The notes beneath the pieces were generated by a model that saw only the letters and a list, made by a program, of their open reading frames with translations, was not told the origin of the DNA and searched no databases. From the NCBI GenBank assembly GCA_964035545.1, contig OZ037771.1:5388628-5452627 (forward strand): 64,000 bases of DNA, written 5' to 3'. This stretch comes from Bugula neritina (lineage: Eukaryota; Bryozoa; Gymnolaemata; Cheilostomatida; Bugulidae). The translations under genes were made by a program, and so were the position numbers. Below are positions 1 to 64,000 of the stretch, piece by piece. Every line of letters begins with the position of its first letter. Within the stretch, counting starts at the first letter, position 1.

Positions 1-1280
1 TTTATTTATTATAACTATAGTAAATAAACTATTTAAATTGTTACCAAAATTATTAAAGTATAGTGATATATAATCTTTATGCCAATAGCATAAAATCATG
101 ATAATAGTAGTTTGAATGAAGATAGTTATTAGTATGCCAATTAAGCACTAGCTGAAAAACTGAATGTATAAGAATGGTGATGCAACAACAATTTTGATAA
201 TAATGATATTCACAACAAGAGCAATAATTATAAAAAATAATATTGACAAAGACAATGATATTTTACCTAGACTCATCGATTTTTCTCCGGCTCATGGCGA
301 TTGTGGTGGTAATACTATGACAGTACGCTTTCACTGAGAAGGCTAGAAACTAAGCACAACTTTAACCTAAAATTTAATTTAAAAACAAAATATGAAATTA
401 CAAATGCTGCTGCAAGTTAGAGTGAAAATCATGATGATTATAGTCACAAAAGGTGATCAATTTTAAATGCTTTTACTTTGATGGAAAAGTTTTGTTTAGG
501 TTGAAAGTTTGTTTGAAAAAGAGACCTAAACGCATGATTTTACTGAAATTTCAATACGTAACTTAGTACCATTCTCAGAGCTTTTTGCTCTAAAATATGT
601 ATAGTTCAGTTAAAGTGCTGTATTAAAATGTTAACCTCAACCTTAGGTGGCAAAAATAATGAATATATCAAGATGATAAATTACAAATATTAAAACAGAA
701 AGCTAGAATGCAAAACAATATTTAAATATTTATATAATGGAGGTCTTTTTCTACTTGAAACATATCTTTATTGCTAGAAAACTCAAAACATAGTGATTCT
801 AACTAGTATGGCGGTTTTTTAATTTAACAACATAAGAGATATGCTTAAAGAAGGCATTGTGTAGATAAAACATATTTAAAATGAAGGCAAAAGGAAAAAA
901 AAATTCCATTAGTATTACTATTAGTACTAATATTAATAATACTGATAGTATTACTATAACTATGTTATAGTGGTAATTTACTATTTATATTTAGTGGCTA
1001 ACATTGGCAGCGGTCTAGTTTAGTTCGCTGGCATACGATATTGGCTGTCTGCATATTGCTATCTGAATTGGTCTTAAGACTGTCATTGTCCTACTAGCAG
1101 ACAGCCATATCAATAAGCTGAATAGATGAATAGACACATTTACATTTAGTATTGCAACAGCTTGATTTTACTCCTTACAATTTGAATTACATAATCATTA
1201 ATGATCAAGATAATAAATACTTTCAACTCATATCTCTGCTGTCTAGAAAGCAGAGTTTGACAACCTGCAGTAATAAAGTA
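1..1280. other. AT-rich non-coding sequence
   Basis: No coding region is recognisable. The stretch is very AT-rich. Around 905-975 it carries an imperfect simple sequence built from TATTA/AGTA steps, of the same kind seen at 1735-1810, 3205-3459 and 63,700-64,000. Confidence 0.6.
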
Positions 1281-1289
1281 ATATAGTTA

Positions 1290-1620
1290 TATTGGTAGGT
1301 GTGATGTATGTATGGCTTGAATGAAAATGAAATGTATAAAAGGGAGTGTGTATGATAAAGAAAGAGAAAGGAGAGAGAGAGAGAGTGAGAGATGGATTGA
1401 ATGAAGAGATTGAAGATTGTGTAGAATGTATTAAGCTATGTGAGTGAGTGCTAGCCCAAGAAGTCGGCGGCAGAGCATACACAGACAAATACCTCAACCC
1501 GAAGACTCGACAATACACCTACAGACAAATACCTCTATGGACTGACGGGAGCTGGAGTTAGCTCGCAGCCAAGCCAAACAACCCGTGCCTGTATGCTCAC
1601 CTGAAGGCTACAACCCGATT
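1290..1620 (-). repeat. Dispersed LTR-like repeat, copy 1 (inverted)
   Basis: Read on the - strand this matches 5375-5690 on the + strand. Shared blocks include GGGCTAGCACTCACT, a block ending in AACTCCAG, and a TTTTATAC element about 150 bases further on. The two copies lie in opposite orientation either side of the LINE. A TATA-like box and no coding capacity suggest a solo LTR, but no paired LTR or terminal TG..CA could be fixed. The ORFs across it are compositional. Confidence 0.5.
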
Positions 1621-1629
1621 ATATTACTC

Positions 1630-3204
1630 GGTGAATTGTAATAACTGCAAAACAGCATATCCCGATATAACAACTACAAGCATAAATATAAGTAGTAAGT
1701 ACAGGTATAAGATTAGGTAAATACCCAATCTACTATCTAGTAATATTAACATTAGTACACTATTACTAGTACTAGTAGTATTAGTATAACTATAAGTATT
1801 ACTGATTTTCATGTTGATTTTACAGAAAACTGGAGAAAATCACAAAATGATTTATACTATTACCTAAAGTTAATCTGTATAATTATCAATATGATTATAA
1901 ATATCTTATAGTTATTTTTATACTTATAGTTAATGTTATACTTGAAAAAATTATTTAATTTCACTCTTAGTCTTAGTTTTACAATTGACAATTGTGAACT
2001 ACTATCAGTATGAGTATCGGTCTGTATTAATCTTAGATTATTTCATTATTCTATTACTTTGAGTTTGATTGCAAACTATTATGACTAGTATTACTATCAG
2101 TATCAACTTTAAGCATTGTGATTAAATTTAGCTCTCTGCACCAAGAGTTAATTGTATAAATTCTTGAGAATTTTCATTGATAATTCAGAAAATCAAAGAT
2201 TTGTAGAATAAGTCTAGTTTGACTCGCTGTAGCGAAGTTTGCTTTATGAGAAGACAACTAATGTATACAAAACTATTCTCCAGTTTAAATTAGGAATTAA
2301 CTTGTAGCATCACTGCACGTTTTTACACACACGTCAAACTACAACTTGGTGCATTGTTGAAATAAGAAATCACAGCTGCTATAATTTTATAACTGCATAG
2401 CATATGTGGTATTACAACTCATCATGACTCCAACATCTTCTAAGCCAAAGGCCATGATATAACAATAAATTGTAATTCTACACTCCATCATTCTCAGACA
2501 CACCACAAAGCATGACAAAAGCAAAACAATGATAGCTCATAGTTGGCATAGATAATTAGTAACTTTCTCCAATTAGGCTATAAATCCAAAAAATACCATT
2601 CCATCTAATTAGTCATTTTCATTTCATTTTCATCATTGTAATTAGAGTAGGCCTAGTATTGCCTATCAAGCTGTGTATTATCTAGGTCCTAGGAGCTAAC
2701 TAACTACTGTCTGACCTAATTACAGGCTGCTATGTCAGCATGTGCATTGTTACTCTAGCTACTAGAACATTAAAGACAAAAATGCTACCTACTAATATAT
2801 AATATATATTAGTAGGTAGCATGATATATTATATAAGAAAAGAAAAGCCGCATCACCTATGTACTGATGCATTGAGTATAATATAGCTAAGTAAAATTTG
2901 TCATTTCTATATATAACATTCACACCTAATAAGGTTATCTGTCCCTGATAACCGAATTTAATTAAACATATTCACTAAAAAAAACCAATTATTCCTGCTC
3001 ATATAGGTCTATATAGATGATCGCTGTTGGCAATATTTCTACTACAACGGGAAAATTTAAAAAGCGGAAGCAGTTATGATAGTAGATCCACACTAAATAA
3101 CTCATCCATCATCCATGCCTATAAAATACAAAATGGCGTCGAGTTAAACTGAATATTAAATAATATAGTGACTGATGGTTATTCTACTGGATTAAGATTA
3201 CGTC
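1630..3204. other. AT-rich non-coding sequence with simple-sequence patches
   Basis: No gene is seen. The region contains the palindrome listed separately and TATTAG-type simple sequence near 1735-1810. The short ORFs here lack any family signal. Confidence 0.55.
2782..2822. repeat. 41-bp near-perfect palindrome
   Basis: Two 20-base arms are exactly complementary around a single central A. The left arm begins ATGCTACCTACTAAT and the right arm ends ATTAGTAGGTAGCAT. It could extrude as a cruciform or form a hairpin in RNA. It may be the fused terminal inverted repeats of a tiny DNA transposon. No flanking target duplication was identified. Confidence 0.85.
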
Positions 3205-3459
3205 TACATGTACTACTAGTACTAGCTATAACTCACTAACTTATGCTGTAAGTATAAGAATAACTTTAAGTCTATTACTATTAGTATTAGTATTACTATA
3301 AGTTGAGTATCAGTATAACTTAATATAACTATAAGTATAAGTATAAGTATAAGTATAACTTTAACTATTACTATAGTATTAGTATTAGTAAGTAAGTAAC
3401 TATTAGTATTAGTATTAGACTTACTCTTAGTAATAGTAATACTTATAGTTATACTAATA
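3205..3459. repeat. TATTAGTATTACTATAAGT-type simple sequence
   Basis: Degenerate tandem AGTATT/ACTATAAGT units run right up to the truncated 5' end of the LINE. The LINE may have inserted into the array, or the array may have grown from the junction. Confidence 0.75.
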
Positions 3460-4870
3460 CAGATCCGCAAATGCCAATTACTAATAAACCCCAATATCAA
3501 TGCAGAGTGTCTTCAGCATATCTTCGCTGCTTCATTAAAACAAGGTGTGCTCCCAGGTGCATGGAAGACTCAGACTGCCAACATCACTCCTATATATAAG
3601 AAAGGTGAAAAAGAGAAGCCATGCAATTATCGACCTATTTCATTGACAAGTATCCCCTGCAAAATGCTAGAACATATTATATTACACTATCTAAATAAAA
3701 CACTAAATACAATTTTGGTTAATAGTCAACATGGATTTAGACGTGGCATTTCATGTGACACTCAATTGTGTGCAACTTTTCATGATCTTGCAAGAGCCGC
3801 CGACAACTCATCAACTACTCACGCAGTAATTCTAGATTTTAAAAAGGCCTTCGATAAAGTTCCTCATTTACTGCTCATAAAGAAAATCAGGCGAATTAAA
3901 GGAATTGACCCATTTGTTGCCAATTGGATACAGAGCTTTTTGACTGACAGAAGTCAAAAAGTGGTGATCAAAGGGACAGAATCATCTGAACTAAGTGTAA
4001 CATCTGGAGTCCCCCAAGGATCAGTTCTTGGACCAACACTCTTCCTAATTTACATCAATGACCTCCCTCAATCTGTCTCATGCAAAGTTAGTCTATATGC
4101 TGACGACACACTTCTATATGCTGAAGTTAACAACAAAATACAACAGGAAGCTTTTCAGAGAGACCTAAACTCACTTTATAACTGGTCACTTAAATGGAAA
4201 ATGCGGTTTAATACCGATAAGTGCGAAGTGATTATATTTGGTAAAAATGATGACACCTCCCATCTATATTCACTTGGTGACACCACTCTTAGAACCGTTG
4301 AAGAGGCCAAATATCTTGGGAGTAATCATGCAGTCTAACCTAAAGTTTGACAGACATATTACATCTAAAGTCAACAATGCAAGCAAAATACTTGGCTGTA
4401 TCAAGCATACAATCTACAATGCACCCATGAAGGCAAAATTAATTGCATACCTTAGTCTATGTAGACCTATCCTTGAGTATGCAGACACGTTGTGGGATCC
4501 GACTAACAAGAGTGCCTGTGAGGAGATTGAACATGTTCAAAATCAAGCCATCAGGTTTATCGCTAACCTCAAAGGAAGATGTGGCATCAGTGACGCTCGA
4601 ACTGAATTGCAGCTTAAAACTCTTGCGAGCCGACGAAGAGACCATAGAATAACTTTGTTAATGAGAATACTCTCAGATGAAGAGCGCCATAAAGCGCTTT
4701 CATCTGCTTATGATGAACTATTAAATTCAAATCGGTCAATAAACACTCGATCTGCTAAGAAAGGAGAACCAACATCAATTTCTGCATCCTCACAGACCTT
4801 TCACCACAGTTTTCTCCCTCGAAGCATCAGAGATTTGGGGATACCACCTCATAACACAAACTCAGCTTAG
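3460..4870 (+). pseudogene. 5'-truncated non-LTR retrotransposon (Jockey/CR1-like), reverse transcriptase
   Basis: The reading frame opens directly out of simple sequence at about 3460, without a start codon, so the endonuclease and ORF1 parts are missing. This is typical of 5' truncation during target-primed reverse transcription. RT landmarks appear in order: YRPISLTSI, HGFRRG, the first catalytic aspartate in LDFKKAFDKV, SGVPQGSVLGP, and the YADD box. The frame breaks at 4318-4320, where one extra G splits KYLG from VIMQSNLKFD. The C-terminal part then continues to a stop at 4870, including the HVQNQAIRFI segment seen in many LINEs. One single-base lesion in the RT makes this a fairly young but dead copy. 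Family assignment beyond the Jockey/CR1 group is not certain. Confidence 0.85.
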
Positions 4871-5096
4871 CTATGTGCTAAAACCCCTTTACATTACAAT
4901 TAAAATATCCAAACTTAGCTACATGCTAGAACAGATACATTTCAACACATGGTAAACCCAAACAAAACCAACATAAGAGGCACTCATAGTTTTGCGCCTG
5001 TAGGTGTTAGCAGAGTGTTCTAATTTTTACGAGGTGAGTTAATAGTAACAGTAATAGAATAAGTAGAGTTAAACGATGAACTTAAAGATAAATTTA
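4871..5096 (+). other. Probable LINE 3' UTR
   Basis: Non-coding sequence follows the LINE stop. It contains two related TTAGCTAYRTGCTA blocks and ends near AGTAACAGTAATAG-type simple sequence. No poly(A) tail is seen, which would fit a CR1-like element with a microsatellite tail. Confidence 0.35.
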
Positions 5097-5370
5097 ATGA
5101 CTAAAGCTAAAATGTTCGTATCGACTGACACTGACAGTTACAGAGAGTGTGACACTCACACTCACCGTGACTGACACCTACTCACTGAAACTTGGCCTTG
5201 CATAATGATAAGGCTGAAGAGTCACTTATTATTGTATTTACATTTCAGTTTGTTATTACTTATACTTATAGTTATTTAGTTTTAACGATAATGTTTATGA
5301 TTTATAAATTGTAACTGTGTTGTGGTGGGTTTTTATAATTTAGAGCTATTGCAAACTCACCCAATAATAT
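5097..5370 (+). repeat. Dispersed repeat, copy 1 (second copy at 18,075-18,290)
   Basis: It aligns over about 220 bases with 18,075-18,290 in the same orientation. Shared blocks are GTGACTGACACCTAC, CCTTGCATAATGATA, GAAGAGTCACTTATT, TTATTTAGTTTTAACGATAA and ATTGCAAACTCACC. Both copies end at AATAATAT; here the LTR-like repeat follows, and at 18.3 kb a long (AT)n tract follows. No coding capacity is seen. It may be a SINE/MITE or the untranslated part of a larger element. Confidence 0.75.
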
Positions 5371-5374
5371 ACAT

Positions 5375-5690
5375 ATGTCGGGGCTGCCGGGTTAGCTCGG
5401 GTCGATATGTTGATACGGGGTTGCTTAGTTTGTAATAAGATAACTCCAGTTCCTGTCAGTCTTTAGAGGGTAGAGTTAGAACTCCAGGTTATGGTGTTTG
5501 TCAGGTGATGCTCCGAAGTCTAGGATCCTGGGCTAGCACTCACTACCATACCCTAACACATTTTATTGTGTCTGTACACATTCCATGTTCACAATTCTCA
5601 ATTACCCGTCAATCAATTCTTCAATTCTCGCAATCTCTCATATACACTCGGTTTTATACCTGCAACACTCATGCAGGCCACTCCGAGTGG
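5375..5690 (+). repeat. Dispersed LTR-like repeat, copy 2
   Basis: This is the + strand counterpart of 1290-1620. It starts TGTCGGGGCTGCCGGG, is G+C-richer than its surroundings, and carries GGTTTTATACC as a possible core promoter. It directly abuts the preceding repeat, so the two may be parts of one element. Confidence 0.5.
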
Positions 5691-5699
5691 TCTATTGGT

Positions 5700-6327
5700 A
5701 AAAATTTATCAACTGGTACTGTTGAACAGCAAAAGACCAACTTTTGCTGTCAAAATTTTTTATTTTATCCTAAAATTAAAGCATTTGCACCGCATTTTAA
5801 AGCATAATTTGCAAGTTTATATCATAGCATCAATTCAAGTATGCACCACATTTAAAAAGCATTGTAACGAAAACTAAATGATATATAACTGTGCAGATAT
5901 CTGCAACTGTGTTTTATGGTTTGGTTCCATTTGTTATGTCGCAAGTCCTAACTGAATCTATAAATGGCAAAGTAAACCTGATTTGCACTAAAGTCTACAT
6001 GATGACTTTGCTAAGTAGTGGCTTTGTTACCTGATCTAACCTGTCAAAGTCTAGAACCAACTTGATGTTCAGCCTACAAGTAACATAATTTGCGAAATAT
6101 TAACTTGCTACGTTATAAATCAAAATATTTCATTATAATATGACTAAAAAGTGGAAGTTATAATTCTGAACTAGGTGTCAGATTGTCGATAAGTTGGTTG
6201 AAAAGCATACAAATTGGTTATGATGTTAGCTGGATATATGTTATATTTTATACAAAGAATATGTTATATTTATGATAGCATGTTATATTACCAAGTAGAT
6301 ACAATATTAAAAGAAATTGGTGGTTAG

Positions 6328-6358
<31 letters not shown>

Positions 6359-6415
6359 AAAGAAGATAGATAGATATATTAAAAACACAAAGGTTATTAA
6401 AGGTTTCTAGCTCAA
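5700..6415. other. AT-rich non-coding sequence with (AT)n tract
   Basis: No coding family is recognised. An (AT)n dinucleotide tract lies at about 6327-6354. Confidence 0.5.
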
Positions 6416-6419
6416 TGAT

Positions 6420-8147
6420 TTACAAATATATAAGAAAACAAATAGACTGGTTATGTTTATATCTGCAAGTCAAATATTGGCCACAATCGCTTGTAGCGTT
6501 CATTACCAGCATAACATAATTTTTGGTGCGATTGCCATCAGCAGATCGATGGGCTCTCAGCCAAGTCTTAACATAGGGAGTAGGGTTGAAGACAGATATT
6601 GGAGGACCGAGTAGGGATATAAATACCATATCTGAAACATGTATAAAAAGTTTGTTTCGTAAATCTGTGCAAAAATTATTCATTGCACTAATTCCACGTT
6701 CGCAATCACTACTACTCACTGGCATCGAATTAACTATAGCTTTGATGTGCACAATTTGCTTAGGTATACAAGCCAGGTTATCAATGTAGTCCCTAAACGA
6801 CGTTAATATGTCGTTTGGGAATTTTTTGCAGAGTGTCTTATCTCCTTTCTTCATCATACCATGGCGGTTCAACATCACTTGGCCATTTTATTGGCTCAAG
6901 GCAGTTGAGTAGTGCAAGCATTTGTTGCAGATCATCTTTTTCACACTCACGGCGCAGTCCTGACGAAATTGTACCTTCAAGGCGACTCTGCATATTGTCT
7001 ATCAGAGCTTGTAAACATGCATCTTTGCTCATTACTGGCCCATGTAACTTCAAATCAATGCCTTTGAATTTGTTTTCGCTCTTTGCCCTAGCATATTCTT
7101 GATGCGATGTTCCAGAGCTATTTGGTCCCTTTTGACTATTCAATGCCCTTAATAGAGTTTTCAACCGAGCATATGCTGTTGCCAAATTTATATTTTCAGA
7201 CTGCAAAGCTTCTGAAAAGAGTCCTATTTCTCTAAGACTATCGTGAAGTAAAGCTAAACTAGAAACGAACTGTGAATTTTGAAGCATGTTGAAAAGGCCC
7301 TTATAGAGGGAGTTGTTTGAGCTCGACTCCTGGGCATGCTGTATCGGGGCAGGATAGCAATGCCATATGGCATCAACTGTTTGGGAAACTGGAGGCAGCC
7401 CACCTTTTTTCCGCATTTGAATATTCAGTTGAGCTACACATGAATCTGCAGAAAAAAAATCTAGCTTTACAAGGCCAAGCAAAAATGAAAAAGCTTCATC
7501 ATACACATTGTCTGGATCAAAATAAGATGATCTGATGTAGACTGCCAAAACCTATCTATTTGAAACAGATGTCGATTCACAAATGATTAATGACACTTTG
7601 TTGGAGTTGATTATCTTATTTATAAATTCGTTTTTCATCTCAGAAGTTATGTGAGATATTATTTCGTAAGCTGGAGCACAAGAGTAAAGAGATATGTCAC
7701 AATCACTGCCTTTCAACTTATTTAGCTCTATTAAATGAGACATATCAAAATAAGGCCTATTTAGTTTTGCAATATGGTAGGCACATCTAAAACATTTTCA
7801 GTTGCTTCTTCATGCTGTCGACTTGTAGCGGCAAGCATTGTTGGCAAAACGTGTTACTCACTTTTTTGCTTGCATATATAGCATCTCCATGTGCTTCACT
7901 GTGATTGTGGTAGACAATTTTTTTCAAGTGATGTCAACTGCTTTGTCATGGTGTCACCATACCAGAAAACACCACTGCTTGTCCACTCCAACCTTAATCG
8001 AGATGTTTTCGTAGCGGGTGGGGTAAATCTCTTTGCAGGAGAACAGACCTGACAAAGTAATGCTCCACCTTGTTTGAGCTTGAGCCAGGGGTATTGAGCT
8101 CGTTTCTCCGCCCACTTTTCAGCAGACCAGCATGGTGGTAAATCCAT
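6420..8147 (-). pseudogene. Decayed hAT-type transposase (KIAA1586/zf-TTF-like)
   Basis: Three regions read in order on the - strand. First is an N-terminal TTF/BED-like zinc-binding region with CQVCSPAKRF and, after a frameshift in an A-run near 7918-7925, YHNHSEAHGDAIYA. Next is the core with AYHIAKLNRPYFDMSHL, ICESTSVSNR and a long helical segment. Last is the hAT C-terminal dimerisation region with PVSSSDCERGISAMN and LRNKL. The family normally has Asp in the motif read here as IICEST, so the first catalytic acidic residue is replaced by Cys. A TAG stop follows at 7552-7554, and further frame breaks lie near 7795 and 6845. This is a dead transposon or processed relic, not a functional SUMO-ligase-like gene. 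Confidence 0.8.
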
Positions 8148-8339
8148 TCCGCCTTTTTCCTACAAGTATATCTTCAAAATATACACACCTGCACAAAGCA
8201 ATCCTAACTTAAAAAATAATATAGTTGTTAAATTTAAACCTACCCCAACTATAGTAGGGTGTGAAGTGGCACATAGAGTGCGCATGATTTGCGGCAAAAC
8301 TCGGTCTCACGACCAATGTTCATAACCTACCAGAGAGCT

Positions 8340-8820
8340 CTTAAAAGCTTTTCCAGAGTTTGGTTTATTCGCTCCATCAAAGAGTTCCTTTGAGGACGGT
8401 AGAGTAAAGTTTAAATTTTCTCACATTCCCAGAAATTGCAACAGGCCTGAAAAAGTTTGGATTGGAACTGAGAACCTTGATCTGAGTGAATAATTTTAGG
8501 GATTTCAAAAGGTGCACTTTAAGGGGTGTGTGTTCTGGTTCATTGAATATCTTTATTGAAGCTGTGGTGTCCACAATGTGTTTTATTATTACATATCCTG
8601 CCATCCCTTCATTTACTTGAAAGTCTTGTTTTTCTATGCTCTCTTGTTCTGGTAGAGTACCATCTCACCTACTCGCAGATCAATCGGACTGGCGTTTATC
8701 TCACATTATCTCTTCTGCTTGTCTTTCCCTTTCCTTATTAGCAGTCTGGCTTAGTTCCAGACCTCTTGCATCCTGCAATGTAGCTTGGTTACGTATGGCA
8801 CGTCCATCTGGTTTCTAGCT
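8340..8820 (-). pseudogene. Gypsy-A copy 3: integrase C-terminal fragment
   Basis: About 450 bases match the part of Gypsy-A copy 1 that encodes the integrase C-terminal (GPY/F-like) region. It reads MAGYVIIKHIVDTTASI and FNEPEHTPLKVHL, against IIKHITDTTAAIQLFNEPDQ in copy 1. The segment at 8690-8820 parallels 14,790-14,930. Both ends are truncated and the frame is broken. Confidence 0.75.
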
Positions 8821-8875
8821 AAGTTAACTTCCGCTGCGGTTTCTGATTTTAATAAGTTGTTTTATTTTCGGCAGA

Positions 8876-9350
8876 GCTTGATGTCGGAGGTGGAGATGCG
8901 GATTTTTCTGCTGCTTCAGCAATTTGTAGTTGTGTGATGCTACATATTGTTAGTCAATGCTTGCTAGCCGCGCAATGTGTTTGTTGAGTTATTGTTTTTT
9001 TGTTAGTTATTGATGCTTATATGCTGCTGTCTGGCTGTGATTATGAGTATCAGTTGTTTCCCAGTAATGAATTTCAGTATTGTTTTATAGTTTACCAATG
9101 TGTATAATTGCCTTGTAATCAGAGTTGACTGTTGATGTTTATCAATATTTTTAATTATTTGTATACTTCTCATAATTAGTTGGAACAGAATGATTGCTTT
9201 TTGTTCTACTTGCAGCATTGTGGTTGATAATACCACTATGATTATCCTTGATAGTTATTTATTACTGTCAGACTGTGTATAATAAAAGAAAGGAATGAAT
9301 GGCAAGTAGGTGTGCTGACAAAGCATAAGCCACAGTCTTGGCAGTTGGAT
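8876..9350 (-). repeat. Repeat pair member, shared with 23,845-24,330
   Basis: It is strongly similar in the same orientation to 23,845-24,330, including GCAATTTGTAGTTGTGTGAT, TGCTGCTGTCTGGCTGTGAT and AATAAAAGAAAGGAATGAAT. In both copies the high-coordinate end encodes a short integrase piece, KHPTAKT on the - strand. It is therefore the 3' part of Gypsy-B, possibly including an LTR. Confidence 0.75.
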
Positions 9351-9572
9351 GCTTTGATAAAAGCGTAGCTGATATACCATGTCAATGTCAAACTTCTTTG
9401 TTTCCAAGTATCGAAATATGTGACCAAAATAGCCATCTGTCAGCAGTTCCGACTTGGTTTGTTGGGCTGTGTATTTGCTCTTAAGCATTTGTTCAAAGGT
9501 GTCCAGCGCATTTCTCTCAACATTTGGGGTAATAGGGTCAACTGGATTTTCACATCCTTCATCATCGGTCAA
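9255..9572 (-). pseudogene. Gypsy-B relic: CENPVDPITPN segment fused to integrase fragment
   Basis: The - strand reads CENPVDPITPN, LLTDGYFGHIFRYLETK and FDIDM, closely similar to 27,110-27,376 (CENPLDPITPN, LLTDSYFGVILRFLETK). At 27 kb the segment lies downstream of an aspartic-protease motif. Here it is joined within a few bases to an integrase stretch (SKHPTAKTVAYALSAHLLA, in another frame). The reverse transcriptase is absent. The function of the CENP segment is not recognised. Confidence 0.6.
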
Positions 9573-9699
9573 ATGAGGTCCTTCTTGGAAGTACTGACGT
9601 TATTATGTTCTTCCTAAACTTTCTCAACAATTTCCTTTACCTTCGATCTTTTGGGCTTGTCAACTTTGATGCCTTTGTTCTTAATTATTCTTAATATTT

Positions 9700-10060
9700 T
9701 ACAAACCGTACTCCTCTTTTTTTCGACCAACTGTTAAAAAGTTCTTACTAACTGCCGGCTTCATACCACCAGCTGAAACCTCATCATTTCTGACGCAATT
9801 ATGCTCTGGTGGTATACTGTCTTTATGACTGACACATGAAAAGCAAGAACTAGATGAAACTTCAGTATCTGCTATTTTAACTGGTTTTCCTACTGTGTGG
9901 GTAGTAATAGTTATAGCTACCCCATTCTTCCTATTAAAGCCCCTACGCTGCCAGGTACCATCACAAGATTCTGCTATATTACTACTATTAGTTTTACTAG
10001 CAGATTTTTTGGCCTGATTTAGTTTGTCTATAGTATATCTGTTGCTACATTAAAGGCTCA
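9700..10060 (-). pseudogene. Mutator-like transposase fragment
   Basis: One open - strand stretch of about 110 codons ends at a stop near 9697. It reads SCDGTWQRRGFNRKNGVAIT, then ITTHTVGKPVKIADTEVS, a CFSC pair, HNC, and SAGGMKPA. This matches the pattern of the Mutator-like transposase domain of invertebrate genomes: DGTWQ.RGF...NGV, a Cys pair, H.C, then S.G.M. No N-terminus or further catalytic residues remain, so it is a fragment. The assignment is from the remembered motif order only. Confidence 0.6.
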
Positions 10061-10519
10061 TCCAACTAGTCAATATGAATATAAATATTCTCTAATAAAA
10101 CTGTCAAAATAAGTAAATGTCAACGCCTTGTAGTATAAACTGTCAATAAATAAAGAGTTCAACCTGTCTACTCTTGGTTTTTACCAGTTGGGAGAAAATT
10201 TAGATGAAGGATTGATGATAAATTGTCAGATTATTTTAGCAGGTTGGAATATCACACGTAGTTTCTTTGTTTGTGTTGGCCAACAAGATTTGCATCACAT
10301 CACTCGATAAGTACAACCAATAAATGGGGCAATTTAAAGGTCGAAGTAATAAAATCCGAACAAATAGCGTAATCCAATTAACTTTGTTTTGTTACCAAGT
10401 ATATAAACCAATCATTTTATAGCATTTGCAGGCTGGTGCACGTCACACCTGCAAAAGTCAAAGTAGCTTCTCTTTTTATATACCCTACATAAATGAATAG
10501 TATTATACGCCTTTTTATA
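10061..10519. other. Non-coding sequence
   Basis: AT-rich sequence between relics. No family signal was seen on either strand. Confidence 0.5.
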
Positions 10520-10790
10520 AATGTCGTCTGAGAATGAAGCTGTTTTTGAACTAGTAGTTGTTTAAAAATGAAGGTTGTGGAATGACTTGTCACCCTTGAT
10601 CGATTTTTTACTTTTATGGTTAACCAAACAGGGAATTTCTTCCTCACACTTCGTCTTGAATCTGTTGAGAACCATAACCTTTCCATGCTTTCTGTTTTCT
10701 TTCTATGTTGTGGTGATATATTTCACTTCCATTAACAGCAGTAATTTCCTTGAAGGATTTAACCTCCTGTACAGATCCGACTGTCGGATC
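10520..10790. repeat. Repeat pair copy 1 (second copy at 11,820-12,068)
   Basis: The two stretches align in direct orientation over about 250 bases, with shared GAACTAGTAG, CTTGATYGATTTTTT and TTTCCTTGAAGG. A - strand frame is partly conserved between them (KGKKSIKDDR in one, KSKKSIKGDK in the other). They are therefore probably degraded coding pieces of one unrecognised element. Confidence 0.65.
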
Positions 10791-11479
10791 TGGCAGGGAA
10801 GCGGATTTACTTACCAGTTTATCATTTTCTTGGTTAGAAAGTTTTTTAAAAACATATGTAATATATGTATATATAGTATATAATTTCCAAATTTATTAGG
10901 AAACATAATATATGTGAAAAAACATATTTTTACTTCATCCAAAGTTAAAATGTTAAACTAAATGTCACAGTAGCAAAATGCTTCATCACGCAGACTCTCT
11001 TGAAAAAGTTTACCCTGTATTGTATCTTACCTGCTTCTACACCAAATTTAGTTTTCAACAGGACAGCCCCTACTCTTTTAGTGAGTACATCAAGATTGGC
11101 AAGAATGTTTATCTGTCATTCTCAGTTTTTACCAACAAGTCAACTTAAACCTGTTTTTGAAAACCATTCACTGTTGTTTTTCTTCATTTGAAACGTATTC
11201 TCACTGGTTTGTGAAAAGTAAAGCCATTGAAGAAGTCTTCGACTTTAACAGTTCTTTGTAAGAGGTTTAACTCTTCCCATAGCCAAACTATTATGAGGAG
11301 TACAAGTGTGTATGTTGCATGTACTGTCTTATGTTCTACGTAATAATGTATTTATCTTACTCTGTCGAATTGTTGCCGGCTCTTCCATACCACTCCTTTG
11401 AGTTTTTTTGTTGCTGCCTTGTTTCTTAAAAGCTGGGTAATATTCATTCGTTTCAATTTACTCCCACACATGCATTAAC
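10791..11479. other. Non-coding sequence
   Basis: An AT-rich, TATA-repeat-containing stretch (10,850-10,885) and otherwise featureless sequence. No gene is supported. Confidence 0.5.
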
Positions 11480-11660
11480 ACGGTAGCTGTAGTATCAGCG
11501 GTCGTGTTTCTGGCCGCCATGATGACATCAGTGGTTCTGACTGTAGTGGTAGCTGTCGTAGCAGTGAGTCTATATAAGTCAAATATGACTTACTTGAATT
11601 TAGATCCAGAAAGGCTCATCTTTGACACAGCCGTTAAATACAAAAAACCGTAAAATTACC
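11480..11660. repeat. Three-copy dispersed repeat, copy A
   Basis: It is related to 18,425-18,630 and 19,575-19,740, all in the same orientation. Shared blocks are a GTAGCTG(T/A)CGTAGC-like core, GATCTAGATCCA-type sequence and ATCTTTGACACAG followed by a TTA(A/G)A segment. No coding potential is recognised. Confidence 0.65.
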
Positions 11661-11819
11661 ATTTTTTTTCAATCTTTTCAATAGTTGAGAGATGCTTCCT
11701 TAGTCTCATATAGTATATGATATTTTTTCGCATCAGCAGAGGTTACATCGTTTGCTGGCCTTGTTATAGGAGGTGGCCTTTCTCAGGGTTCTTCGTGATA
11801 TAATAAAAAAATTTTCTGT

Positions 11820-12068
11820 TTGAGCATAAAGCTGTCTTGGAACTAGTAGAATTATTTGAACGGTGAAGTGTCACTACCTGTCATCCTTGATTGATTTTTT
11901 GCCCTTGTAGTAATCTGGATAGCGAAGCATTTCCTTGCACTCCTTTTTGCATCTGTCAGGAACCTCGCCATGCTCTGTCTCATTTTTGTACTGTGTTAAC
12001 ATATTTTAGCAAAAATACACCTCCACTGAAGGTTTCCTTGAAGGGTTCAACTTTCAGTATTGATCCAA
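11820..12068. repeat. Repeat pair copy 2 (first copy at 10,520-10,790)
   Basis: This is the partner of the earlier copy. It directly abuts the 3' end of Gypsy-A copy 2, so it may be part of that element's untranslated or flanking sequence. Confidence 0.6.
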
Positions 12069-12070
12069 CT

Positions 12071-13998
12071 TTAAACTCCATCTTCCCGTTGGATACACTT
12101 TCTAAAGACATCAATGATGACACCCCTAATCTGATATCTCTTTCCCAACAATAAAAGACAGATCATTGTGTTTCTTGATCGTGTCCAGTTCTTCATTGGC
12201 TGTGGGATTAGGTGAGACCTTAACAGATGACCTGGAGTTGTGGGTAAGTCCAAGTCAATTGATACTTCTGACATAGGTCCTCTAACTAGAGGTTCCTTGT
12301 GTCTTTTTAACGAGTTCAGGTGTACTCTAAAGGGTGTTTGATCAGGTTCATTAAACAAATGTATTGAGGCAGTTGTGTCGGTTGTGTTTTATTGCATACA
12401 TGTCCTGCCATCTCTATCAATTTTGAGGTTTTATTCTTGTATGCCCTTTTATTATAGTATAACACTATATCACCCATTCTTAGATCTATGGGGCATGATT
12501 TTCTGTCGTAATATTTCTTTTGCCTTTCCTTTCCTCTGCTTATCAGCAGTCTGGCTGTGTCCCAAACCTCTTGCATTCTGTTATGTAATTTTGTGACGTA
12601 CGGGACGTCATCTGCCACAATAGGTGGGCGAGGTTTGGTCAGTTCGTACGGCTTTCGCATTTCTCTGCAGAATAAGAGCATACTTGGTGTGGTGGTGGTG
12701 TGTACCGATGAGTTGTGTACCAGTTGACAGAATGGGATGCATCTGTCCCAATCGCGATTAGTGCCTGGGTCGACGAAGTTTGTTTGATTGTTTTATTGTG
12801 TGGCAAATGGAAATTATGCACACAGTTGAGAAAAATAAACAAACTGATAAGGTCCATGGCGCAATAGCACTGCAGCTAGTCGAGGTTCCGAGCCGTGAAT
12901 AGTTGACAGTCAGCGTATTATTTTCTGTTATATAAGATTTTTATAGTTTTTTGTAAAGCTTTAGCAACTCAAAGAGTATCATTTTTTATCTGTTAATTTG
13001 AAATTTGCCATTAAGTGGTCTCTTAGGGCAAGTTTAAAACCAGCCTCCCTCTCCACAGCACAACATATTGGCGATTGTTTTATTGTATATCTCCACTTGG
13101 CCATTGGATGCTGACGAGTCAGGTACACTGAATTATGAGTCAGTCTTGAAAAGTTTATTCACTTCAACCATGACTGAGCTCATGAATGACTTGGTCCTGT
13201 CCGAGAGTAGTCCTGACGCGGCCCCGAATTTGCAAATGATCTGCTCAACATAGACGCGAGCGACTGTTGCTGCTGCTTGGTCAGCAGTGCAGATCATTTC
13301 ACACTATTTTGTAAAATGGTCAGTAAATACTAGGACGTATTTCATTCCGTCAGTACTCTGCACGAATGAACCGAGGAAGTCCATGGATAGCGTGTGGAAT
13401 GCCCGGTCGCTATCCTTGTTGCTAGTGGGACACGGGTCTGGGTTTTTGGATTCTTCCTTTGCTGACATGAATGGCATTCCGAGACATATTTTTCAACCGC
13501 CTGGTGCATTTTCGGGAACCAGTAGTGCTGTTTTAACCAAAGCATGGTCTTTGTCACTCCTGGATGCATAGCCGTTATGCTGTCATGCATAGCGTACATC
13601 AGGAGGTGACGCTGACTTGAGGAAATTGCTAGCAGTGCTTTGTCTTAATAGTTGCGGTACACGAGCCCGTCATTTACCTTGACTTGCTTGCTGTCCGCAA
13701 CTATCTGGTTCACCTCTGCCTTAGAGGCGTTTTTCGGGAACTTCCCCTCCTCCAGGTACGGAAGTACTAGTACCAAGAAATAGTCTCGTTTTTGTTCGTT
13801 TCTTGTCTGCTCATTAATGGTGGCAAGATTCTACAGAGAGACTTTCTGCTCATGATAGAGCGTCTGCCACCACATTTTGTTTACCCGCCTGGTGTATGAT
13901 TTCGAAGTCATAGTCAGCTAATTGTATTGCCCATCTGGCAAGGCGGGGAAACAAGTCCGGCTTCTTTATGATATATGTACAGGCAGCGTTTTCAATAA
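12071..13998 (-). pseudogene. Gypsy-A copy 2: RNase H end, integrase and C-terminal region
   Basis: It is colinear with 14,560-15,990 of copy 1. In - strand order it has the end of RNase H, the integrase zinc-binding region (HHYWFP-type motif, CHSCQQRKNP), a degraded catalytic core, and the C-terminal MRKPYELTKPRP to RVHLNSLKR region. It is cut at about 13,998 inside RNase H, where similarity stops abruptly. It retains the four residues MHQA after WFPK that copy 1 lacks. Frameshifts and a 280-bp insertion disrupt it. Confidence 0.85.
12780..13059. mobile_element. 280-bp insertion inside Gypsy-A copy 2
   Basis: Copy 1 reads GACGAAGTGGGACAACATAT at this place. In copy 2 about 280 bases separate GACGAAGT from ACAACATATT, replacing GGG. 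The insert holds TGGCGCAATAGCACTG and GAGGTTCCGAGCC, which look weakly like pol III A and B boxes at short spacing. No clear terminal repeats or target duplication are visible, so a SINE is possible but unproven. Confidence 0.55.
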
Positions 13999-13999
13999 T

Positions 14000-14187
14000 C
14001 AAGCAGCAGATAGCAGCTGTAGAATGCAATTAGAGTTAGAGTTGAGTCTAACTAGGTTGATAGAAATACTTGATAACCAAAATATAGCAGTGAATATAAT
14101 ATATATAATTAAAAGAATGAACCTAACCAAAATAGTCAGTCACGTTAGGTGCTCGATCTTTTATTGTGTAACTGTATCATGGTAAGT
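14000..14187 (-). other. Sequence between Gypsy-A copies 1 and 2
   Basis: It lies downstream of the copy 1 stop codon and directly abuts the truncated end of copy 2. It may hold the copy 1 3' untranslated region, but no LTR could be recognised. Confidence 0.35.
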
Positions 14188-17100
14188 CTAATTTTTATAA
14201 GTGAATTGCGCATCCCTTTTTCGCTTTGATCTGCACCTTAGACTGTATCGTTGGTTGTTATGAGTTGGTGGTAGCTTCATTTTTTCTGCTTCCTCAGTTT
14301 CGTTGTTCTGAGGCTCTTGGACACTAGTTTGTTCTTGGTTGTCATTGCTGTATGCAACGTTTGTATCTGTCCCATTGTAGCGTGTATGCCCATCATTATG
14401 AACTTCATTGTCTGTTGTAAGTTGGCGATCAGTCCCTTGGCAGTCTTCTTCACTAGATGGTACGTCGGAGTGGAAGTTGTCGGGTTCTGGAGCCGAAGTT
14501 TCAATCTCCTCAGAACCTGAGTCTTGAGTTGTGGGTGAGTCCAACTCAATCGATATTTCTGATGTGGGTCCTCTAACTAGAGGTCCCCTGTATCTTTTCA
14601 GTAGGTTCAAATGCACTCTAAATGGTGCCTGATCTGGCTCGTTGAATAGTTGTATGGCAGCAGTTGTATCGGTTATATGTTTTATTATGTACATGCCCTG
14701 CCATCGCTTTATTAATTTAGCAGTCTTGTTTTTGTATGCCCTTTTATTGTAGTAGAACACTATATCTCCCACTCTGAGATCAGTGGGGCGTGCTTTCTTG
14801 TCGTAGTATCTCTTCTGCCTTTCTTTCCCCTTTCCTATCAGCAGTCTGGCTGTGTCCCAAACCTCTTGCATTCTGTTGTGCAACTTCGTAACGTACGGGA
14901 CGTCGTCTTCCACAACAGTTGGGCGAGGTTTGGTCAGCTCGTATGGCATTCGCATTTCTCTGCAGAATAGGAGCATACTTGGTGACGTTGTGGTGGTGTG
15001 TACTGATGAATTGTGCGCCAGTTGACAGAACGGGATGTATCTGTCCCAATCGCGATGGGTGCCTGGGCCGACGAAGTGGGACAACATATTGGCGATAGTT
15101 TTGTTGTATATCTCCACTTGTCTGTTGGATGCTGGCGAGTACGGTACACTAAATTTTGAGTCAGTTTCAAGGAGTTTATTCACTTCAACCATGACTGAAT
15201 TCATGAATGACTTGGCCCTGTTCGAGAGTAGTATTGATGTGGCCCCAAATTTGCAAAAGATCTGCTCAACATAGACGTGAGCGACTGTTGCTGCTGATTG
15301 GTCAGCAGTGCAAATCATTTCACACCAATTCATAAAATGGTCAATAAATACTAGAAAGTATTTCATTCCGTCAGCACTCTGCTTGAACGGACCGAGGAAG
15401 TCCATGGATAGCGTGTGGAATGGCTCGGTCGCTATCCTTGTTGCTAGTGGGACACGAGTTTGAACTTTCGGGTTCTTCCTCTGCTGACATGAATGGCATT
15501 CCGAGACATATTTTTCGACCACCTTCGGGAACCAGTAGTGCTGTTTCAACCGGAGCTTGGTCTTAGTCACTCTTGAATGCATAGCCGTTATGCTGTCATG
15601 CATAGCGTACATCAGGAGGTGACGCTGACTTGAGGGGATAGCTATAAGTGCTTTGTCTTGATAGTTACGGTACACGAGCCCGTCAATTATCTTGAATTGC
15701 CTGCTGTCCGCAACTATCTGATTTGCCTTCGCCTTAAAGGTGTTTTCCGGGAACTTCCCCTTCTCCAGGTGCAGAAGTAATGGTCCTAAGAAATAGTCTC
15801 TTTTTTGCTGGTTTCTTGTCTGTTTATCAATAGGGCAGGATTCTAGAGAGAATCTCCGCTCGTGATAGGGCGTCCGCCACCACGTTCTGGTTGCCCGCCT
15901 GGTGTATGATCTCAAAGTCATAGTCGGCCAGTTGTATTGCCCATCTGGCAAGGCGGGGAGACAAGTCCGGTTTCTTTATAGTGTATGTACAGGCAGCGTT
16001 GTCAGTAATTAATCTGAATTTGACGTTTATCAGATACTGCCTGTGGTGTTTGACAGCACACACTATGGCGAAAAGCTCCTGCTGGCAGATATCCCATTTC
16101 CTTTTGGCGGCTGTTAGCGTACGGGAGTAGAACGATAGAGGGTGTTCCTTATTGTCTCGGAGCTAAGACAGGACAGCCCCAATCGCAGTATCCGACGCAT
16201 CAGTCGTCAGGATGAATGGGCTTTTAATGTCAGGGAAAACCAGAATTCTTGCTGTGGTGATTCTGGTTCTCAATTATTCGGAGGCGCTCTCACACCCTGC
16301 GGACCAAATAAACTCGGCGTCTTTGGATGTGAGTTTGATTGGAAGAGTTGCGGTTCGCACAAAGTTTTTTTATGAACGACCTGTAATACCCAAAAAATCT
16401 AAGAACTTTCTTGACTTCGGTTTTATTCCACAGTCGGGAATTTTTTAATCTTCTCGGTATTGTGTGGTGCAACTGCTATACCTTTGCTCGACAATATGTG
16501 ACCCAGGTGTAGGATCTCCTTCTGACATAGCTGGCTTTTACTCAGTCTGCACTTGAGTCCAGTGTAGCGGAGTCTGGAAAACACCATACTGAGTAGTTGC
16601 AAATGACTCTCATACGTGGTTGATGCCATCAGCCAGTCATCGAGGTAGACGCAGCTGCTGCCCTCACTTATTAGATCGGCCATAATGGCTAATGCGAGGC
16701 GAGTGAATGCCGCAGGTGAGCCCGACATTCCTTGTGGCATTACATTAAGTTCATAACGGCCGAATGGTATTATAAATCCTGATTTCTCTCGAGACAACTC
16801 GTGCAGTGCTACTTGAAAGAAAGCGGAGCACAAATCGATGCTGCTGAAATACTTCTTGTTCTGCATGATCTCAACAGTGTTCTCTATGCTCGATATCGCT
16901 ATAGACTTCTTAATCGTTAGTGAGATCAGTTTCCGGTAATCTACACAGAATCTTCACCTCCCATCTTTTTTTTGACCAGCACGACTGGCGAGGTCCAATT
17001 GCCCGCGTTGGGTGTAATCAGCCCGGCTTCTTGCATTTCATCCAGTTGTGCTTTTACTTCCGACCTTATGCCTACTGGAATGGTATATGGTTGGCTGCGT

Positions 17101-18015
17101 ATTGGTTGTGTCCCGAGGGTTGTTTCCACCACGTGTTGTGCTATATTAGTATGTCCAAGGTCGGTGACTCCTCCTATGATATCTTGGAATTCATCCACTA
17201 GCCCTCATGGCTTTTGAAACTGGTATAGGTGCAATGTGATATCCTCCACTTTCAGGCTCGAACTTGGTTTGGATCGAGTCTTCGGTTTTTCTTTTAGAGA
17301 GTTGACCTTGAGTAGTTCCAGATTTTTTTTTTCTACCTGTTCCACATTACCAACAACTGTGTTTTCTGGAATATTTATAGTGGTCTTGGTGCAATTCATT
17401 ATGGGTACCCAGATGCATCTCTTGACTACTTTGTCAATCGATTTGCCTATCATTACCTTTTCTGGCAATTTGTCACTATCAAAATAGCAGGTGGCACCGT
17501 CCAAGCATAGGCTTGTGATAGTAGCCACCACTGCCATCTCTGACAAGGGTGGTATGTCCACGCTATATGCCGTCCATGCTATGTTATTTATGGCTTCCAG
17601 TCCCGTGGGTATTTCCCTTTGGTTGAAACCCAATGTACACCTCTGGAAGTCGTATGTGAATTCTGCTAGTTTTGCTAGGAAGTCGGTCCCTACAATGGCG
17701 TTGTGTGTAATTGCATTGGCCACGAAGAGTGAATGTTCCACTCTTGTGTCTTTGCCTATTGTAATTACCACGTCCGGTTTTGCGATGATGTCCAGGGAAT
17801 GTCCAAGCAATGTCATCCGTTTTTGTTATGTCTTCAAGTGCAGGGTATAAATTTGCTAGTGGGATGGTTGGGTTGATAGCAGAAGTGGGGGTTGTGTTTT
17901 CTGCTTGGGGATGAGTTTGGGTGGCTGGCGTAGTTTCTTCTGCTGTTGGTTGGTGTGTTCCACCTTATTTCGTGAAAGCCACAGCATTTACTACTATTTC
18001 GCCACGCCTTTTGCA
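14188..18015 (-). pseudogene. Gypsy-A copy 1: Ty3/Gypsy pol (protease remnant, RT, RNase H, integrase)
   Basis: This is the longest retroelement here. In - strand order it has a polar linker, then the protease C-terminal half (HNAIVGTDFLAK) lacking its D-T/S-G active site. RT follows (VDYRKL, FSSIDLCSAFFQVAL, VYLDDW), then RNase H (LTTDASDTAIGAVLS, ICQQELFAIVCAVKHHRQ), then integrase. Integrase has its HHCC motif, SMDFLGPF with the first Asp, SNRAKSF where the second Asp should stand, and RQVEIYN with the Glu. A hydrophilic, acidic C-terminus ends in a basic patch. Lesions are TGA stops near 17,203 and 16,958, an extra A in the A-run near 16,975, frame breaks near 16,440 and 15,900, and a stop within RNase H. 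No gag or LTR was found. The integrase D-to-N change and missing protease site make it non-autonomous. Confidence 0.9.
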
Positions 18016-18074
18016 GATGTATTTTATGCACACGTAGTAATACAGTTTCCTTAAAACAAAAACAATTGAAGCAG

Positions 18075-18290
18075 TCGTCACAGTGAGTGTGACACTGACA
18101 GTGACTGACACCTACCCACTGAAATTTAGCCTTGCATAATGATATGCCTGAAGAGTCACTTATTTTTGCATTCACATTTCAGCTTATTATTACTTATAGT
18201 TATTTAGTTTTAACGATAAAGTTTATTATATATAAATTGAAACTGTGTTGGTGGGTTTTTTAATTTAGAGTTATTGCAAACTCACCGAAA
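18075..18290 (+). repeat. Dispersed repeat, copy 2 (first copy at 5097-5370)
   Basis: This is the direct-orientation partner of the 5.1 kb repeat. It lies just upstream, in transcription sense, of Gypsy-A copy 1 and is followed by a long AT dinucleotide tract. It could be element 5' sequence, but the 5.1 kb copy has no Gypsy-A nearby, which argues for an independent repeat. Confidence 0.75.

Positions 18291-18292
<2 letters not shown>

Positions 18293-18337
<45 letters not shown>
18293..18337. repeat. (AT)n dinucleotide tract
   Basis: An uninterrupted AT run of about 44 bases at the end of the dispersed repeat. Confidence 0.95.
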
Positions 18338-18339
<2 letters not shown>

Positions 18340-18424
18340 AGAATTTTTTCTAAAACATTTCTTTTCCTTGCTTGTAAACTTTTCAAGTAATTTTTCTGAA
18401 GTTTTGAAATACCAACAGTCTATT

Positions 18425-18630
18425 TGCAGTTGTGGTTGTATCAGCGTTAGTGTTTCTGGCCATTATAGTGACAACAGTGGTGCCGGTTGTAGTTGTAGCT
18501 GACGTAGCTCTGAGTCCACATAACGTAAATTTTACAATTATATTACTTAGTATGATCTAAATCCATGAAAGGGTTATCTTTGACACAGCTATTAGACATG
18601 AACGACCACAGAAATAGCAATTTTATAAGC
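18425..18630. repeat. Three-copy dispersed repeat, copy B
   Basis: The best-preserved member of the 11.5/18.4/19.6 kb family. It shares TAGTTGTAGCTG-type and TTATCTTTGACACAG blocks with the others. Confidence 0.65.
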
Positions 18631-18639
18631 TTGTCCGAT

Positions 18640-19574
18640 ATAGCATTTTTGCAACAAAGGCAAAGAATTTAATCAATCTAACAGCTTGTACAACCGACAA
18701 AATATATTTGGCCAACTGCTGCACCCCTTAAACCAACGTGTAATTTTTTTGTGGAGAATAACGTATCACCCTGTTGGGGGTTTCGAACTGTTGATGAGGA
18801 TTGCCATGCTTCTGCCAACACTGGCAGTGCATGGTATCTCCAATCTGAATGTGTCCTAAGCCTCTATCTATGTTACTTTCCTGAAAAGTGCGTGACATTT
18901 TGTCAGTCACAGATGCTAATTAATGTTTCTTTGTGGTACAATACAGCTGGTTAGTACCTAATATTCAGAACTTTCTTTTAATAGTTTAATTTTTGAACAA
19001 ACACATTTATCGTCTGTGAGCACTGCATGGCTTTTTTTACTTGAAACTCATTCATTGATTCATTTTGAAGCATGTCATTTAATTCACCATGAAGTACTTT
19101 CTACTCGCCAGTATTTTGTTTCCTCGCTTTTTCTATCATTGATGGCTCCAAAGTCGAGCAATAATTCTTTTAATGTGCTCTGACGCGGACTATTGTGTTT
19201 CACATAAAAGCTCAAGTTTGTGGAAGCTTTTAGGCTGCTTACCTTATAAACTGCTGGTATTTTTAATGTTGAAAGAAGTCAAACGGACCATGTAATGCTT
19301 GAAGTTGTCATCTTGTACAATTTAAGCTTTGGTAGATGGCTTGGTCTCATGGTCGCTCTGTGCGTGATTGTTGGTGATATGCTACCTTACACTAACTGGC
19401 ATGATCGACCATGGTTTTTAGAGTGTCTAGTGCTTTTTGCTGGTCAGTTTGATTGCTGATCACTCACTCTTGAAGACAAAAAATTAATTTTAAAGGCGTT
19501 ATTTTGTGTTTTCAAAACATTTTCTAAAACATCTATTTTTTGCCAGTGGTTTTTTCAAGTTATTTGTTAGTTGT
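18640..19574. other. Non-coding sequence between repeats
   Basis: No recognisable gene. A 60-codon - strand frame at 18,728-18,910 (MHCQCWQKHG) has no family match that I know. Confidence 0.45.
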
Positions 19575-19740
19575 TTTCTGCCCGCCATGGAAGCATCAAT
19601 GATGCTAGTTGTAATTGTAGCTGTTGTGGCCGTAGGTCCACATAGGGCAAGTATCATTTACTATGATCTAGATTCAAGTAAGGCTTATCTTTGATACAGT
19701 TATTAGATCTAAAAACTAAAGAAATAACAATTTTATGAGT
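19575..19740. repeat. Three-copy dispersed repeat, copy C
   Basis: Direct copy of the 18.4 kb repeat about 1.15 kb away. It carries TAGTTGTAATTGTAGCTG, TATGATCTAGATTCA and TTATCTTTGATACAG. Confidence 0.65.
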
Positions 19741-20559
19741 TTTTTTTCAAATATAGAATTCTTTAGACAAAGTCAGGGAATCTAATTGATCCACAAAATT
19801 AGGCCCGTATAAATTTTTTACTATATGCGAGTGCTCAGGTGTTTCCCTTACCCAACTATTTGTGGGTGTTTTCGGGATAAGTATAAGATTTCTGTCTAAA
19901 CATTACTCAAATAAAAGAATCAAAAAAGGTGAAAAACAGTAGACTTAACTATAATATTTAATCTAACCATGCTGGCAGTGCAGGGTGAAGAGTCCAGGAG
20001 TCAAGCTGCTATGAAACACTTTGCTGCAACTCAAAAAAACTTTTAGAAGGCTGTTCATTGTCTGCCACATAGTTCCCCCGCCCACAAAGTTGTGGCAACA
20101 TTGGCAAGCAACAAAGATGTTGCTCCGCTGCCGAACCTGTGGCATTGAGTTTGTGATTTTGCAGTTTGTTAAAAATTTCCAGAATCCTCAAGCAAATTGG
20201 AAGAATGACTTGGCAGTCTCCTCCACACATATATCTTGCAAAGTTGAAAAAAATGGCGAAATGTGCTGCAAAGCATGGATTGTGCGTGAGTCTGGCAACC
20301 TGCTGCCAAGACTCACGACACCATCAATGGCCTGTTGGTTAACCAGAGAGGTTATTGGTAAGGTTTTCAAAATCTACAAAACAACATTTGTAGAAGTAAT
20401 TTTTTAAAATCTTAAACAATCTTTACGATAACGGATAAAAAATACGAATTTAAAGAGTACTTCTTTAATGAATTTTCAGTCATAAAAATTTGCGCATATA
20501 AAAAAGTCAGTTACCTATTCATTTTTATAGTGTAAAAATAGTTACATTATAATGTTGTA
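19741..20559. other. Unassigned sequence with overlapping ORFs
   Basis: Between 19,963 and 20,407 both strands are open for 60-128 codons: a Cys-rich frame on + (LRCRTCGIEF) and VNQQAIDGVVSLGS on -. Neither is a family I can name. It is probably decayed transposon coding sequence. Confidence 0.3.
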
Positions 20560-21530
20560 AAGTAACAACCTACATTTGTCAGCAGATCAATCCAATAATC
20601 GGGAACATGATTAGCCTGAAATGCATGCGTTACAATTTTTTCTAAACATGTGCTTTGTGCTGTAAAGGATATAGACTGGACATCAATATCATCAACTTTG
20701 GCCATAAACTTCAGAACACTTTCATGATTTTGAGCAGAAATACCAATAGTGCGGTCAGTAGAACCAAATTCCGAAAGCACAGAAACCTTATTGCAAAAAA
20801 GATAGCACAACATGTTGAAATAAGAGATTTACAAAGCTTGCATTTCATTTATCGTCCAAGCGGTTCAATATGTTTGAAAAGGTAGCATAATAATGTAAAG
20901 TTAGTGATACCTGTTTCCTTTCAGCAAAACAAGTTCAGCGGCTTTTGCACCTCGTTTGCTGCGGGCATACCGTTTGGGATACCCCAGGCTTATTTCATCA
21001 CAAAAGACTACATCGGGATGGGGCTACATTGGGACAACTAAACCACTCATCTTTTCTTTCAATAGGCTGTAAGTAGGACAGCCCAGCTAGTCGAAATTGA
21101 GAATAAGATGGGCGCAACTGCATGGATTAATTTTCCATCAAACGCCATCCCCACAGTTCATAAAAGCTGTACATGCTATTCCTACAACAATAGAAACAAC
21201 TTACAATTGAAATTGATGGTATATAAACATACAACTAAGTAATTATGAGAGGTTTTGATATTCTGAGGCAGCTGAAAGCTCAGATTCTAAAGCAGCATTA
21301 TGTAAAAATATATATTTATGAATCTATCTAACATCACCAATGGACTGCACCTTTTCGAATATCATCAACAAACCCAGCTTGAAGAAACAGCATCATATAT
21401 TCTGCAAGCAATCTATGAGACACCAGATATGTTCCCATATTTAGAACACCCTCTTTATAACCATCTGCGTTTAAACCTGTGCCACACTTGCATCTACCAT
21501 GATACACTAAAAGTAAATAAAATTAAAAAC
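20560..21530 (-). pseudogene. Possible CxC/KDZ-type transposon-derived gene relic
   Basis: Three exon-like - strand segments lie in order. The first, at about 21,345-21,500, follows an acceptor-like TTTACTTTTAG and reads CKCGTGLNADGY and EGVLNMGTYLVSHRLL. The second, at about 20,930-21,180, reads SFYELWGWRLMEN, a stop, FRLAGLSYLQPIERKDEW, FSCPN, then PHPDVVFCDEISLGYPKRYA. The third, at about 20,575-20,790, reads VSVLSEFGSTDRTIGIS and continues to LLTN. The order C-x-C..GVLNMG..LL, CP..C..P.VV.CD..LG resembles CxC-domain/KDZ-type transposase-related proteins. Stops and an out-of-phase junction (AACAG|GTATCA to AATAAG|GTTTCT) mark it as broken. Family placement is tentative. Confidence 0.4.
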
Positions 21531-22649
21531 CATGCCGTATAAATAACATACCAACATGAAACATTGTCACCCTTGGCAGTTAAGCTATACCTTCTTTAAT
21601 ATTTTTGTGGGTTTATGCGGCTGATAAAGTACATTGTGGGTAGTTGTGAGAATTACTGCTCGAACACATACTCTTTGTGAGATTGATGAGAATTTATAAT
21701 TTCAATAGCTTGCAACACGACAGGACCGAAGTCTGACACCTTACAAGAGCTAGTGAAGATATATACAAAAATACAACTAATTATTGATAACTATATTAAA
21801 GTAGCGCTAAAGGCCGACTGTCTGCATGGGGCATTGTTTCTACGGTATATATTTGCGCAGCACCTTCGGTTGGTCTGTAGGTTATAGTATACTATGGTCA
21901 TGACACTGTGTCGATAGCCAATGAGTATCAGTCAAACATATAGTTTAGTGCCACATTTCGAACAGTACGTGACAAAATTGATGATGTGTCAAATAGCACT
22001 CCTGACTATTGGAAGAGCTAGCACAGTAAATGTCTGTACAAGAATGTCAAAAATTCATCACAATATGCCTGCAACACACATTCAAGCTATTACAATGCCA
22101 AAAGGATGTAAACAAGCCTGTGCATTTTTCTCACATTGCTTATTAGATATTGAAAAAGAGTCGAAGAAAGGGACCACAGCAGGCACTAGCTCCACTCCAC
22201 AATCACCAGAAACTGGGCAAGGAGAAGGCATGATGTATTCTTGATTTATTGACACAGGGTTGCTAAAAAATATTAACATATTTTGCGAAACAGTTGATAT
22301 ATTGTAATAGCTAAAAAATAAAATTGAAAACAAGTGTGTGTACAAACAAGCTGCAACATCTCAATGCACTTGGAAATAAGGGAAATCGGGTTAATTAAAT
22401 CAACCATTTTTAAATGATATAAGGAAGTGAGTGATATGCTTAAGAGATACCAAAAAGGGTTTAAACTAGGAGATGATACGCTCTTTTGCTGATACAAAGA
22501 TTCAGTTGTTGAAGCAGTATTAAGTAGCTCTGAGATAACAGCCAAACTATCAGTATCATTTGAAGAGTTTTCATGAGAGGCCGTAAAGCCTAAAATAACA
22601 AAATTACATGTATAGTTGTAAATAAGTGTTACGTAATAAATCATAAATG
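21531..22649. other. Unassigned region with exon-like ORFs on both strands
   Basis: On + a 107-codon frame (21,921-22,244) ends SPETGQGEGMMYS. On - two stretches follow acceptor-like TTTTTAG and TTATTTTAG (to 22,082 and from 22,588). None matches a family I know. They may belong to the relic just downstream on the - strand. Confidence 0.25.
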
Positions 22650-23328
22650 TAATAAATTTGATACAATAAATAAGACATGAACTATTAAAAACATGAATTT
22701 AGTATGTAAAATTATTGAGTAAATACAAAATATTATAACAAAAAACATAACTAGCCTCTGCTCCTTTAAACAATATCTTTATTACAGATACACATTCTGT
22801 CAGCAAATATATTAAATTGAAGTATAACTTTATGAGTGCACTCTATGATGGTTAAATGCCAACTGGTTACTTGGGTTAAAAATAAAAAATAACCTGTTTT
22901 GATTTGACTTATGGATGCTGTCATTGCCAGGTATCGGGTTTAATTATCTTAATTTTGACCACCAGAAATCTGTTTATGCATGAAGACAAAGAAGTTTTAT
23001 ATGTATTGTAGATGATGCTCACGAATTGGTAAAGCAGATTCTACTAGTTGGTATAATGTTATGTGTATGTGAATATGAATACATTTATGCAGTTCAGCAT
23101 TATTGATAAGTAAACTGATGACTATTTTCTTGCTACCTTTACAGTTTGTTTCCCTTGTGAAAGGGAACTAAGGTTCCTCTCCTGGAAAGGGTTGCTTCTT
23201 TCGAAAACTGTTGCTAGTTTCCGTGTAGGTGCTATATAACTGTTAGCACAGCTTGGTGTGTGTTTGACTATTTACTGGTATGTTTACCATGCTGAACCGG
23301 TGAGTTTGGCTTGGATGGTGAGGGCCAA
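22650..23328. other. Non-coding sequence
   Basis: AT-rich sequence with no supported gene or repeat. Confidence 0.5.
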
Positions 23329-23845
23329 CTACTCGTCATAACGATGAGGGACCATAAGGACCTCCCATCTTTCAATAAACTCCCATGACTCAGTCGAGTC
23401 ATCTGAGTATGATAGAAGACTGTCTAAATTTAGCACCACACTAGTTATTATCTGTGTGTGTTGGCTTGTTTGAAAGAGGTTTTGAGCCGGTACGTTGTTG
23501 AGGAAAAGTCGTGGTTGGTAAGTTGGTACCTGCAGTATAGGTTTCATTTGTGACTGGGCAGCCAAGCCATAATGTATGACCACATGGCTGGGTGTAGGAC
23601 CGATGGATGTGGAACTATTTATACAGTTCCGTCCTAATTCTTGTGTTAGTGAATTCCAGAATTGTACTGCCTTTTCACTCGAAATAGGAATCTTCAGTGT
23701 AGTCTTAGGCTTTGTCTCTCTACAGTGGGATGGTGGGGTTGGGTCAGACAAAGTAGTGCTTTTTGTTTGTGAATTGCAGTCGAATCGGATGAGGTGATTG
23801 AAATTGTAGTTCTTGTTGCATATTTGGGATTTTGTGTCGGTAGAG
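23329..23845 (-). CDS. Hypothetical open frame next to Gypsy-B 3' repeat
   Basis: One - strand frame stays open from about 23,800 to 23,329. It includes LSDPTPPSHCRETKPK, SEKAVQFWNSLTQELG and SYSDDSTESWEF, with no ATG near its start. The protein is hydrophilic and Pro/Ser/Thr-rich, without a motif I know. It sits immediately downstream, in - strand sense, of the repeat shared with 8.9 kb. It could be a gag-like leader of another element or a relic. Low certainty that it is real. Confidence 0.25.
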
Positions 23846-24330
23846 CTTTATGTCGAAAGTGGAGATGTGGATCTTTCTGCTGCTTTAGCAATTTGTAGTT
23901 GTGTGATGCTACATACTGCTGGTCGGTACTTGCTACTCGTACAATGTGTTTGTTCAACTATTAATAGTTTTTTTTGTTGGTTAGTTATTAATGCTGATAT
24001 GCTGCTGTCTGGCTGTGATTATGAGTATCAATTTTTTTCCAGTAATGAAGCTCAGTTTTTTTTTATAGTTTACCATTGTATATAATTGCTTTGTAATCAG
24101 CGTTGAATGTTTATGATTAGGGGTATTTTTAATTATTTTTCCAAGTCTCATAATTAGAACAGAATTGTTGCTTTGTGTTGTACTTGCAGCCTGGGATCAT
24201 TTAATACCACTATGATTATCATTGATCGTTATTTATTACTGTGAAACTGTGTATAATAAAAGAAAGGAATGAATAGCAAATGGGTGTGCGAAAAAAGTAT
24301 ATGCCAAAGTCTTGGCAGTTGGGTGCTTCA
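23845..24330 (-). repeat. Repeat pair member, shared with 8876-9350
   Basis: This is the second copy of the Gypsy-B 3' segment. Both copies run from integrase coding sequence into a common non-coding tail that may contain the LTR. Confidence 0.75.
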
Positions 24331-24696
24331 AAGCAGCAGTACCAGTGTATCTATTGACTGCTTCTACACAAACTAACACGTTTCTGTTGCCTTGTATTGT
24401 TTTTCTCAAAGCTTGTAAGTAATCTATGTACCATGTTGAACATGTTTCTTGGATTGGAAGATGCCTAAGTTCAAGAACAAGTTTTTCTGGTGGTCTCTTC
24501 ACCATAGAGTATGTTTGGCAACCTTTGATGAAAATGTCAACATCCGGAGATGTCGACTTTTAGAAAAAAACCATTGTTTAATAGCCGAGACTGGGTGACT
24601 CCTCTATCACCACTTGAAATATTGCTGTAAAAGGCTCAGACAACGTTTTGTTACATTTCCATAAGAACTATTAGTATCAGTTTGAAAGTTTGGGTC
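24236..24696 (-). pseudogene. Gypsy-B integrase fragment (zinc finger and start of core)
   Basis: It reads GDRGVTQSRLL, then DVDIFIKGCQTYSMVKRP, where the second Cys of the usual CxxC is Tyr. Next come LRHLPIQETCSTWYIDYLQA with the first core Asp, NVLVCVEAVNRYTGTAAL and KHPTAKT. Stops and frame changes lie in the first third. The rest of the core is missing. Upstream parts of Gypsy-B resume at 27,032, beyond the nested Gypsy-C. Confidence 0.8.
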
Positions 24697-24701
24697 GTAA
24701 C
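24697..24701. repeat. Target-site duplication (left) of Gypsy-C
   Basis: GTAAC lies immediately outside the left LTR and is repeated exactly at 27,027-27,031 outside the right LTR. Confidence 0.9.
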
Positions 24702-24916
24702 TGTTTTGTGTTTTGATTTCAACTATTGTGAAAAGGAGACACCGTGCTCAAGTTAGTTGCTTAACGGAAAAGGCCGAAGCCGTGATTTATTACCACAATA
24801 TATATACAAGATAATACTAAAATTATTACAATAAGTGAGACAACTTATTATTATGCACAAAAATAGGAAATTAATAAAATAACATTACAAATAAATGGTT
24901 ACATAAATACCCAACA
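24702..24916 (-). repeat. Gypsy-C 3' LTR
   Basis: This 215-bp repeat begins TGTTTTGTG and ends CCCAACA, so it has TG..CA ends on either strand. It is a direct, slightly diverged copy of 26,806-27,026. Shared sequence includes CTCAAGTTAGTTGCTTAACG and GCCGAAGCCGTGATTTATTA. The differences between the LTRs show the insertion is not recent. Confidence 0.92.
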
Positions 24917-24957
24917 TCTCCCACAGAATAGAAAAAGGCTAGTTAGGTACGAATGTT

Positions 24958-25934
24958 TTAGGAGGGCACATAGTCTTCCATCCAACTAGGGGGCTTCCGT
25001 TCTCTGGTTGAACGCCGTAGGTTGTCGCTATGATTGGCGCTCTCGCTGGTTTCAACCTGGGTGCTACTAGCATTTTGTTTAAGATCCTTCGGTGCCTCAG
25101 AACTCACTGGCTCCGTGACGAGAGGTCTGATATCTCGCCGGTTTCTCCGAAAGAGGTTGTTGTTGTGTTGTACGGCATAGGCTCTGCTACTCAATAGTTT
25201 GTTAATTTGCGTCTCCTGCCATTTTTTCCGGTGCTGACTCCAGTCTCGAACCAAACTGGTTGCCCTTCTTTCAGCACTGCCAAATCTCTTGCACCGTCAT
25301 TACATCTCTGCTGTAGTTTTTCATTGTGGCCCTGCTTTTCCCACCAACCTTGGTTGTCCTCTGTTTCTAGCTTGACTGGTAGTACTGACCTGGTGGGCCT
25401 TCCGATGAGTTGCTGAATTGGGCTGGCCGTCAGGCCTTCCTTGGTGGTATTGAGATGTTCTAGCAACGCAAGTTCAGGCTCTTCACATCTGCGGAGTATG
25501 CGTTTGACTATTTTCACAGCAGACTCTGCCTTCCCATTAAACTGAGGATGATACGGAGAGCTGGTGGTGTGTGTGAAATTCCATGATTGGCTAAAAGTAA
25601 AAAACTGGTGTGATGTAAACTGTGGTCCGTTGTCAGTGTGAACCTGTCTGGGTATTCCCAGGCGTCCAAAACAGCGCTTTTTAGAGTTGATTACAGTCTC
25701 TGATGTTTGGTTGTCCAGTCGGTCGTATTCAAGGTAGTCAGTCGTATAGTCAACAATAGTAATATAATGAGTGTGATTGTATTCAAACAAGTCGATTCCT
25801 ACTTTTGTCCAGGGTTGTTGGGGAACTGTGTGGAGTAAAACTGTTTCCTTCTGTTGTCGCGGAGCATCCAGTTGACATTGTCGACAGCTAGCAATATTGT
25901 TTTTGATGTCATTGGTGATGCCAAGCCAAAACAC
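24958..25934 (-). pseudogene. Gypsy-C integrase
   Basis: It begins in the integrase zinc-binding region (MFWLGITNDIKNNI, CRQCQLDAPRQ). The catalytic core has all three acidic residues: VGIDLFEY, VHTDNGPQF and NGKAESAVK. The C-terminal part ends with a basic STRERKPPSWMEDYVPS motif common in Gypsy elements. A single frame break at about 25,195-25,250 separates the 247-codon and 98-codon parts. The last residues end 42 bases before the 3' LTR, as expected for an element without an extra ORF. Confidence 0.9.
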
Positions 25935-25991
25935 TGTGTGGCAAGCACGTCTTAGTGTGGAGTTAATTCCATTATGGCCAGTGTGAAGTAG

Positions 25992-26702
25992 TTAGAGAAA
26001 CTTTCTCTGGAGTGCCTTTGGAATAATGGCTCTTAGTCCTTTGTAAACAATGCCGTTGTCAATAGATAGTTCGTCCTGAAAGTGTTTGTACTTGTCATGA
26101 GTTGTGCAGTGGGCAACATTCCAGTCATGTTTAATAAGGTTTGTCAGTGTCATAAGTTCATTATCCTGTGCAGTAGCAGTCCTGATGTTGTTGATTAAGT
26201 CGTCACAAACAAGAGTATCATTATTTTGAGAGTCAACATGAAAAATGTGTTCTGGTAGTTGTTGATAGTTGCGAGAGTCAAAGTATGGGTTTCTTGAGAG
26301 TAAGTCAGCCGTGATCTGTTCAGCACCCTTTTGCCAAGTTACCTTAATGTTAGGGTATCTTTGTAAGTGAAGAAGCATAGCCTGCAACCTCCGAGATGCC
26401 TTATGAATGGATTTCCTGAAAATAGATACAAGGGGTTTGTGGTCCGTTTGGATAGTGACAGCATGGTGACCAAAGATATACTGGTCAAAGCGTTCAGTGC
26501 CAAACACTATGGCAAGGCACTCAAGCTCTAGTGGTACATAGTTCTGTTCCGACTTTGTTAAACTGCGAGATGCATATGCTACAGGCTTGCCTCCTTTCAT
26601 GAGTGTTGCACTCACACCAGCAATTGAAGCGTCAGTTTGTATAGTTACTGGCTTGTTACAGTCAAAGTATTGTAGAGTTTCCGAGTCAGTAAAATCTTTC
26701 AC
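25992..26702 (-). pseudogene. Gypsy-C RNase H and connection region
   Basis: This is a 236-codon open stretch. It has RNase H signatures in order: IQTDASIAGVSATLMKGGKP, AYASRSLTKSEQNY, LELECLAIVFGTERF, IQTDHKPLVSIF and ADLLSRNPY. Catalytic acidic residues (TDAS, ELE, TDHK) are present. The frame starts abruptly near the 5' end of the element, showing that the RT was deleted. It ends at a TAG just before the integrase zinc-binding region. Confidence 0.88.
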
Positions 26703-26805
26703 TCCTCAGGTAGATTCGGTTCATATGCTAATGGTTTTGGCGCTAATAATTGCTCCATGTTGTTTCAGTGTAATAATAATAGACACGGGGCACCATTTTT
26801 TGTGT

Positions 26806-27026
26806 TGTTTTGTGTTATTATTTCAGCTATCGTGAAAAGAAGAGAAGGTGCTCAAGTTAGTTGCTTAACGGAAGAGGCCGAAGCCGTGATTTATTACTAG
26901 AATATTTATATAAGATAATACTAAAATTATTACAATAAGTGAGACAATTGATTATTATTATTATGCACAAAAATAGTAAATTAATAAAATAACATTACAA
27001 ATAAATGTTTACATAAATACCAAACA
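26806..27026 (-). repeat. Gypsy-C 5' LTR
   Basis: This is the 221-bp partner of the 3' LTR, flanked outside by GTAAC at 27,027-27,031. Six extra bases relative to the other LTR lie in a TTATTATTATTATG run. Confidence 0.92.
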
Positions 27027-27031
27027 GTAAC

Positions 27032-28150
27032 CAACCACAGAAGTTCTTCTGTTGCCATAATTTTTTCACGGATCTAATTTGGAAAGCTTCCGCAGCTGAT
27101 GTCATGTCAATGTCAAATTTTGGTTTCCAAGAATCGAAGTATGACACCAAAATAACTATCTGTCAGCAGATACATCCTGGTTTGTTGGCCTGTGTATCTG
27201 CTCTTGAGCATTGGTTCAAAGGTGTTAAGGACAGTTCTCTCAGCATTTGGGGTAATAGGGTCAAGTGGATTTTCACATTTTTCATTTGATTTGTTAAGGT
27301 GTTGAACTTGAGATAAACCTGATACATCCCTATGCTTTCCAAGATCATTTTTCCGCTGCCTTTTGTGAAACAGCATTTTAGCACCTTAGTTACTTAGTTG
27401 TGGCTCTAGGTTACTCCATTTTCACCCAATTACCCATTTCCCCCATTAAAATGAGAGTTGAAATCATCATTTTTTACATCAATTTTGCTCAATAGAGTTG
27501 ACAACTCTTCTATCACACCCATTGCACAACTTTTTGTTTTCTCCACCTCAAATTTTACCTTCATATCTGGGGCAATGCATACACCTCTTAAGCATCTTAT
27601 AGTGTCCATCCTTAGATAAATTTGAATGTCACTTACTAACTTTTTCGCAACTAAACATCTATTTTTGACTTCTGTTCCGTTTACTTGAGCTTTCATCACA
27701 GCCTCCCTCTAGCAGCTTGCACACTCCATCGAGCACTTTAACGACTTTAGTTGTATACTTATGCAGTTAACAGTCGTGTTAATTACATATATCTTTTCCA
27801 GTGTCTATTAAAGCTCTAATACTATGAATAAACATATTGGCAGTTATATGGTTGCACAAACTTTAGTGCTGTGCAGAGATTGTGTCCGGTTCTTATGCCC
27901 CTTTTTTGCTGTTTCCCAACTTTTTATGGCATTGACGTGCTAAATGCCCTTCTTCACCACAAGTACAGCACAGTTTACTGTCTGCTCAGCAAATTAGAAT
28001 AGCATCTGCTTTTTAAGGAGACAATCGTTGGCAGAGTTCCCTTGCTCACAAGTATAGCAGACCTTTTGTTATCATGTTGCACTCGCTGAAGAGTATTGAG
28101 ACTTTAGTTCTGGCGCTGGCAACCGGTGCACACAAATCCAAATTTTGTAC
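27032..28150 (-). pseudogene. Gypsy-B relic: gag zinc knuckles, protease and CENP segment
   Basis: In - strand order, about 28,090-27,930 reads VCYTCEQGNSANDC, a knuckle with Ser for His, and later CCTCGEEGHLARQC, a proper CX2CX4HX4C knuckle. At about 27,830 RALIDTGKDI is an aspartic-protease active site followed by an early stop. The stretch 27,699-27,430 continues the protease (SDIQIYLRMDTIRCLRG). At 27,376-27,110 is the CENPLDPITPN segment shared with 9.3 kb. Multiple stops and shifts are present. The copy continues beyond Gypsy-C as integrase at 24.7 kb. Confidence 0.75.
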
Positions 28151-29270
28151 TGTAGCGGTTGCTTTTGGCGTCAGTTAAACCATGAAGAAATTCTGCCCTG
28201 AGTGCACACATTAATAATGGCTCAGTACTCTCTTGACCCATTGATAGTGACTAACCTATTTAAGTCTGACAAGTACACATCTTAGGACTCACCTGGCTCT
28301 AGCACTCGTTTCAATTGATTATTTGCCATATAGCCGCTAGTACCAAATACCTCTATCGATGCAGCTTCTAACTCCTTATACTCATTTCTCTTTGTGTTTA
28401 TATGCTGTACATGCAGGTCCATTTGAAAATTGTGGCGAAAAGATCCCGAATTCAAAACTTTCCACTTTTTGGCATCTTACCCGCCAGTTTTCGTTTTTTT
28501 ATTTACTCTGCTATCTCTCCAGGTGTCTTTGAATCTATATATTCAACTATGATATCTCATAACCTTGTGATAGTCATGGTACTGCCGAAATAACTTCTAA
28601 TATTTAGATAAACAACTTTATTAACCGTTTTCAGAAAACAAATATAATACAATAAGGAGAAAGCTTACACAGTAGATAAGAATATCACAACACATTCCCA
28701 TGCACAGAACTTACCTCTGGCATCGATGAAGGCAACTGCACCAATGACATACCCGTGCAAATAAAGATGGAAAAAAGTGAGACACTAAAATTTGTGATCT
28801 CTGTGAAATAGTGTTTCCCACTTTGCTTCTGTTTTCTAGCACACCTTTTTGCTGATGATCAAATTGAAAACAGATCAGCACAGTCCTCATTATTCCAAGC
28901 ATGTGTGTCCTCAGCCGTCGATGCGAAGTAAAGCTTCCATCACAGGAAAAGCACTCCTTATTATTGGGCCCGCCTCAGCTATCAGAACCCGGGTCCCAGT
29001 ACTGGTCCAGTGAGGACGAGTACTTTTTATACATGGCAACCAAAGATCCCCAGTTTCCTCTCGTTGGTAGTCGGTGCCTTGAGAGAAGACAGGATGGCTC
29101 TTTTCTGTCCTTCGTCTAGATCGATGTCAATCATGGTGGCTGGGATCTCTGCAGCATCATCAGCTCCTTCACTAGCCTGAATTTCCAATTTGAAGAGTTC
29201 TCCAACCGAGTGAGAGCTCTGGTAACAGTGTCAGTGACCCTATTGTCGTGTTTGTGTTGCAATCAGCCAC
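28151..29270. other. Unassigned sequence
   Basis: No named gene. On the - strand a coding-like frame (about 29,210-29,035) reads MIDIDLDEGQKRAILSSLK, and a GCCAGAG|GTAAGTTCTG donor-like site lies at about 28,712. These could be relics of an exon or an element. I do not recognise the protein. Confidence 0.3.
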
Positions 29271-29274
29271 TTGC

Positions 29275-29519
29275 ACAACTTGTTATTGTTGTTTACTACT
29301 TGTTTGTAACAACAGGATATTGCAACAGGAAATAATATTCTTTCATATTGTTTAATAATAATGTATGATTGTACACCACCTATATATAAATGGTTTAGTT
29401 TATAAAATAAAATAGTTTAGGTTATAACAGTACCGCTGTGTGTTGCCTCAACTGTAATAGAAGCACTTGCATTGTATATAACGGAAATAACATATACAAT
29501 ACAATATGAATATGAAATT
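29275..29519 (+). promoter_or_regulatory. Probable Gypsy-D 5' LTR and leader
   Basis: A TATATATAAATGG box lies at 29,388-29,400. The sequence ends at a primer-binding-site-like TGGCGACGAGGATG at 29,519-29,532, about 40 bases before the gag ATG. The left LTR boundary (TGTTATTGTTG near 29,280) is a guess, because no 3' LTR is present in the window. Confidence 0.5.
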
Positions 29520-29569
29520 GGCGACGAGGATGTTTTAAGATTTTAACTCTTACATTACAAATATACAGC

Positions 29570-30663
29570 ATGGCTAGTTCATCAGTACCGTCATTTTCTG
29601 AAGGAGGAGTGAAAGTGTTCTTAGAAAGCCTAGATAGCTACTTTGCATTGCAAAAATTCAAGGCTAAGGTGCATGTGCTAATTCTGGGTCCAAGTGCAAA
29701 GCTGTACTTATTAGCTAGAGACCATGCAAATCCAAAAATTCCCTCTGAGATGAGTTACGAGAATGTGCTGGATATTTTGAAGCGACACTTCAAAACTACG
29801 CACAACAGACTGACAGAGAGAGGACAATTACGAAAGATCAGAAGGTCTAACGGGGAGTCTGTCAGTGACTTTGTTGCTAGATTATAGGGTGCTTCAAGAT
29901 ATTGTGAGTTTAATAAGAAGCTCACTGAAAACTTGGTGGAGCAGTTCCGCAGGGTAATAAATGACAGCTTAATAAGGGAAAAGCTAATTGACATGCCATT
30001 TGCTCAGCAAGAAGATTTTGAGGAAGTGATAAGGAAGGCTCAAGAAGTAGAATTAAAAAGAAAGATGAGTGACATTTCTATGAATGACCAACCAGCAGTA
30101 CAAGCAGTATAATGCAAAAAAAAACAAAAAGCTGCCAACATTTAAGCGTCCTATCCATACAGTAAATAATGACAGGAAGTGTTTCAGATGTGGCAAAGCA
30201 GACCACATGGCTAATGACCGGGCATGTCCAGCAAAAGACAAGTAATGTGTAGTGTGTAGCAAACTGAGATATTTTGCTAAAAGCTAGTTTTGCAAAGGTG
30301 TACCGGTAGTTCGAAACGTAATTGAAGAAGCTGCTCAATCACCGCAAATATCAAAGCTAGAAGAGGAGGATGCAACATTAAATGCAACATTAAATCGAGC
30401 AGCAATATACCAATTCCTAAATGCTATGACAGCATTGAAGCTTAAACAATGGAATTCATTGTGGACACTGGGGCTTGCGACAACGTTGTATCTGTCACCA
30501 AGTGCTGCCTACCCAGCTGCCTTCATCATGAAAGGTCCTCCTGCTGGTCCATCGCTGAGCTCGAGTTCTTGTGCTGGCCTCAACGAATCCATCTTCACTT
30601 ATTTCCTTTTAGAGGAGCATCAGCTGTCTGTTGAAGACAGGATCCCACCGCTGCCACCAATGT
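29570..30663 (+). pseudogene. Gypsy-D gag and protease start
   Basis: It starts MASSSVPSFSEGG at 29,570. The capsid-type region (ENVLDILKRHFKTTHNRL, IRRSNGESVSDFVARL) is interrupted by a TAG at 29,885-29,887. It resumes with EFNKKLTENLVEQFRR and ALIREKL-type sequence, and then stops again. Zinc-knuckle residues follow (CFRCGKADHMANDRACP, CVVCSK), with stops between them. A protease active site EFIVDTGACDNVVS lies at about 30,451-30,490. Everything after the protease start is missing; similarity ends near the stop at 30,663. It is on the opposite strand from the other Gypsy lineages. Confidence 0.82.
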
Positions 30664-30729
30664 AATAATTCATGCTTTGAATGCTATTATTCTCCTCATG
30701 AAATTATATAGGTGCGTTTTAGCTGATGT

Positions 30730-30812
30730 GAACACAGTGACTCTCTGCTGAACAAGACTACTTGTAATATGAATACAGTGACTCTTTGTCAAACAAGACT
30801 GCTTGTAATCAA
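30730..30812 (+). repeat. Two-unit tandem duplication (about 41 bp)
   Basis: GAACACAGTGACTCTCTGCT and GAATACAGTGACTCTTTGTC each begin a roughly 41-base unit ending ACTTGTAAT or GCTTGTAAT. The two units are diverged at several positions. Confidence 0.75.
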
Positions 30813-31089
30813 TAAGCAAGAATGTTTCATTTTAGAAGTATTAGACTAGATGGTTTTCAACTTTTCATATTGTTACAGCATGCAGACTTACCTATTGGAA
30901 CATTGGTTAGGAATATTGGCCAAAACTTTATTTTTTCTGTTTCAGTGTGTAAGGTGCTAGCCATTTTATGCTCTTTGCTGCAGATGTGAAATATTTTGGC
31001 AAAATGTGCTAGAGCTCTGGACCTATATGTTGTATTACAGTATAGTGAAGACTAAAAGGTTCCGCTACCAATAAGTGGAAGAATAACAT

Positions 31090-32250
31090 TCGATTCATGA
31101 TGAGGTGAGAATGTGAAAGAGGCTGTCCCGTCCCCACTGATTGAGAAGGTATGCCCATCCTGAAAGACTGAAAGTGATGACAATGAAGCAGCTGTTTCCC
31201 CTAAAGTGAGGTGTCCTTTCTAGCTTCTACTACTAAATATATACTAAAAACATGTTTGTGTTTAGAATAGAAAAGATTCACTTTTTCAAAGTTTTTCACC
31301 GCATGTTATAAGTTGCCTTCTAATGAACCCTTTTCAATTTACTGTAACTCTGCTAATTGTATCCTATCTTCACCTTTACCACAAATTTATTAAATTATAC
31401 ATGTTGCATTATGTATTATTTTAGAAACTTGAAACTCGCGTGATATTTTTTTATGTATGACTGTGTAGGCAGCTTCTAAAGCAGTTATACATATTCTGTA
31501 TCTTGTGGACGGAACTTCACTTACCTTTCTTTCACCATTTGATGTACCCAGTCCACAACTATATAGACCTTTGCAGTCATTTCAGCCCGTCCATCTAGAC
31601 GCATCCCATATCATAAGGCAAGTTGAAAGAACATTTACAGCTTGCAATTGGGTCGTTGATTGTTACTGCATAAATCATAAGATACTTAGCCACATGTGTG
31701 ATTGATGTCATATTCTGTAGATGTAGTTGAAAAATATCTATTTAAAATGAGGTTTGCAAACAGTGCTTTACTCAGCATTGAATTTCCATAGACAATTTAT
31801 TAAAATAAAAATGACAATTCGTTTATGTGTGTTAACTTCATATAATTCAAGTTGAATATTTATTTTTTAAAAGATTGCAACCGTAACATTGTTAGTCCAA
31901 TTATAGTCCACATCTACTCTAAGTATTTTGCTAATAAATGCAGCTCTACGATTTTATATTGTTAGTAAGTATTGCCATGTTATAAGTATTTTATTAACTC
32001 TTCCGTCCTTAAATATAGGTTATGAAGATGACAAATATGGGACTGAGGAGGTTGTGGTGTATACACGAAGCAGTATGACAAACACCAGAGGGACATTGTT
32101 TGAGTCTTCAAATGACGATAGGAGTTGTTATTTGGTACTCAACAGGGCCGTAGCTTTAGTGATATCTGTGAAGGATATAGTAAACTGTATGGGACTAGTG
32201 AACACAGCAATATGTGTATTTTATAGCTCAACTATTGAAACATTTTGATA
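31090..32250 (+). CDS. Unrecognised exon-like segments, possible spliced gene
   Basis: Three + strand stretches look coding. About 31,105-31,146 ends LIEK before GTATGCCC. About 31,470-31,610 follows GACTGTGTAG and reads HILYLVDGTSLTFLSPFDVP and YRPLQSFQPVHLDASHIIR. About 32,018-32,248 follows AAATATAG and reads GYEDDKYGTEEVVVYTRSSM, ending at a TGA. Reading-frame quality is good, but I do not recognise the protein and phases were not all matched. It could be host gene exons or a transposon relic. Confidence 0.3.
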
Positions 32251-32259
32251 ACCTCAGCT

Positions 32260-34178
32260 GTTTAAAAGATGATATATCCAACCTGCTTTTTATAGATTAG
32301 GTATAATGAGTAAATGGGCTGCTCATATTTGTAAAATGAAAGGTTGTGCAGAAGATTTGTTATGTGTGATGGCAGTGAATTTCACTGAGATGTCACTTGT
32401 TTCCTATTCAAATGGTTGAATAACTTTTTCATTTTGCTTTACAAATACACTAGTATATTTACTTATTACCTCTTATGTAAAACTGAATTATTTAAAATAA
32501 ACTTTGAATATGAAATAAAGATGAATGGTTAAAGTGACAACAGAAATATCTAGCTATTTAACACTTCAACAAAATATTTAAAAACCTTGTCTGACACTTG
32601 CAACAAATCCGAAGCACCCTTCAGCCATTCTCTAGCAGTTGTATTAATAGTGTTCTACACATTTGAAAATGTTGGTAAGGCTCATTTAACAGAAATGTAA
32701 GGGCTTTCGTCAAAATCTAACCATATAGTGAAAGTGTTTTTTCAAAAATCTCCATTACTGCACCTAGTTGCTTCTCATGCACATCCCTACATAATATACT
32801 GGTACATAGTTTTGTGAACTACATCAGTGGGGTTTTGTTGTATGCTGAATTACTGGCTCATAACCTAGCTATGAGGTTGAGAGAGAAAACCGAGGAATAG
32901 TAGCGTTCAAATAAGGACTATATTTTATGTCTAATTAAAAGAGCAAAAGATACAATTAATTACAAAAGAGTGCGCATAAAAGCAGTTGCACAGTATACTA
33001 GTCTATCTAATAGATACCCTGAGACTGGGCGCTACTTATAACTAGAGGGTTTGATCTGATTGGCCGGTGGGGTTCGGGGGGGTGGCCGTAATGAGTAGTA
33101 CGGTGCCGCATCTCCATGTGACATTTTACAATGTTAGCCTAGGCACAGTATGTAGAGTTATCATCTCTTGGAACTTTATAATAATTATAATACTCTGCAT
33201 TTTCTACAACAAGTGTTAGTGACATGCTGGTTGAGGAACAATACTTCTCACACCCCTACATACTATGGTAATAATTGAGAAATATTAGCTATGTAAGTGG
33301 ATTCAGCAGTTTGTATGTATAAAACCACAGACTCGCTGATTTTAGCAATTTGCTTCTTTTTAATATCTACTGCATCATGTACATGTAACTAGAAAAGCAA
33401 GGGTAGAACTGAAATATTCTGACTTCATGAGACTTGTTTAGATCGAAATGAAGTTCCCCAACATTAAGAGCCTAAATTCCCGGCAGGTTAAGAACTGTAC
33501 TGAGCTAAACTCTATTTCAACTGACAGATAATTTTGACTTGTGGCAAAGTACTTTTTAAAATAGCCCATCCTTTTACGGTTTTTATTTGCTTATTAGGTT
33601 ACTAAATCTTAATAAGCTTCTTTTGCTAGGGTCAGACACAAAAATGATAAATATTAACCACTAAACCAGACATGATTAAAGCCTGTAGTATATACACACT
33701 GTATTAAATAATCAACTTGCAGTTCACAGGAAAATTATTTCTATTACTCTATAGATATAATAATATATAGAAATACAAATACACAACACTACTTGGTGTA
33801 TAGCTGAAAAGAGTGTTTTTAATATCTAATTTAACAATTATGTAACAGAAACATGTGTAACAGGTTATTCCTTACAATAAAAAGCGATGTAAATGTAACA
33901 CACAACTGAGTGTTTACACTAAATTACATAATGAAAATATTATTGAACGAAAATAGTTGTATTGGTATTGTAAACAAATTTACCTGCCATTGAATAATTA
34001 TTTGCCACACATTATATAAAAACCACATAATTAGCCAATTGTAATTTAAAAGGTCAAACTTTACTGCTATAGCATACATTATGTTTCAGTTCAATAGTCT
34101 GATATTATAGAGAGCCAATATCTGTTAAAGTAGAATTCTGATTTGACCGCTCATTACTATGTGTAATCTTTCAGGTTA
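32260..34178. other. Intergenic sequence, boundary between repeat-rich and gene-rich halves
   Basis: AT-rich with no gene seen. A local G+C-rich patch at about 33,050-33,115 contains GATTGGCCGGTGGGGTTC and a run of G. It may be the edge of an undetected element or a regulatory patch. Confidence 0.45.
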
Positions 34179-37100
34179 CTATGTCGAGCACTCTCGCGTG
34201 CTGAAGTACAGATAGTTAGCAGCAATAATTAAATCATCTTCATCATATAAATCGGTGACATCATTTAATTCACAGGTTCTTGATATCTCGTGGTAGTTCA
34301 CAGAGTAGCAACGAGCTTCTTTTACACACATGGTAACACAACTCCTTGATGACAAAGCTGTCACCGTAGAGATTACGTGATTTGTCAGCCGCTTGTTTGA
34401 TGCTTTGCAGAATATTTGTTGCTGCTTACCGTTATCAAAAGTCTTAGAGAGCTCCAGGTGTGACTCTACAATAACAAAGTTATCAGTAAAACCAACACAG
34501 CAAAAACCCAAGATACTGGTAGCATGCCATTTTGTTTTCTTTGCTCATTTTATTCTGAAAAAATCCTCTCACTTTCAGTTAATCCTTAAAAACTTTTTAC
34601 AATGATGTGGAGCGACTTATGAAAGGTTAAAACAAATTCAATAAGAATTTTTTCACATAGCAAACTTTCGAAACTTGGTTCCATGCATGTTAAAAAAATT
34701 AATTAGAATTTAAAATGACACAAAAAATAATTTAAGACAAACAATTGTTACTTCAGGTTTTGCAAACCATATTGGGCTGAAAGCAATTTTAAGTCACTGT
34801 TCATGGTACATGAAGCATGTAAAACTGCAGACTTAAGGTAAAATTCTGAATACCACATACCACATAGATAGCTACTTTTGTAAACAGTGAGTATACATAC
34901 AACTTGAGAACACTGAGTAAAACCTGTGAACATTAAGCACAACTTGTGAACACTGAGCACAACTTGAGAACACTGAGCACAACTTGAAAGTACTGAGGAC
35001 AACTTGAAAGTACTGAGGACAACTTGTGAACACTGAGTGATATAAAGCTGAGAACAGGACCTTCACAAGGAAAGTTCTCATAATGAAATGTTGCATCTCC
35101 CATTACACTGAGAGTGTTCCAGTTGATATATAATATTTCCTTCATCACGACAGTCAAGGTTCAGGACTTGGTCAGCAGACATTTCTCTATCCCAGAGATT
35201 TATCCATGATAGTTTACCAGTCAGCATTTGCGAAATATCTAGACCTCCAACTAAAATGAGAAGCAGGGGGTGGGTGTATGAGCATTCATCAATTAGAAAA
35301 ATTATTTATGCTGCATCCAGGATTTAACATACTGATTGCTACATCAAAATGCTGCATTTGAGTTGCTACATTTAAGTTGTCATACATGAATATCAAGTTT
35401 GGCGCGTAATAATATAGTCAAACTGCTGCACAGAGTAAACCTACCCATGAAGTTTAGTTGTACACAAGTACACATACTCAAATTACAACATTCACCATTT
35501 TTGATTCACAATACTAATCTTCATCCTTCAACGTTATTGATTGACTCAAAATAATAATTATAATCATTCAATGTGATTGGTTGACTCACGACACCGATCT
35601 CTCTATCATTCATTATGATTGGCTGATTCGCAATACTAATCTTTATCACGCAACATGATTGGCTGATTTGCAATACTAATCTTCAACACACAGCGTGATT
35701 GGCTGACTCACGATACTGATCTTGATCATTCAACATGATCAAAGCTCCCCCTCTCACGAACTCTGAGCCAGCTGTATCTGATGTTCTGTACAGTTGAAGT
35801 TTACCAGACTCCTCAACGTCTGTGTACCACTGTATATAGTTGCAAATAATTTAACTTCAAAAATAGCAACAGTAGTAACTAAATTTGCCAAGTCTTAAGA
35901 TTTATAAAAATACGTAACTGCTACCTATAAAATACAGCATATATGAAAGCATGTATTAATAATTTGTTAATGCTTTCAGGAATCCATGACATGAATTTTC
36001 ATATATACTTTGAGGCATTACTAGGTTACAATTTACTATAATATATACATGTATAACTTGGTTACAGATAGATCACTATACATACAGCTATAGAGCATTA
36101 TAAATACAAATATATTGTTGCACATATAAAATATATCTAATACAATACATACAGACATATTATTACACATTATAAAGGTAATATACAACTATAGGTACAT
36201 ACTGTTTTAATATTAATTATTCATGCAATTATAATATTCTTATGCAATATACAGTTATATTTTATTATACTTACAGATATGTTAATATATACTCACATAT
36301 ATTTATACCCTGATATAATATACTCAAGTGTTACACCTACAGCATGCAGCTAAATTATAACCACATCACTCACCGCCAGGCTGTCATTAGCCCGCCACGT
36401 AAAGCAATGCTTATTCCATCCTTTCAACAAGGTTGAGGCCTCTGACAGAGGAACTGCCCACAGAAAGAACTGCGCATTTCTGATGTAGATTTTAAAATTC
36501 AAATTTGGACCGGAAGAATACAAATTCAAAAGGAACTCGTTGTGAGGAGAAGCTATAAAATTCAGAAACCAAGATTATAATCACCCATTCATGTGTGAGT
36601 GTGTGTGTGTGTTATTTCGAAGATTATTGTGATGAGAAACAGTCTCTATTTTTGAGAAGCATTGCCAATAGGACCAATAAAGGTTTATACTCATGTATAC
36701 AGAAGCTCATATACCTGTATATATACAGTGAGGGCCCTGAAGCGTGCACAGAACAAGTCCCATATTTAATATTTAATGGAGAAATTGAGAAAAGCTTTGT
36801 GTTTCAAATTAAAAATGCAGCATAGGAAGTTATGTTCTTTTGATAATTTCAACCCGCACCCCAAACAAAAATTTAATAATAAAATTAAAGAAATTAGGCT
36901 GTCTCAATTTTTCCACTATTGTTCCTAAGTGAAAGCCAGGAGTAAAAATATTTATTCAAATATATTTTAACATATGATCATGTATAACTAGCGTTCTCTT
37001 GGCAGGTATACATGCATTTTCACTGCAAGATAAAAATATTCACTTGAAATTCTGATTCTACTGTCTTGCAGTTGCTGCTATTGAAACATTTACATGCAGT

Positions 37101-40100
37101 CATTAGTCTTGATTTGAAGAAGCATAATATTTTTATTGCTAACTATTGAAGTGTCAACTGTCTTGCTTATCTTTCATTGTAAATAATTAGCATGTTGCAT
37201 GTGACCATTAGAATAAAACATTAATTTTATTGGAACTGTAACTGAAACTGTAGCAGACTTAAAAAAAAATATCTCACAATATTTTAACATGTAATTAAAT
37301 CTGAAATTTTTGTTCATAAGATTATAATGTTACCACATATTTTGAGCCAGCTATTATATGGCATATACTTGGGTGCTCATACTATATTTTAATGACAGCT
37401 TGTCTACTAGAAAATATAATTTTTGCTATTGTTTTCTAAGCCATGAGGTCTCTATGGCTATGCATGCAACTAACATTTACTCATGTCATTATCTTCTTAG
37501 CCGTATTTGCCTTAATTAAAATCAATATATACATAACTTTAAATATCTGCCTTCCCAAACTTTTTTAGATAAATCATTTGTTAACTACAAAAAATATCGA
37601 CTTTTGCCATGACAGCTTATTTTAACCTGTTTGGTTAATGTGATTCGAGACAATTGTAGGATTGGAATCACGGTAGACCTGCTATATCTATTATAGGGCA
37701 CATTAGTTTAAATTTCCAGCTACATGTAGGTTCAGATTTTAACATTGTGTTTGTTTTCCATACACACAACTATATTGCTATTGTATGGCTTTCTCTGAAA
37801 TATTATATGCAAACATACAGATCAGTAAAATCATGTGCATAAAGTATTACAGTATTGATTTATTATTATATATAGCAAAATATTGCTACATATTATACAG
37901 AGTAACAGAGAAACTGCTGGCAACTTATATGAGAAATATACTTAAGTTAGGTCTCAGCTCATAAATGCACAAAATAGAATTAGCCACAAGGTTCTAGAAT
38001 TCTAAAACTTCTGCCTCCTTCCAGGATTTGAACCACAGACCTCTAACTTGCAGGCCAATTACATTATGGGATTGCTGGGGAATCACAACTCTACGCAATA
38101 ATCTCAACAAAAAGAAAACTGAAATTTAAGAACTGGAAAAGGTGGCGTGTATTATAACAATAATTGAACAACGGTGATGCAGCTATATAACAAGAGAACA
38201 CAACTAATAATTTAATTAAGTAACAAAATGTACTAAAAAGTGTAAACACATATTGTCACTACACCTTTGGTAGTTTGATATTTTTGCAATGAGTTTTTAA
38301 ACTGGGTATATGAATGCTTCAGTGAGCTTAAAGCAAAGTTGGTGACACTCTAAAATATATAATAACAGTATTATGCTAATTTATTAACCAAACAAACTGT
38401 AATATTGAACTGCTTAAAATATATTAATTAAAAGCATTGGCAGAGGCTATCATAATTTAGTCAGATTATTCATTTAGTAATTATGCTATGTGCATGCATG
38501 TTTGCTACAAACTCTATTGAGCAACAAATATACATGAAATATATTAATTATTAGTTATTAAGCATACCGGGAAACGCATAAAAGTAAGTAAAGATTGCAT
38601 AAAAATAGTAGATAGTCACTAAATTTATTTAGCAAAGATCAATTTTGAGAATCACCCAAGCCTTAAAACTTGGATAATAAGCTTGCACAGTTGAGCAAAT
38701 TTCTCATCAAATTGATATTCAGTACCTCATGTTGTATAAATGTGTTGTAAACATCATGACATATATTACCTATCAATAATTTAAAAGTTCAATACTTTAA
38801 ATTATGACGTGCTAGCTGATATTGATTTTATGTCAGATTGTATTCAGAGCTAATTCCTATGCAAAAATATTCTGCTTGAAGCTCTATATTCACTGTTTTA
38901 TTAAAATTAATTGCTCTAAAAAACTTAAAATTTTTCTGGTATTTCTTGGCAAGCTTTACTGCCGTAATCAAATTTTATCCAATTATTCACACTACAATAA
39001 ACCTGCTATTTATGAATACATCTTTTGCTTCAGCTAATTCCATTTTGCTCTCTGTTAATATTTTATAGCATATTTTATTAGCTAGATGTTATCACAATTA
39101 TGCTATATATATTATTTAAAATTTTGAACAAAAAATATATATTGAAATGTGTAGGTTGTTAGCTTCTTATTTTCCCATATACACCAGCTGAGAGCAGATA
39201 GTAAACATGTTTTTAAAAAATGGCTTTCATTGTTAATTTGTAGCCTGTGAAATTATTGCTTGGTAATTATTATGAAGCTTTTGCTGCTCGGGGCCCCAAA
39301 ATCTAAGCCAATACTGACCTGGAAACTTAAGCTTTGCAATATAGAAACAGAACAATATACGTTATATAGTCTCTATTAAATGACATCGCTACTCAAAGCT
39401 GGGGGATAGCACACTACCCAACTTCACTGCTAATATTGCTGATATGTATCTAATAATCTGCTCTCTTAACCATTTAGGATCAATAGCTGAAAAATTGAGA
39501 TAGCCTATGTTCTTTAAATTTCATTATAAATTTTGGTTTGGGGCACGGATTGAAATTCTTGCGAGAACATAACTTCTTTTGCTACATTTTTAATCTAGAA
39601 CACAGGCTTGTCTTAATTTCTTAGTTACTGCACCTGCCACCTCCTAACAAGGAAGTTTTTGCCATAGCCTACAAGAGTTTGTGCTTTGCAGTTATAGCTT
39701 CATTCTTACGACAGCTTACAGTAGCAACGCTGGGTTTTGATGTAAAAAGTTATAATAGCTTCTATAGTTGTTATTTAAAAAAAACTTTGCCCCCACTGAG
39801 ATTCGAACTTGAGACCTCCGGCTTGCAAGCAATTATGTGCATCATTACACCACTAGGACCACTGGGTGATCACAACACTACATGTTACATACACATAATG
39901 GCTGGCAATATTCCGTGACTGCGAAAACACACAACTTACATGATAAAGGTGTGGAAAAGCTGAACAAATGAAGATCTCCAGATGCAAAATAGCCAGCAGA
40001 AAACCAGAAACAGAAAGTAAGCTCTGGAAGATCTGGTAGACTCTCCTGGTACAGGTAGGTGCTGATGGTGTGCTGTTGATGGTATACAGGCAGCCGTAGA

Positions 40101-40933
40101 GCATCTGAAACTAAGAAAAACTGAGTCATAGTTTTGTTTGATGATTTGTTTATACATGCATGGTATACTACACTATTAAATTTCTATATAAAATACTATG
40201 AATTAATTAAAGGCACTCGCATAAAACTTGATTATTATTTTAGTCGCGATTTAAATGTTTATGCTTTCGGAAGAACACAGTTGTACATTAACAAGTACCA
40301 CTGAGACTAAATTGTTTACAATGTTTTTTCCTATTATTCATGTTGAACTAGTCATGCTTTTCTGACTAAATTTCTACGTAACTATACTTTCTAATGTGTG
40401 ATAAAACAATGCAAGTAATGCACAGCTCATTAACACTTTAGTGCAAATTACTACGTATAATCATGGCAATATGAAGACTTCAATCCCGCTTAGCATTAAA
40501 AGCTACATTTATTTTCTATTGCCAAAGTTAAAATTTGTTGTGCATGTGAAGAGTTTCTTATAGAAAGAGTGCTGCAATACAAACATTGCTGAAAATTTAA
40601 TAAAGAAACACCAAGTTAAATTAATACATCAGAAATTCTTTGCGATTGAGTATAAAGTTAAATTAAGAGCCAGTTTAGCACCCTTCCCCCCTCCTCAGCA
40701 TTAAATGATTATGCAGATAAGTCTAGTTAAAGTGCAATGTTACACAGACGATTCTTTATGCTGCAGCATGCTATGAGTCCTCAATACCAACAAATTAAGA
40801 CTTGCATGGTTAATCTAGGATTTCGAGCTTTTTGTGTGACACACCCACCTAAATTTCTTCCAAATAGAATGCATCCTATGATTATTGAAAGAAGGTGAGA
40901 ATTCATGCCTCCAGATATAAGACGTAGATACAT
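34179..40933 (-). CDS. Secreted pentraxin-PAN/Apple domain protein (one frame break)
   Basis: Coding exons are 40,849-40,933 (signal; start at 40,933 or 40,906), 39,940-40,110, 36,374-36,552, 35,712-35,829, 35,061-35,250 and 34,179-34,465. The start at 40,906 gives MNSHLLSIIIGCILFGRN, a good signal peptide. The pentraxin-like domain shows LPELTFCFWF, HLFSFSTPL, SSPHNEFLLNLYS, WNKHCFTWRAN, GGALIMLNDQDQ (the calcium-site region) and LSWINLWDREMSADQVL. The last exon is a PAN/Apple-like module with SCVTMCVKEARCYSVNYHE and RTCELNDV, ending at a stop. Intron phases agree at every junction. However, exon 5 loses one base of frame between DEGNII and NWNTLSVMGDA at about 35,122-35,136, so it is a pseudogene, a sequence error or a polymorphism. 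The likely role is extracellular ligand recognition (inference). No paralogue is seen nearby. Confidence 0.78.
34900..35043. repeat. 21-bp minisatellite next to pentraxin exon 5
   Basis: About six units of GCACAACTTGTGAACACTGA type occur, starting within 20 bases of the predicted donor GTGAAG|GTCCTG. The - strand unit (CAAGTTGTCCTCAG) loosely resembles the donor region (GAAGGTCCTGTTCTCAG), but the link is weaker than for the other arrays. Confidence 0.8.
35488..35711. repeat. About 41-bp tandem array seeded at pentraxin exon 4 donor
   Basis: Five diverged units follow the exon directly. Each unit repeats the last 28 or so exon bases plus the donor. The exon ends ATCAAGATCAGTATC|GTGAGTC; units carry AAAGATTAGTATTG|CAAATC, AGATCGGTGTC|GTGAGTC and so on. 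The fourth boundary retains a perfect GTGAGT. Confidence 0.85.
38025..38100 (-). mobile_element. tRNA-derived SINE head, family 2 copy 1
   Basis: The - strand carries an A-box-like CCCATAATGTAATTGG and a B box GGTTCAAATCC at tRNA-like spacing, with GCCTGCAAG between them. It shares this layout with 39,795-39,885. It lies inside a pentraxin intron. Confidence 0.55.
39795..39885 (-). mobile_element. tRNA-derived SINE head, family 2 copy 2
   Basis: CTAGTGGTGTAATGATGCAC (A-box region) and AAGTTCGAATCTC (B box) flank TTGCTTGCAAGCC. The cloverleaf is degenerate and there is no CCA-proximal stem match, so it is a SINE head or tRNA pseudogene and not a working tRNA. Confidence 0.6.
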
Positions 40934-41109
40934 GTCTCTGCAGACCAGTGCTTCACAACTGAAATAATATGAACTTCACAATACAATTTAAATTACACTG
41001 ATCCATAATCTGCCACAGCTTTACTGGATAATCATCATAGAAGAATTGATTTCACAGAAATTCTGTTTACAAGGTCAAAAGGGAGAGAACTCCCAGTTGG
41101 TCATTATAC

Positions 41110-41335
41110 TAGTGTATATCTACACTCCCGCAAGTTTATAGTCACCATCCCTGTGAGAAAACCTCTGATGGAAGGGGTTTTTTTTTGTTAAATCAGGCTA
41201 AGGACTTATTCAGAGGAGGCACAGGAGCAATTATGACTGGATGCTCTCCCTAACATCACCAATAGCCTTTGCCGGCTCAAACCCTTAACTTCAAGTTTAC
41301 TAGGCAAACACTCTAACTTCTAGACTACGGACACC
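41110..41335 (-). mobile_element. SINE family 1, copy 1
   Basis: Reverse complement of the element at 42,402-42,605. It has a tRNA-like head (TCCGTAGTCTAGAAGTTAGA, B box GGGTTTGAGCC), a body with GAGAGCATCCAGTCATAATT and CTGAATAAGTCCTTAGCC, and a TTTAACAAAAAAAA A-run. Confidence 0.88.
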
Positions 41336-41439
41336 CCTTATCCTGTGCAAGTATACTTATAATATTGTAAACTGTTGTTATGATCATATCATGAAGCAGA
41401 GAACTGCCAAGAGCACCAGACTCCAGGAGGAAAATAATT

Positions 41440-41500
41440 AGCCAGACATTGAAAAAGGTGCGCTTACTACTGAGCTAACCGGAGTAGCTCTAAAGTGCAT
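41440..41500 (-). mobile_element. Isolated tRNA-like A-box segment
   Basis: The - strand has GGTTAGCTCAGTAGTAAGCG, a good A box and D-arm, but no B box at the right spacing. It is probably a tRNA pseudogene or the head of a third SINE. Confidence 0.35.
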
Positions 41501-41726
41501 GGAACTCTATTTACATGGTTGATCTACATAACACTGATAAACTGTGTTACTTGCAAAGATCACTAGGTGCATGCAGGAAATCAATGATTATTATAATATA
41601 TTTAATTATATTAGGTGCTTGATGATGTTTATATATTATGTTTTATTTTGTTTCTATGATGCAGTAGGTTGTGTAAACTGAATAGGAAAAGTAACAAATT
41701 CACAAGGGAAATGATGTTTGCAGAAC

Positions 41727-41732
41727 TTTATT
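41727..41732 (-). terminator. Poly(A) signal AATAAA of the NME gene
   Basis: An AATAAA lies about 165 bases past the stop codon on the coding strand, a sensible 3' UTR length. Confidence 0.6.
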
Positions 41733-41895
41733 CACAATTTACTTATACAATTGGTAAAATCATCTTCGTGGTACCATTCAGCAATAAAACCTTCATAATC
41801 TAGAAAAAGTGTGAGAGTAAAGAGTTGAGGAGATTGCAGTAGTTGGTGTATGACTAGTCCGTCTCAAAACACATCAACATAGTTTGGTGCTGAGT

Positions 41896-43865
41896 CTATT
41901 CATAAACCCAGGCTTCTGAACAGCTTGTCCACTGCACCAGTTCTTCAGGCTTGAACCAAAGAGCTACTTCTTTAGCTCCACTCTCGGGGGAGTCACTACC
42001 GTGACAGACATTCCTGCAGGTACACAGCAGCATGTATATGTATAACCGAATAGTGTGCACTAAAATAAAGCTGGCTGTTAAGTGTCATATTTAGTGAAAT
42101 GTATACTCTTAACGTCCCACCATTACACAGATTACATAACAGTAAACTCTGTACCTTCCGATATCAATGCAGAAGTCCCCTCGTACAGTTCCCATGGCTG
42201 AATCTTGAGGATGAGTAGCTCCTAGAATGAGGCGTCCATACTTTGCAGCCTGGCTACCTTCCCATGCCTGCCAACAGAGGAAGTGTGTGGTTCAGCTTAC
42301 AAACGATTGGTTGAATTGTTAAGTATAACTTAGTACAACTAGCACTAAAAGACAGAAATGTAGCATATGTTATACTACACCATGTTGCACTAAACTAGGG
42401 AGTAGCCGTGGTCTAGGGGTTAGAGTGGTTGCCTCGTAAACACGAAGTCATGGGTTCAAACCCCAACAGATACCATTGGTGGTGTCAGGAAGAGCATCTA
42501 GTCATAATTGCTCCTGTGCCCCATCTGAATAAGTCCTTAGCCCAATTTAACAAAAAATCTTTCAATCATAGTTTCTCACAGAAAGGGCAACTATAAAAGT
42601 TTTATTATGTTGCACTAGAATATTATATTTCCTGTATTGCATCATGCAGTGCTGTATTACATTGTGTTATACTGTATTGTGTTACATTACCATAATATAC
42701 TAAAAGAACTTACCATGGCACAGACTGGCCCACTGGCCATATACTTCACAAGTCCTGGGAAAAATGATTTGCTTGAGAGATCAGCGTAATGTACTCGTAG
42801 ATGTTCTTCAGTTGGCTGAACAAAACAAACACAACATATAGACAGTTAGAAATCTAAAGAGAGTTGAATTCCAGTTTTGAGAACTCATAGGGTTGGTTTG
42901 GTTTCAAATCACACCAAAATTATGGGCAGTTCACCATTAGCAGATTATATTTCTAAGCTAAGAGAGGTAAGGTGATCTTGTAACCATGTAAGAAAATAAA
43001 GCTACTAGTAGTTAGGTATTCACTTAGGCTCAATATAACATAGTCTTAAAGTATACTGCTTTGTCTATGAATCAAAAATTATCTTCAATAGCTAGAGCAT
43101 GGACAATGACATATTTATTTTTTTAAACTTGGCCTTAGTTTTCATGTTAGAAATATAAATATTTAAAGTGACACCAACAGCAGCAATAGCTGATTGATCG
43201 CAATAAATAGGAATGGGCCATTGATTTAAAATGCTTCCAAGTTAGTTTCACTAAAAGTAAGTCTAATATGGATATTCTCTTGAGATCTTACCCTTCAAAA
43301 TTTAAACATATTGATATATTTTTAATAAGCTAGATAGCCATAAAATTACTGTGAGTTCGTTAATTAGATATTCATAATCATATCATTATCAATATCATAA
43401 TGACTACGATAATCATAAATATTAAAAATATATCTAGCGAGTTAATCAGCTATACTTATAGTTATTATCAACTTCACAATGACAAATAACAATTACACTT
43501 ACACCGATATATAAATATTTATATTAACATTTAATTTAAATTATAACTTACAAACTTAAGCTTGAACTTCCAACTTCAACTTGAAGAAAATTCGAAATAC
43601 TAATGACTCAATATAAATACTGTAAGTGTAAGTGTAACACCAACAGTAACACTGACAGTGACTGTAAGTTTTAATTTAACTTCAAGCCTACCTGCATAAA
43701 TTTCATTGCTACCAACTTAAGTCCTTTTTTCTCAAATCTAGAGATGATCTCCCCAATCAGTCCTCTTTGAACACCATCAGGCTTTACCATAATAAACGTT
43801 CTTTCGCGTGTCTGAGCCATTGCAGGTGAAAATGAAGAAAATATTGCAAGGAATGCGAGCACCAT
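41896..43865 (-). CDS. NME: Nucleoside diphosphate kinase, group I, with hydrophobic N-terminal extension
   Basis: NDPK transfers the terminal phosphate from ATP to NDPs through a phospho-histidine. Exons are 43,692-43,865, 42,714-42,815, 42,155-42,267 and 41,896-42,013, totalling 507 bases (168 aa). Visible are [60 protein letters not shown] and the active-site His in NVCHGSDS. The C-terminus WVYE is of the NME1/2 type. The usual cytosolic start would be MAQTRERTF at 43,822. An earlier in-frame ATG at 43,865 adds [15 protein letters not shown], which resembles a signal or membrane-targeting segment. Both starts may be used. All splice sites are GT-AG and phases fit. Intron 2 contains a SINE. 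Confidence 0.95.
42402..42605 (+). mobile_element. SINE family 1, copy 2 (reference copy)
   Basis: The tRNA head (GTAGCCGTGGTCTAGGGGTT, GGGTTCAAACCCC) is followed by a body with GTGGTGTCAGGAAGAGCATC, AATTGCTCCTGTGCC, TGAATAAGTCCTTAGCCC and an A-rich run. A conserved tail follows (GGGCAACTATAAA). The motif GTCAGGAAGRGCATC is, as I recall, common in SINE bodies of several animal groups. The copy lies in NME intron 2. Confidence 0.9.
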
Positions 43866-44872
43866 GAAGAGATTAGTCAAAAAGGATTCTTCCACGCTAA
43901 GCCGGTTATATTTTACTTAGTTCCGTAGCTCTAGCGTCATAATTGGATACTTATATCAAGTATAAAAACCGATATTTATAACTGAGTTATCAAATCAAAG
44001 GCTAGCAAAAAAAATGTTGTAGGAGACAACTTTGGATAAAGTTGTATCCTCTGAAATGGATCGAAATAATACTTTCTAGCTCATTGGCCGTATCTTACCA
44101 GACCATTTTAGAAAATGAGAACGCAACTACCGAAGCAGTCATTACTGCACATTATATCGAAGATTTTCAAAATGATTGCTACTTGCAGCACGAGTTGTAG
44201 CAGATTTACATTAGTTACCCTGTTTTCAGCAGTCTGATATGACATCTGAATTTGTCAAAACTATGAAGCTGAACAACAAACTACTATCTTTGTTCACATT
44301 TCATGTAATACTTATATAATGATAGCAATTAGCTTGGATTGTGCAGATGCTATATAATTGCTGTGCCACTGTGTAGAGAAACCGGAGTACCCTGCAGTCG
44401 CATACCTGCGGGTAAATCTACCAATTTCCTGAGGACTGCACACATGCAAGATTTCATGTTTCAAACGGGGCCAACAACTCCAGTTGGATCTTGTTTGTTT
44501 AATAAACCCGGAGATTTCAGTCAATACTCAAGCCTAACTGCACTAATCACTACTTCACAAATTTAAATATAACTCAACTTATGAAAGAACACAATACACA
44601 TTTACGTGATATCAGTAACTAGGTAGAAATTCACCATGAAACGTGTGACTGCTTGCGAGTGGTAAAACTGGTGTTTTGGGTCATAAATGCTACTTAAAAC
44701 TGCTAAATAAGCCAAATGTAGTGTAACTGGCCTAAACATACATACAGCCTACAAGCTAATGTTCTGGTTATTCTATCTATGCAGAAAACAGACACATATA
44801 GCCAATCAAGATGCTTTTTTTAAATGGCATTCAAGGCACACAATGTGAAGACAACTTCTTATAAACTTGAGC
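43866..44872. other. NME 5' flank and NME-MITD1 intergenic sequence
   Basis: Contains the presumed NME promoter. No TATA box at a convincing place and no further gene. The 70-75 codon ORFs here lie antisense to each other and have no family signal. Confidence 0.5.
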
Positions 44873-44878
44873 TTTATT
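44873..44878 (-). terminator. Poly(A) signal AATAAA of the MITD1 gene
   Basis: An AATAAA lies about 145 bases past the stop codon on the coding strand. Confidence 0.6.
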
Positions 44879-45022
44879 ATACAATATATAAAAAATTGAA
44901 TTTCATGTCTAAAAGAGATTGTCACATATCAACGTTTTCAATTACCTAAACTATTTACAATCGTTTTTAAAAAACCTATTCAGTATTGCGGATATTCCGG
45001 AATCACAACAGAACTAAAATAA

Positions 45023-48000
45023 TCATGGAGGTGATTTGTAGAAGACATCTACAGTAGTCTGCCGGCATGGCCTTAGATCATAGTTGAACGCACCAATGGC
45101 CAACTTTCCAGGGGAGGGTTTGAAGTAGTCCAACCCTCGTCCAATCTTTATTGTCCAGTTATTACTTAATCTACAATGAGTACAAAACATGTACATAAGT
45201 ATAATATCTAAACTCAGAGTAGAAAAATTTGTACGCTGAATATACTTGGTGTTCAGGGAAGTACTTCTTTGCCGAGAATGATACCTTTCATATCAAATAT
45301 TTACTGACATGCTTAATTTCATATAGATCAAGATATTTAAAGACTAACAATGTTATGCATTTCCTGCTTTTTACATTTGTTTACATTTAGTTACTAACTT
45401 ATCTTTCAACAGTGAATGCGGAAGGAGCAAGTAGGGAAAAATCAAGAAAATTATTTTTTATCTTTGCATTATTTGGGAAAAATTAATATGGAAAATCTAA
45501 TTAAGGCAACCTCATGAGAATGATGAGTCATAATAATCATTCCTATAAATCCATTTAGTTTTGCCTTCAATGAACTAATATAAAATGATATATTCATAAT
45601 GATATGATGGAGAAAACTTGAGTATCAGAGCATAAAAACTTCAACTGAGAAACTTTGAAAACTTTTAGTTCAGCAAATTGCATGAGCCAACCAGTATTTC
45701 AGTGTTAGACTGCATTGCGAGTGTCACGGGCTAAGCATTAGACTAAGTAACACACCGAATCTCCCGATCATGTAGACTGCTGGAGAACTCTGTGTGGAGT
45801 GTGACATGGTGAGTGGCTAAACTGCTGCCAATTTCTGCCAGCTTCGTCTGCTGTTGCTGATGATCAGTTGTGTCAGCACTGGTTCTCAGCTTGATCTCTC
45901 TGAGCCCACATTGAGATTTCACCAGCAACTCAGCAAGCTTCAGGAAATTTACAATCTACAATAGATATACACCTGGTCTATAGTATATTATATACCTGGT
46001 GTGTAGTATATTATATACCTGCAGTGTAGGATATATACCTGTAGCTAGTGTAGGATGTATACATGTAGTGTAGGATATATACCTGTAGTGTAGGATATAT
46101 ACCTGATGATGAGAACGTACGTAAGGATCATCTATCTCCACTCTCTCACACTTTTCTAGCAGAAACCTGCTTACTAGTGACTCATAAGAGAAACCAGTAG
46201 AATTTTCTTCTATAAAAATCTGCTCATGATACCTCCCAGCTGAAAGAGCAAAAAAACAGCAACTAATCATCTTGAAGTTATATTTTAATAGTTAAATCAT
46301 TAGAATTGACACCATATAAAAATTTTCATAAACTGTGTTATTGTATAACTGTATTACTGTATAATTACTGTATTACTATATTACTGTGTTACTGTATTAC
46401 TGTATAACTGTATTACTGCATCATTGTGTTACTGTATAACTGTATTACTGTGTTACTATATTACTGTGTTACTGTATTACTGTATAACTGTGTTACTGTG
46501 TTACTGTATTACTGTGTTACTGTATTACTGTGTTACTGTATTACTGTGTTACTGTATAACTGTATTACTGTGTTACTGTATTACTGTATTACTGTGTTAC
46601 TGTATAATTACTGTGTTACTGTATTACTGTGTTACTGTGTTACTGTATTACTGTGTTACTGTACAGATGAAAAAGTAGTTTAAGTGTCATGGTTTATTCA
46701 ATATTTTGTTGCCAAGATTGTATAATTTAGTTGTAAAATATTTCAAAAAGAATGAAGCTGTATATTGAATATAGTGAATTTCATTCAATCATCTGGTTTT
46801 TAATAATTATTACACATGTATGATCGATATGGTATGATATCTGGAAAAGGCTTTTGAAGAACTCCTCAGCAGGTTAATAAAATAAAACTTTGATAAATTA
46901 ATTTTATACTTTTTTGGTCTTCATAAATTTTACATTTCACAGGCCATTGTCATAGAAGCTATAAAGACTGAGTAAACAATAATTGTTAGTAGGTACCTTC
47001 GGTATTAGATAATTTCATTAAAACCTGTTCAAGATAATGCAGAAATTGGAAATAAATCATATAATTTGCATCATAAAACATACTTGAAATCAACTTAATA
47101 TAAACTTACGCAAGTTTATAGTCACTATCCCTGTGAAAAGAGTTTTGGGGTTTTGTTAAATTGGGCTAAGGACTTATTCAGATGAGGCACAGAAGCAATT
47201 ATGACTGGATGCTCTTTCTGACATCACCAATGGCCTTTACTGGGCATCGAACTAATGACTTTGGGTTTACTAAGCAAGTGCTTTAACCCCTAGACAATGG
47301 CTGCTTCTATTTAAATCAACTCAATATATATCCAACAATTATGAAGAACTAAAGGTCTCCATCAAAATAATATGAACATCAAGTTTAAAATCTTACTTGT
47401 CTTTTCCTTATCTATGTGACTTTTGATCCACTCAGCTCTATCCATGTACTCCACCATTTTGTTTCTTAGTGCTGCCTTCCCAGCTTCACTCCGTCCTGTG
47501 GCTACAACGACACTCCAGTTACATGCTACTGTGTAACAAGTTTATTATGTTTTAGAGTTGTGTTCCCATGAAATTGTATTCTAAAAATCCTAATATAAAT
47601 CTTATTGTAACTGTAAGTATTCAAATCTAGGATTCTTATGCAATGTGAAAAATCTTTCACTTTTCCAAATAATTTCAGCCACCTCTAAATAGTGTGACTG
47701 ACAGTTTATCACGGATAAATTATACCTAAAGACTTTCTGAAATTTAAACAATTTTTTTCTGTAACATTTAGAGCTATGAAAAAAATGTATCACTCTGCTT
47801 GTAAATGATTGGGCTTGTACATTTTTTGACATTTAAATCATCAAATTTACGACTAGCTTTTAGCTATTTTAGAAAATATACAATTCAAACAGGGCATGTA
47901 TATGAACTAGTGATGTTGGCACTAAAGTCTCCAGTCTACGAGTACCTTTACTAGCCTGCATCAATAGCTGCAAGCCTTCCTGGTAACATATTAAACTCTC

Positions 48001-48087
48001 TGTATATCGCTTGCTCCGGTCCAATTCAATGGCTCGTTTGATCAGCCCAATACCAAAAGTTTCCAGACCACCTGTGATGTCAGACAT
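45023..48087 (-). CDS. MITD1: MIT domain-containing protein 1
   Basis: MITD1 binds ESCRT-III tails through an N-terminal MIT domain and membranes through a C-terminal phospholipase D-like domain, and acts in cytokinetic abscission (family knowledge). Exons are 47,946-48,087, 47,397-47,501, 46,103-46,239, 45,756-45,955 and 45,023-45,170, summing to 732 bases (243 aa; human 249). The MIT region reads KRAIELDRSKRYTESLICYQ and EGLQLLMQASKGT, then YMDRAEWIKSHI. The C-terminal domain reads ENSTGFSYESL, VEIDDPYVRSHHQ, TEFSSSLHDREIR and NNWTIKIGRGLDYFK. Exon 2 has two in-frame acceptors 6 bases apart (47,501 or 47,495). An acceptor-like CTTGTAG sits one base before the ATG, suggesting an intron in the 5' UTR. 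Confidence 0.95.
45960..46102. repeat. 20-24-bp tandem array seeded at MITD1 exon 3 donor
   Basis: On the - strand the exon ends CATCATCAG|GTATATATCC. Units such as GTATATATCCTACACTACAG then repeat, each ending CAG and followed by GT. AG|GT boundaries fall at 46,103 (real), 46,083, 46,063 (mutated to ATG|TA), 46,039, 46,019, 45,996 and 45,973. Confidence 0.95.
46330..46675. repeat. GTTACTGTATTACT minisatellite in MITD1 intron 2
   Basis: About 340 bases of 10-bp units alternating TTACTGTATTAC and TTACTGTGTTAC. Two long + strand ORFs across it (LLYYCVTV repeats) are by-products of the array. Confidence 0.9.
47105..47312 (-). mobile_element. SINE family 1, copy 3
   Basis: Same orientation as copy 1. 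It has GTTTATAGTCACTATCCCTG at the tail end, the body (GGCTAAGGACTTATTCAGAT) and a degraded tRNA head. It lies in MITD1 intron 1. Confidence 0.88.
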
Positions 48088-48284
48088 TCTACAAGGACAA
48101 TTAATCACATGCAAATATTACTCATATATTTCCCACCACACATTCAGCGATTATTAGCTAAGGGCAGCTTGGTGATAGCTTCTTACTGGAGAGACAGTTC
48201 TTGGAGAACTGTTAGAAGTATAATCAATAGTTCACAGAGAGCTCATGATTTGAGCCAAAACACTAGCCTAGCTATCATACTACT

Positions 48285-48435
48285 AGTCTGTCATGCTGTT
48301 AGTCTGTCATGCTGTTAGTCTGTCATGCTGTTAGTCTGTCATAGTATTAGTCTATCATAGTATTAGCTTATCATAGTATTAGTCTATCATAGTATTAGTC
48401 TGTCATAGTATTATTCCATCACAGTATTAGTCTAT
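48285..48435. repeat. 16-bp minisatellite (GTCTGTCATGCTGTTA)
   Basis: About nine units, the first GTCTGTCATGCTGTTA and later GTCTRTCATAGTATTA. It lies upstream of MITD1. Confidence 0.9.
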
Positions 48436-48439
48436 CATA

Positions 48440-49219
48440 CCATAAGCCTATCTTGTTACCAACCATTGCAATCATTGTAATTAACACATATTTAATTTTG
48501 CAAGCTACAAATCCTATCAAATTCTGCAACAAAAAATTATATAGATGTACTGGCAGGATTACCGTCTATGTGCTGCATTATTCTAAGTTTTGAGCCAATA
48601 ATCACCTTCAACTACAAATAATGTAATTTGGGGGGGGGGGGGTAGAAAAACCAGAAGTTGTGTAATAACACCAGCTGTTGCAGTTACAAACAGGTGAAAA
48701 TAAGTTGAACAGGAGACTGGATGTTTAACATCATAGATTTCACCTGTTCCTTACAACTTTTAAAGTAGCAATCTACAACTGCTTGTCCCAAAGAGCCAAG
48801 GATTTGAGTTTTCACCCTGACATTAACAGATAAAGTAAATTGCTACTGCAAACTCATTTAAAAAAAAACCGTTAGATTTGATTGCTTTTCCTCCATATTA
48901 ATCTAACAAATTGTAAATTATGTAAAAGGTTAATTGCTAGTTTCACTTGAAGAAAAACAGCAGCACGTGAAATAAGCAAATGTCAGTAGCACTTGTTGAA
49001 AGCTTTCCAAGTGACTGCAAGATGCACTCTGCAACTGCTTTCTAAACGCTTTGACTGTGAGCACAGAAGAGCTAGTTTAAATGCTAAATTACTGCCCCCA
49101 AACATTTCACGAAAACAAGACAGTTATAACTATTGAAATAAATATTGTATTTAGAAAAACCAATCAACATTTAAAAAACAATAACAATATAGTTCAGAGA
49201 TTGAGTCATGAAATCATCG
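48440..49219. other. MITD1-IGHMBP2 intergenic sequence
   Basis: Holds the IGHMBP2 3' UTR and the MITD1 promoter side. A run of 13 G lies at 48,630-48,642. No gene seen. Confidence 0.5.
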
Positions 49220-52200
49220 TCACTTATCCTTTTCTTTAGGTTTTCTCTTGTCTGTTAGCTCTGAGAGCTTTTTATTAAGTCTACGTTCCAAACCAGCTCT
49301 GGCTGATGCATTTGGCTTCTTATTTGAGGCCACACCACCTATGAAAACACCACATTGGAAGAAGCTTCTAGGTTGTGTGTAAACAGACATATCAGACTGC
49401 CTGTAGCTCAGCCATAATTTAATGTTAGGTGAAGTAGTGAATTTAATGTTAGGTGGTATTTTAATGTTACATCAAGGTATTTGTAATAATGGTAGAAACA
49501 TATAGTTAAGAAAATTTTCTATTATCTGATAAAGCCACAGATAAATTTCTATATTTTAGCGCCATTATTGAGTATTACACACACGCATGCATAAACATAC
49601 ATTTAAACAGCATATAATATTTTATTTTTAAGCAACATTACTAACCATTGAAGAGTTTTCCTTCCTTTATAAATGTAGACCTAGCTTGAGTTTTAGCTTC
49701 AGCACCACAGCCATGAACTTCAGGCATGCCATGACTCAAGCAGAACCTTGTGAAATAAAATATTTAAAGAAAGCTCAGAAAAGTTAGCACATTGCATTCA
49801 ACATCATCCTAAATATTACAGGCTGATATTATAATAATACTACCTAGAAATCACATATCCATTTTAACTTATGATGTCAGGCATTGCATCATTGAGTTGT
49901 TATCCACACTTAGTAATTAATTTAATCTAAAATTGGGACAGTTGTTTTTAGAAATTACTTCCGCCATTTATTTGCTATTTAATACTGGAAAGGTTCAAAG
50001 TTTTAAACCCTGATGAAGGCAAAATACTTTCTATATGTCTACATTTTCTGCATGCAACAATTGAAAATCCTTTTGTGCAGTCATAAATATAAAAACTTAC
50101 AATTTGCCATTTACTATAATCTCAGAAGCTTTATCAAACTGACAGAACATTATATCAGTGATAGAGAACGAATAGTGAGATATGTTGGCTAATCATGTAT
50201 GCCAGCAGATTTCTAACTATGTGGAGTGAAACTAAGAGTAAACAACTTCCTTTAGCCTGCAATACATTATAGAGAAGACAACTTCAACTTGTATTCTATT
50301 GTACAGTAGACAACTATTTTTAGCTTGTATTTTACTATATAAAATACAACTCACCTTAATTTACAGAACTGACAGTTCACTCCGAGTGTTCTAACCAAAG
50401 TCTTACATTTCTTAAAGTTACAAACAGAGTTAAGCTGGTCAGCAGCAGCGAGTAAGGCATCAAAGTCATCTCCGTCAGCGTTCTTTATTGCTTCCCCGCT
50501 GTCCACTTTCTTCCTGTGAGACAATCGTTTCTGAACAATTAGCTTGTAGTACATAAATTCTCTAACACTACTGAGCATGTATCACATTTGTGACTGAGAA
50601 ATTTCTGTTTTAAAAACCAACTAATTGGATTTTTATATAATTAAATTCAAGATAAAGAAATTAACAATTATAAGCAAAAATTATAGCTTACAACAACAAA
50701 TTACTGCATGCAATTATTTTGACAGGAAAGCAATGACTTAGCATGAATGTGAGTTTATACCTTTATCTTTTAAGCCAATAAATAAATTTTAATGAGGAAA
50801 CAATTCCACTAAGTTTCCTTGCATTATAAAAGCATCACAACACAATTCATGGAATGACACAGTTTAAGTAAACTGATATAATTTACTTTTCTTTCTTCTT
50901 TTTCGTTGGTTTGTTAGCACTGTGTGTTTTAGGTTTGCATGACTCCATGACATCCGGTGGCTTTCCATGAGCCGGAGGCACCTTGTCATGACTAACCGGT
51001 TCTGTGTGAGTAACACCTGAGGATAAAACTGGTGCACATCTCAGCTTATGTAGATGAAGGTTAGCCCGAGGAACTAACTTACCACACATATCGCAGGTAA
51101 ATTCTTCTAATGCTAGCGATTCAGTTTTAGTAGACACGCTCTGAGCTACAAAGATTATTGACTAACTGAGTCTTAGAGAATGAATATCAACCTGGTCTAT
51201 TCTAGATTAAATGTAGTTTCTAACATGTATAGTAAATGACAGAGTGGTGGTGGGAATTGAACCACACAACACCCATTTGTTAAGCAGCACAGGAAAACCC
51301 TATTCACTACACCGCCAAGCTACCATCTCCTCCGCAGAATGGAGGAAGGTCCAGTAATAGCCTTGTTCTACACTATACAGAGTTACGGTTGGGTTTCACA
51401 CAGATACTAATGCTTTAAACAAATCTGATTCTTCAACATACCTTCTGCGTTTGCCTTCTCAGCAATGTACTCCAGTTGATGTTTCTTGGTAGCTTCAGTT
51501 TTATGTGGTTTCTCTATAATAATGTGCCTTTGTGCACCTTCCCCTACACTGGTGTGTTTAAGGTTATGGTCCTCTGCAAGCTACAAAATCATGCCAATAA
51601 AAACAGCATAAAATAAATTTAATTTGTTTATACAATGTTATAATGTTATAATTCTAAAGTTGACAAATACTGGTGAACATCTCACTTAGTAAAAATCTCA
51701 CCTAGTGAAGAGCCCACTTAGTAAACAACCCACCTAGTGAAGAGCCCACCTAATGAAGAGCCCACCTAGTGAAGAGCCCACCTAGTAAACATCTCACCTA
51801 GTTAACATCCCACCTAGTAAACACCCCACCTAGTAAACAACTCGCCTAGTAAAAATCTCACCTAGTGAAGAGCCCACCTAGTAAACAACATACCTGGTGA
51901 ACTACAAGACGCTGAAAAGAATTAAGAGTGGGTGGAAAGCTGTGGCTAGTAGCAGAGCTCCTTACAAAGTCTACTATGACAGAACTAAACTCATCTCTGA
52001 TTCGCTGAGTACGTTCTTCCTGTGTCTCAGATTTCTCTATAGTGGAACTACAAGTACACATGAAACACTAAACCAACCAACACAAACATCACAAGTATTA
52101 TCAAGCCCTGTTATGGCAATATGACAAGTTAATGCTGACAATTAACGGTACATAGGAGAACCCTTTTACTGTTTATAAGAATTACCTTTGTTAAAAACAC

Positions 52201-55200
52201 AAAATTTATGAATATGCAAAAAGCAACTTACTTGTGTGCACTGAGTTAAAATATTTCAACTTTAAAATAGAGTCCTCTCTCACACGCATGTACGGAGTCA
52301 ATATATGCGAGCAAACAACTCTTGAGCTATAAGTCTGTCAGCAAGTTGCTCAACACAAATCAAGTCTGATTACCTGATAATGCCCGAGTCAACAGAACTT
52401 GGCTGACTCTGTTTTTGAGTTGACTTAGGTTTTCCTTTACTTGAATGAGACTTCTTATCAGAGGTTTTAGTCTGTGTTGTAGAGCCAGACTCTTTCATCA
52501 GCCTGGCAACTTTCTCACTCAGTGCTCCAACGTGATAGTCTAAGGAGAAGTGAACACAGCAAATATATAGTTCTTCCGTTGAATTACTGCTGGCTTTTTA
52601 TTTTCAGATATCAAATGCAACATATTTTATTGAGTAAAGCTATTCCATCAGATGTGACATAGCCATTCCTGAGACTTGACGAATAAATAAAACAGCTAGC
52701 AGTTAGTTAGCTGCACACTCAGCAGTAATTCAAGTATCAACAGCCTTGGGTGATTCAATGTCAATGATTTAACAAGCACTTTTACAAGTTTTTTAAGATT
52801 TATAAGAATACTTGTTTTACAAAAAAAACAAAGATACTGTATAATAATTAGTCTCTGAATCTACCACACCAGCATGGGCAAGGCAGTTCATGAAAAATAA
52901 TCTAAAAGTCAAGTCAAATTGTGTAAACTATATCACAACATATATACAATTATGTGACATATACAGATATTAGCCATTGCTATTCGTGTAGTAAAACTTT
53001 CATGCAGACGTATGTTGTAACTCACCCTGCTGGTATTCAGCAGCTGTCTTCACAACTCCATGAGCTGACATATAGTTGATGAGTCTGGAGAGGAAGGGGT
53101 GTCTGCTGACAGTGTCTGAGTCACACACGACAGCAACTTGTCTTCGTGCTCTGGTAACAGCTACATTCAGCCTTCTGTCCTCAGCGAGGAAGCCAACAAC
53201 ACCTATACAGTACACAAGCACACCTATACAGTACACAAGCACACCTATACAGTACACAAACACACCTATACAGTACACAAGCACACCTATACAGTACACA
53301 AGCACACCTATACAGTACACAAACACACCTATACAGTACACAAACACACCGAAAAAAATACTAACAACTTAGACATTAAATGGGTGTTTTACAAGACTGG
53401 AGATGCAGTGGTGAGCAGCTATGACCGATCAATGCACGAGTTCATAAGTTTCTAGGTTACACGCCCGCACACACTACACATAACGTATCTAGCATGTGTA
53501 ATATATGTCACATATAATATATCATGCAGAAAAGTCAATACAACTGACAAAGACTGCTCGCAATTACATAAACACAAACTAATGATAGTACAGATCCCTA
53601 CTAAGTCAATTACTTACAAGTGGAGACAACACACTGAAACTAACCTTTATTATTCGATCGGACAAGGGAGATAACAACAGCTTCTTTTTCCCGACCTTGA
53701 TACCCATCTACAGACTTGATCTCTAAGTCTTTGTATTTATCTGATAGTCTGTTTCGAATCAGTTCTACCTGCAGGAGAGTTACCCAGACTATACCAAGTT
53801 AACTACAGTGATGCACTCAGACTACGCTATCCTAATTGACAGTTGACTATTTGCTAACTCATGACTGTAACAGAATCTATCTCTTCAACCAACTTAACAT
53901 AACTGCAAAAGCTCCTTAACTAATGTAAACAAATTCTCTGCTTACTTAACCCCTTTCACTAACTAATAGTATGACTACCACTACTACCATAGTCACTTTC
54001 ACTAATTAATACTATAACTACTAATACTATAACTACTAATACTATAACTACTAATACTATAACTACTAATACTATAACTACTACTACTACCACAGTTACT
54101 TTAACTAATACTATAACTACTACTACTACTACCACAGTCACTTTAACTAATACTATAACTACTAACTAATACTGTAACCATCACTACTACTACCACAGCC
54201 ACTCTCACTGATTAATACTATAATGACTAACTATTACGATAGACTATTCACCACAGTCACCATCATCAACTATTACTATAACTACTACTACTACCACGGT
54301 CACTCATAAACTAAGTTTAAGTACTATTACTACTACCATACTGGTGGCCAGCTGTTACTATAACTACTACTATAAACCATTACTACATACTACACAGGTC
54401 ATAGTTACCTGAAAGTTATATGGAGATATAACTGCAATATCAGCTGCATTCACTCCGGATTGGATGAGAGACTGGACATGGAGAGCAACCAGATCAGCTT
54501 CACCTGCAGTACAACACATCTCAGTCTATACTCATTATTAGGGAAAGGATTGTGAAGGAAAACAGTGATATTTCATTAAAGCAAATAAGCATATCTGCTA
54601 GTAACTAAAAATCATTTCTAGCAATTACCCTTTGGTTCATAGAAATATAATAACTGAATACTATATTTATTTATGGCATGACACTGCAACCGGTCATTAT
54701 TCTTCACTATATCTACTCAAACACAGCTAAAGGGATAATTGGGTTGAGCTCCAGTTGCATATATACCGGAAGTTAGCCGAACAGATCACATTTACATAAA
54801 TTTGCTGAAGCACTGCTTTACACAGACAGAGTGATGTTCAATATATTTCATTTCAAATATCAGCTGCAGACAACAGCTGCAGACAAAAACTGCAGACAAA
54901 AACTGCAGAGAGCAGCTATAGACGAAAGCTGTGGATGACAGTTGCAGGCAGCTGCAGACGAAAGCTGCAGAAGACAGTTGCAGATAACAGCTGCAGATGA
55001 CAGCTGCAGATAACAGTTGCAGATAACAGCTGCAGATGACAGTTGCAAATAACAGCTGCAGATAACAGCTGCAGATAACAGCTGCAGATGACACTTGCAG
55101 ACACACACCTTCATTGCCTTTACTCTGCTCATCAGGCAACTCCAGTTCGGGCAGGTCACAGCCAGCCGTGTCTATCAATATCAGTGGCTCACATGTGACT

Positions 55201-58200
55201 TCATTGTCTTCAACCCCCTGCGCCATGTACAAACAGACTATTATACACCACTGTTAGCAGTGCAAAGCTGAACCTTAACCAATCTTCCTCAATAAATTTG
55301 TATAAAACAAAACAGCAACATTACAAAATCATATATATTTCAATGAAAGCCGTTATATTTTTAAAGTATAAACCGAAACTCCACTGAATTCATACAGAAG
55401 TACTAAAAAGAGAATATTGTACTTTCTGTGTAACCAATTGCATTAGTCTAGTATTAGAAAGAGTGTCATAAATGTTCAGAGCTTATGCAAGCATATTTCC
55501 AACATAAGCTGTAATATAGAGCAGTGTTGAAGATCAGAAGAAAACGCACATTCAAGCAACTGGGTTCGGAAAAAAGCCTATTGCACTTAGCCCGAGTAAA
55601 TTCACTTTCACATAACTAGGGAAATACCAGCACGTAACTTCACGTGATATAATTGAAGATGAAAACGTCAATTAGAGTCACATAACATAACTCACAGTGA
55701 TGTCTCGGAGTAGATGCGTGCTAACAGTGGAGCTGGCAGTTAGTTTGCTGTTGTAGAGCTCATCTGAAGCCCACTGCATGATCTGACTGTTCATTCTGTA
55801 CTGTACAGTGAGCATGTGCACATGGGAGCTGTGCGAGTCTATCAACCTCTCCATTAGAGTAACAGACAGACCTTCCGCAGCTGCTCTGTAAAGTGGCAGC
55901 ATATTAGATAGACATGTACAGTCAGCGGTGGCCAGTACAATAATATCACAGTGTATAGTATTACTTTGTATAGTACCACAGTGTATAGTATTACTTTGTA
56001 TAGTACCAGAGTATCTAGTATCACTGTGTATAGTACCACAGTAAATAGTACACACAAAAGATATAAGATAGTTTACTCGATATATAACAGTGAGACATGC
56101 TGCAGACGTATAACAGGTGAATAACCTGTTACAACCTGTCAGTGATGTCATTCTCCATGACTCAAGTAAACTGCTACCATGATGTCAACTTGTCTGACTA
56201 CACAGACAAAGCGGTGGAAATCTGCCGCTACAGAAGTGTTATATTATGATAATCTGATATAAAACTAGTAAGTTCAAAGAGCTGGTAAAAGTAAAAAAGG
56301 CATTATTGTATGCATATTACTAACTTGTGAGATAGAATGGTAGGGGGCAGTTGCAGATGGTCCCCCGCTAAGACACATTTGGGTGCTTGAGGCAAGGCTA
56401 TCCAACACGAAATCTCCAGAGCCTGCAACACAATAACACCAACACATACAATAGACATCATCTCAAAAACACTCTTTAGCAGAGCACATCATAAAAAGGC
56501 ATAAAATTTAATAAGTTACCGAAACATGAACAACCTTGACATTTTGAAGGTAGGAATCCTGAAAGCAAATTGCACACTAAAGCCTATTTTGATAACCATG
56601 TGTTTTATGTCTTCAGACAGTTAGCCCGGCACGGGCACCATGTAGTATAACAGACAGACAATACAGTATGAGTAGCAGACGTCAAGTTACCTGAGAACAC
56701 TCGTCTATAACCACGACGTCGAAGTGACCTTCACCAAGTAGCCTAAGTGGTCCGTCATTTGAGGCTGAGGTCAAGGTAGACAGAATGACCTCTGACCCTT
56801 TGAGAACTTGCTTCATGGCTTCTTCACTTCGAGTTTTCAGCTCTTTTCTGAGAGATTTCAGTTCCTGTCGCACTGATTGGCTGACTGAGGTGCCTCTACT
56901 TTGTCGCATCTTTTTCTGCAAACAGCAAGTTTATTAGCAGTCAGTCATACTCTATACTCTATTGTCTATACCAGACTGCTCTATACCAGACTGCTCTATA
57001 CTGTAATACTCTATACTATACTACTCTATACTGTACTACTCTATACTGTACTACTCTATACTGTACTACTCTATACTGTATTACTCTATAGTCTATACTA
57101 TACTACTCTATACTGTACTACTCTATACTATACTATTCTATACTATACTACTCTATACTGTATTACTCTATACTGTACTACTCTATACTGTACTACTCCA
57201 TACTGTATTACTCTATAGTCTATACTATACTACTCTATACTGTACTACTCCATACTATACTACTCTATACTGTACTACTCTATACTGTACTACTCTATAC
57301 TGTACTACTCCATACTGTATTACTCTATAGTCTATACTATACTACTCTATACTATACTACTCTATACTATACTATTCTATACTATACTACTCTATACTGT
57401 ACTACTCTATACTGTACTACTCTATACTGTATTACTCTATAGTCTATACTATACTACTCTATACTGTACTACTCTATACTGTACTACTCTATACTGTATT
57501 ACTCTATAGTCTATACTGTACTACTCTATACTATACTATTCTATACTATACTACTCTATACTATACTACTCTATACTGTACTACTCTATACTGTACTACT
57601 CCATACTATACTACTCTATACTATACTATTCTATACTATACTACTCCATACTATACTACTCTATACTGTACTACTCTATACTATACTACTCTATACTATA
57701 CTACTCTATACTATACTACTCTATAGTGTACTACTCTATACCGTAATACTATAAATGGTACTACTCTATACTATACTACTCTATACATACTAGTGTAGAG
57801 TCGATATCGGAGCGGATATCCTCAACTATGCTGCTGTCCTCACATGTGGCCAGTTTTGCGTCTAGACAGTAACAATGAATCTCATTGGTCGCTCTGGCTG
57901 GATGGCCGAGTCTAGTGACAACTACCTGGTGAGTAAAAAGGAACGGTTGGCCATTGATATTCAGTCAGTAACCAGCTTGTAGTGACACTACACCATGTTG
58001 TCTGGAAATCTCTCTAAAACAACTTGAATCTAAATACCTCGATTATCAGTAATAATTTGTCAACTAACAATTTTATCACAAACTTTTGAGCACAACAGAA
58101 TTTTTAAACTAATTTCATAGCAATATCATTATCATTACATGATACATGAATTATTCTATCAAAAAACGTCATATGTATGCTATACATTGTCTAATTGTTT

Positions 58201-61098
58201 CTTGTATAAGAATATATAGCCATAATCCTATAAAGTAATCACAAACACATGAGTTTCTACATAGAATAGTGCAGTGGTCTAGTGTTGGTAGAGTCAACCC
58301 TTTTTCGCTACCATCAGCCTAGCACTGTTACTGTTTGGCGAAAAGTTAACTGGTGGACGCAGCATGATATATGTTCAATTAACTTCATCTATGCACATTA
58401 TGTACGCTCTATAGTCTATACAGTATACAAGAACAATTATACGCATACTACCTGTACTTTAGCTAACAATACCTTTGCTTTGGCTAGCCTAAGCACCAGA
58501 TTGTCAATAGCAACATTGCTAGGGGCGCACGCCAACACCTTCGAGCCTTGAGCAACAAACTGTCTGATGGTTTCCACCAGAGTGGTGGATTTACCAGTAC
58601 CAGGTGGTCCGTGTATGATGGAGAGACGGGGCTGAGAGAGAGCCAGTCTTACAGCTGCCTGTTGAGACTCGTCTAACTGGCTGTTGAAATACGTCAGCTT
58701 ATCTGTATAACAAATGGTAACAGTGGAGGTATTCAGTCAGAAGGACCTTTAGAATATACAACACATTGAATTACAAGCGTGTTAAAAACCCAGCATACTA
58801 TATCTCACTGGTCTTACTTACATCTTATCTACATTACATTAGCCAGCTGGGTCTATTTGTCATATACCAATATTATACAAACTATGTACTTATATCTATA
58901 TATGAAAAAGACTCGATGATTATTATACAATTTTCCAACATATCATAATATAAAATAGTATCCCTATCATAGGGCAATAAACCATAGTATATACAATACA
59001 TGTTTACAAGGTGTAACTATTCATACATTTTTGAAGCTGTAACACTCAACGCATTTTAAACAACACATAAGTAAACCGCCAACATTAAACATAGAAGTGA
59101 GAGTGAGAGATTATAATTAACCAAATACCCAGATTCGAATTAACGAGTGGCACCTCATCCGAATGCGCCTGGAACGTCAGTTCAATTAATCTACCAGATC
59201 TCGTGTTTCGATCAGAGCCTAGTTTACTAACAGCCCTGCAACAAAGTATGCAGAAAAGCTAGATTTTAACAAGTGCATTAGAATAATCTAAACAATAGAG
59301 CCACACGATTTGTAAGTACCTATCCATGAGTCAGATTGATAAACTTATGAAATACTATTGCTCAATAAATGTCATTACTCAATAAATGCCATTACTTAAT
59401 AATTGTCATTATTCAATATATATGTCATTACTCAATGAAATCCATTACTAAATAAATGTCATTATTCAGTATATGTCATTACTCAGTAAAAGCCATTACT
59501 TAATACATGTCATTATTCAATATATATGTCATTACTCAATAAAAGCCATTACTTAATAAATGTCATTATTCAATATATATGTCATTACTCAATAAAAGCC
59601 ATTACTTAATAAATGTCGTTATTCAATATATGTCATTACTCAATAAAAGCCATTACTTAATAAATGACATTATTTAATATATATGCCATTACTCAACAAA
59701 TGCCATTACTTAATAAATGTCATTACTCAATAAATGTCATTATTCAATATAAATGTCATTACTCAATATATGTCATTACTCAATAAAAGCCATTACTTAA
59801 TAAATGGTATTATTTAATATATATGCCATTACTCAACAAATGCCATTACTTAATAAATGTCATTACTCAATAAATGTCATTACTCAATAAATGTCATTAT
59901 TCAATATAAATGTCATTACTCAATAAAAGCCATTACTTAATAAATTATACTGCTCAAAATATGCCATTACTAATAAGAGCACTCAAACAAGCCAGCTATC
60001 AGGTATTAGTGCAATGTGTTGGTCATACCTTCTGAGCACTTTATATGTCACATCATTGGCTAGCCGTACCAGGTAATATCTGCTATCATCACCCAGGGTA
60101 GACAACTCTTCTCCTTGGTCAAATGCAACAGCTATGGTGGCTGATGTCACTTTGAGGACAATGCCAGAGCCAATAGAAGTTGGGCTACTGACCTCATGTA
60201 GCCCAACTATGTCCCCTGGAAGGCAGAAGAAAATAGTCTACACTTAAAAGATTACCTATTATCTCAAATTCATACAAAGAGAATGTATGAGTGAAAATTT
60301 TTGAAGAATTTAAAAGAACAGACGCAAACAAAAAGCTCAACTACAGAATATGATTTGTGCTAAATGAAGACTCAATAAAGTAAAACTCCTTCTAACCAGT
60401 TTGGTGCAACAGTAGAAGAACAAGGTAGAGAAACCAATACTTGGTTACTTTGTATTATAAAATCATAAAAATTGCAAACACTTGCAAGCAAAATGACTGA
60501 TGATATACTAGTAGCTTATTTAGCCAGTAGGTACTAACCTGATAATATACTAGTAATTAATCTGGCTAGTAGGTACTCACCTGATGTGCTAGCAGTTTAT
60601 CTAGCTAATAGGTACTAACCTGATGATATACTAGTAGTTTATCTAGCTAGTAGGTACTAACCTGATAATATACTAATAGTTTATCTAGCTAGTAGGTACT
60701 AACCTGATAATATACTAGTAGTTTATCTGGCTAGTAGGTACTAACCTGATGATATATTAGTCGCAGGCAACTCAGGCCGATTCACATTGCTGGACTTGAA
60801 GGTGACCACTTGCCTGCCATACAAACTAGTCTTTCTACTATCTATTAATAGCTTATACAAGCATATGCCTCTCTTCTCCAACAACTTGGGAGATACATTT
60901 CGCTGGAAAAACCTAGAAAAAATATCAGCAAACAATGAAATTAAAACATTAATTTATTTAAAATATTGAAGTAACTTATAATTTGTGTACTATATTTTAA
61001 TAAGTGTGTAAAAACCTGGATTCTTGTAGCTCAGATTCCTTCTCTAACTGCAATAGTTGCTCAGTTTTCCGACAAAAAAGATCAACTGGAGAAGACAT
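49220..61098 (-). CDS. IGHMBP2: IGHMBP2 / SMUBP-2 UPF1-like helicase
   Basis: IGHMBP2 is an SF1B RNA/DNA helicase linked to ribosomes and tRNA. Twenty coding exons: 61,016-61,098; 60,746-60,912; 60,029-60,215; 59,129-59,235; 58,473-58,702; 57,791-57,925; 56,691-56,915; 56,325-56,422; 55,696-55,885; 55,109-55,217; 54,409-54,503; 53,645-53,768; 53,026-53,202; 52,374-52,539; 51,894-52,047; 51,442-51,580; 50,887-51,145; 50,355-50,513; 49,646-49,746; 49,220-49,338. They sum to 3,024 bases, exactly 1,007 codons plus stop, and all phases fit. Walker A is GPPGTGKST (about residue 213). Further motifs are [36 protein letters not shown] and NVAVTRAR. R3H follows ([15 protein letters not shown]). Exon 17 adds a C2HC finger, [20 protein letters not shown]. 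The AN1 finger spans exons 18-19 ([26 protein letters not shown]). The gene looks intact. Confidence 0.97.
51241..51335 (-). mobile_element. tRNA-derived SINE head, family 3
   Basis: CTTGGCGGTGTAGTGAATAG (A box) and GTGGTTCAATTCCCACC (B box) lie at tRNA spacing in IGHMBP2 intron 16. It differs from families 1 and 2. No body could be delimited. Confidence 0.5.
51670..51893. repeat. 16-bp array, 14 exact periods, seeded at IGHMBP2 exon 15 donor
   Basis: On the - strand the exon ends GTTCACCAG|GTATG, then GTGGGCTCTTCACTAG-type units follow, each ending TAG or TAA and followed by GTGGG or GTGAG. The far end of the array again reads GTTCACCAG, exactly 224 bases (14 x 16) from the exon end, with no indels in between. 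Confidence 0.97.
53204..53350. repeat. 21-bp array, seven units, seeded at IGHMBP2 exon 13 acceptor
   Basis: On the - strand seven units GTGTGYTTGTGTACTGTATAG lead up to the real acceptor TGTATAG|GTGTTGTTGG. Every unit ends in AG and starts GTGTG, matching the exon start GTGTT. Unit length is a multiple of three and the frame is open through all seven. Confidence 0.97.
53950..54200. repeat. ACTATAACTACTAAT minisatellite in IGHMBP2 intron 11
   Basis: 15-bp units and CTACTA-type derivatives, with looser copies out to about 54,380. It does not touch a splice junction clearly. Confidence 0.9.
54845..55095. repeat. 13-bp CAGCTGCAGATAA minisatellite after IGHMBP2 exon 10
   Basis: Units of GCAGATAACAGCT start about 15 bases after the donor GAAG|GTGTGTG. 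They do not copy the AG|GT. Every - strand frame is open across much of the array, so intron retention would add a Cys/Leu-rich tail rather than stop at once. Confidence 0.92.
55935..56055. repeat. GTGTATAGTATTACTTTGTA minisatellite in IGHMBP2 intron 8
   Basis: About seven 16-bp half-units, alternating CAGTGTATAGTA and TTTGTATAGTA, 50 bases upstream of exon 9. Confidence 0.85.
56945..57790. repeat. 15-bp CTCTATACTGTACTA array filling IGHMBP2 intron 6
   Basis: More than 50 units fill almost the whole intron, from the exon 6 donor to about 30 bases short of the exon 7 acceptor. The donor itself (CACTA|GTATGTATAGAGTAG on the - strand) reads as a variant of the unit GAGTAGTATAGTATA, so this array may also have grown from its splice site. 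A + strand ORF over it ([10 protein letters not shown]) is a by-product. Confidence 0.93.
59340..59965. repeat. 17-bp CATTACTCAATAAATGT minisatellite in IGHMBP2 intron 3
   Basis: About 35 imperfect units (CATTACTTAATAAATGT, CATTATTCAATATATGT) with higher-order pairs and triplets. It lies in mid-intron, not at a splice site. Confidence 0.93.
60497..60745. repeat. 42-bp array, six units, seeded at IGHMBP2 exon 2 donor
   Basis: On the - strand the exon ends TAATATATCATCAG|GTTAGTACC. The unit ends TAGTATATTATCAG|GTTAGTACC, so about 18 coding bases plus the donor are within the repeat. AG|GT junctions fall at 60,746 (real), 60,704, 60,662, 60,620, 60,581 (GTGAGT) and 60,539. The last unit at 60,497 has lost its GT. 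Confidence 0.97.
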
Positions 61099-64000
61099 CA
61101 GGCTGAGACGCTAACAACAGCGGACACGTGTTGGCAATAAGATATTTTCCGAACCACTCTCTTTATATGGTCCAACGTAAATTAATTCGATGCTCAATGT
61201 CATGCAACCGTCAAACTACAATTCACAATTCACTCTCTAGCATCGCCAACCAGGTTCAAAAATTAGTAAATTTTAGAACTGGATAAATTGCAATAGCGCT
61301 GAAAAACATTTTGATAAACTTCCAAAAGCAATTGCATCTGACTTGTGTTGATTATTTTATGTCTTATTTGTTAAAACTTTGCATTTTCACGTAAATATAA
61401 ATTTCAGCAGATAGTCTAACTTGACACACTCATTCGTCAGCATTTGCATAAAAAGTAAAATACTGGGTCCGACTTGAGGTATGTATAATTACCATATATG
61501 CTTAACACTGCCTTGAAAAGTAAGTATTTATATTTCTATCTGTAAAAAAATTCCCACGAATGTATAAATTTCATGAGTTTATGGTCGCCATCCCTGTGAA
61601 TTAAGGACCTGTTCTTTATTGCGCTAAAGAAACAACAATGACTAAATGCCTTTCTTGACATTACCGATGACCTTTCTTGAAATTCGAACAACTGACTTTG
61701 TGTTTACTAAGCCAGCGCCCTAACTACTAGACCGATCTTTGCTAAATTACAAATAGATTCACTGTCTGCCATCATTCAGCAATACAGTGAACACTCATCA
61801 AGATCCAGTGAATGTACCACTAAAGGAAACTTTGGATTATGAATAAAATGCATTTCCCTCACCTAAAGCATTATTTTTTATCACTTCAGTCTTATTAACA
61901 CATAATGCAAAAACTGTAACTCTTATGCAAACTTGACTACTCTAAACCAGTACATCACTATCCCAATAAACTTGTGCTTCTACAAAATTTCATCAGAAAT
62001 TGCTACAGGTCCTTGAAGAGTTGAGTTCTTCTGTTTGTTAATATAAGATAAACTGCCAAATTAAATTCAGAACAGGTGCTGTTTATTTTTCAGCGTACAT
62101 ATGAAAAGACATAGAAAATTAAAATTTTTCCATTCCAATAACACTCCCAAACTGCAAAAACTAAAAACACAAACAGAATTAATTACAGTGAACAGTTCAG
62201 GACCCGGTAAACTGCACACTGTTTTGTGGGATGTTTTAAATAACTTTTACTTTATGCTTTATCAATCTTTGGAGCTGTGTAATTGCTAGACAAAAATGCT
62301 TCAATTTAGTTGTGTGCATTGGCACTAAAATTCTACGATTTTCCAAACTACTTATTTCTTTCATTTTTATAAATAAAAAAATCTCTAAGCACCAGCTCTA
62401 GCACGACCCAGTATATGTCTATGTTTAATTACACAATGAATAGAATATACGTGGTAAAACATAAACTGCAGTTGATTTTAATTGATAATAAAATTAATAT
62501 TTAATTTAATACTGAGTAATAAAAACATCCTATTTTTGAAAAGAAACTACAATAAGATTACATTTTTGTTGCATAAATTGAAGACTTCCAAAACTGTGTA
62601 ATATTATAGTTTAAGGACAAATGGTGGTTGCACTACAATGACAAAATTGGATGACTTTTAATATAACAAATAAGTACAATAACTTCTAAATGTACAACAG
62701 GCGAAGTACTATCGGCCATTTGGTATTACGCTGTAACAGCTGAACCCATTTTTACTTTAGTCCAATTACAAAAAAAATAATTACGAGATATAAATTTAGA
62801 ATACCAGCTTATAAGAAATTGAAACAAAAAGATATACTGCCAAACTGATACTAAATTAAAATTACAGTAACGATTAACTAATACGGCTTTATACAGCAAA
62901 TTTAATATGTTGAAATTCATTACAACGTGAATGCCAAGACTTATGCTACTCCGCAGCAAACTGATATCACTGTAAGTGCAAACAATATCATGTTACCAGT
63001 AACAGAATCAGTGAGTGAGAAATGTAACACTAAGTTAATTACTAAATACATTATGCAATAAACCAAATAGTGTTCAATCGCAATGAAACTGATAAAAGCT
63101 GGTAATGTTATTGATAATAACACTCATAAAGGTGAAACTTGCCTATAATCCTAATCATATTAAAAAAATTATTTTTAAGTCTATATTACAAACAAACAAT
63201 GATGATATTTATAACAAACATTAATATCTACTGTGTATCGTAGATGTCCCATTAATATTATACGATTCAATTATCAACACCAGCTAAATAAAACATTTGT
63301 TAATTCAACTTGAAAATGCAGTTGACGTCACCCAAAATAGTAAAATTATATTTTGTGTCGCTTAATGCCCTACAAACTCGTATGAGCTAGCGCTGTCTTT
63401 TTGTGAAACCCACTTGACAAAGTAACAGATGGTATTCTTCAATATGTAAGATACTATTTTAGATAATTTCATGGCATTCTAATGAAAAGTCCCAAGGATT
63501 ACTAATGCAAATGACCACTTGCATGAATAACCTTAGGGCTTTCTTACAAAATAAGATTGCCTTAAAATATTGCCTTAAAATCCCTGTCCATTAGTTTAAG
63601 GGTCGATTTTGGATCTAATTATATTTCTGACTTTCATCCGCAATATTAACTTTAGCCTTTTATTTACGATAATCATACATTTTTGTACTAAAATAATCAT
63701 TATAAATTCATGATAAACATGATAATGAGTTTATGACAATGGTATTAATTATGTAACAATTAATATTATTATTACCATCAATATTTAATATCATCATCTA
63801 AAAATGAATGGGTAGTTCTATCATAACATTATGATTATGATTAACTGATAACATCTAATTCTATTTCAAATTCAAATTGAGTATTACTATGATATTATTA
63901 ATTATATTAATGGTGATCAGCAATCAATAATCTTACTACTAATAGTACTACTCAAGTTCCAAAGTGAAACTGAAAGTGAAAGTAAATCAATATGAATATC
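61099..64000. other. IGHMBP2 5' flank and AT-rich intergenic sequence
   Basis: No further gene was found on either strand. Short ORFs at 62,101-63,123 are lysine/asparagine- or leucine/isoleucine-rich AT by-products. The end (63,700-64,000) returns to ATTATTA/TGATAA simple sequence like that at the start of the window. Confidence 0.5.
61570..61735 (-). mobile_element. SINE family 1, copy 4 (diverged)
   Basis: It follows the order of copies 1 and 3: GTTTATGGTCGCCATCCCTG, a shortened body, TTCTTGAAATTCGAACAACT and TGTGTTTACTAAGCCAGCGC. It is the oldest-looking copy, with part of the body lost. Confidence 0.75.

Follow-up and report, generated by a model that had tools for sequence, protein, structure and literature searches.

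The window analysed here, a stretch of 64,000 nucleotides, comes from Bugula neritina, a bryozoan, and lies on its chromosome 7 (C7:5388628-5452627). On its minus strand the window carries genes for a pentraxin-like protein, a nucleoside diphosphate kinase (NDK), MITD1 and IGHMBP2. The exon coordinates of these models were partly set by hand, and the exons of IGHMBP2 (20), MITD1 (5) and NDK (4) splice into open frames. The genes and the pentraxin-like exon of main interest are as follows.

49222..61098, minus strand: IGHMBP2 (SMUBP2) homologue with 20 exons; in-frame model, PDB 4b3g at E=3e-207
45028..48087, minus strand: MITD1 homologue with 5 exons; in-frame model, PDB 2ymb at E=3e-74
41908..43820, minus strand: nucleoside diphosphate kinase with 4 exons, the comparison gene; PF00334 at E=5e-54
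35712..35829, minus strand: pentraxin-like exon ending in ..GGALIMLNDQDQY|, the likely source of a repeat unit; PF00354 at E=1.7e-6

The following pentraxin-like exon begins at 35250 and its end is not fixed; a further exon at 36374-36535 is uncertain and was used solely to count its intron. The pentraxin fragment matches neuronal pentraxin-2 at E=3e-6. Searches for RNA genes gave no Rfam match at 34-62 kb of the window and, by ARAGORN with the bacterial code, no tRNA in the whole window. At 12319-17825 and 25194-26705 the minus strand has extended open frames similar to retroelement pol (reverse transcriptase and integrase by eye). Furthermore, a SINE-like element, dispersed and about 200 bp long, with what we take by eye to be tRNA-promoter-like boxes, lies at 42396-42600 (plus strand), 41135-41330 (minus) and 47151-47305 (minus), and also in sampled blocks of C1 and C4; beyond the query there are two copies in the window, six pieces in C1 and two in C4, at 73-83% identity.

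Three of the genes harbor tandem arrays at splice junctions, four across 5' splice sites and one across a 3' splice site, and two further arrays abut a donor. The following rows are based on TRF and the reading frame.

35501..35739, minus strand: pentraxin-like gene, 40-bp units over the donor of exon 35712-35829, reaching 28 bp into the exon
45966..46105, minus strand: MITD1 intron of 147 nt, nearly all of it 20-23-bp units from donor 46102/46103, with 3 bp of exon
51676..51901, minus strand: IGHMBP2 intron, 16-bp units across donor 51893/51894, with 8 bp of exon
53199..53350, minus strand: IGHMBP2 intron, 21-bp units across acceptor 53202/53203, with 4 bp of exon
60497..60761, minus strand: IGHMBP2 intron, 42-bp units across donor 60745/60746, with 16 bp of exon
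56975..57786, minus strand: IGHMBP2, 15-bp array starting 4 nt inside donor 57790/57791, abutting without spanning it
54857..55101, minus strand: IGHMBP2, 13-bp array starting 7 nt inside donor 55108/55109, abutting without spanning it

Altogether, 11 intronic arrays were counted, five spanning a junction, two abutting a donor and four away from junctions. All are in introns flanked by exons that connect in frame, and TRF gave no row inside the NDK gene (41908..43820). The pentraxin array is split by TRF into two rows, 35501-35588 and 35615-35739. The pentraxin donor was placed at 35711/35712, with GTGAGT at 35711, because LIMLNDQDQY then joins LGGLDISQ in frame; the gene finder had picked another site. 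Exon 10 of IGHMBP2 sits in an open frame (54795-55253, minus strand) that continues across the adjoining 13-bp array.

A sequence-only reading of this DNA had described four donor arrays and one acceptor array in three genes, and TRF, the in-frame models and homology agree with it. Its unit sizes of 42, 16 and 21 bp stand, its 20-24 bp becomes 20-23 bp, and the pentraxin unit is 40 bp rather than 41 bp. It had let the array edge coincide with AG|GT, but the arrays enter the exon by 28, 16, 8, 4 and 3 bp. In the MITD1 donor array (3 bp) and the 21-bp acceptor array (4 bp) this overlap barely exceeds the splice consensus. Both kinds of boundary are affected in the window, with four donors and one acceptor, the latter by an overlap of 4 bp only.

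One rival explanation for such positions is uniform birth, i.e. duplications arise anywhere in introns, exons purge the rest, and donors are not preferred. On this account, the expected share of junction-spanning arrays in the window genes is already about 10%. For the window set of 28 introns (13,641 nt, or 10,602 nt with arrays collapsed), five of 11 arrays are junction-spanning, where uniform birth along introns predicts 1.2 (P ~0.003). Adding a twelfth array (36068-36114) changes this to P=0.005, and requiring at least 8 bp of exon leaves 3 of 12 against 0.9 expected (P=0.05). Counted per junction, arrays occur at 5 of 56 (4/28 donors, 1/28 acceptors), where points taken within the same introns predict 1.0-1.5 (P 0.004-0.017). 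These window statistics are post hoc, because the window was picked for showing arrays.

Three blocks with a total of 250 kb, set by round coordinates before inspection, served as an independent sample; their exons are predicted, not curated. Here, one of 61 predicted junctions lies in a tandem match against 0.16-0.24 expected (P 0.15-0.21, not significant), and this sample, the sole junction count not selected for arrays, is too small to tell. Of 58 block arrays with a period of at least 9, one overlaps a predicted exon end, one lies inside an exon and three more are within 60 nt. Both block results speak for uniform birth. The exons came from our own gene finder, which was trained on few exons, including retroelement open frames, and missed many. 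On the pentraxin loci retrieved by domain search it gave nine junctions, two of them flagged, both in a false exon inside the array of locus L006, and missed the real donor of locus L001, which was identified by hand; this count was rejected. A first control had shown no significant excess (window 5/56 vs 67/1200, P=0.21; blocks 1/61 vs 2/1800, P=0.10) and was replaced because it was mis-built, with random copy direction and long TRF periods.

Genome-wide pattern and sequence searches covered the 215.8-Mb assembly of 295 contigs. As to the composition of the assembly, mitochondrial COX1 has, in our own reading, AGA and AGG at usual serine positions. COX1 matches outside the mitochondrial contig occur on C17, without TGA, and split on C65 and C196, which suggests bacterial or other organelle contigs within the assembly; C6 carries a full-length COX1 match resembling the mitochondrial one. 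Dynein AAA_6 domains on C35, C113, C149 and C176 are single frames with many in-frame TAA/TAG, and these look like contigs from an organism that reads TAA/TAG as residues, e.g. a ciliate.

The annotation-free donor pattern AGGTRAGTN{8,38}AGGTRAGT, with the reversed motif as control, speaks against uniform birth. Tandem strong donors number 2682+1992 = 4,674 against 84+75 = 159 for the reversed motif, although single motifs in a 314-kb sample number 24 against 9. The donor motif is thus tandem about 11 times more often per single, with small single counts; since pairs are counted, long arrays weigh more and the donor figure is inflated. For the acceptor-type motif TTTGCAGR, 44+63 = 107 tandem matches were found against 3 reversed, and its 40 singles in the 314-kb sample make it commoner than AGGTRAGT. 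The matched motif AGTGRAGT and its reverse have 25 and 26 singles there. The two patterns can be contrasted only roughly, because either motif represents a small share of sites (1/57 donors and 1/60 acceptors among curated and predicted sites). The tally of donors to acceptors is 4:1 in the window, 2:0 in the other cases and 4,674 vs 107 by pattern. The 100 donor matches listed group into 19 loci within the initial 2.7 Mb of C1 and scale by matches to about 890 loci, from a region with some 37 matches per Mb where the mean is near 22. On the genome-wide check proposed by the sequence-only reading, the pattern count points in the direction of its claim; the junction sample (1/61) is too small to tell.

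All 19 array loci from the start of C1, a consecutive set, were read by eye over about 450 bp each. In 12 of them an exon-like open frame ends at the 5' end of the array, i.e. at the first donor (L036, L039, L041, L043, L044, L045, L046, L048, L049, L050, L051 with GG|GTAAGT as first donor, and L054 with just 60 nt visible upstream). L042 is an uncertain case, L037 consists almost wholly of array, and L038, L040 and L047 show no exon-like frame ending at the array by eye. In L053 and L052 the exon-like frame stops short of the array, at a single isolated donor that precedes it by 138 and 308 nt, respectively. Among single AGGTRAGT sites outside arrays, 2-3 of 23 end an exon-like frame by eye, and this difference likewise argues against uniform birth. 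When upstream coding was scored, with the donor positions of L051, L052 and L053 set by hand, array loci and singles differed significantly by rank (P=0.005) and not at fixed thresholds (P 0.23-0.24; 4/19 vs 2/23 has P=0.24).

Six of the 12 exon calls have homology at E<=3.3e-6, a seventh is a weak Ig match (E=9e-4) below the cut-off, and five are based on the open frame alone. The homologues are kynureninase, caspase, a monocarboxylate transporter, the IP3 receptor twice, about 7 kb apart, and half-pint/PUF60 (E=1e-22, a fragment under the family cut-off). With Pfam alone, ten peptides gave matches for caspase and Ig only; the L039, L041 and L045 peptides had no match in Pfam or NCBIfam and the L046 peptide none in PDB, L043 was too short for a search, and L054 was outside the homology search. 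By eye, the copies in L044 and L050 repeat some 21 bp of conserved coding sequence. Taking the blocks, the pattern and these loci together, we regard uniform birth alone as doubtful.

Two further cases were found at named genes. In a dynein light intermediate chain gene of the 250-kb blocks, a 30-bp duplication lies across a donor, with two 100% identical copies, 21 bp of exon, and an exon part that encodes a conserved stretch. Joining the first donor to the exon at 15550 of its block gives a gap-free junction alignment to solved homologues, and the duplication looks like a mirage at birth, mirage minisatellites being arrays with exon and intron in the unit. Among eight pentraxin loci retrieved by domain search, L001 has a 45-bp unit present six times, with copies 96% alike, that runs across the donor following ..LLAADTAISG|; with splicing at this first donor, the Pentaxin domain match is continuous (E=1e-20). 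Units holding both exon and intron were found in three window arrays (8-28 bp of exon), in dynein (21 bp) and in L001 (about 15 bp, by eye). The clustered pentraxin paralogues L002, L004, L005 and L007 (C3:29.77-29.81 Mb) share a 10-bp CAGGTGCTTG array with 2.8, 5.3, 6.3 and 3.8 copies, respectively. No link of this array to a junction was found, and its variation in copy number is a possible clock for array growth.

A second explanation is that donor arrays are selected, the extra donors recruiting U1 snRNP, buffering against mutation or making isoforms. Copy-donor strength, scored with our own 9-position matrix, is compatible with this, as copies are often at full strength. In the 42-bp array the five GT-bearing copies score 7.39-8.45 against 7.39 for the real donor; the corresponding values are 1.9-5.3 against 7.84 in the 16-bp array (GT-bearing copies), 1.6-5.9 against 5.9 in MITD1 and -3.6 to 3.1 against 4.0 in pentraxin. 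The sequence-only reading had every unit lay down another donor or acceptor, which goes too far: GT is present at the donor position in 5/6 (42-bp), 12/13 (16-bp) and 6/6 (MITD1) copies and in just 2/5 pentraxin copies, which speaks against selection, and AG is kept in 6/7 copies of the 21-bp acceptor array.

Use of a copy would give an immediate stop at all five offsets tested in the 42-bp array, a frameshift or stop at 4/4 offsets in the 16-bp and 2/2 in the pentraxin array, and a frameshift at 3/4 in MITD1, where +84 is open. The 30-bp dynein copy (+30) is in frame and open, and the three 21-bp steps tested in the acceptor array add in-frame residues without a stop; these two cases favor selection. 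As most tested copies lead to stops or frameshifts, the donor copies look tolerated rather than used. Splice-site columns are kept about like the rest of the unit in four arrays (0.86/0.85, 1.00/0.95, 0.96/1.00 and 1.00/0.99; four copies used for the 42-bp set), so that this comparison, with little data, gives no clear sign of selection on the copies' splice sites and speaks against selection for extra donors. Periods also have no bias to multiples of 3, which occur in 4 of 12 hand-read junction periods of the consecutive set. Selection of donor arrays is in our judgment unlikely.

A mobile or introner-like family that inserts at splice junctions and carries its own donor is very improbable: the 21-bp array has 93 weaker genome matches, most at about 70-80% identity, but the 42-bp and 40-bp arrays, two of the three searched, match only themselves genome-wide, the unit contains host coding sequence, and a comparison of nine arrays with the window, the blocks and the pentraxin loci gave matches elsewhere for the 15-bp array only (eight matches, the five listed all in a simple 8-bp array at 46.3-46.7 kb). 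The claim that a process rather than a single mobile element is at work looks correct on this evidence.

We consider it probable that the arrays are mirage minisatellites, produced by ordinary tandem duplication and tolerated at donors, with what seems to be an additional excess at donors. A short tandem duplication, of 16-45 bp in the junction cases, would first arise over an exon/intron boundary, with slippage or end-joining repair as the probable mechanism; the end state is what is observed. A duplication spanning a donor would place the copy downstream, while the first donor stays with the exon and, judging from frames and homology, would still be used. Since the first donor stays attached to the exon, the copy would become intron and be tolerated even where its use would cause a frameshift or a stop. 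Both the use of the outer donor and the neutrality of the copies are deduced from genomic sequence. Copy number would then rise from two to twelve or beyond and the copies would drift apart, a course reflected in the stages observed; array identity spans 100% down to about 80%. Where the exon part encodes conserved residues, as in pentraxin, dynein, kynureninase and the IP3 receptor, the unit probably derives from the exon, as the sequence-only reading had proposed for pentraxin.

Scanning for AG from the branch point would make acceptor duplications costly. A duplication at an acceptor would insert a new AG between the branch point and the true AG, and scanning would meet the new AG first; such a duplication should hence survive mainly if harmless, which would produce a donor bias. 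The single acceptor array, in frame and stop-free, fits this view, and one case proves nothing. The donor excess seems to go beyond tolerance, with a higher duplication rate at donors and better retention there as the two candidate causes.

Overall, the arrays are apparently widespread in Bugula neritina and donor-biased. A more tentative reading, which we hold to be possible though somewhat short of probable, is that 5' splice sites throughout the genome attract tandem duplications or retain them preferentially. Splicing or transcription would then mark the births of minisatellites and introns would grow from the donor end, with, by extrapolation, several hundred to about 900 loci carrying exact strong-donor arrays. 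If the pattern is genome-wide with donor bias, the lengthening of introns becomes testable in one small chromosome-level genome, as do the choice by the spliceosome of the first among many near-identical donors and the contribution of arrays to intron gain. Bugula offers many natural replicates for this, ranging from newborn duplications with two copies to arrays that are old and decayed.

The sequence-only reading knew of no such habit in an animal genome, yet the mirage minisatellites of amphioxus, reported from a handful of genes, have the same structure (PMC3087553, PMC3902484). According to these sources, they occur in Adh3, the globin genes BflGb6 and BflGb9, and TnC, with similar repeats in PGBD5; units are 10-72 bp long in Adh3 and 150-160 bp in the globin genes. 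They lie at 5' or 3' boundaries, many units carry AG/GT, and splicing is reported to be undisturbed. The defining paper, as given by the citing papers, is that of Canestro et al. 2002. No report of such arrays in a bryozoan was found in a literature search with subscription papers mostly outside its scope.

The arrays also recall the AGGT model, in which tandem duplication of an AGGT-holding segment makes a new intron inside an exon (PMC4974935). The link drawn by the sequence-only reading to this model of intron origin is only partial: the duplicated AGGT segment is common to both, and the Bugula arrays lengthen existing introns. Human segmental duplicates contain internal ~30-bp minisatellites, a part of them located at exon-intron boundaries, that may yield novel introns (PMC2812944). 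The paralogues concerned are recent ones of primates, with about half of the repeats in coding sequence, and the pattern is not a donor-centred genome-wide one; a further comparison paper is PMC2809761. The amphioxus mirages are tandem duplications spanning exon-intron boundaries at 5' or 3' ends, as in Bugula. The kind of array is therefore already known, and what seems new is the phylum and the scale: the Bugula arrays, known from genomic sequence alone, occur in Bryozoa, a protostome group, at many loci by pattern count and with an apparent donor bias.
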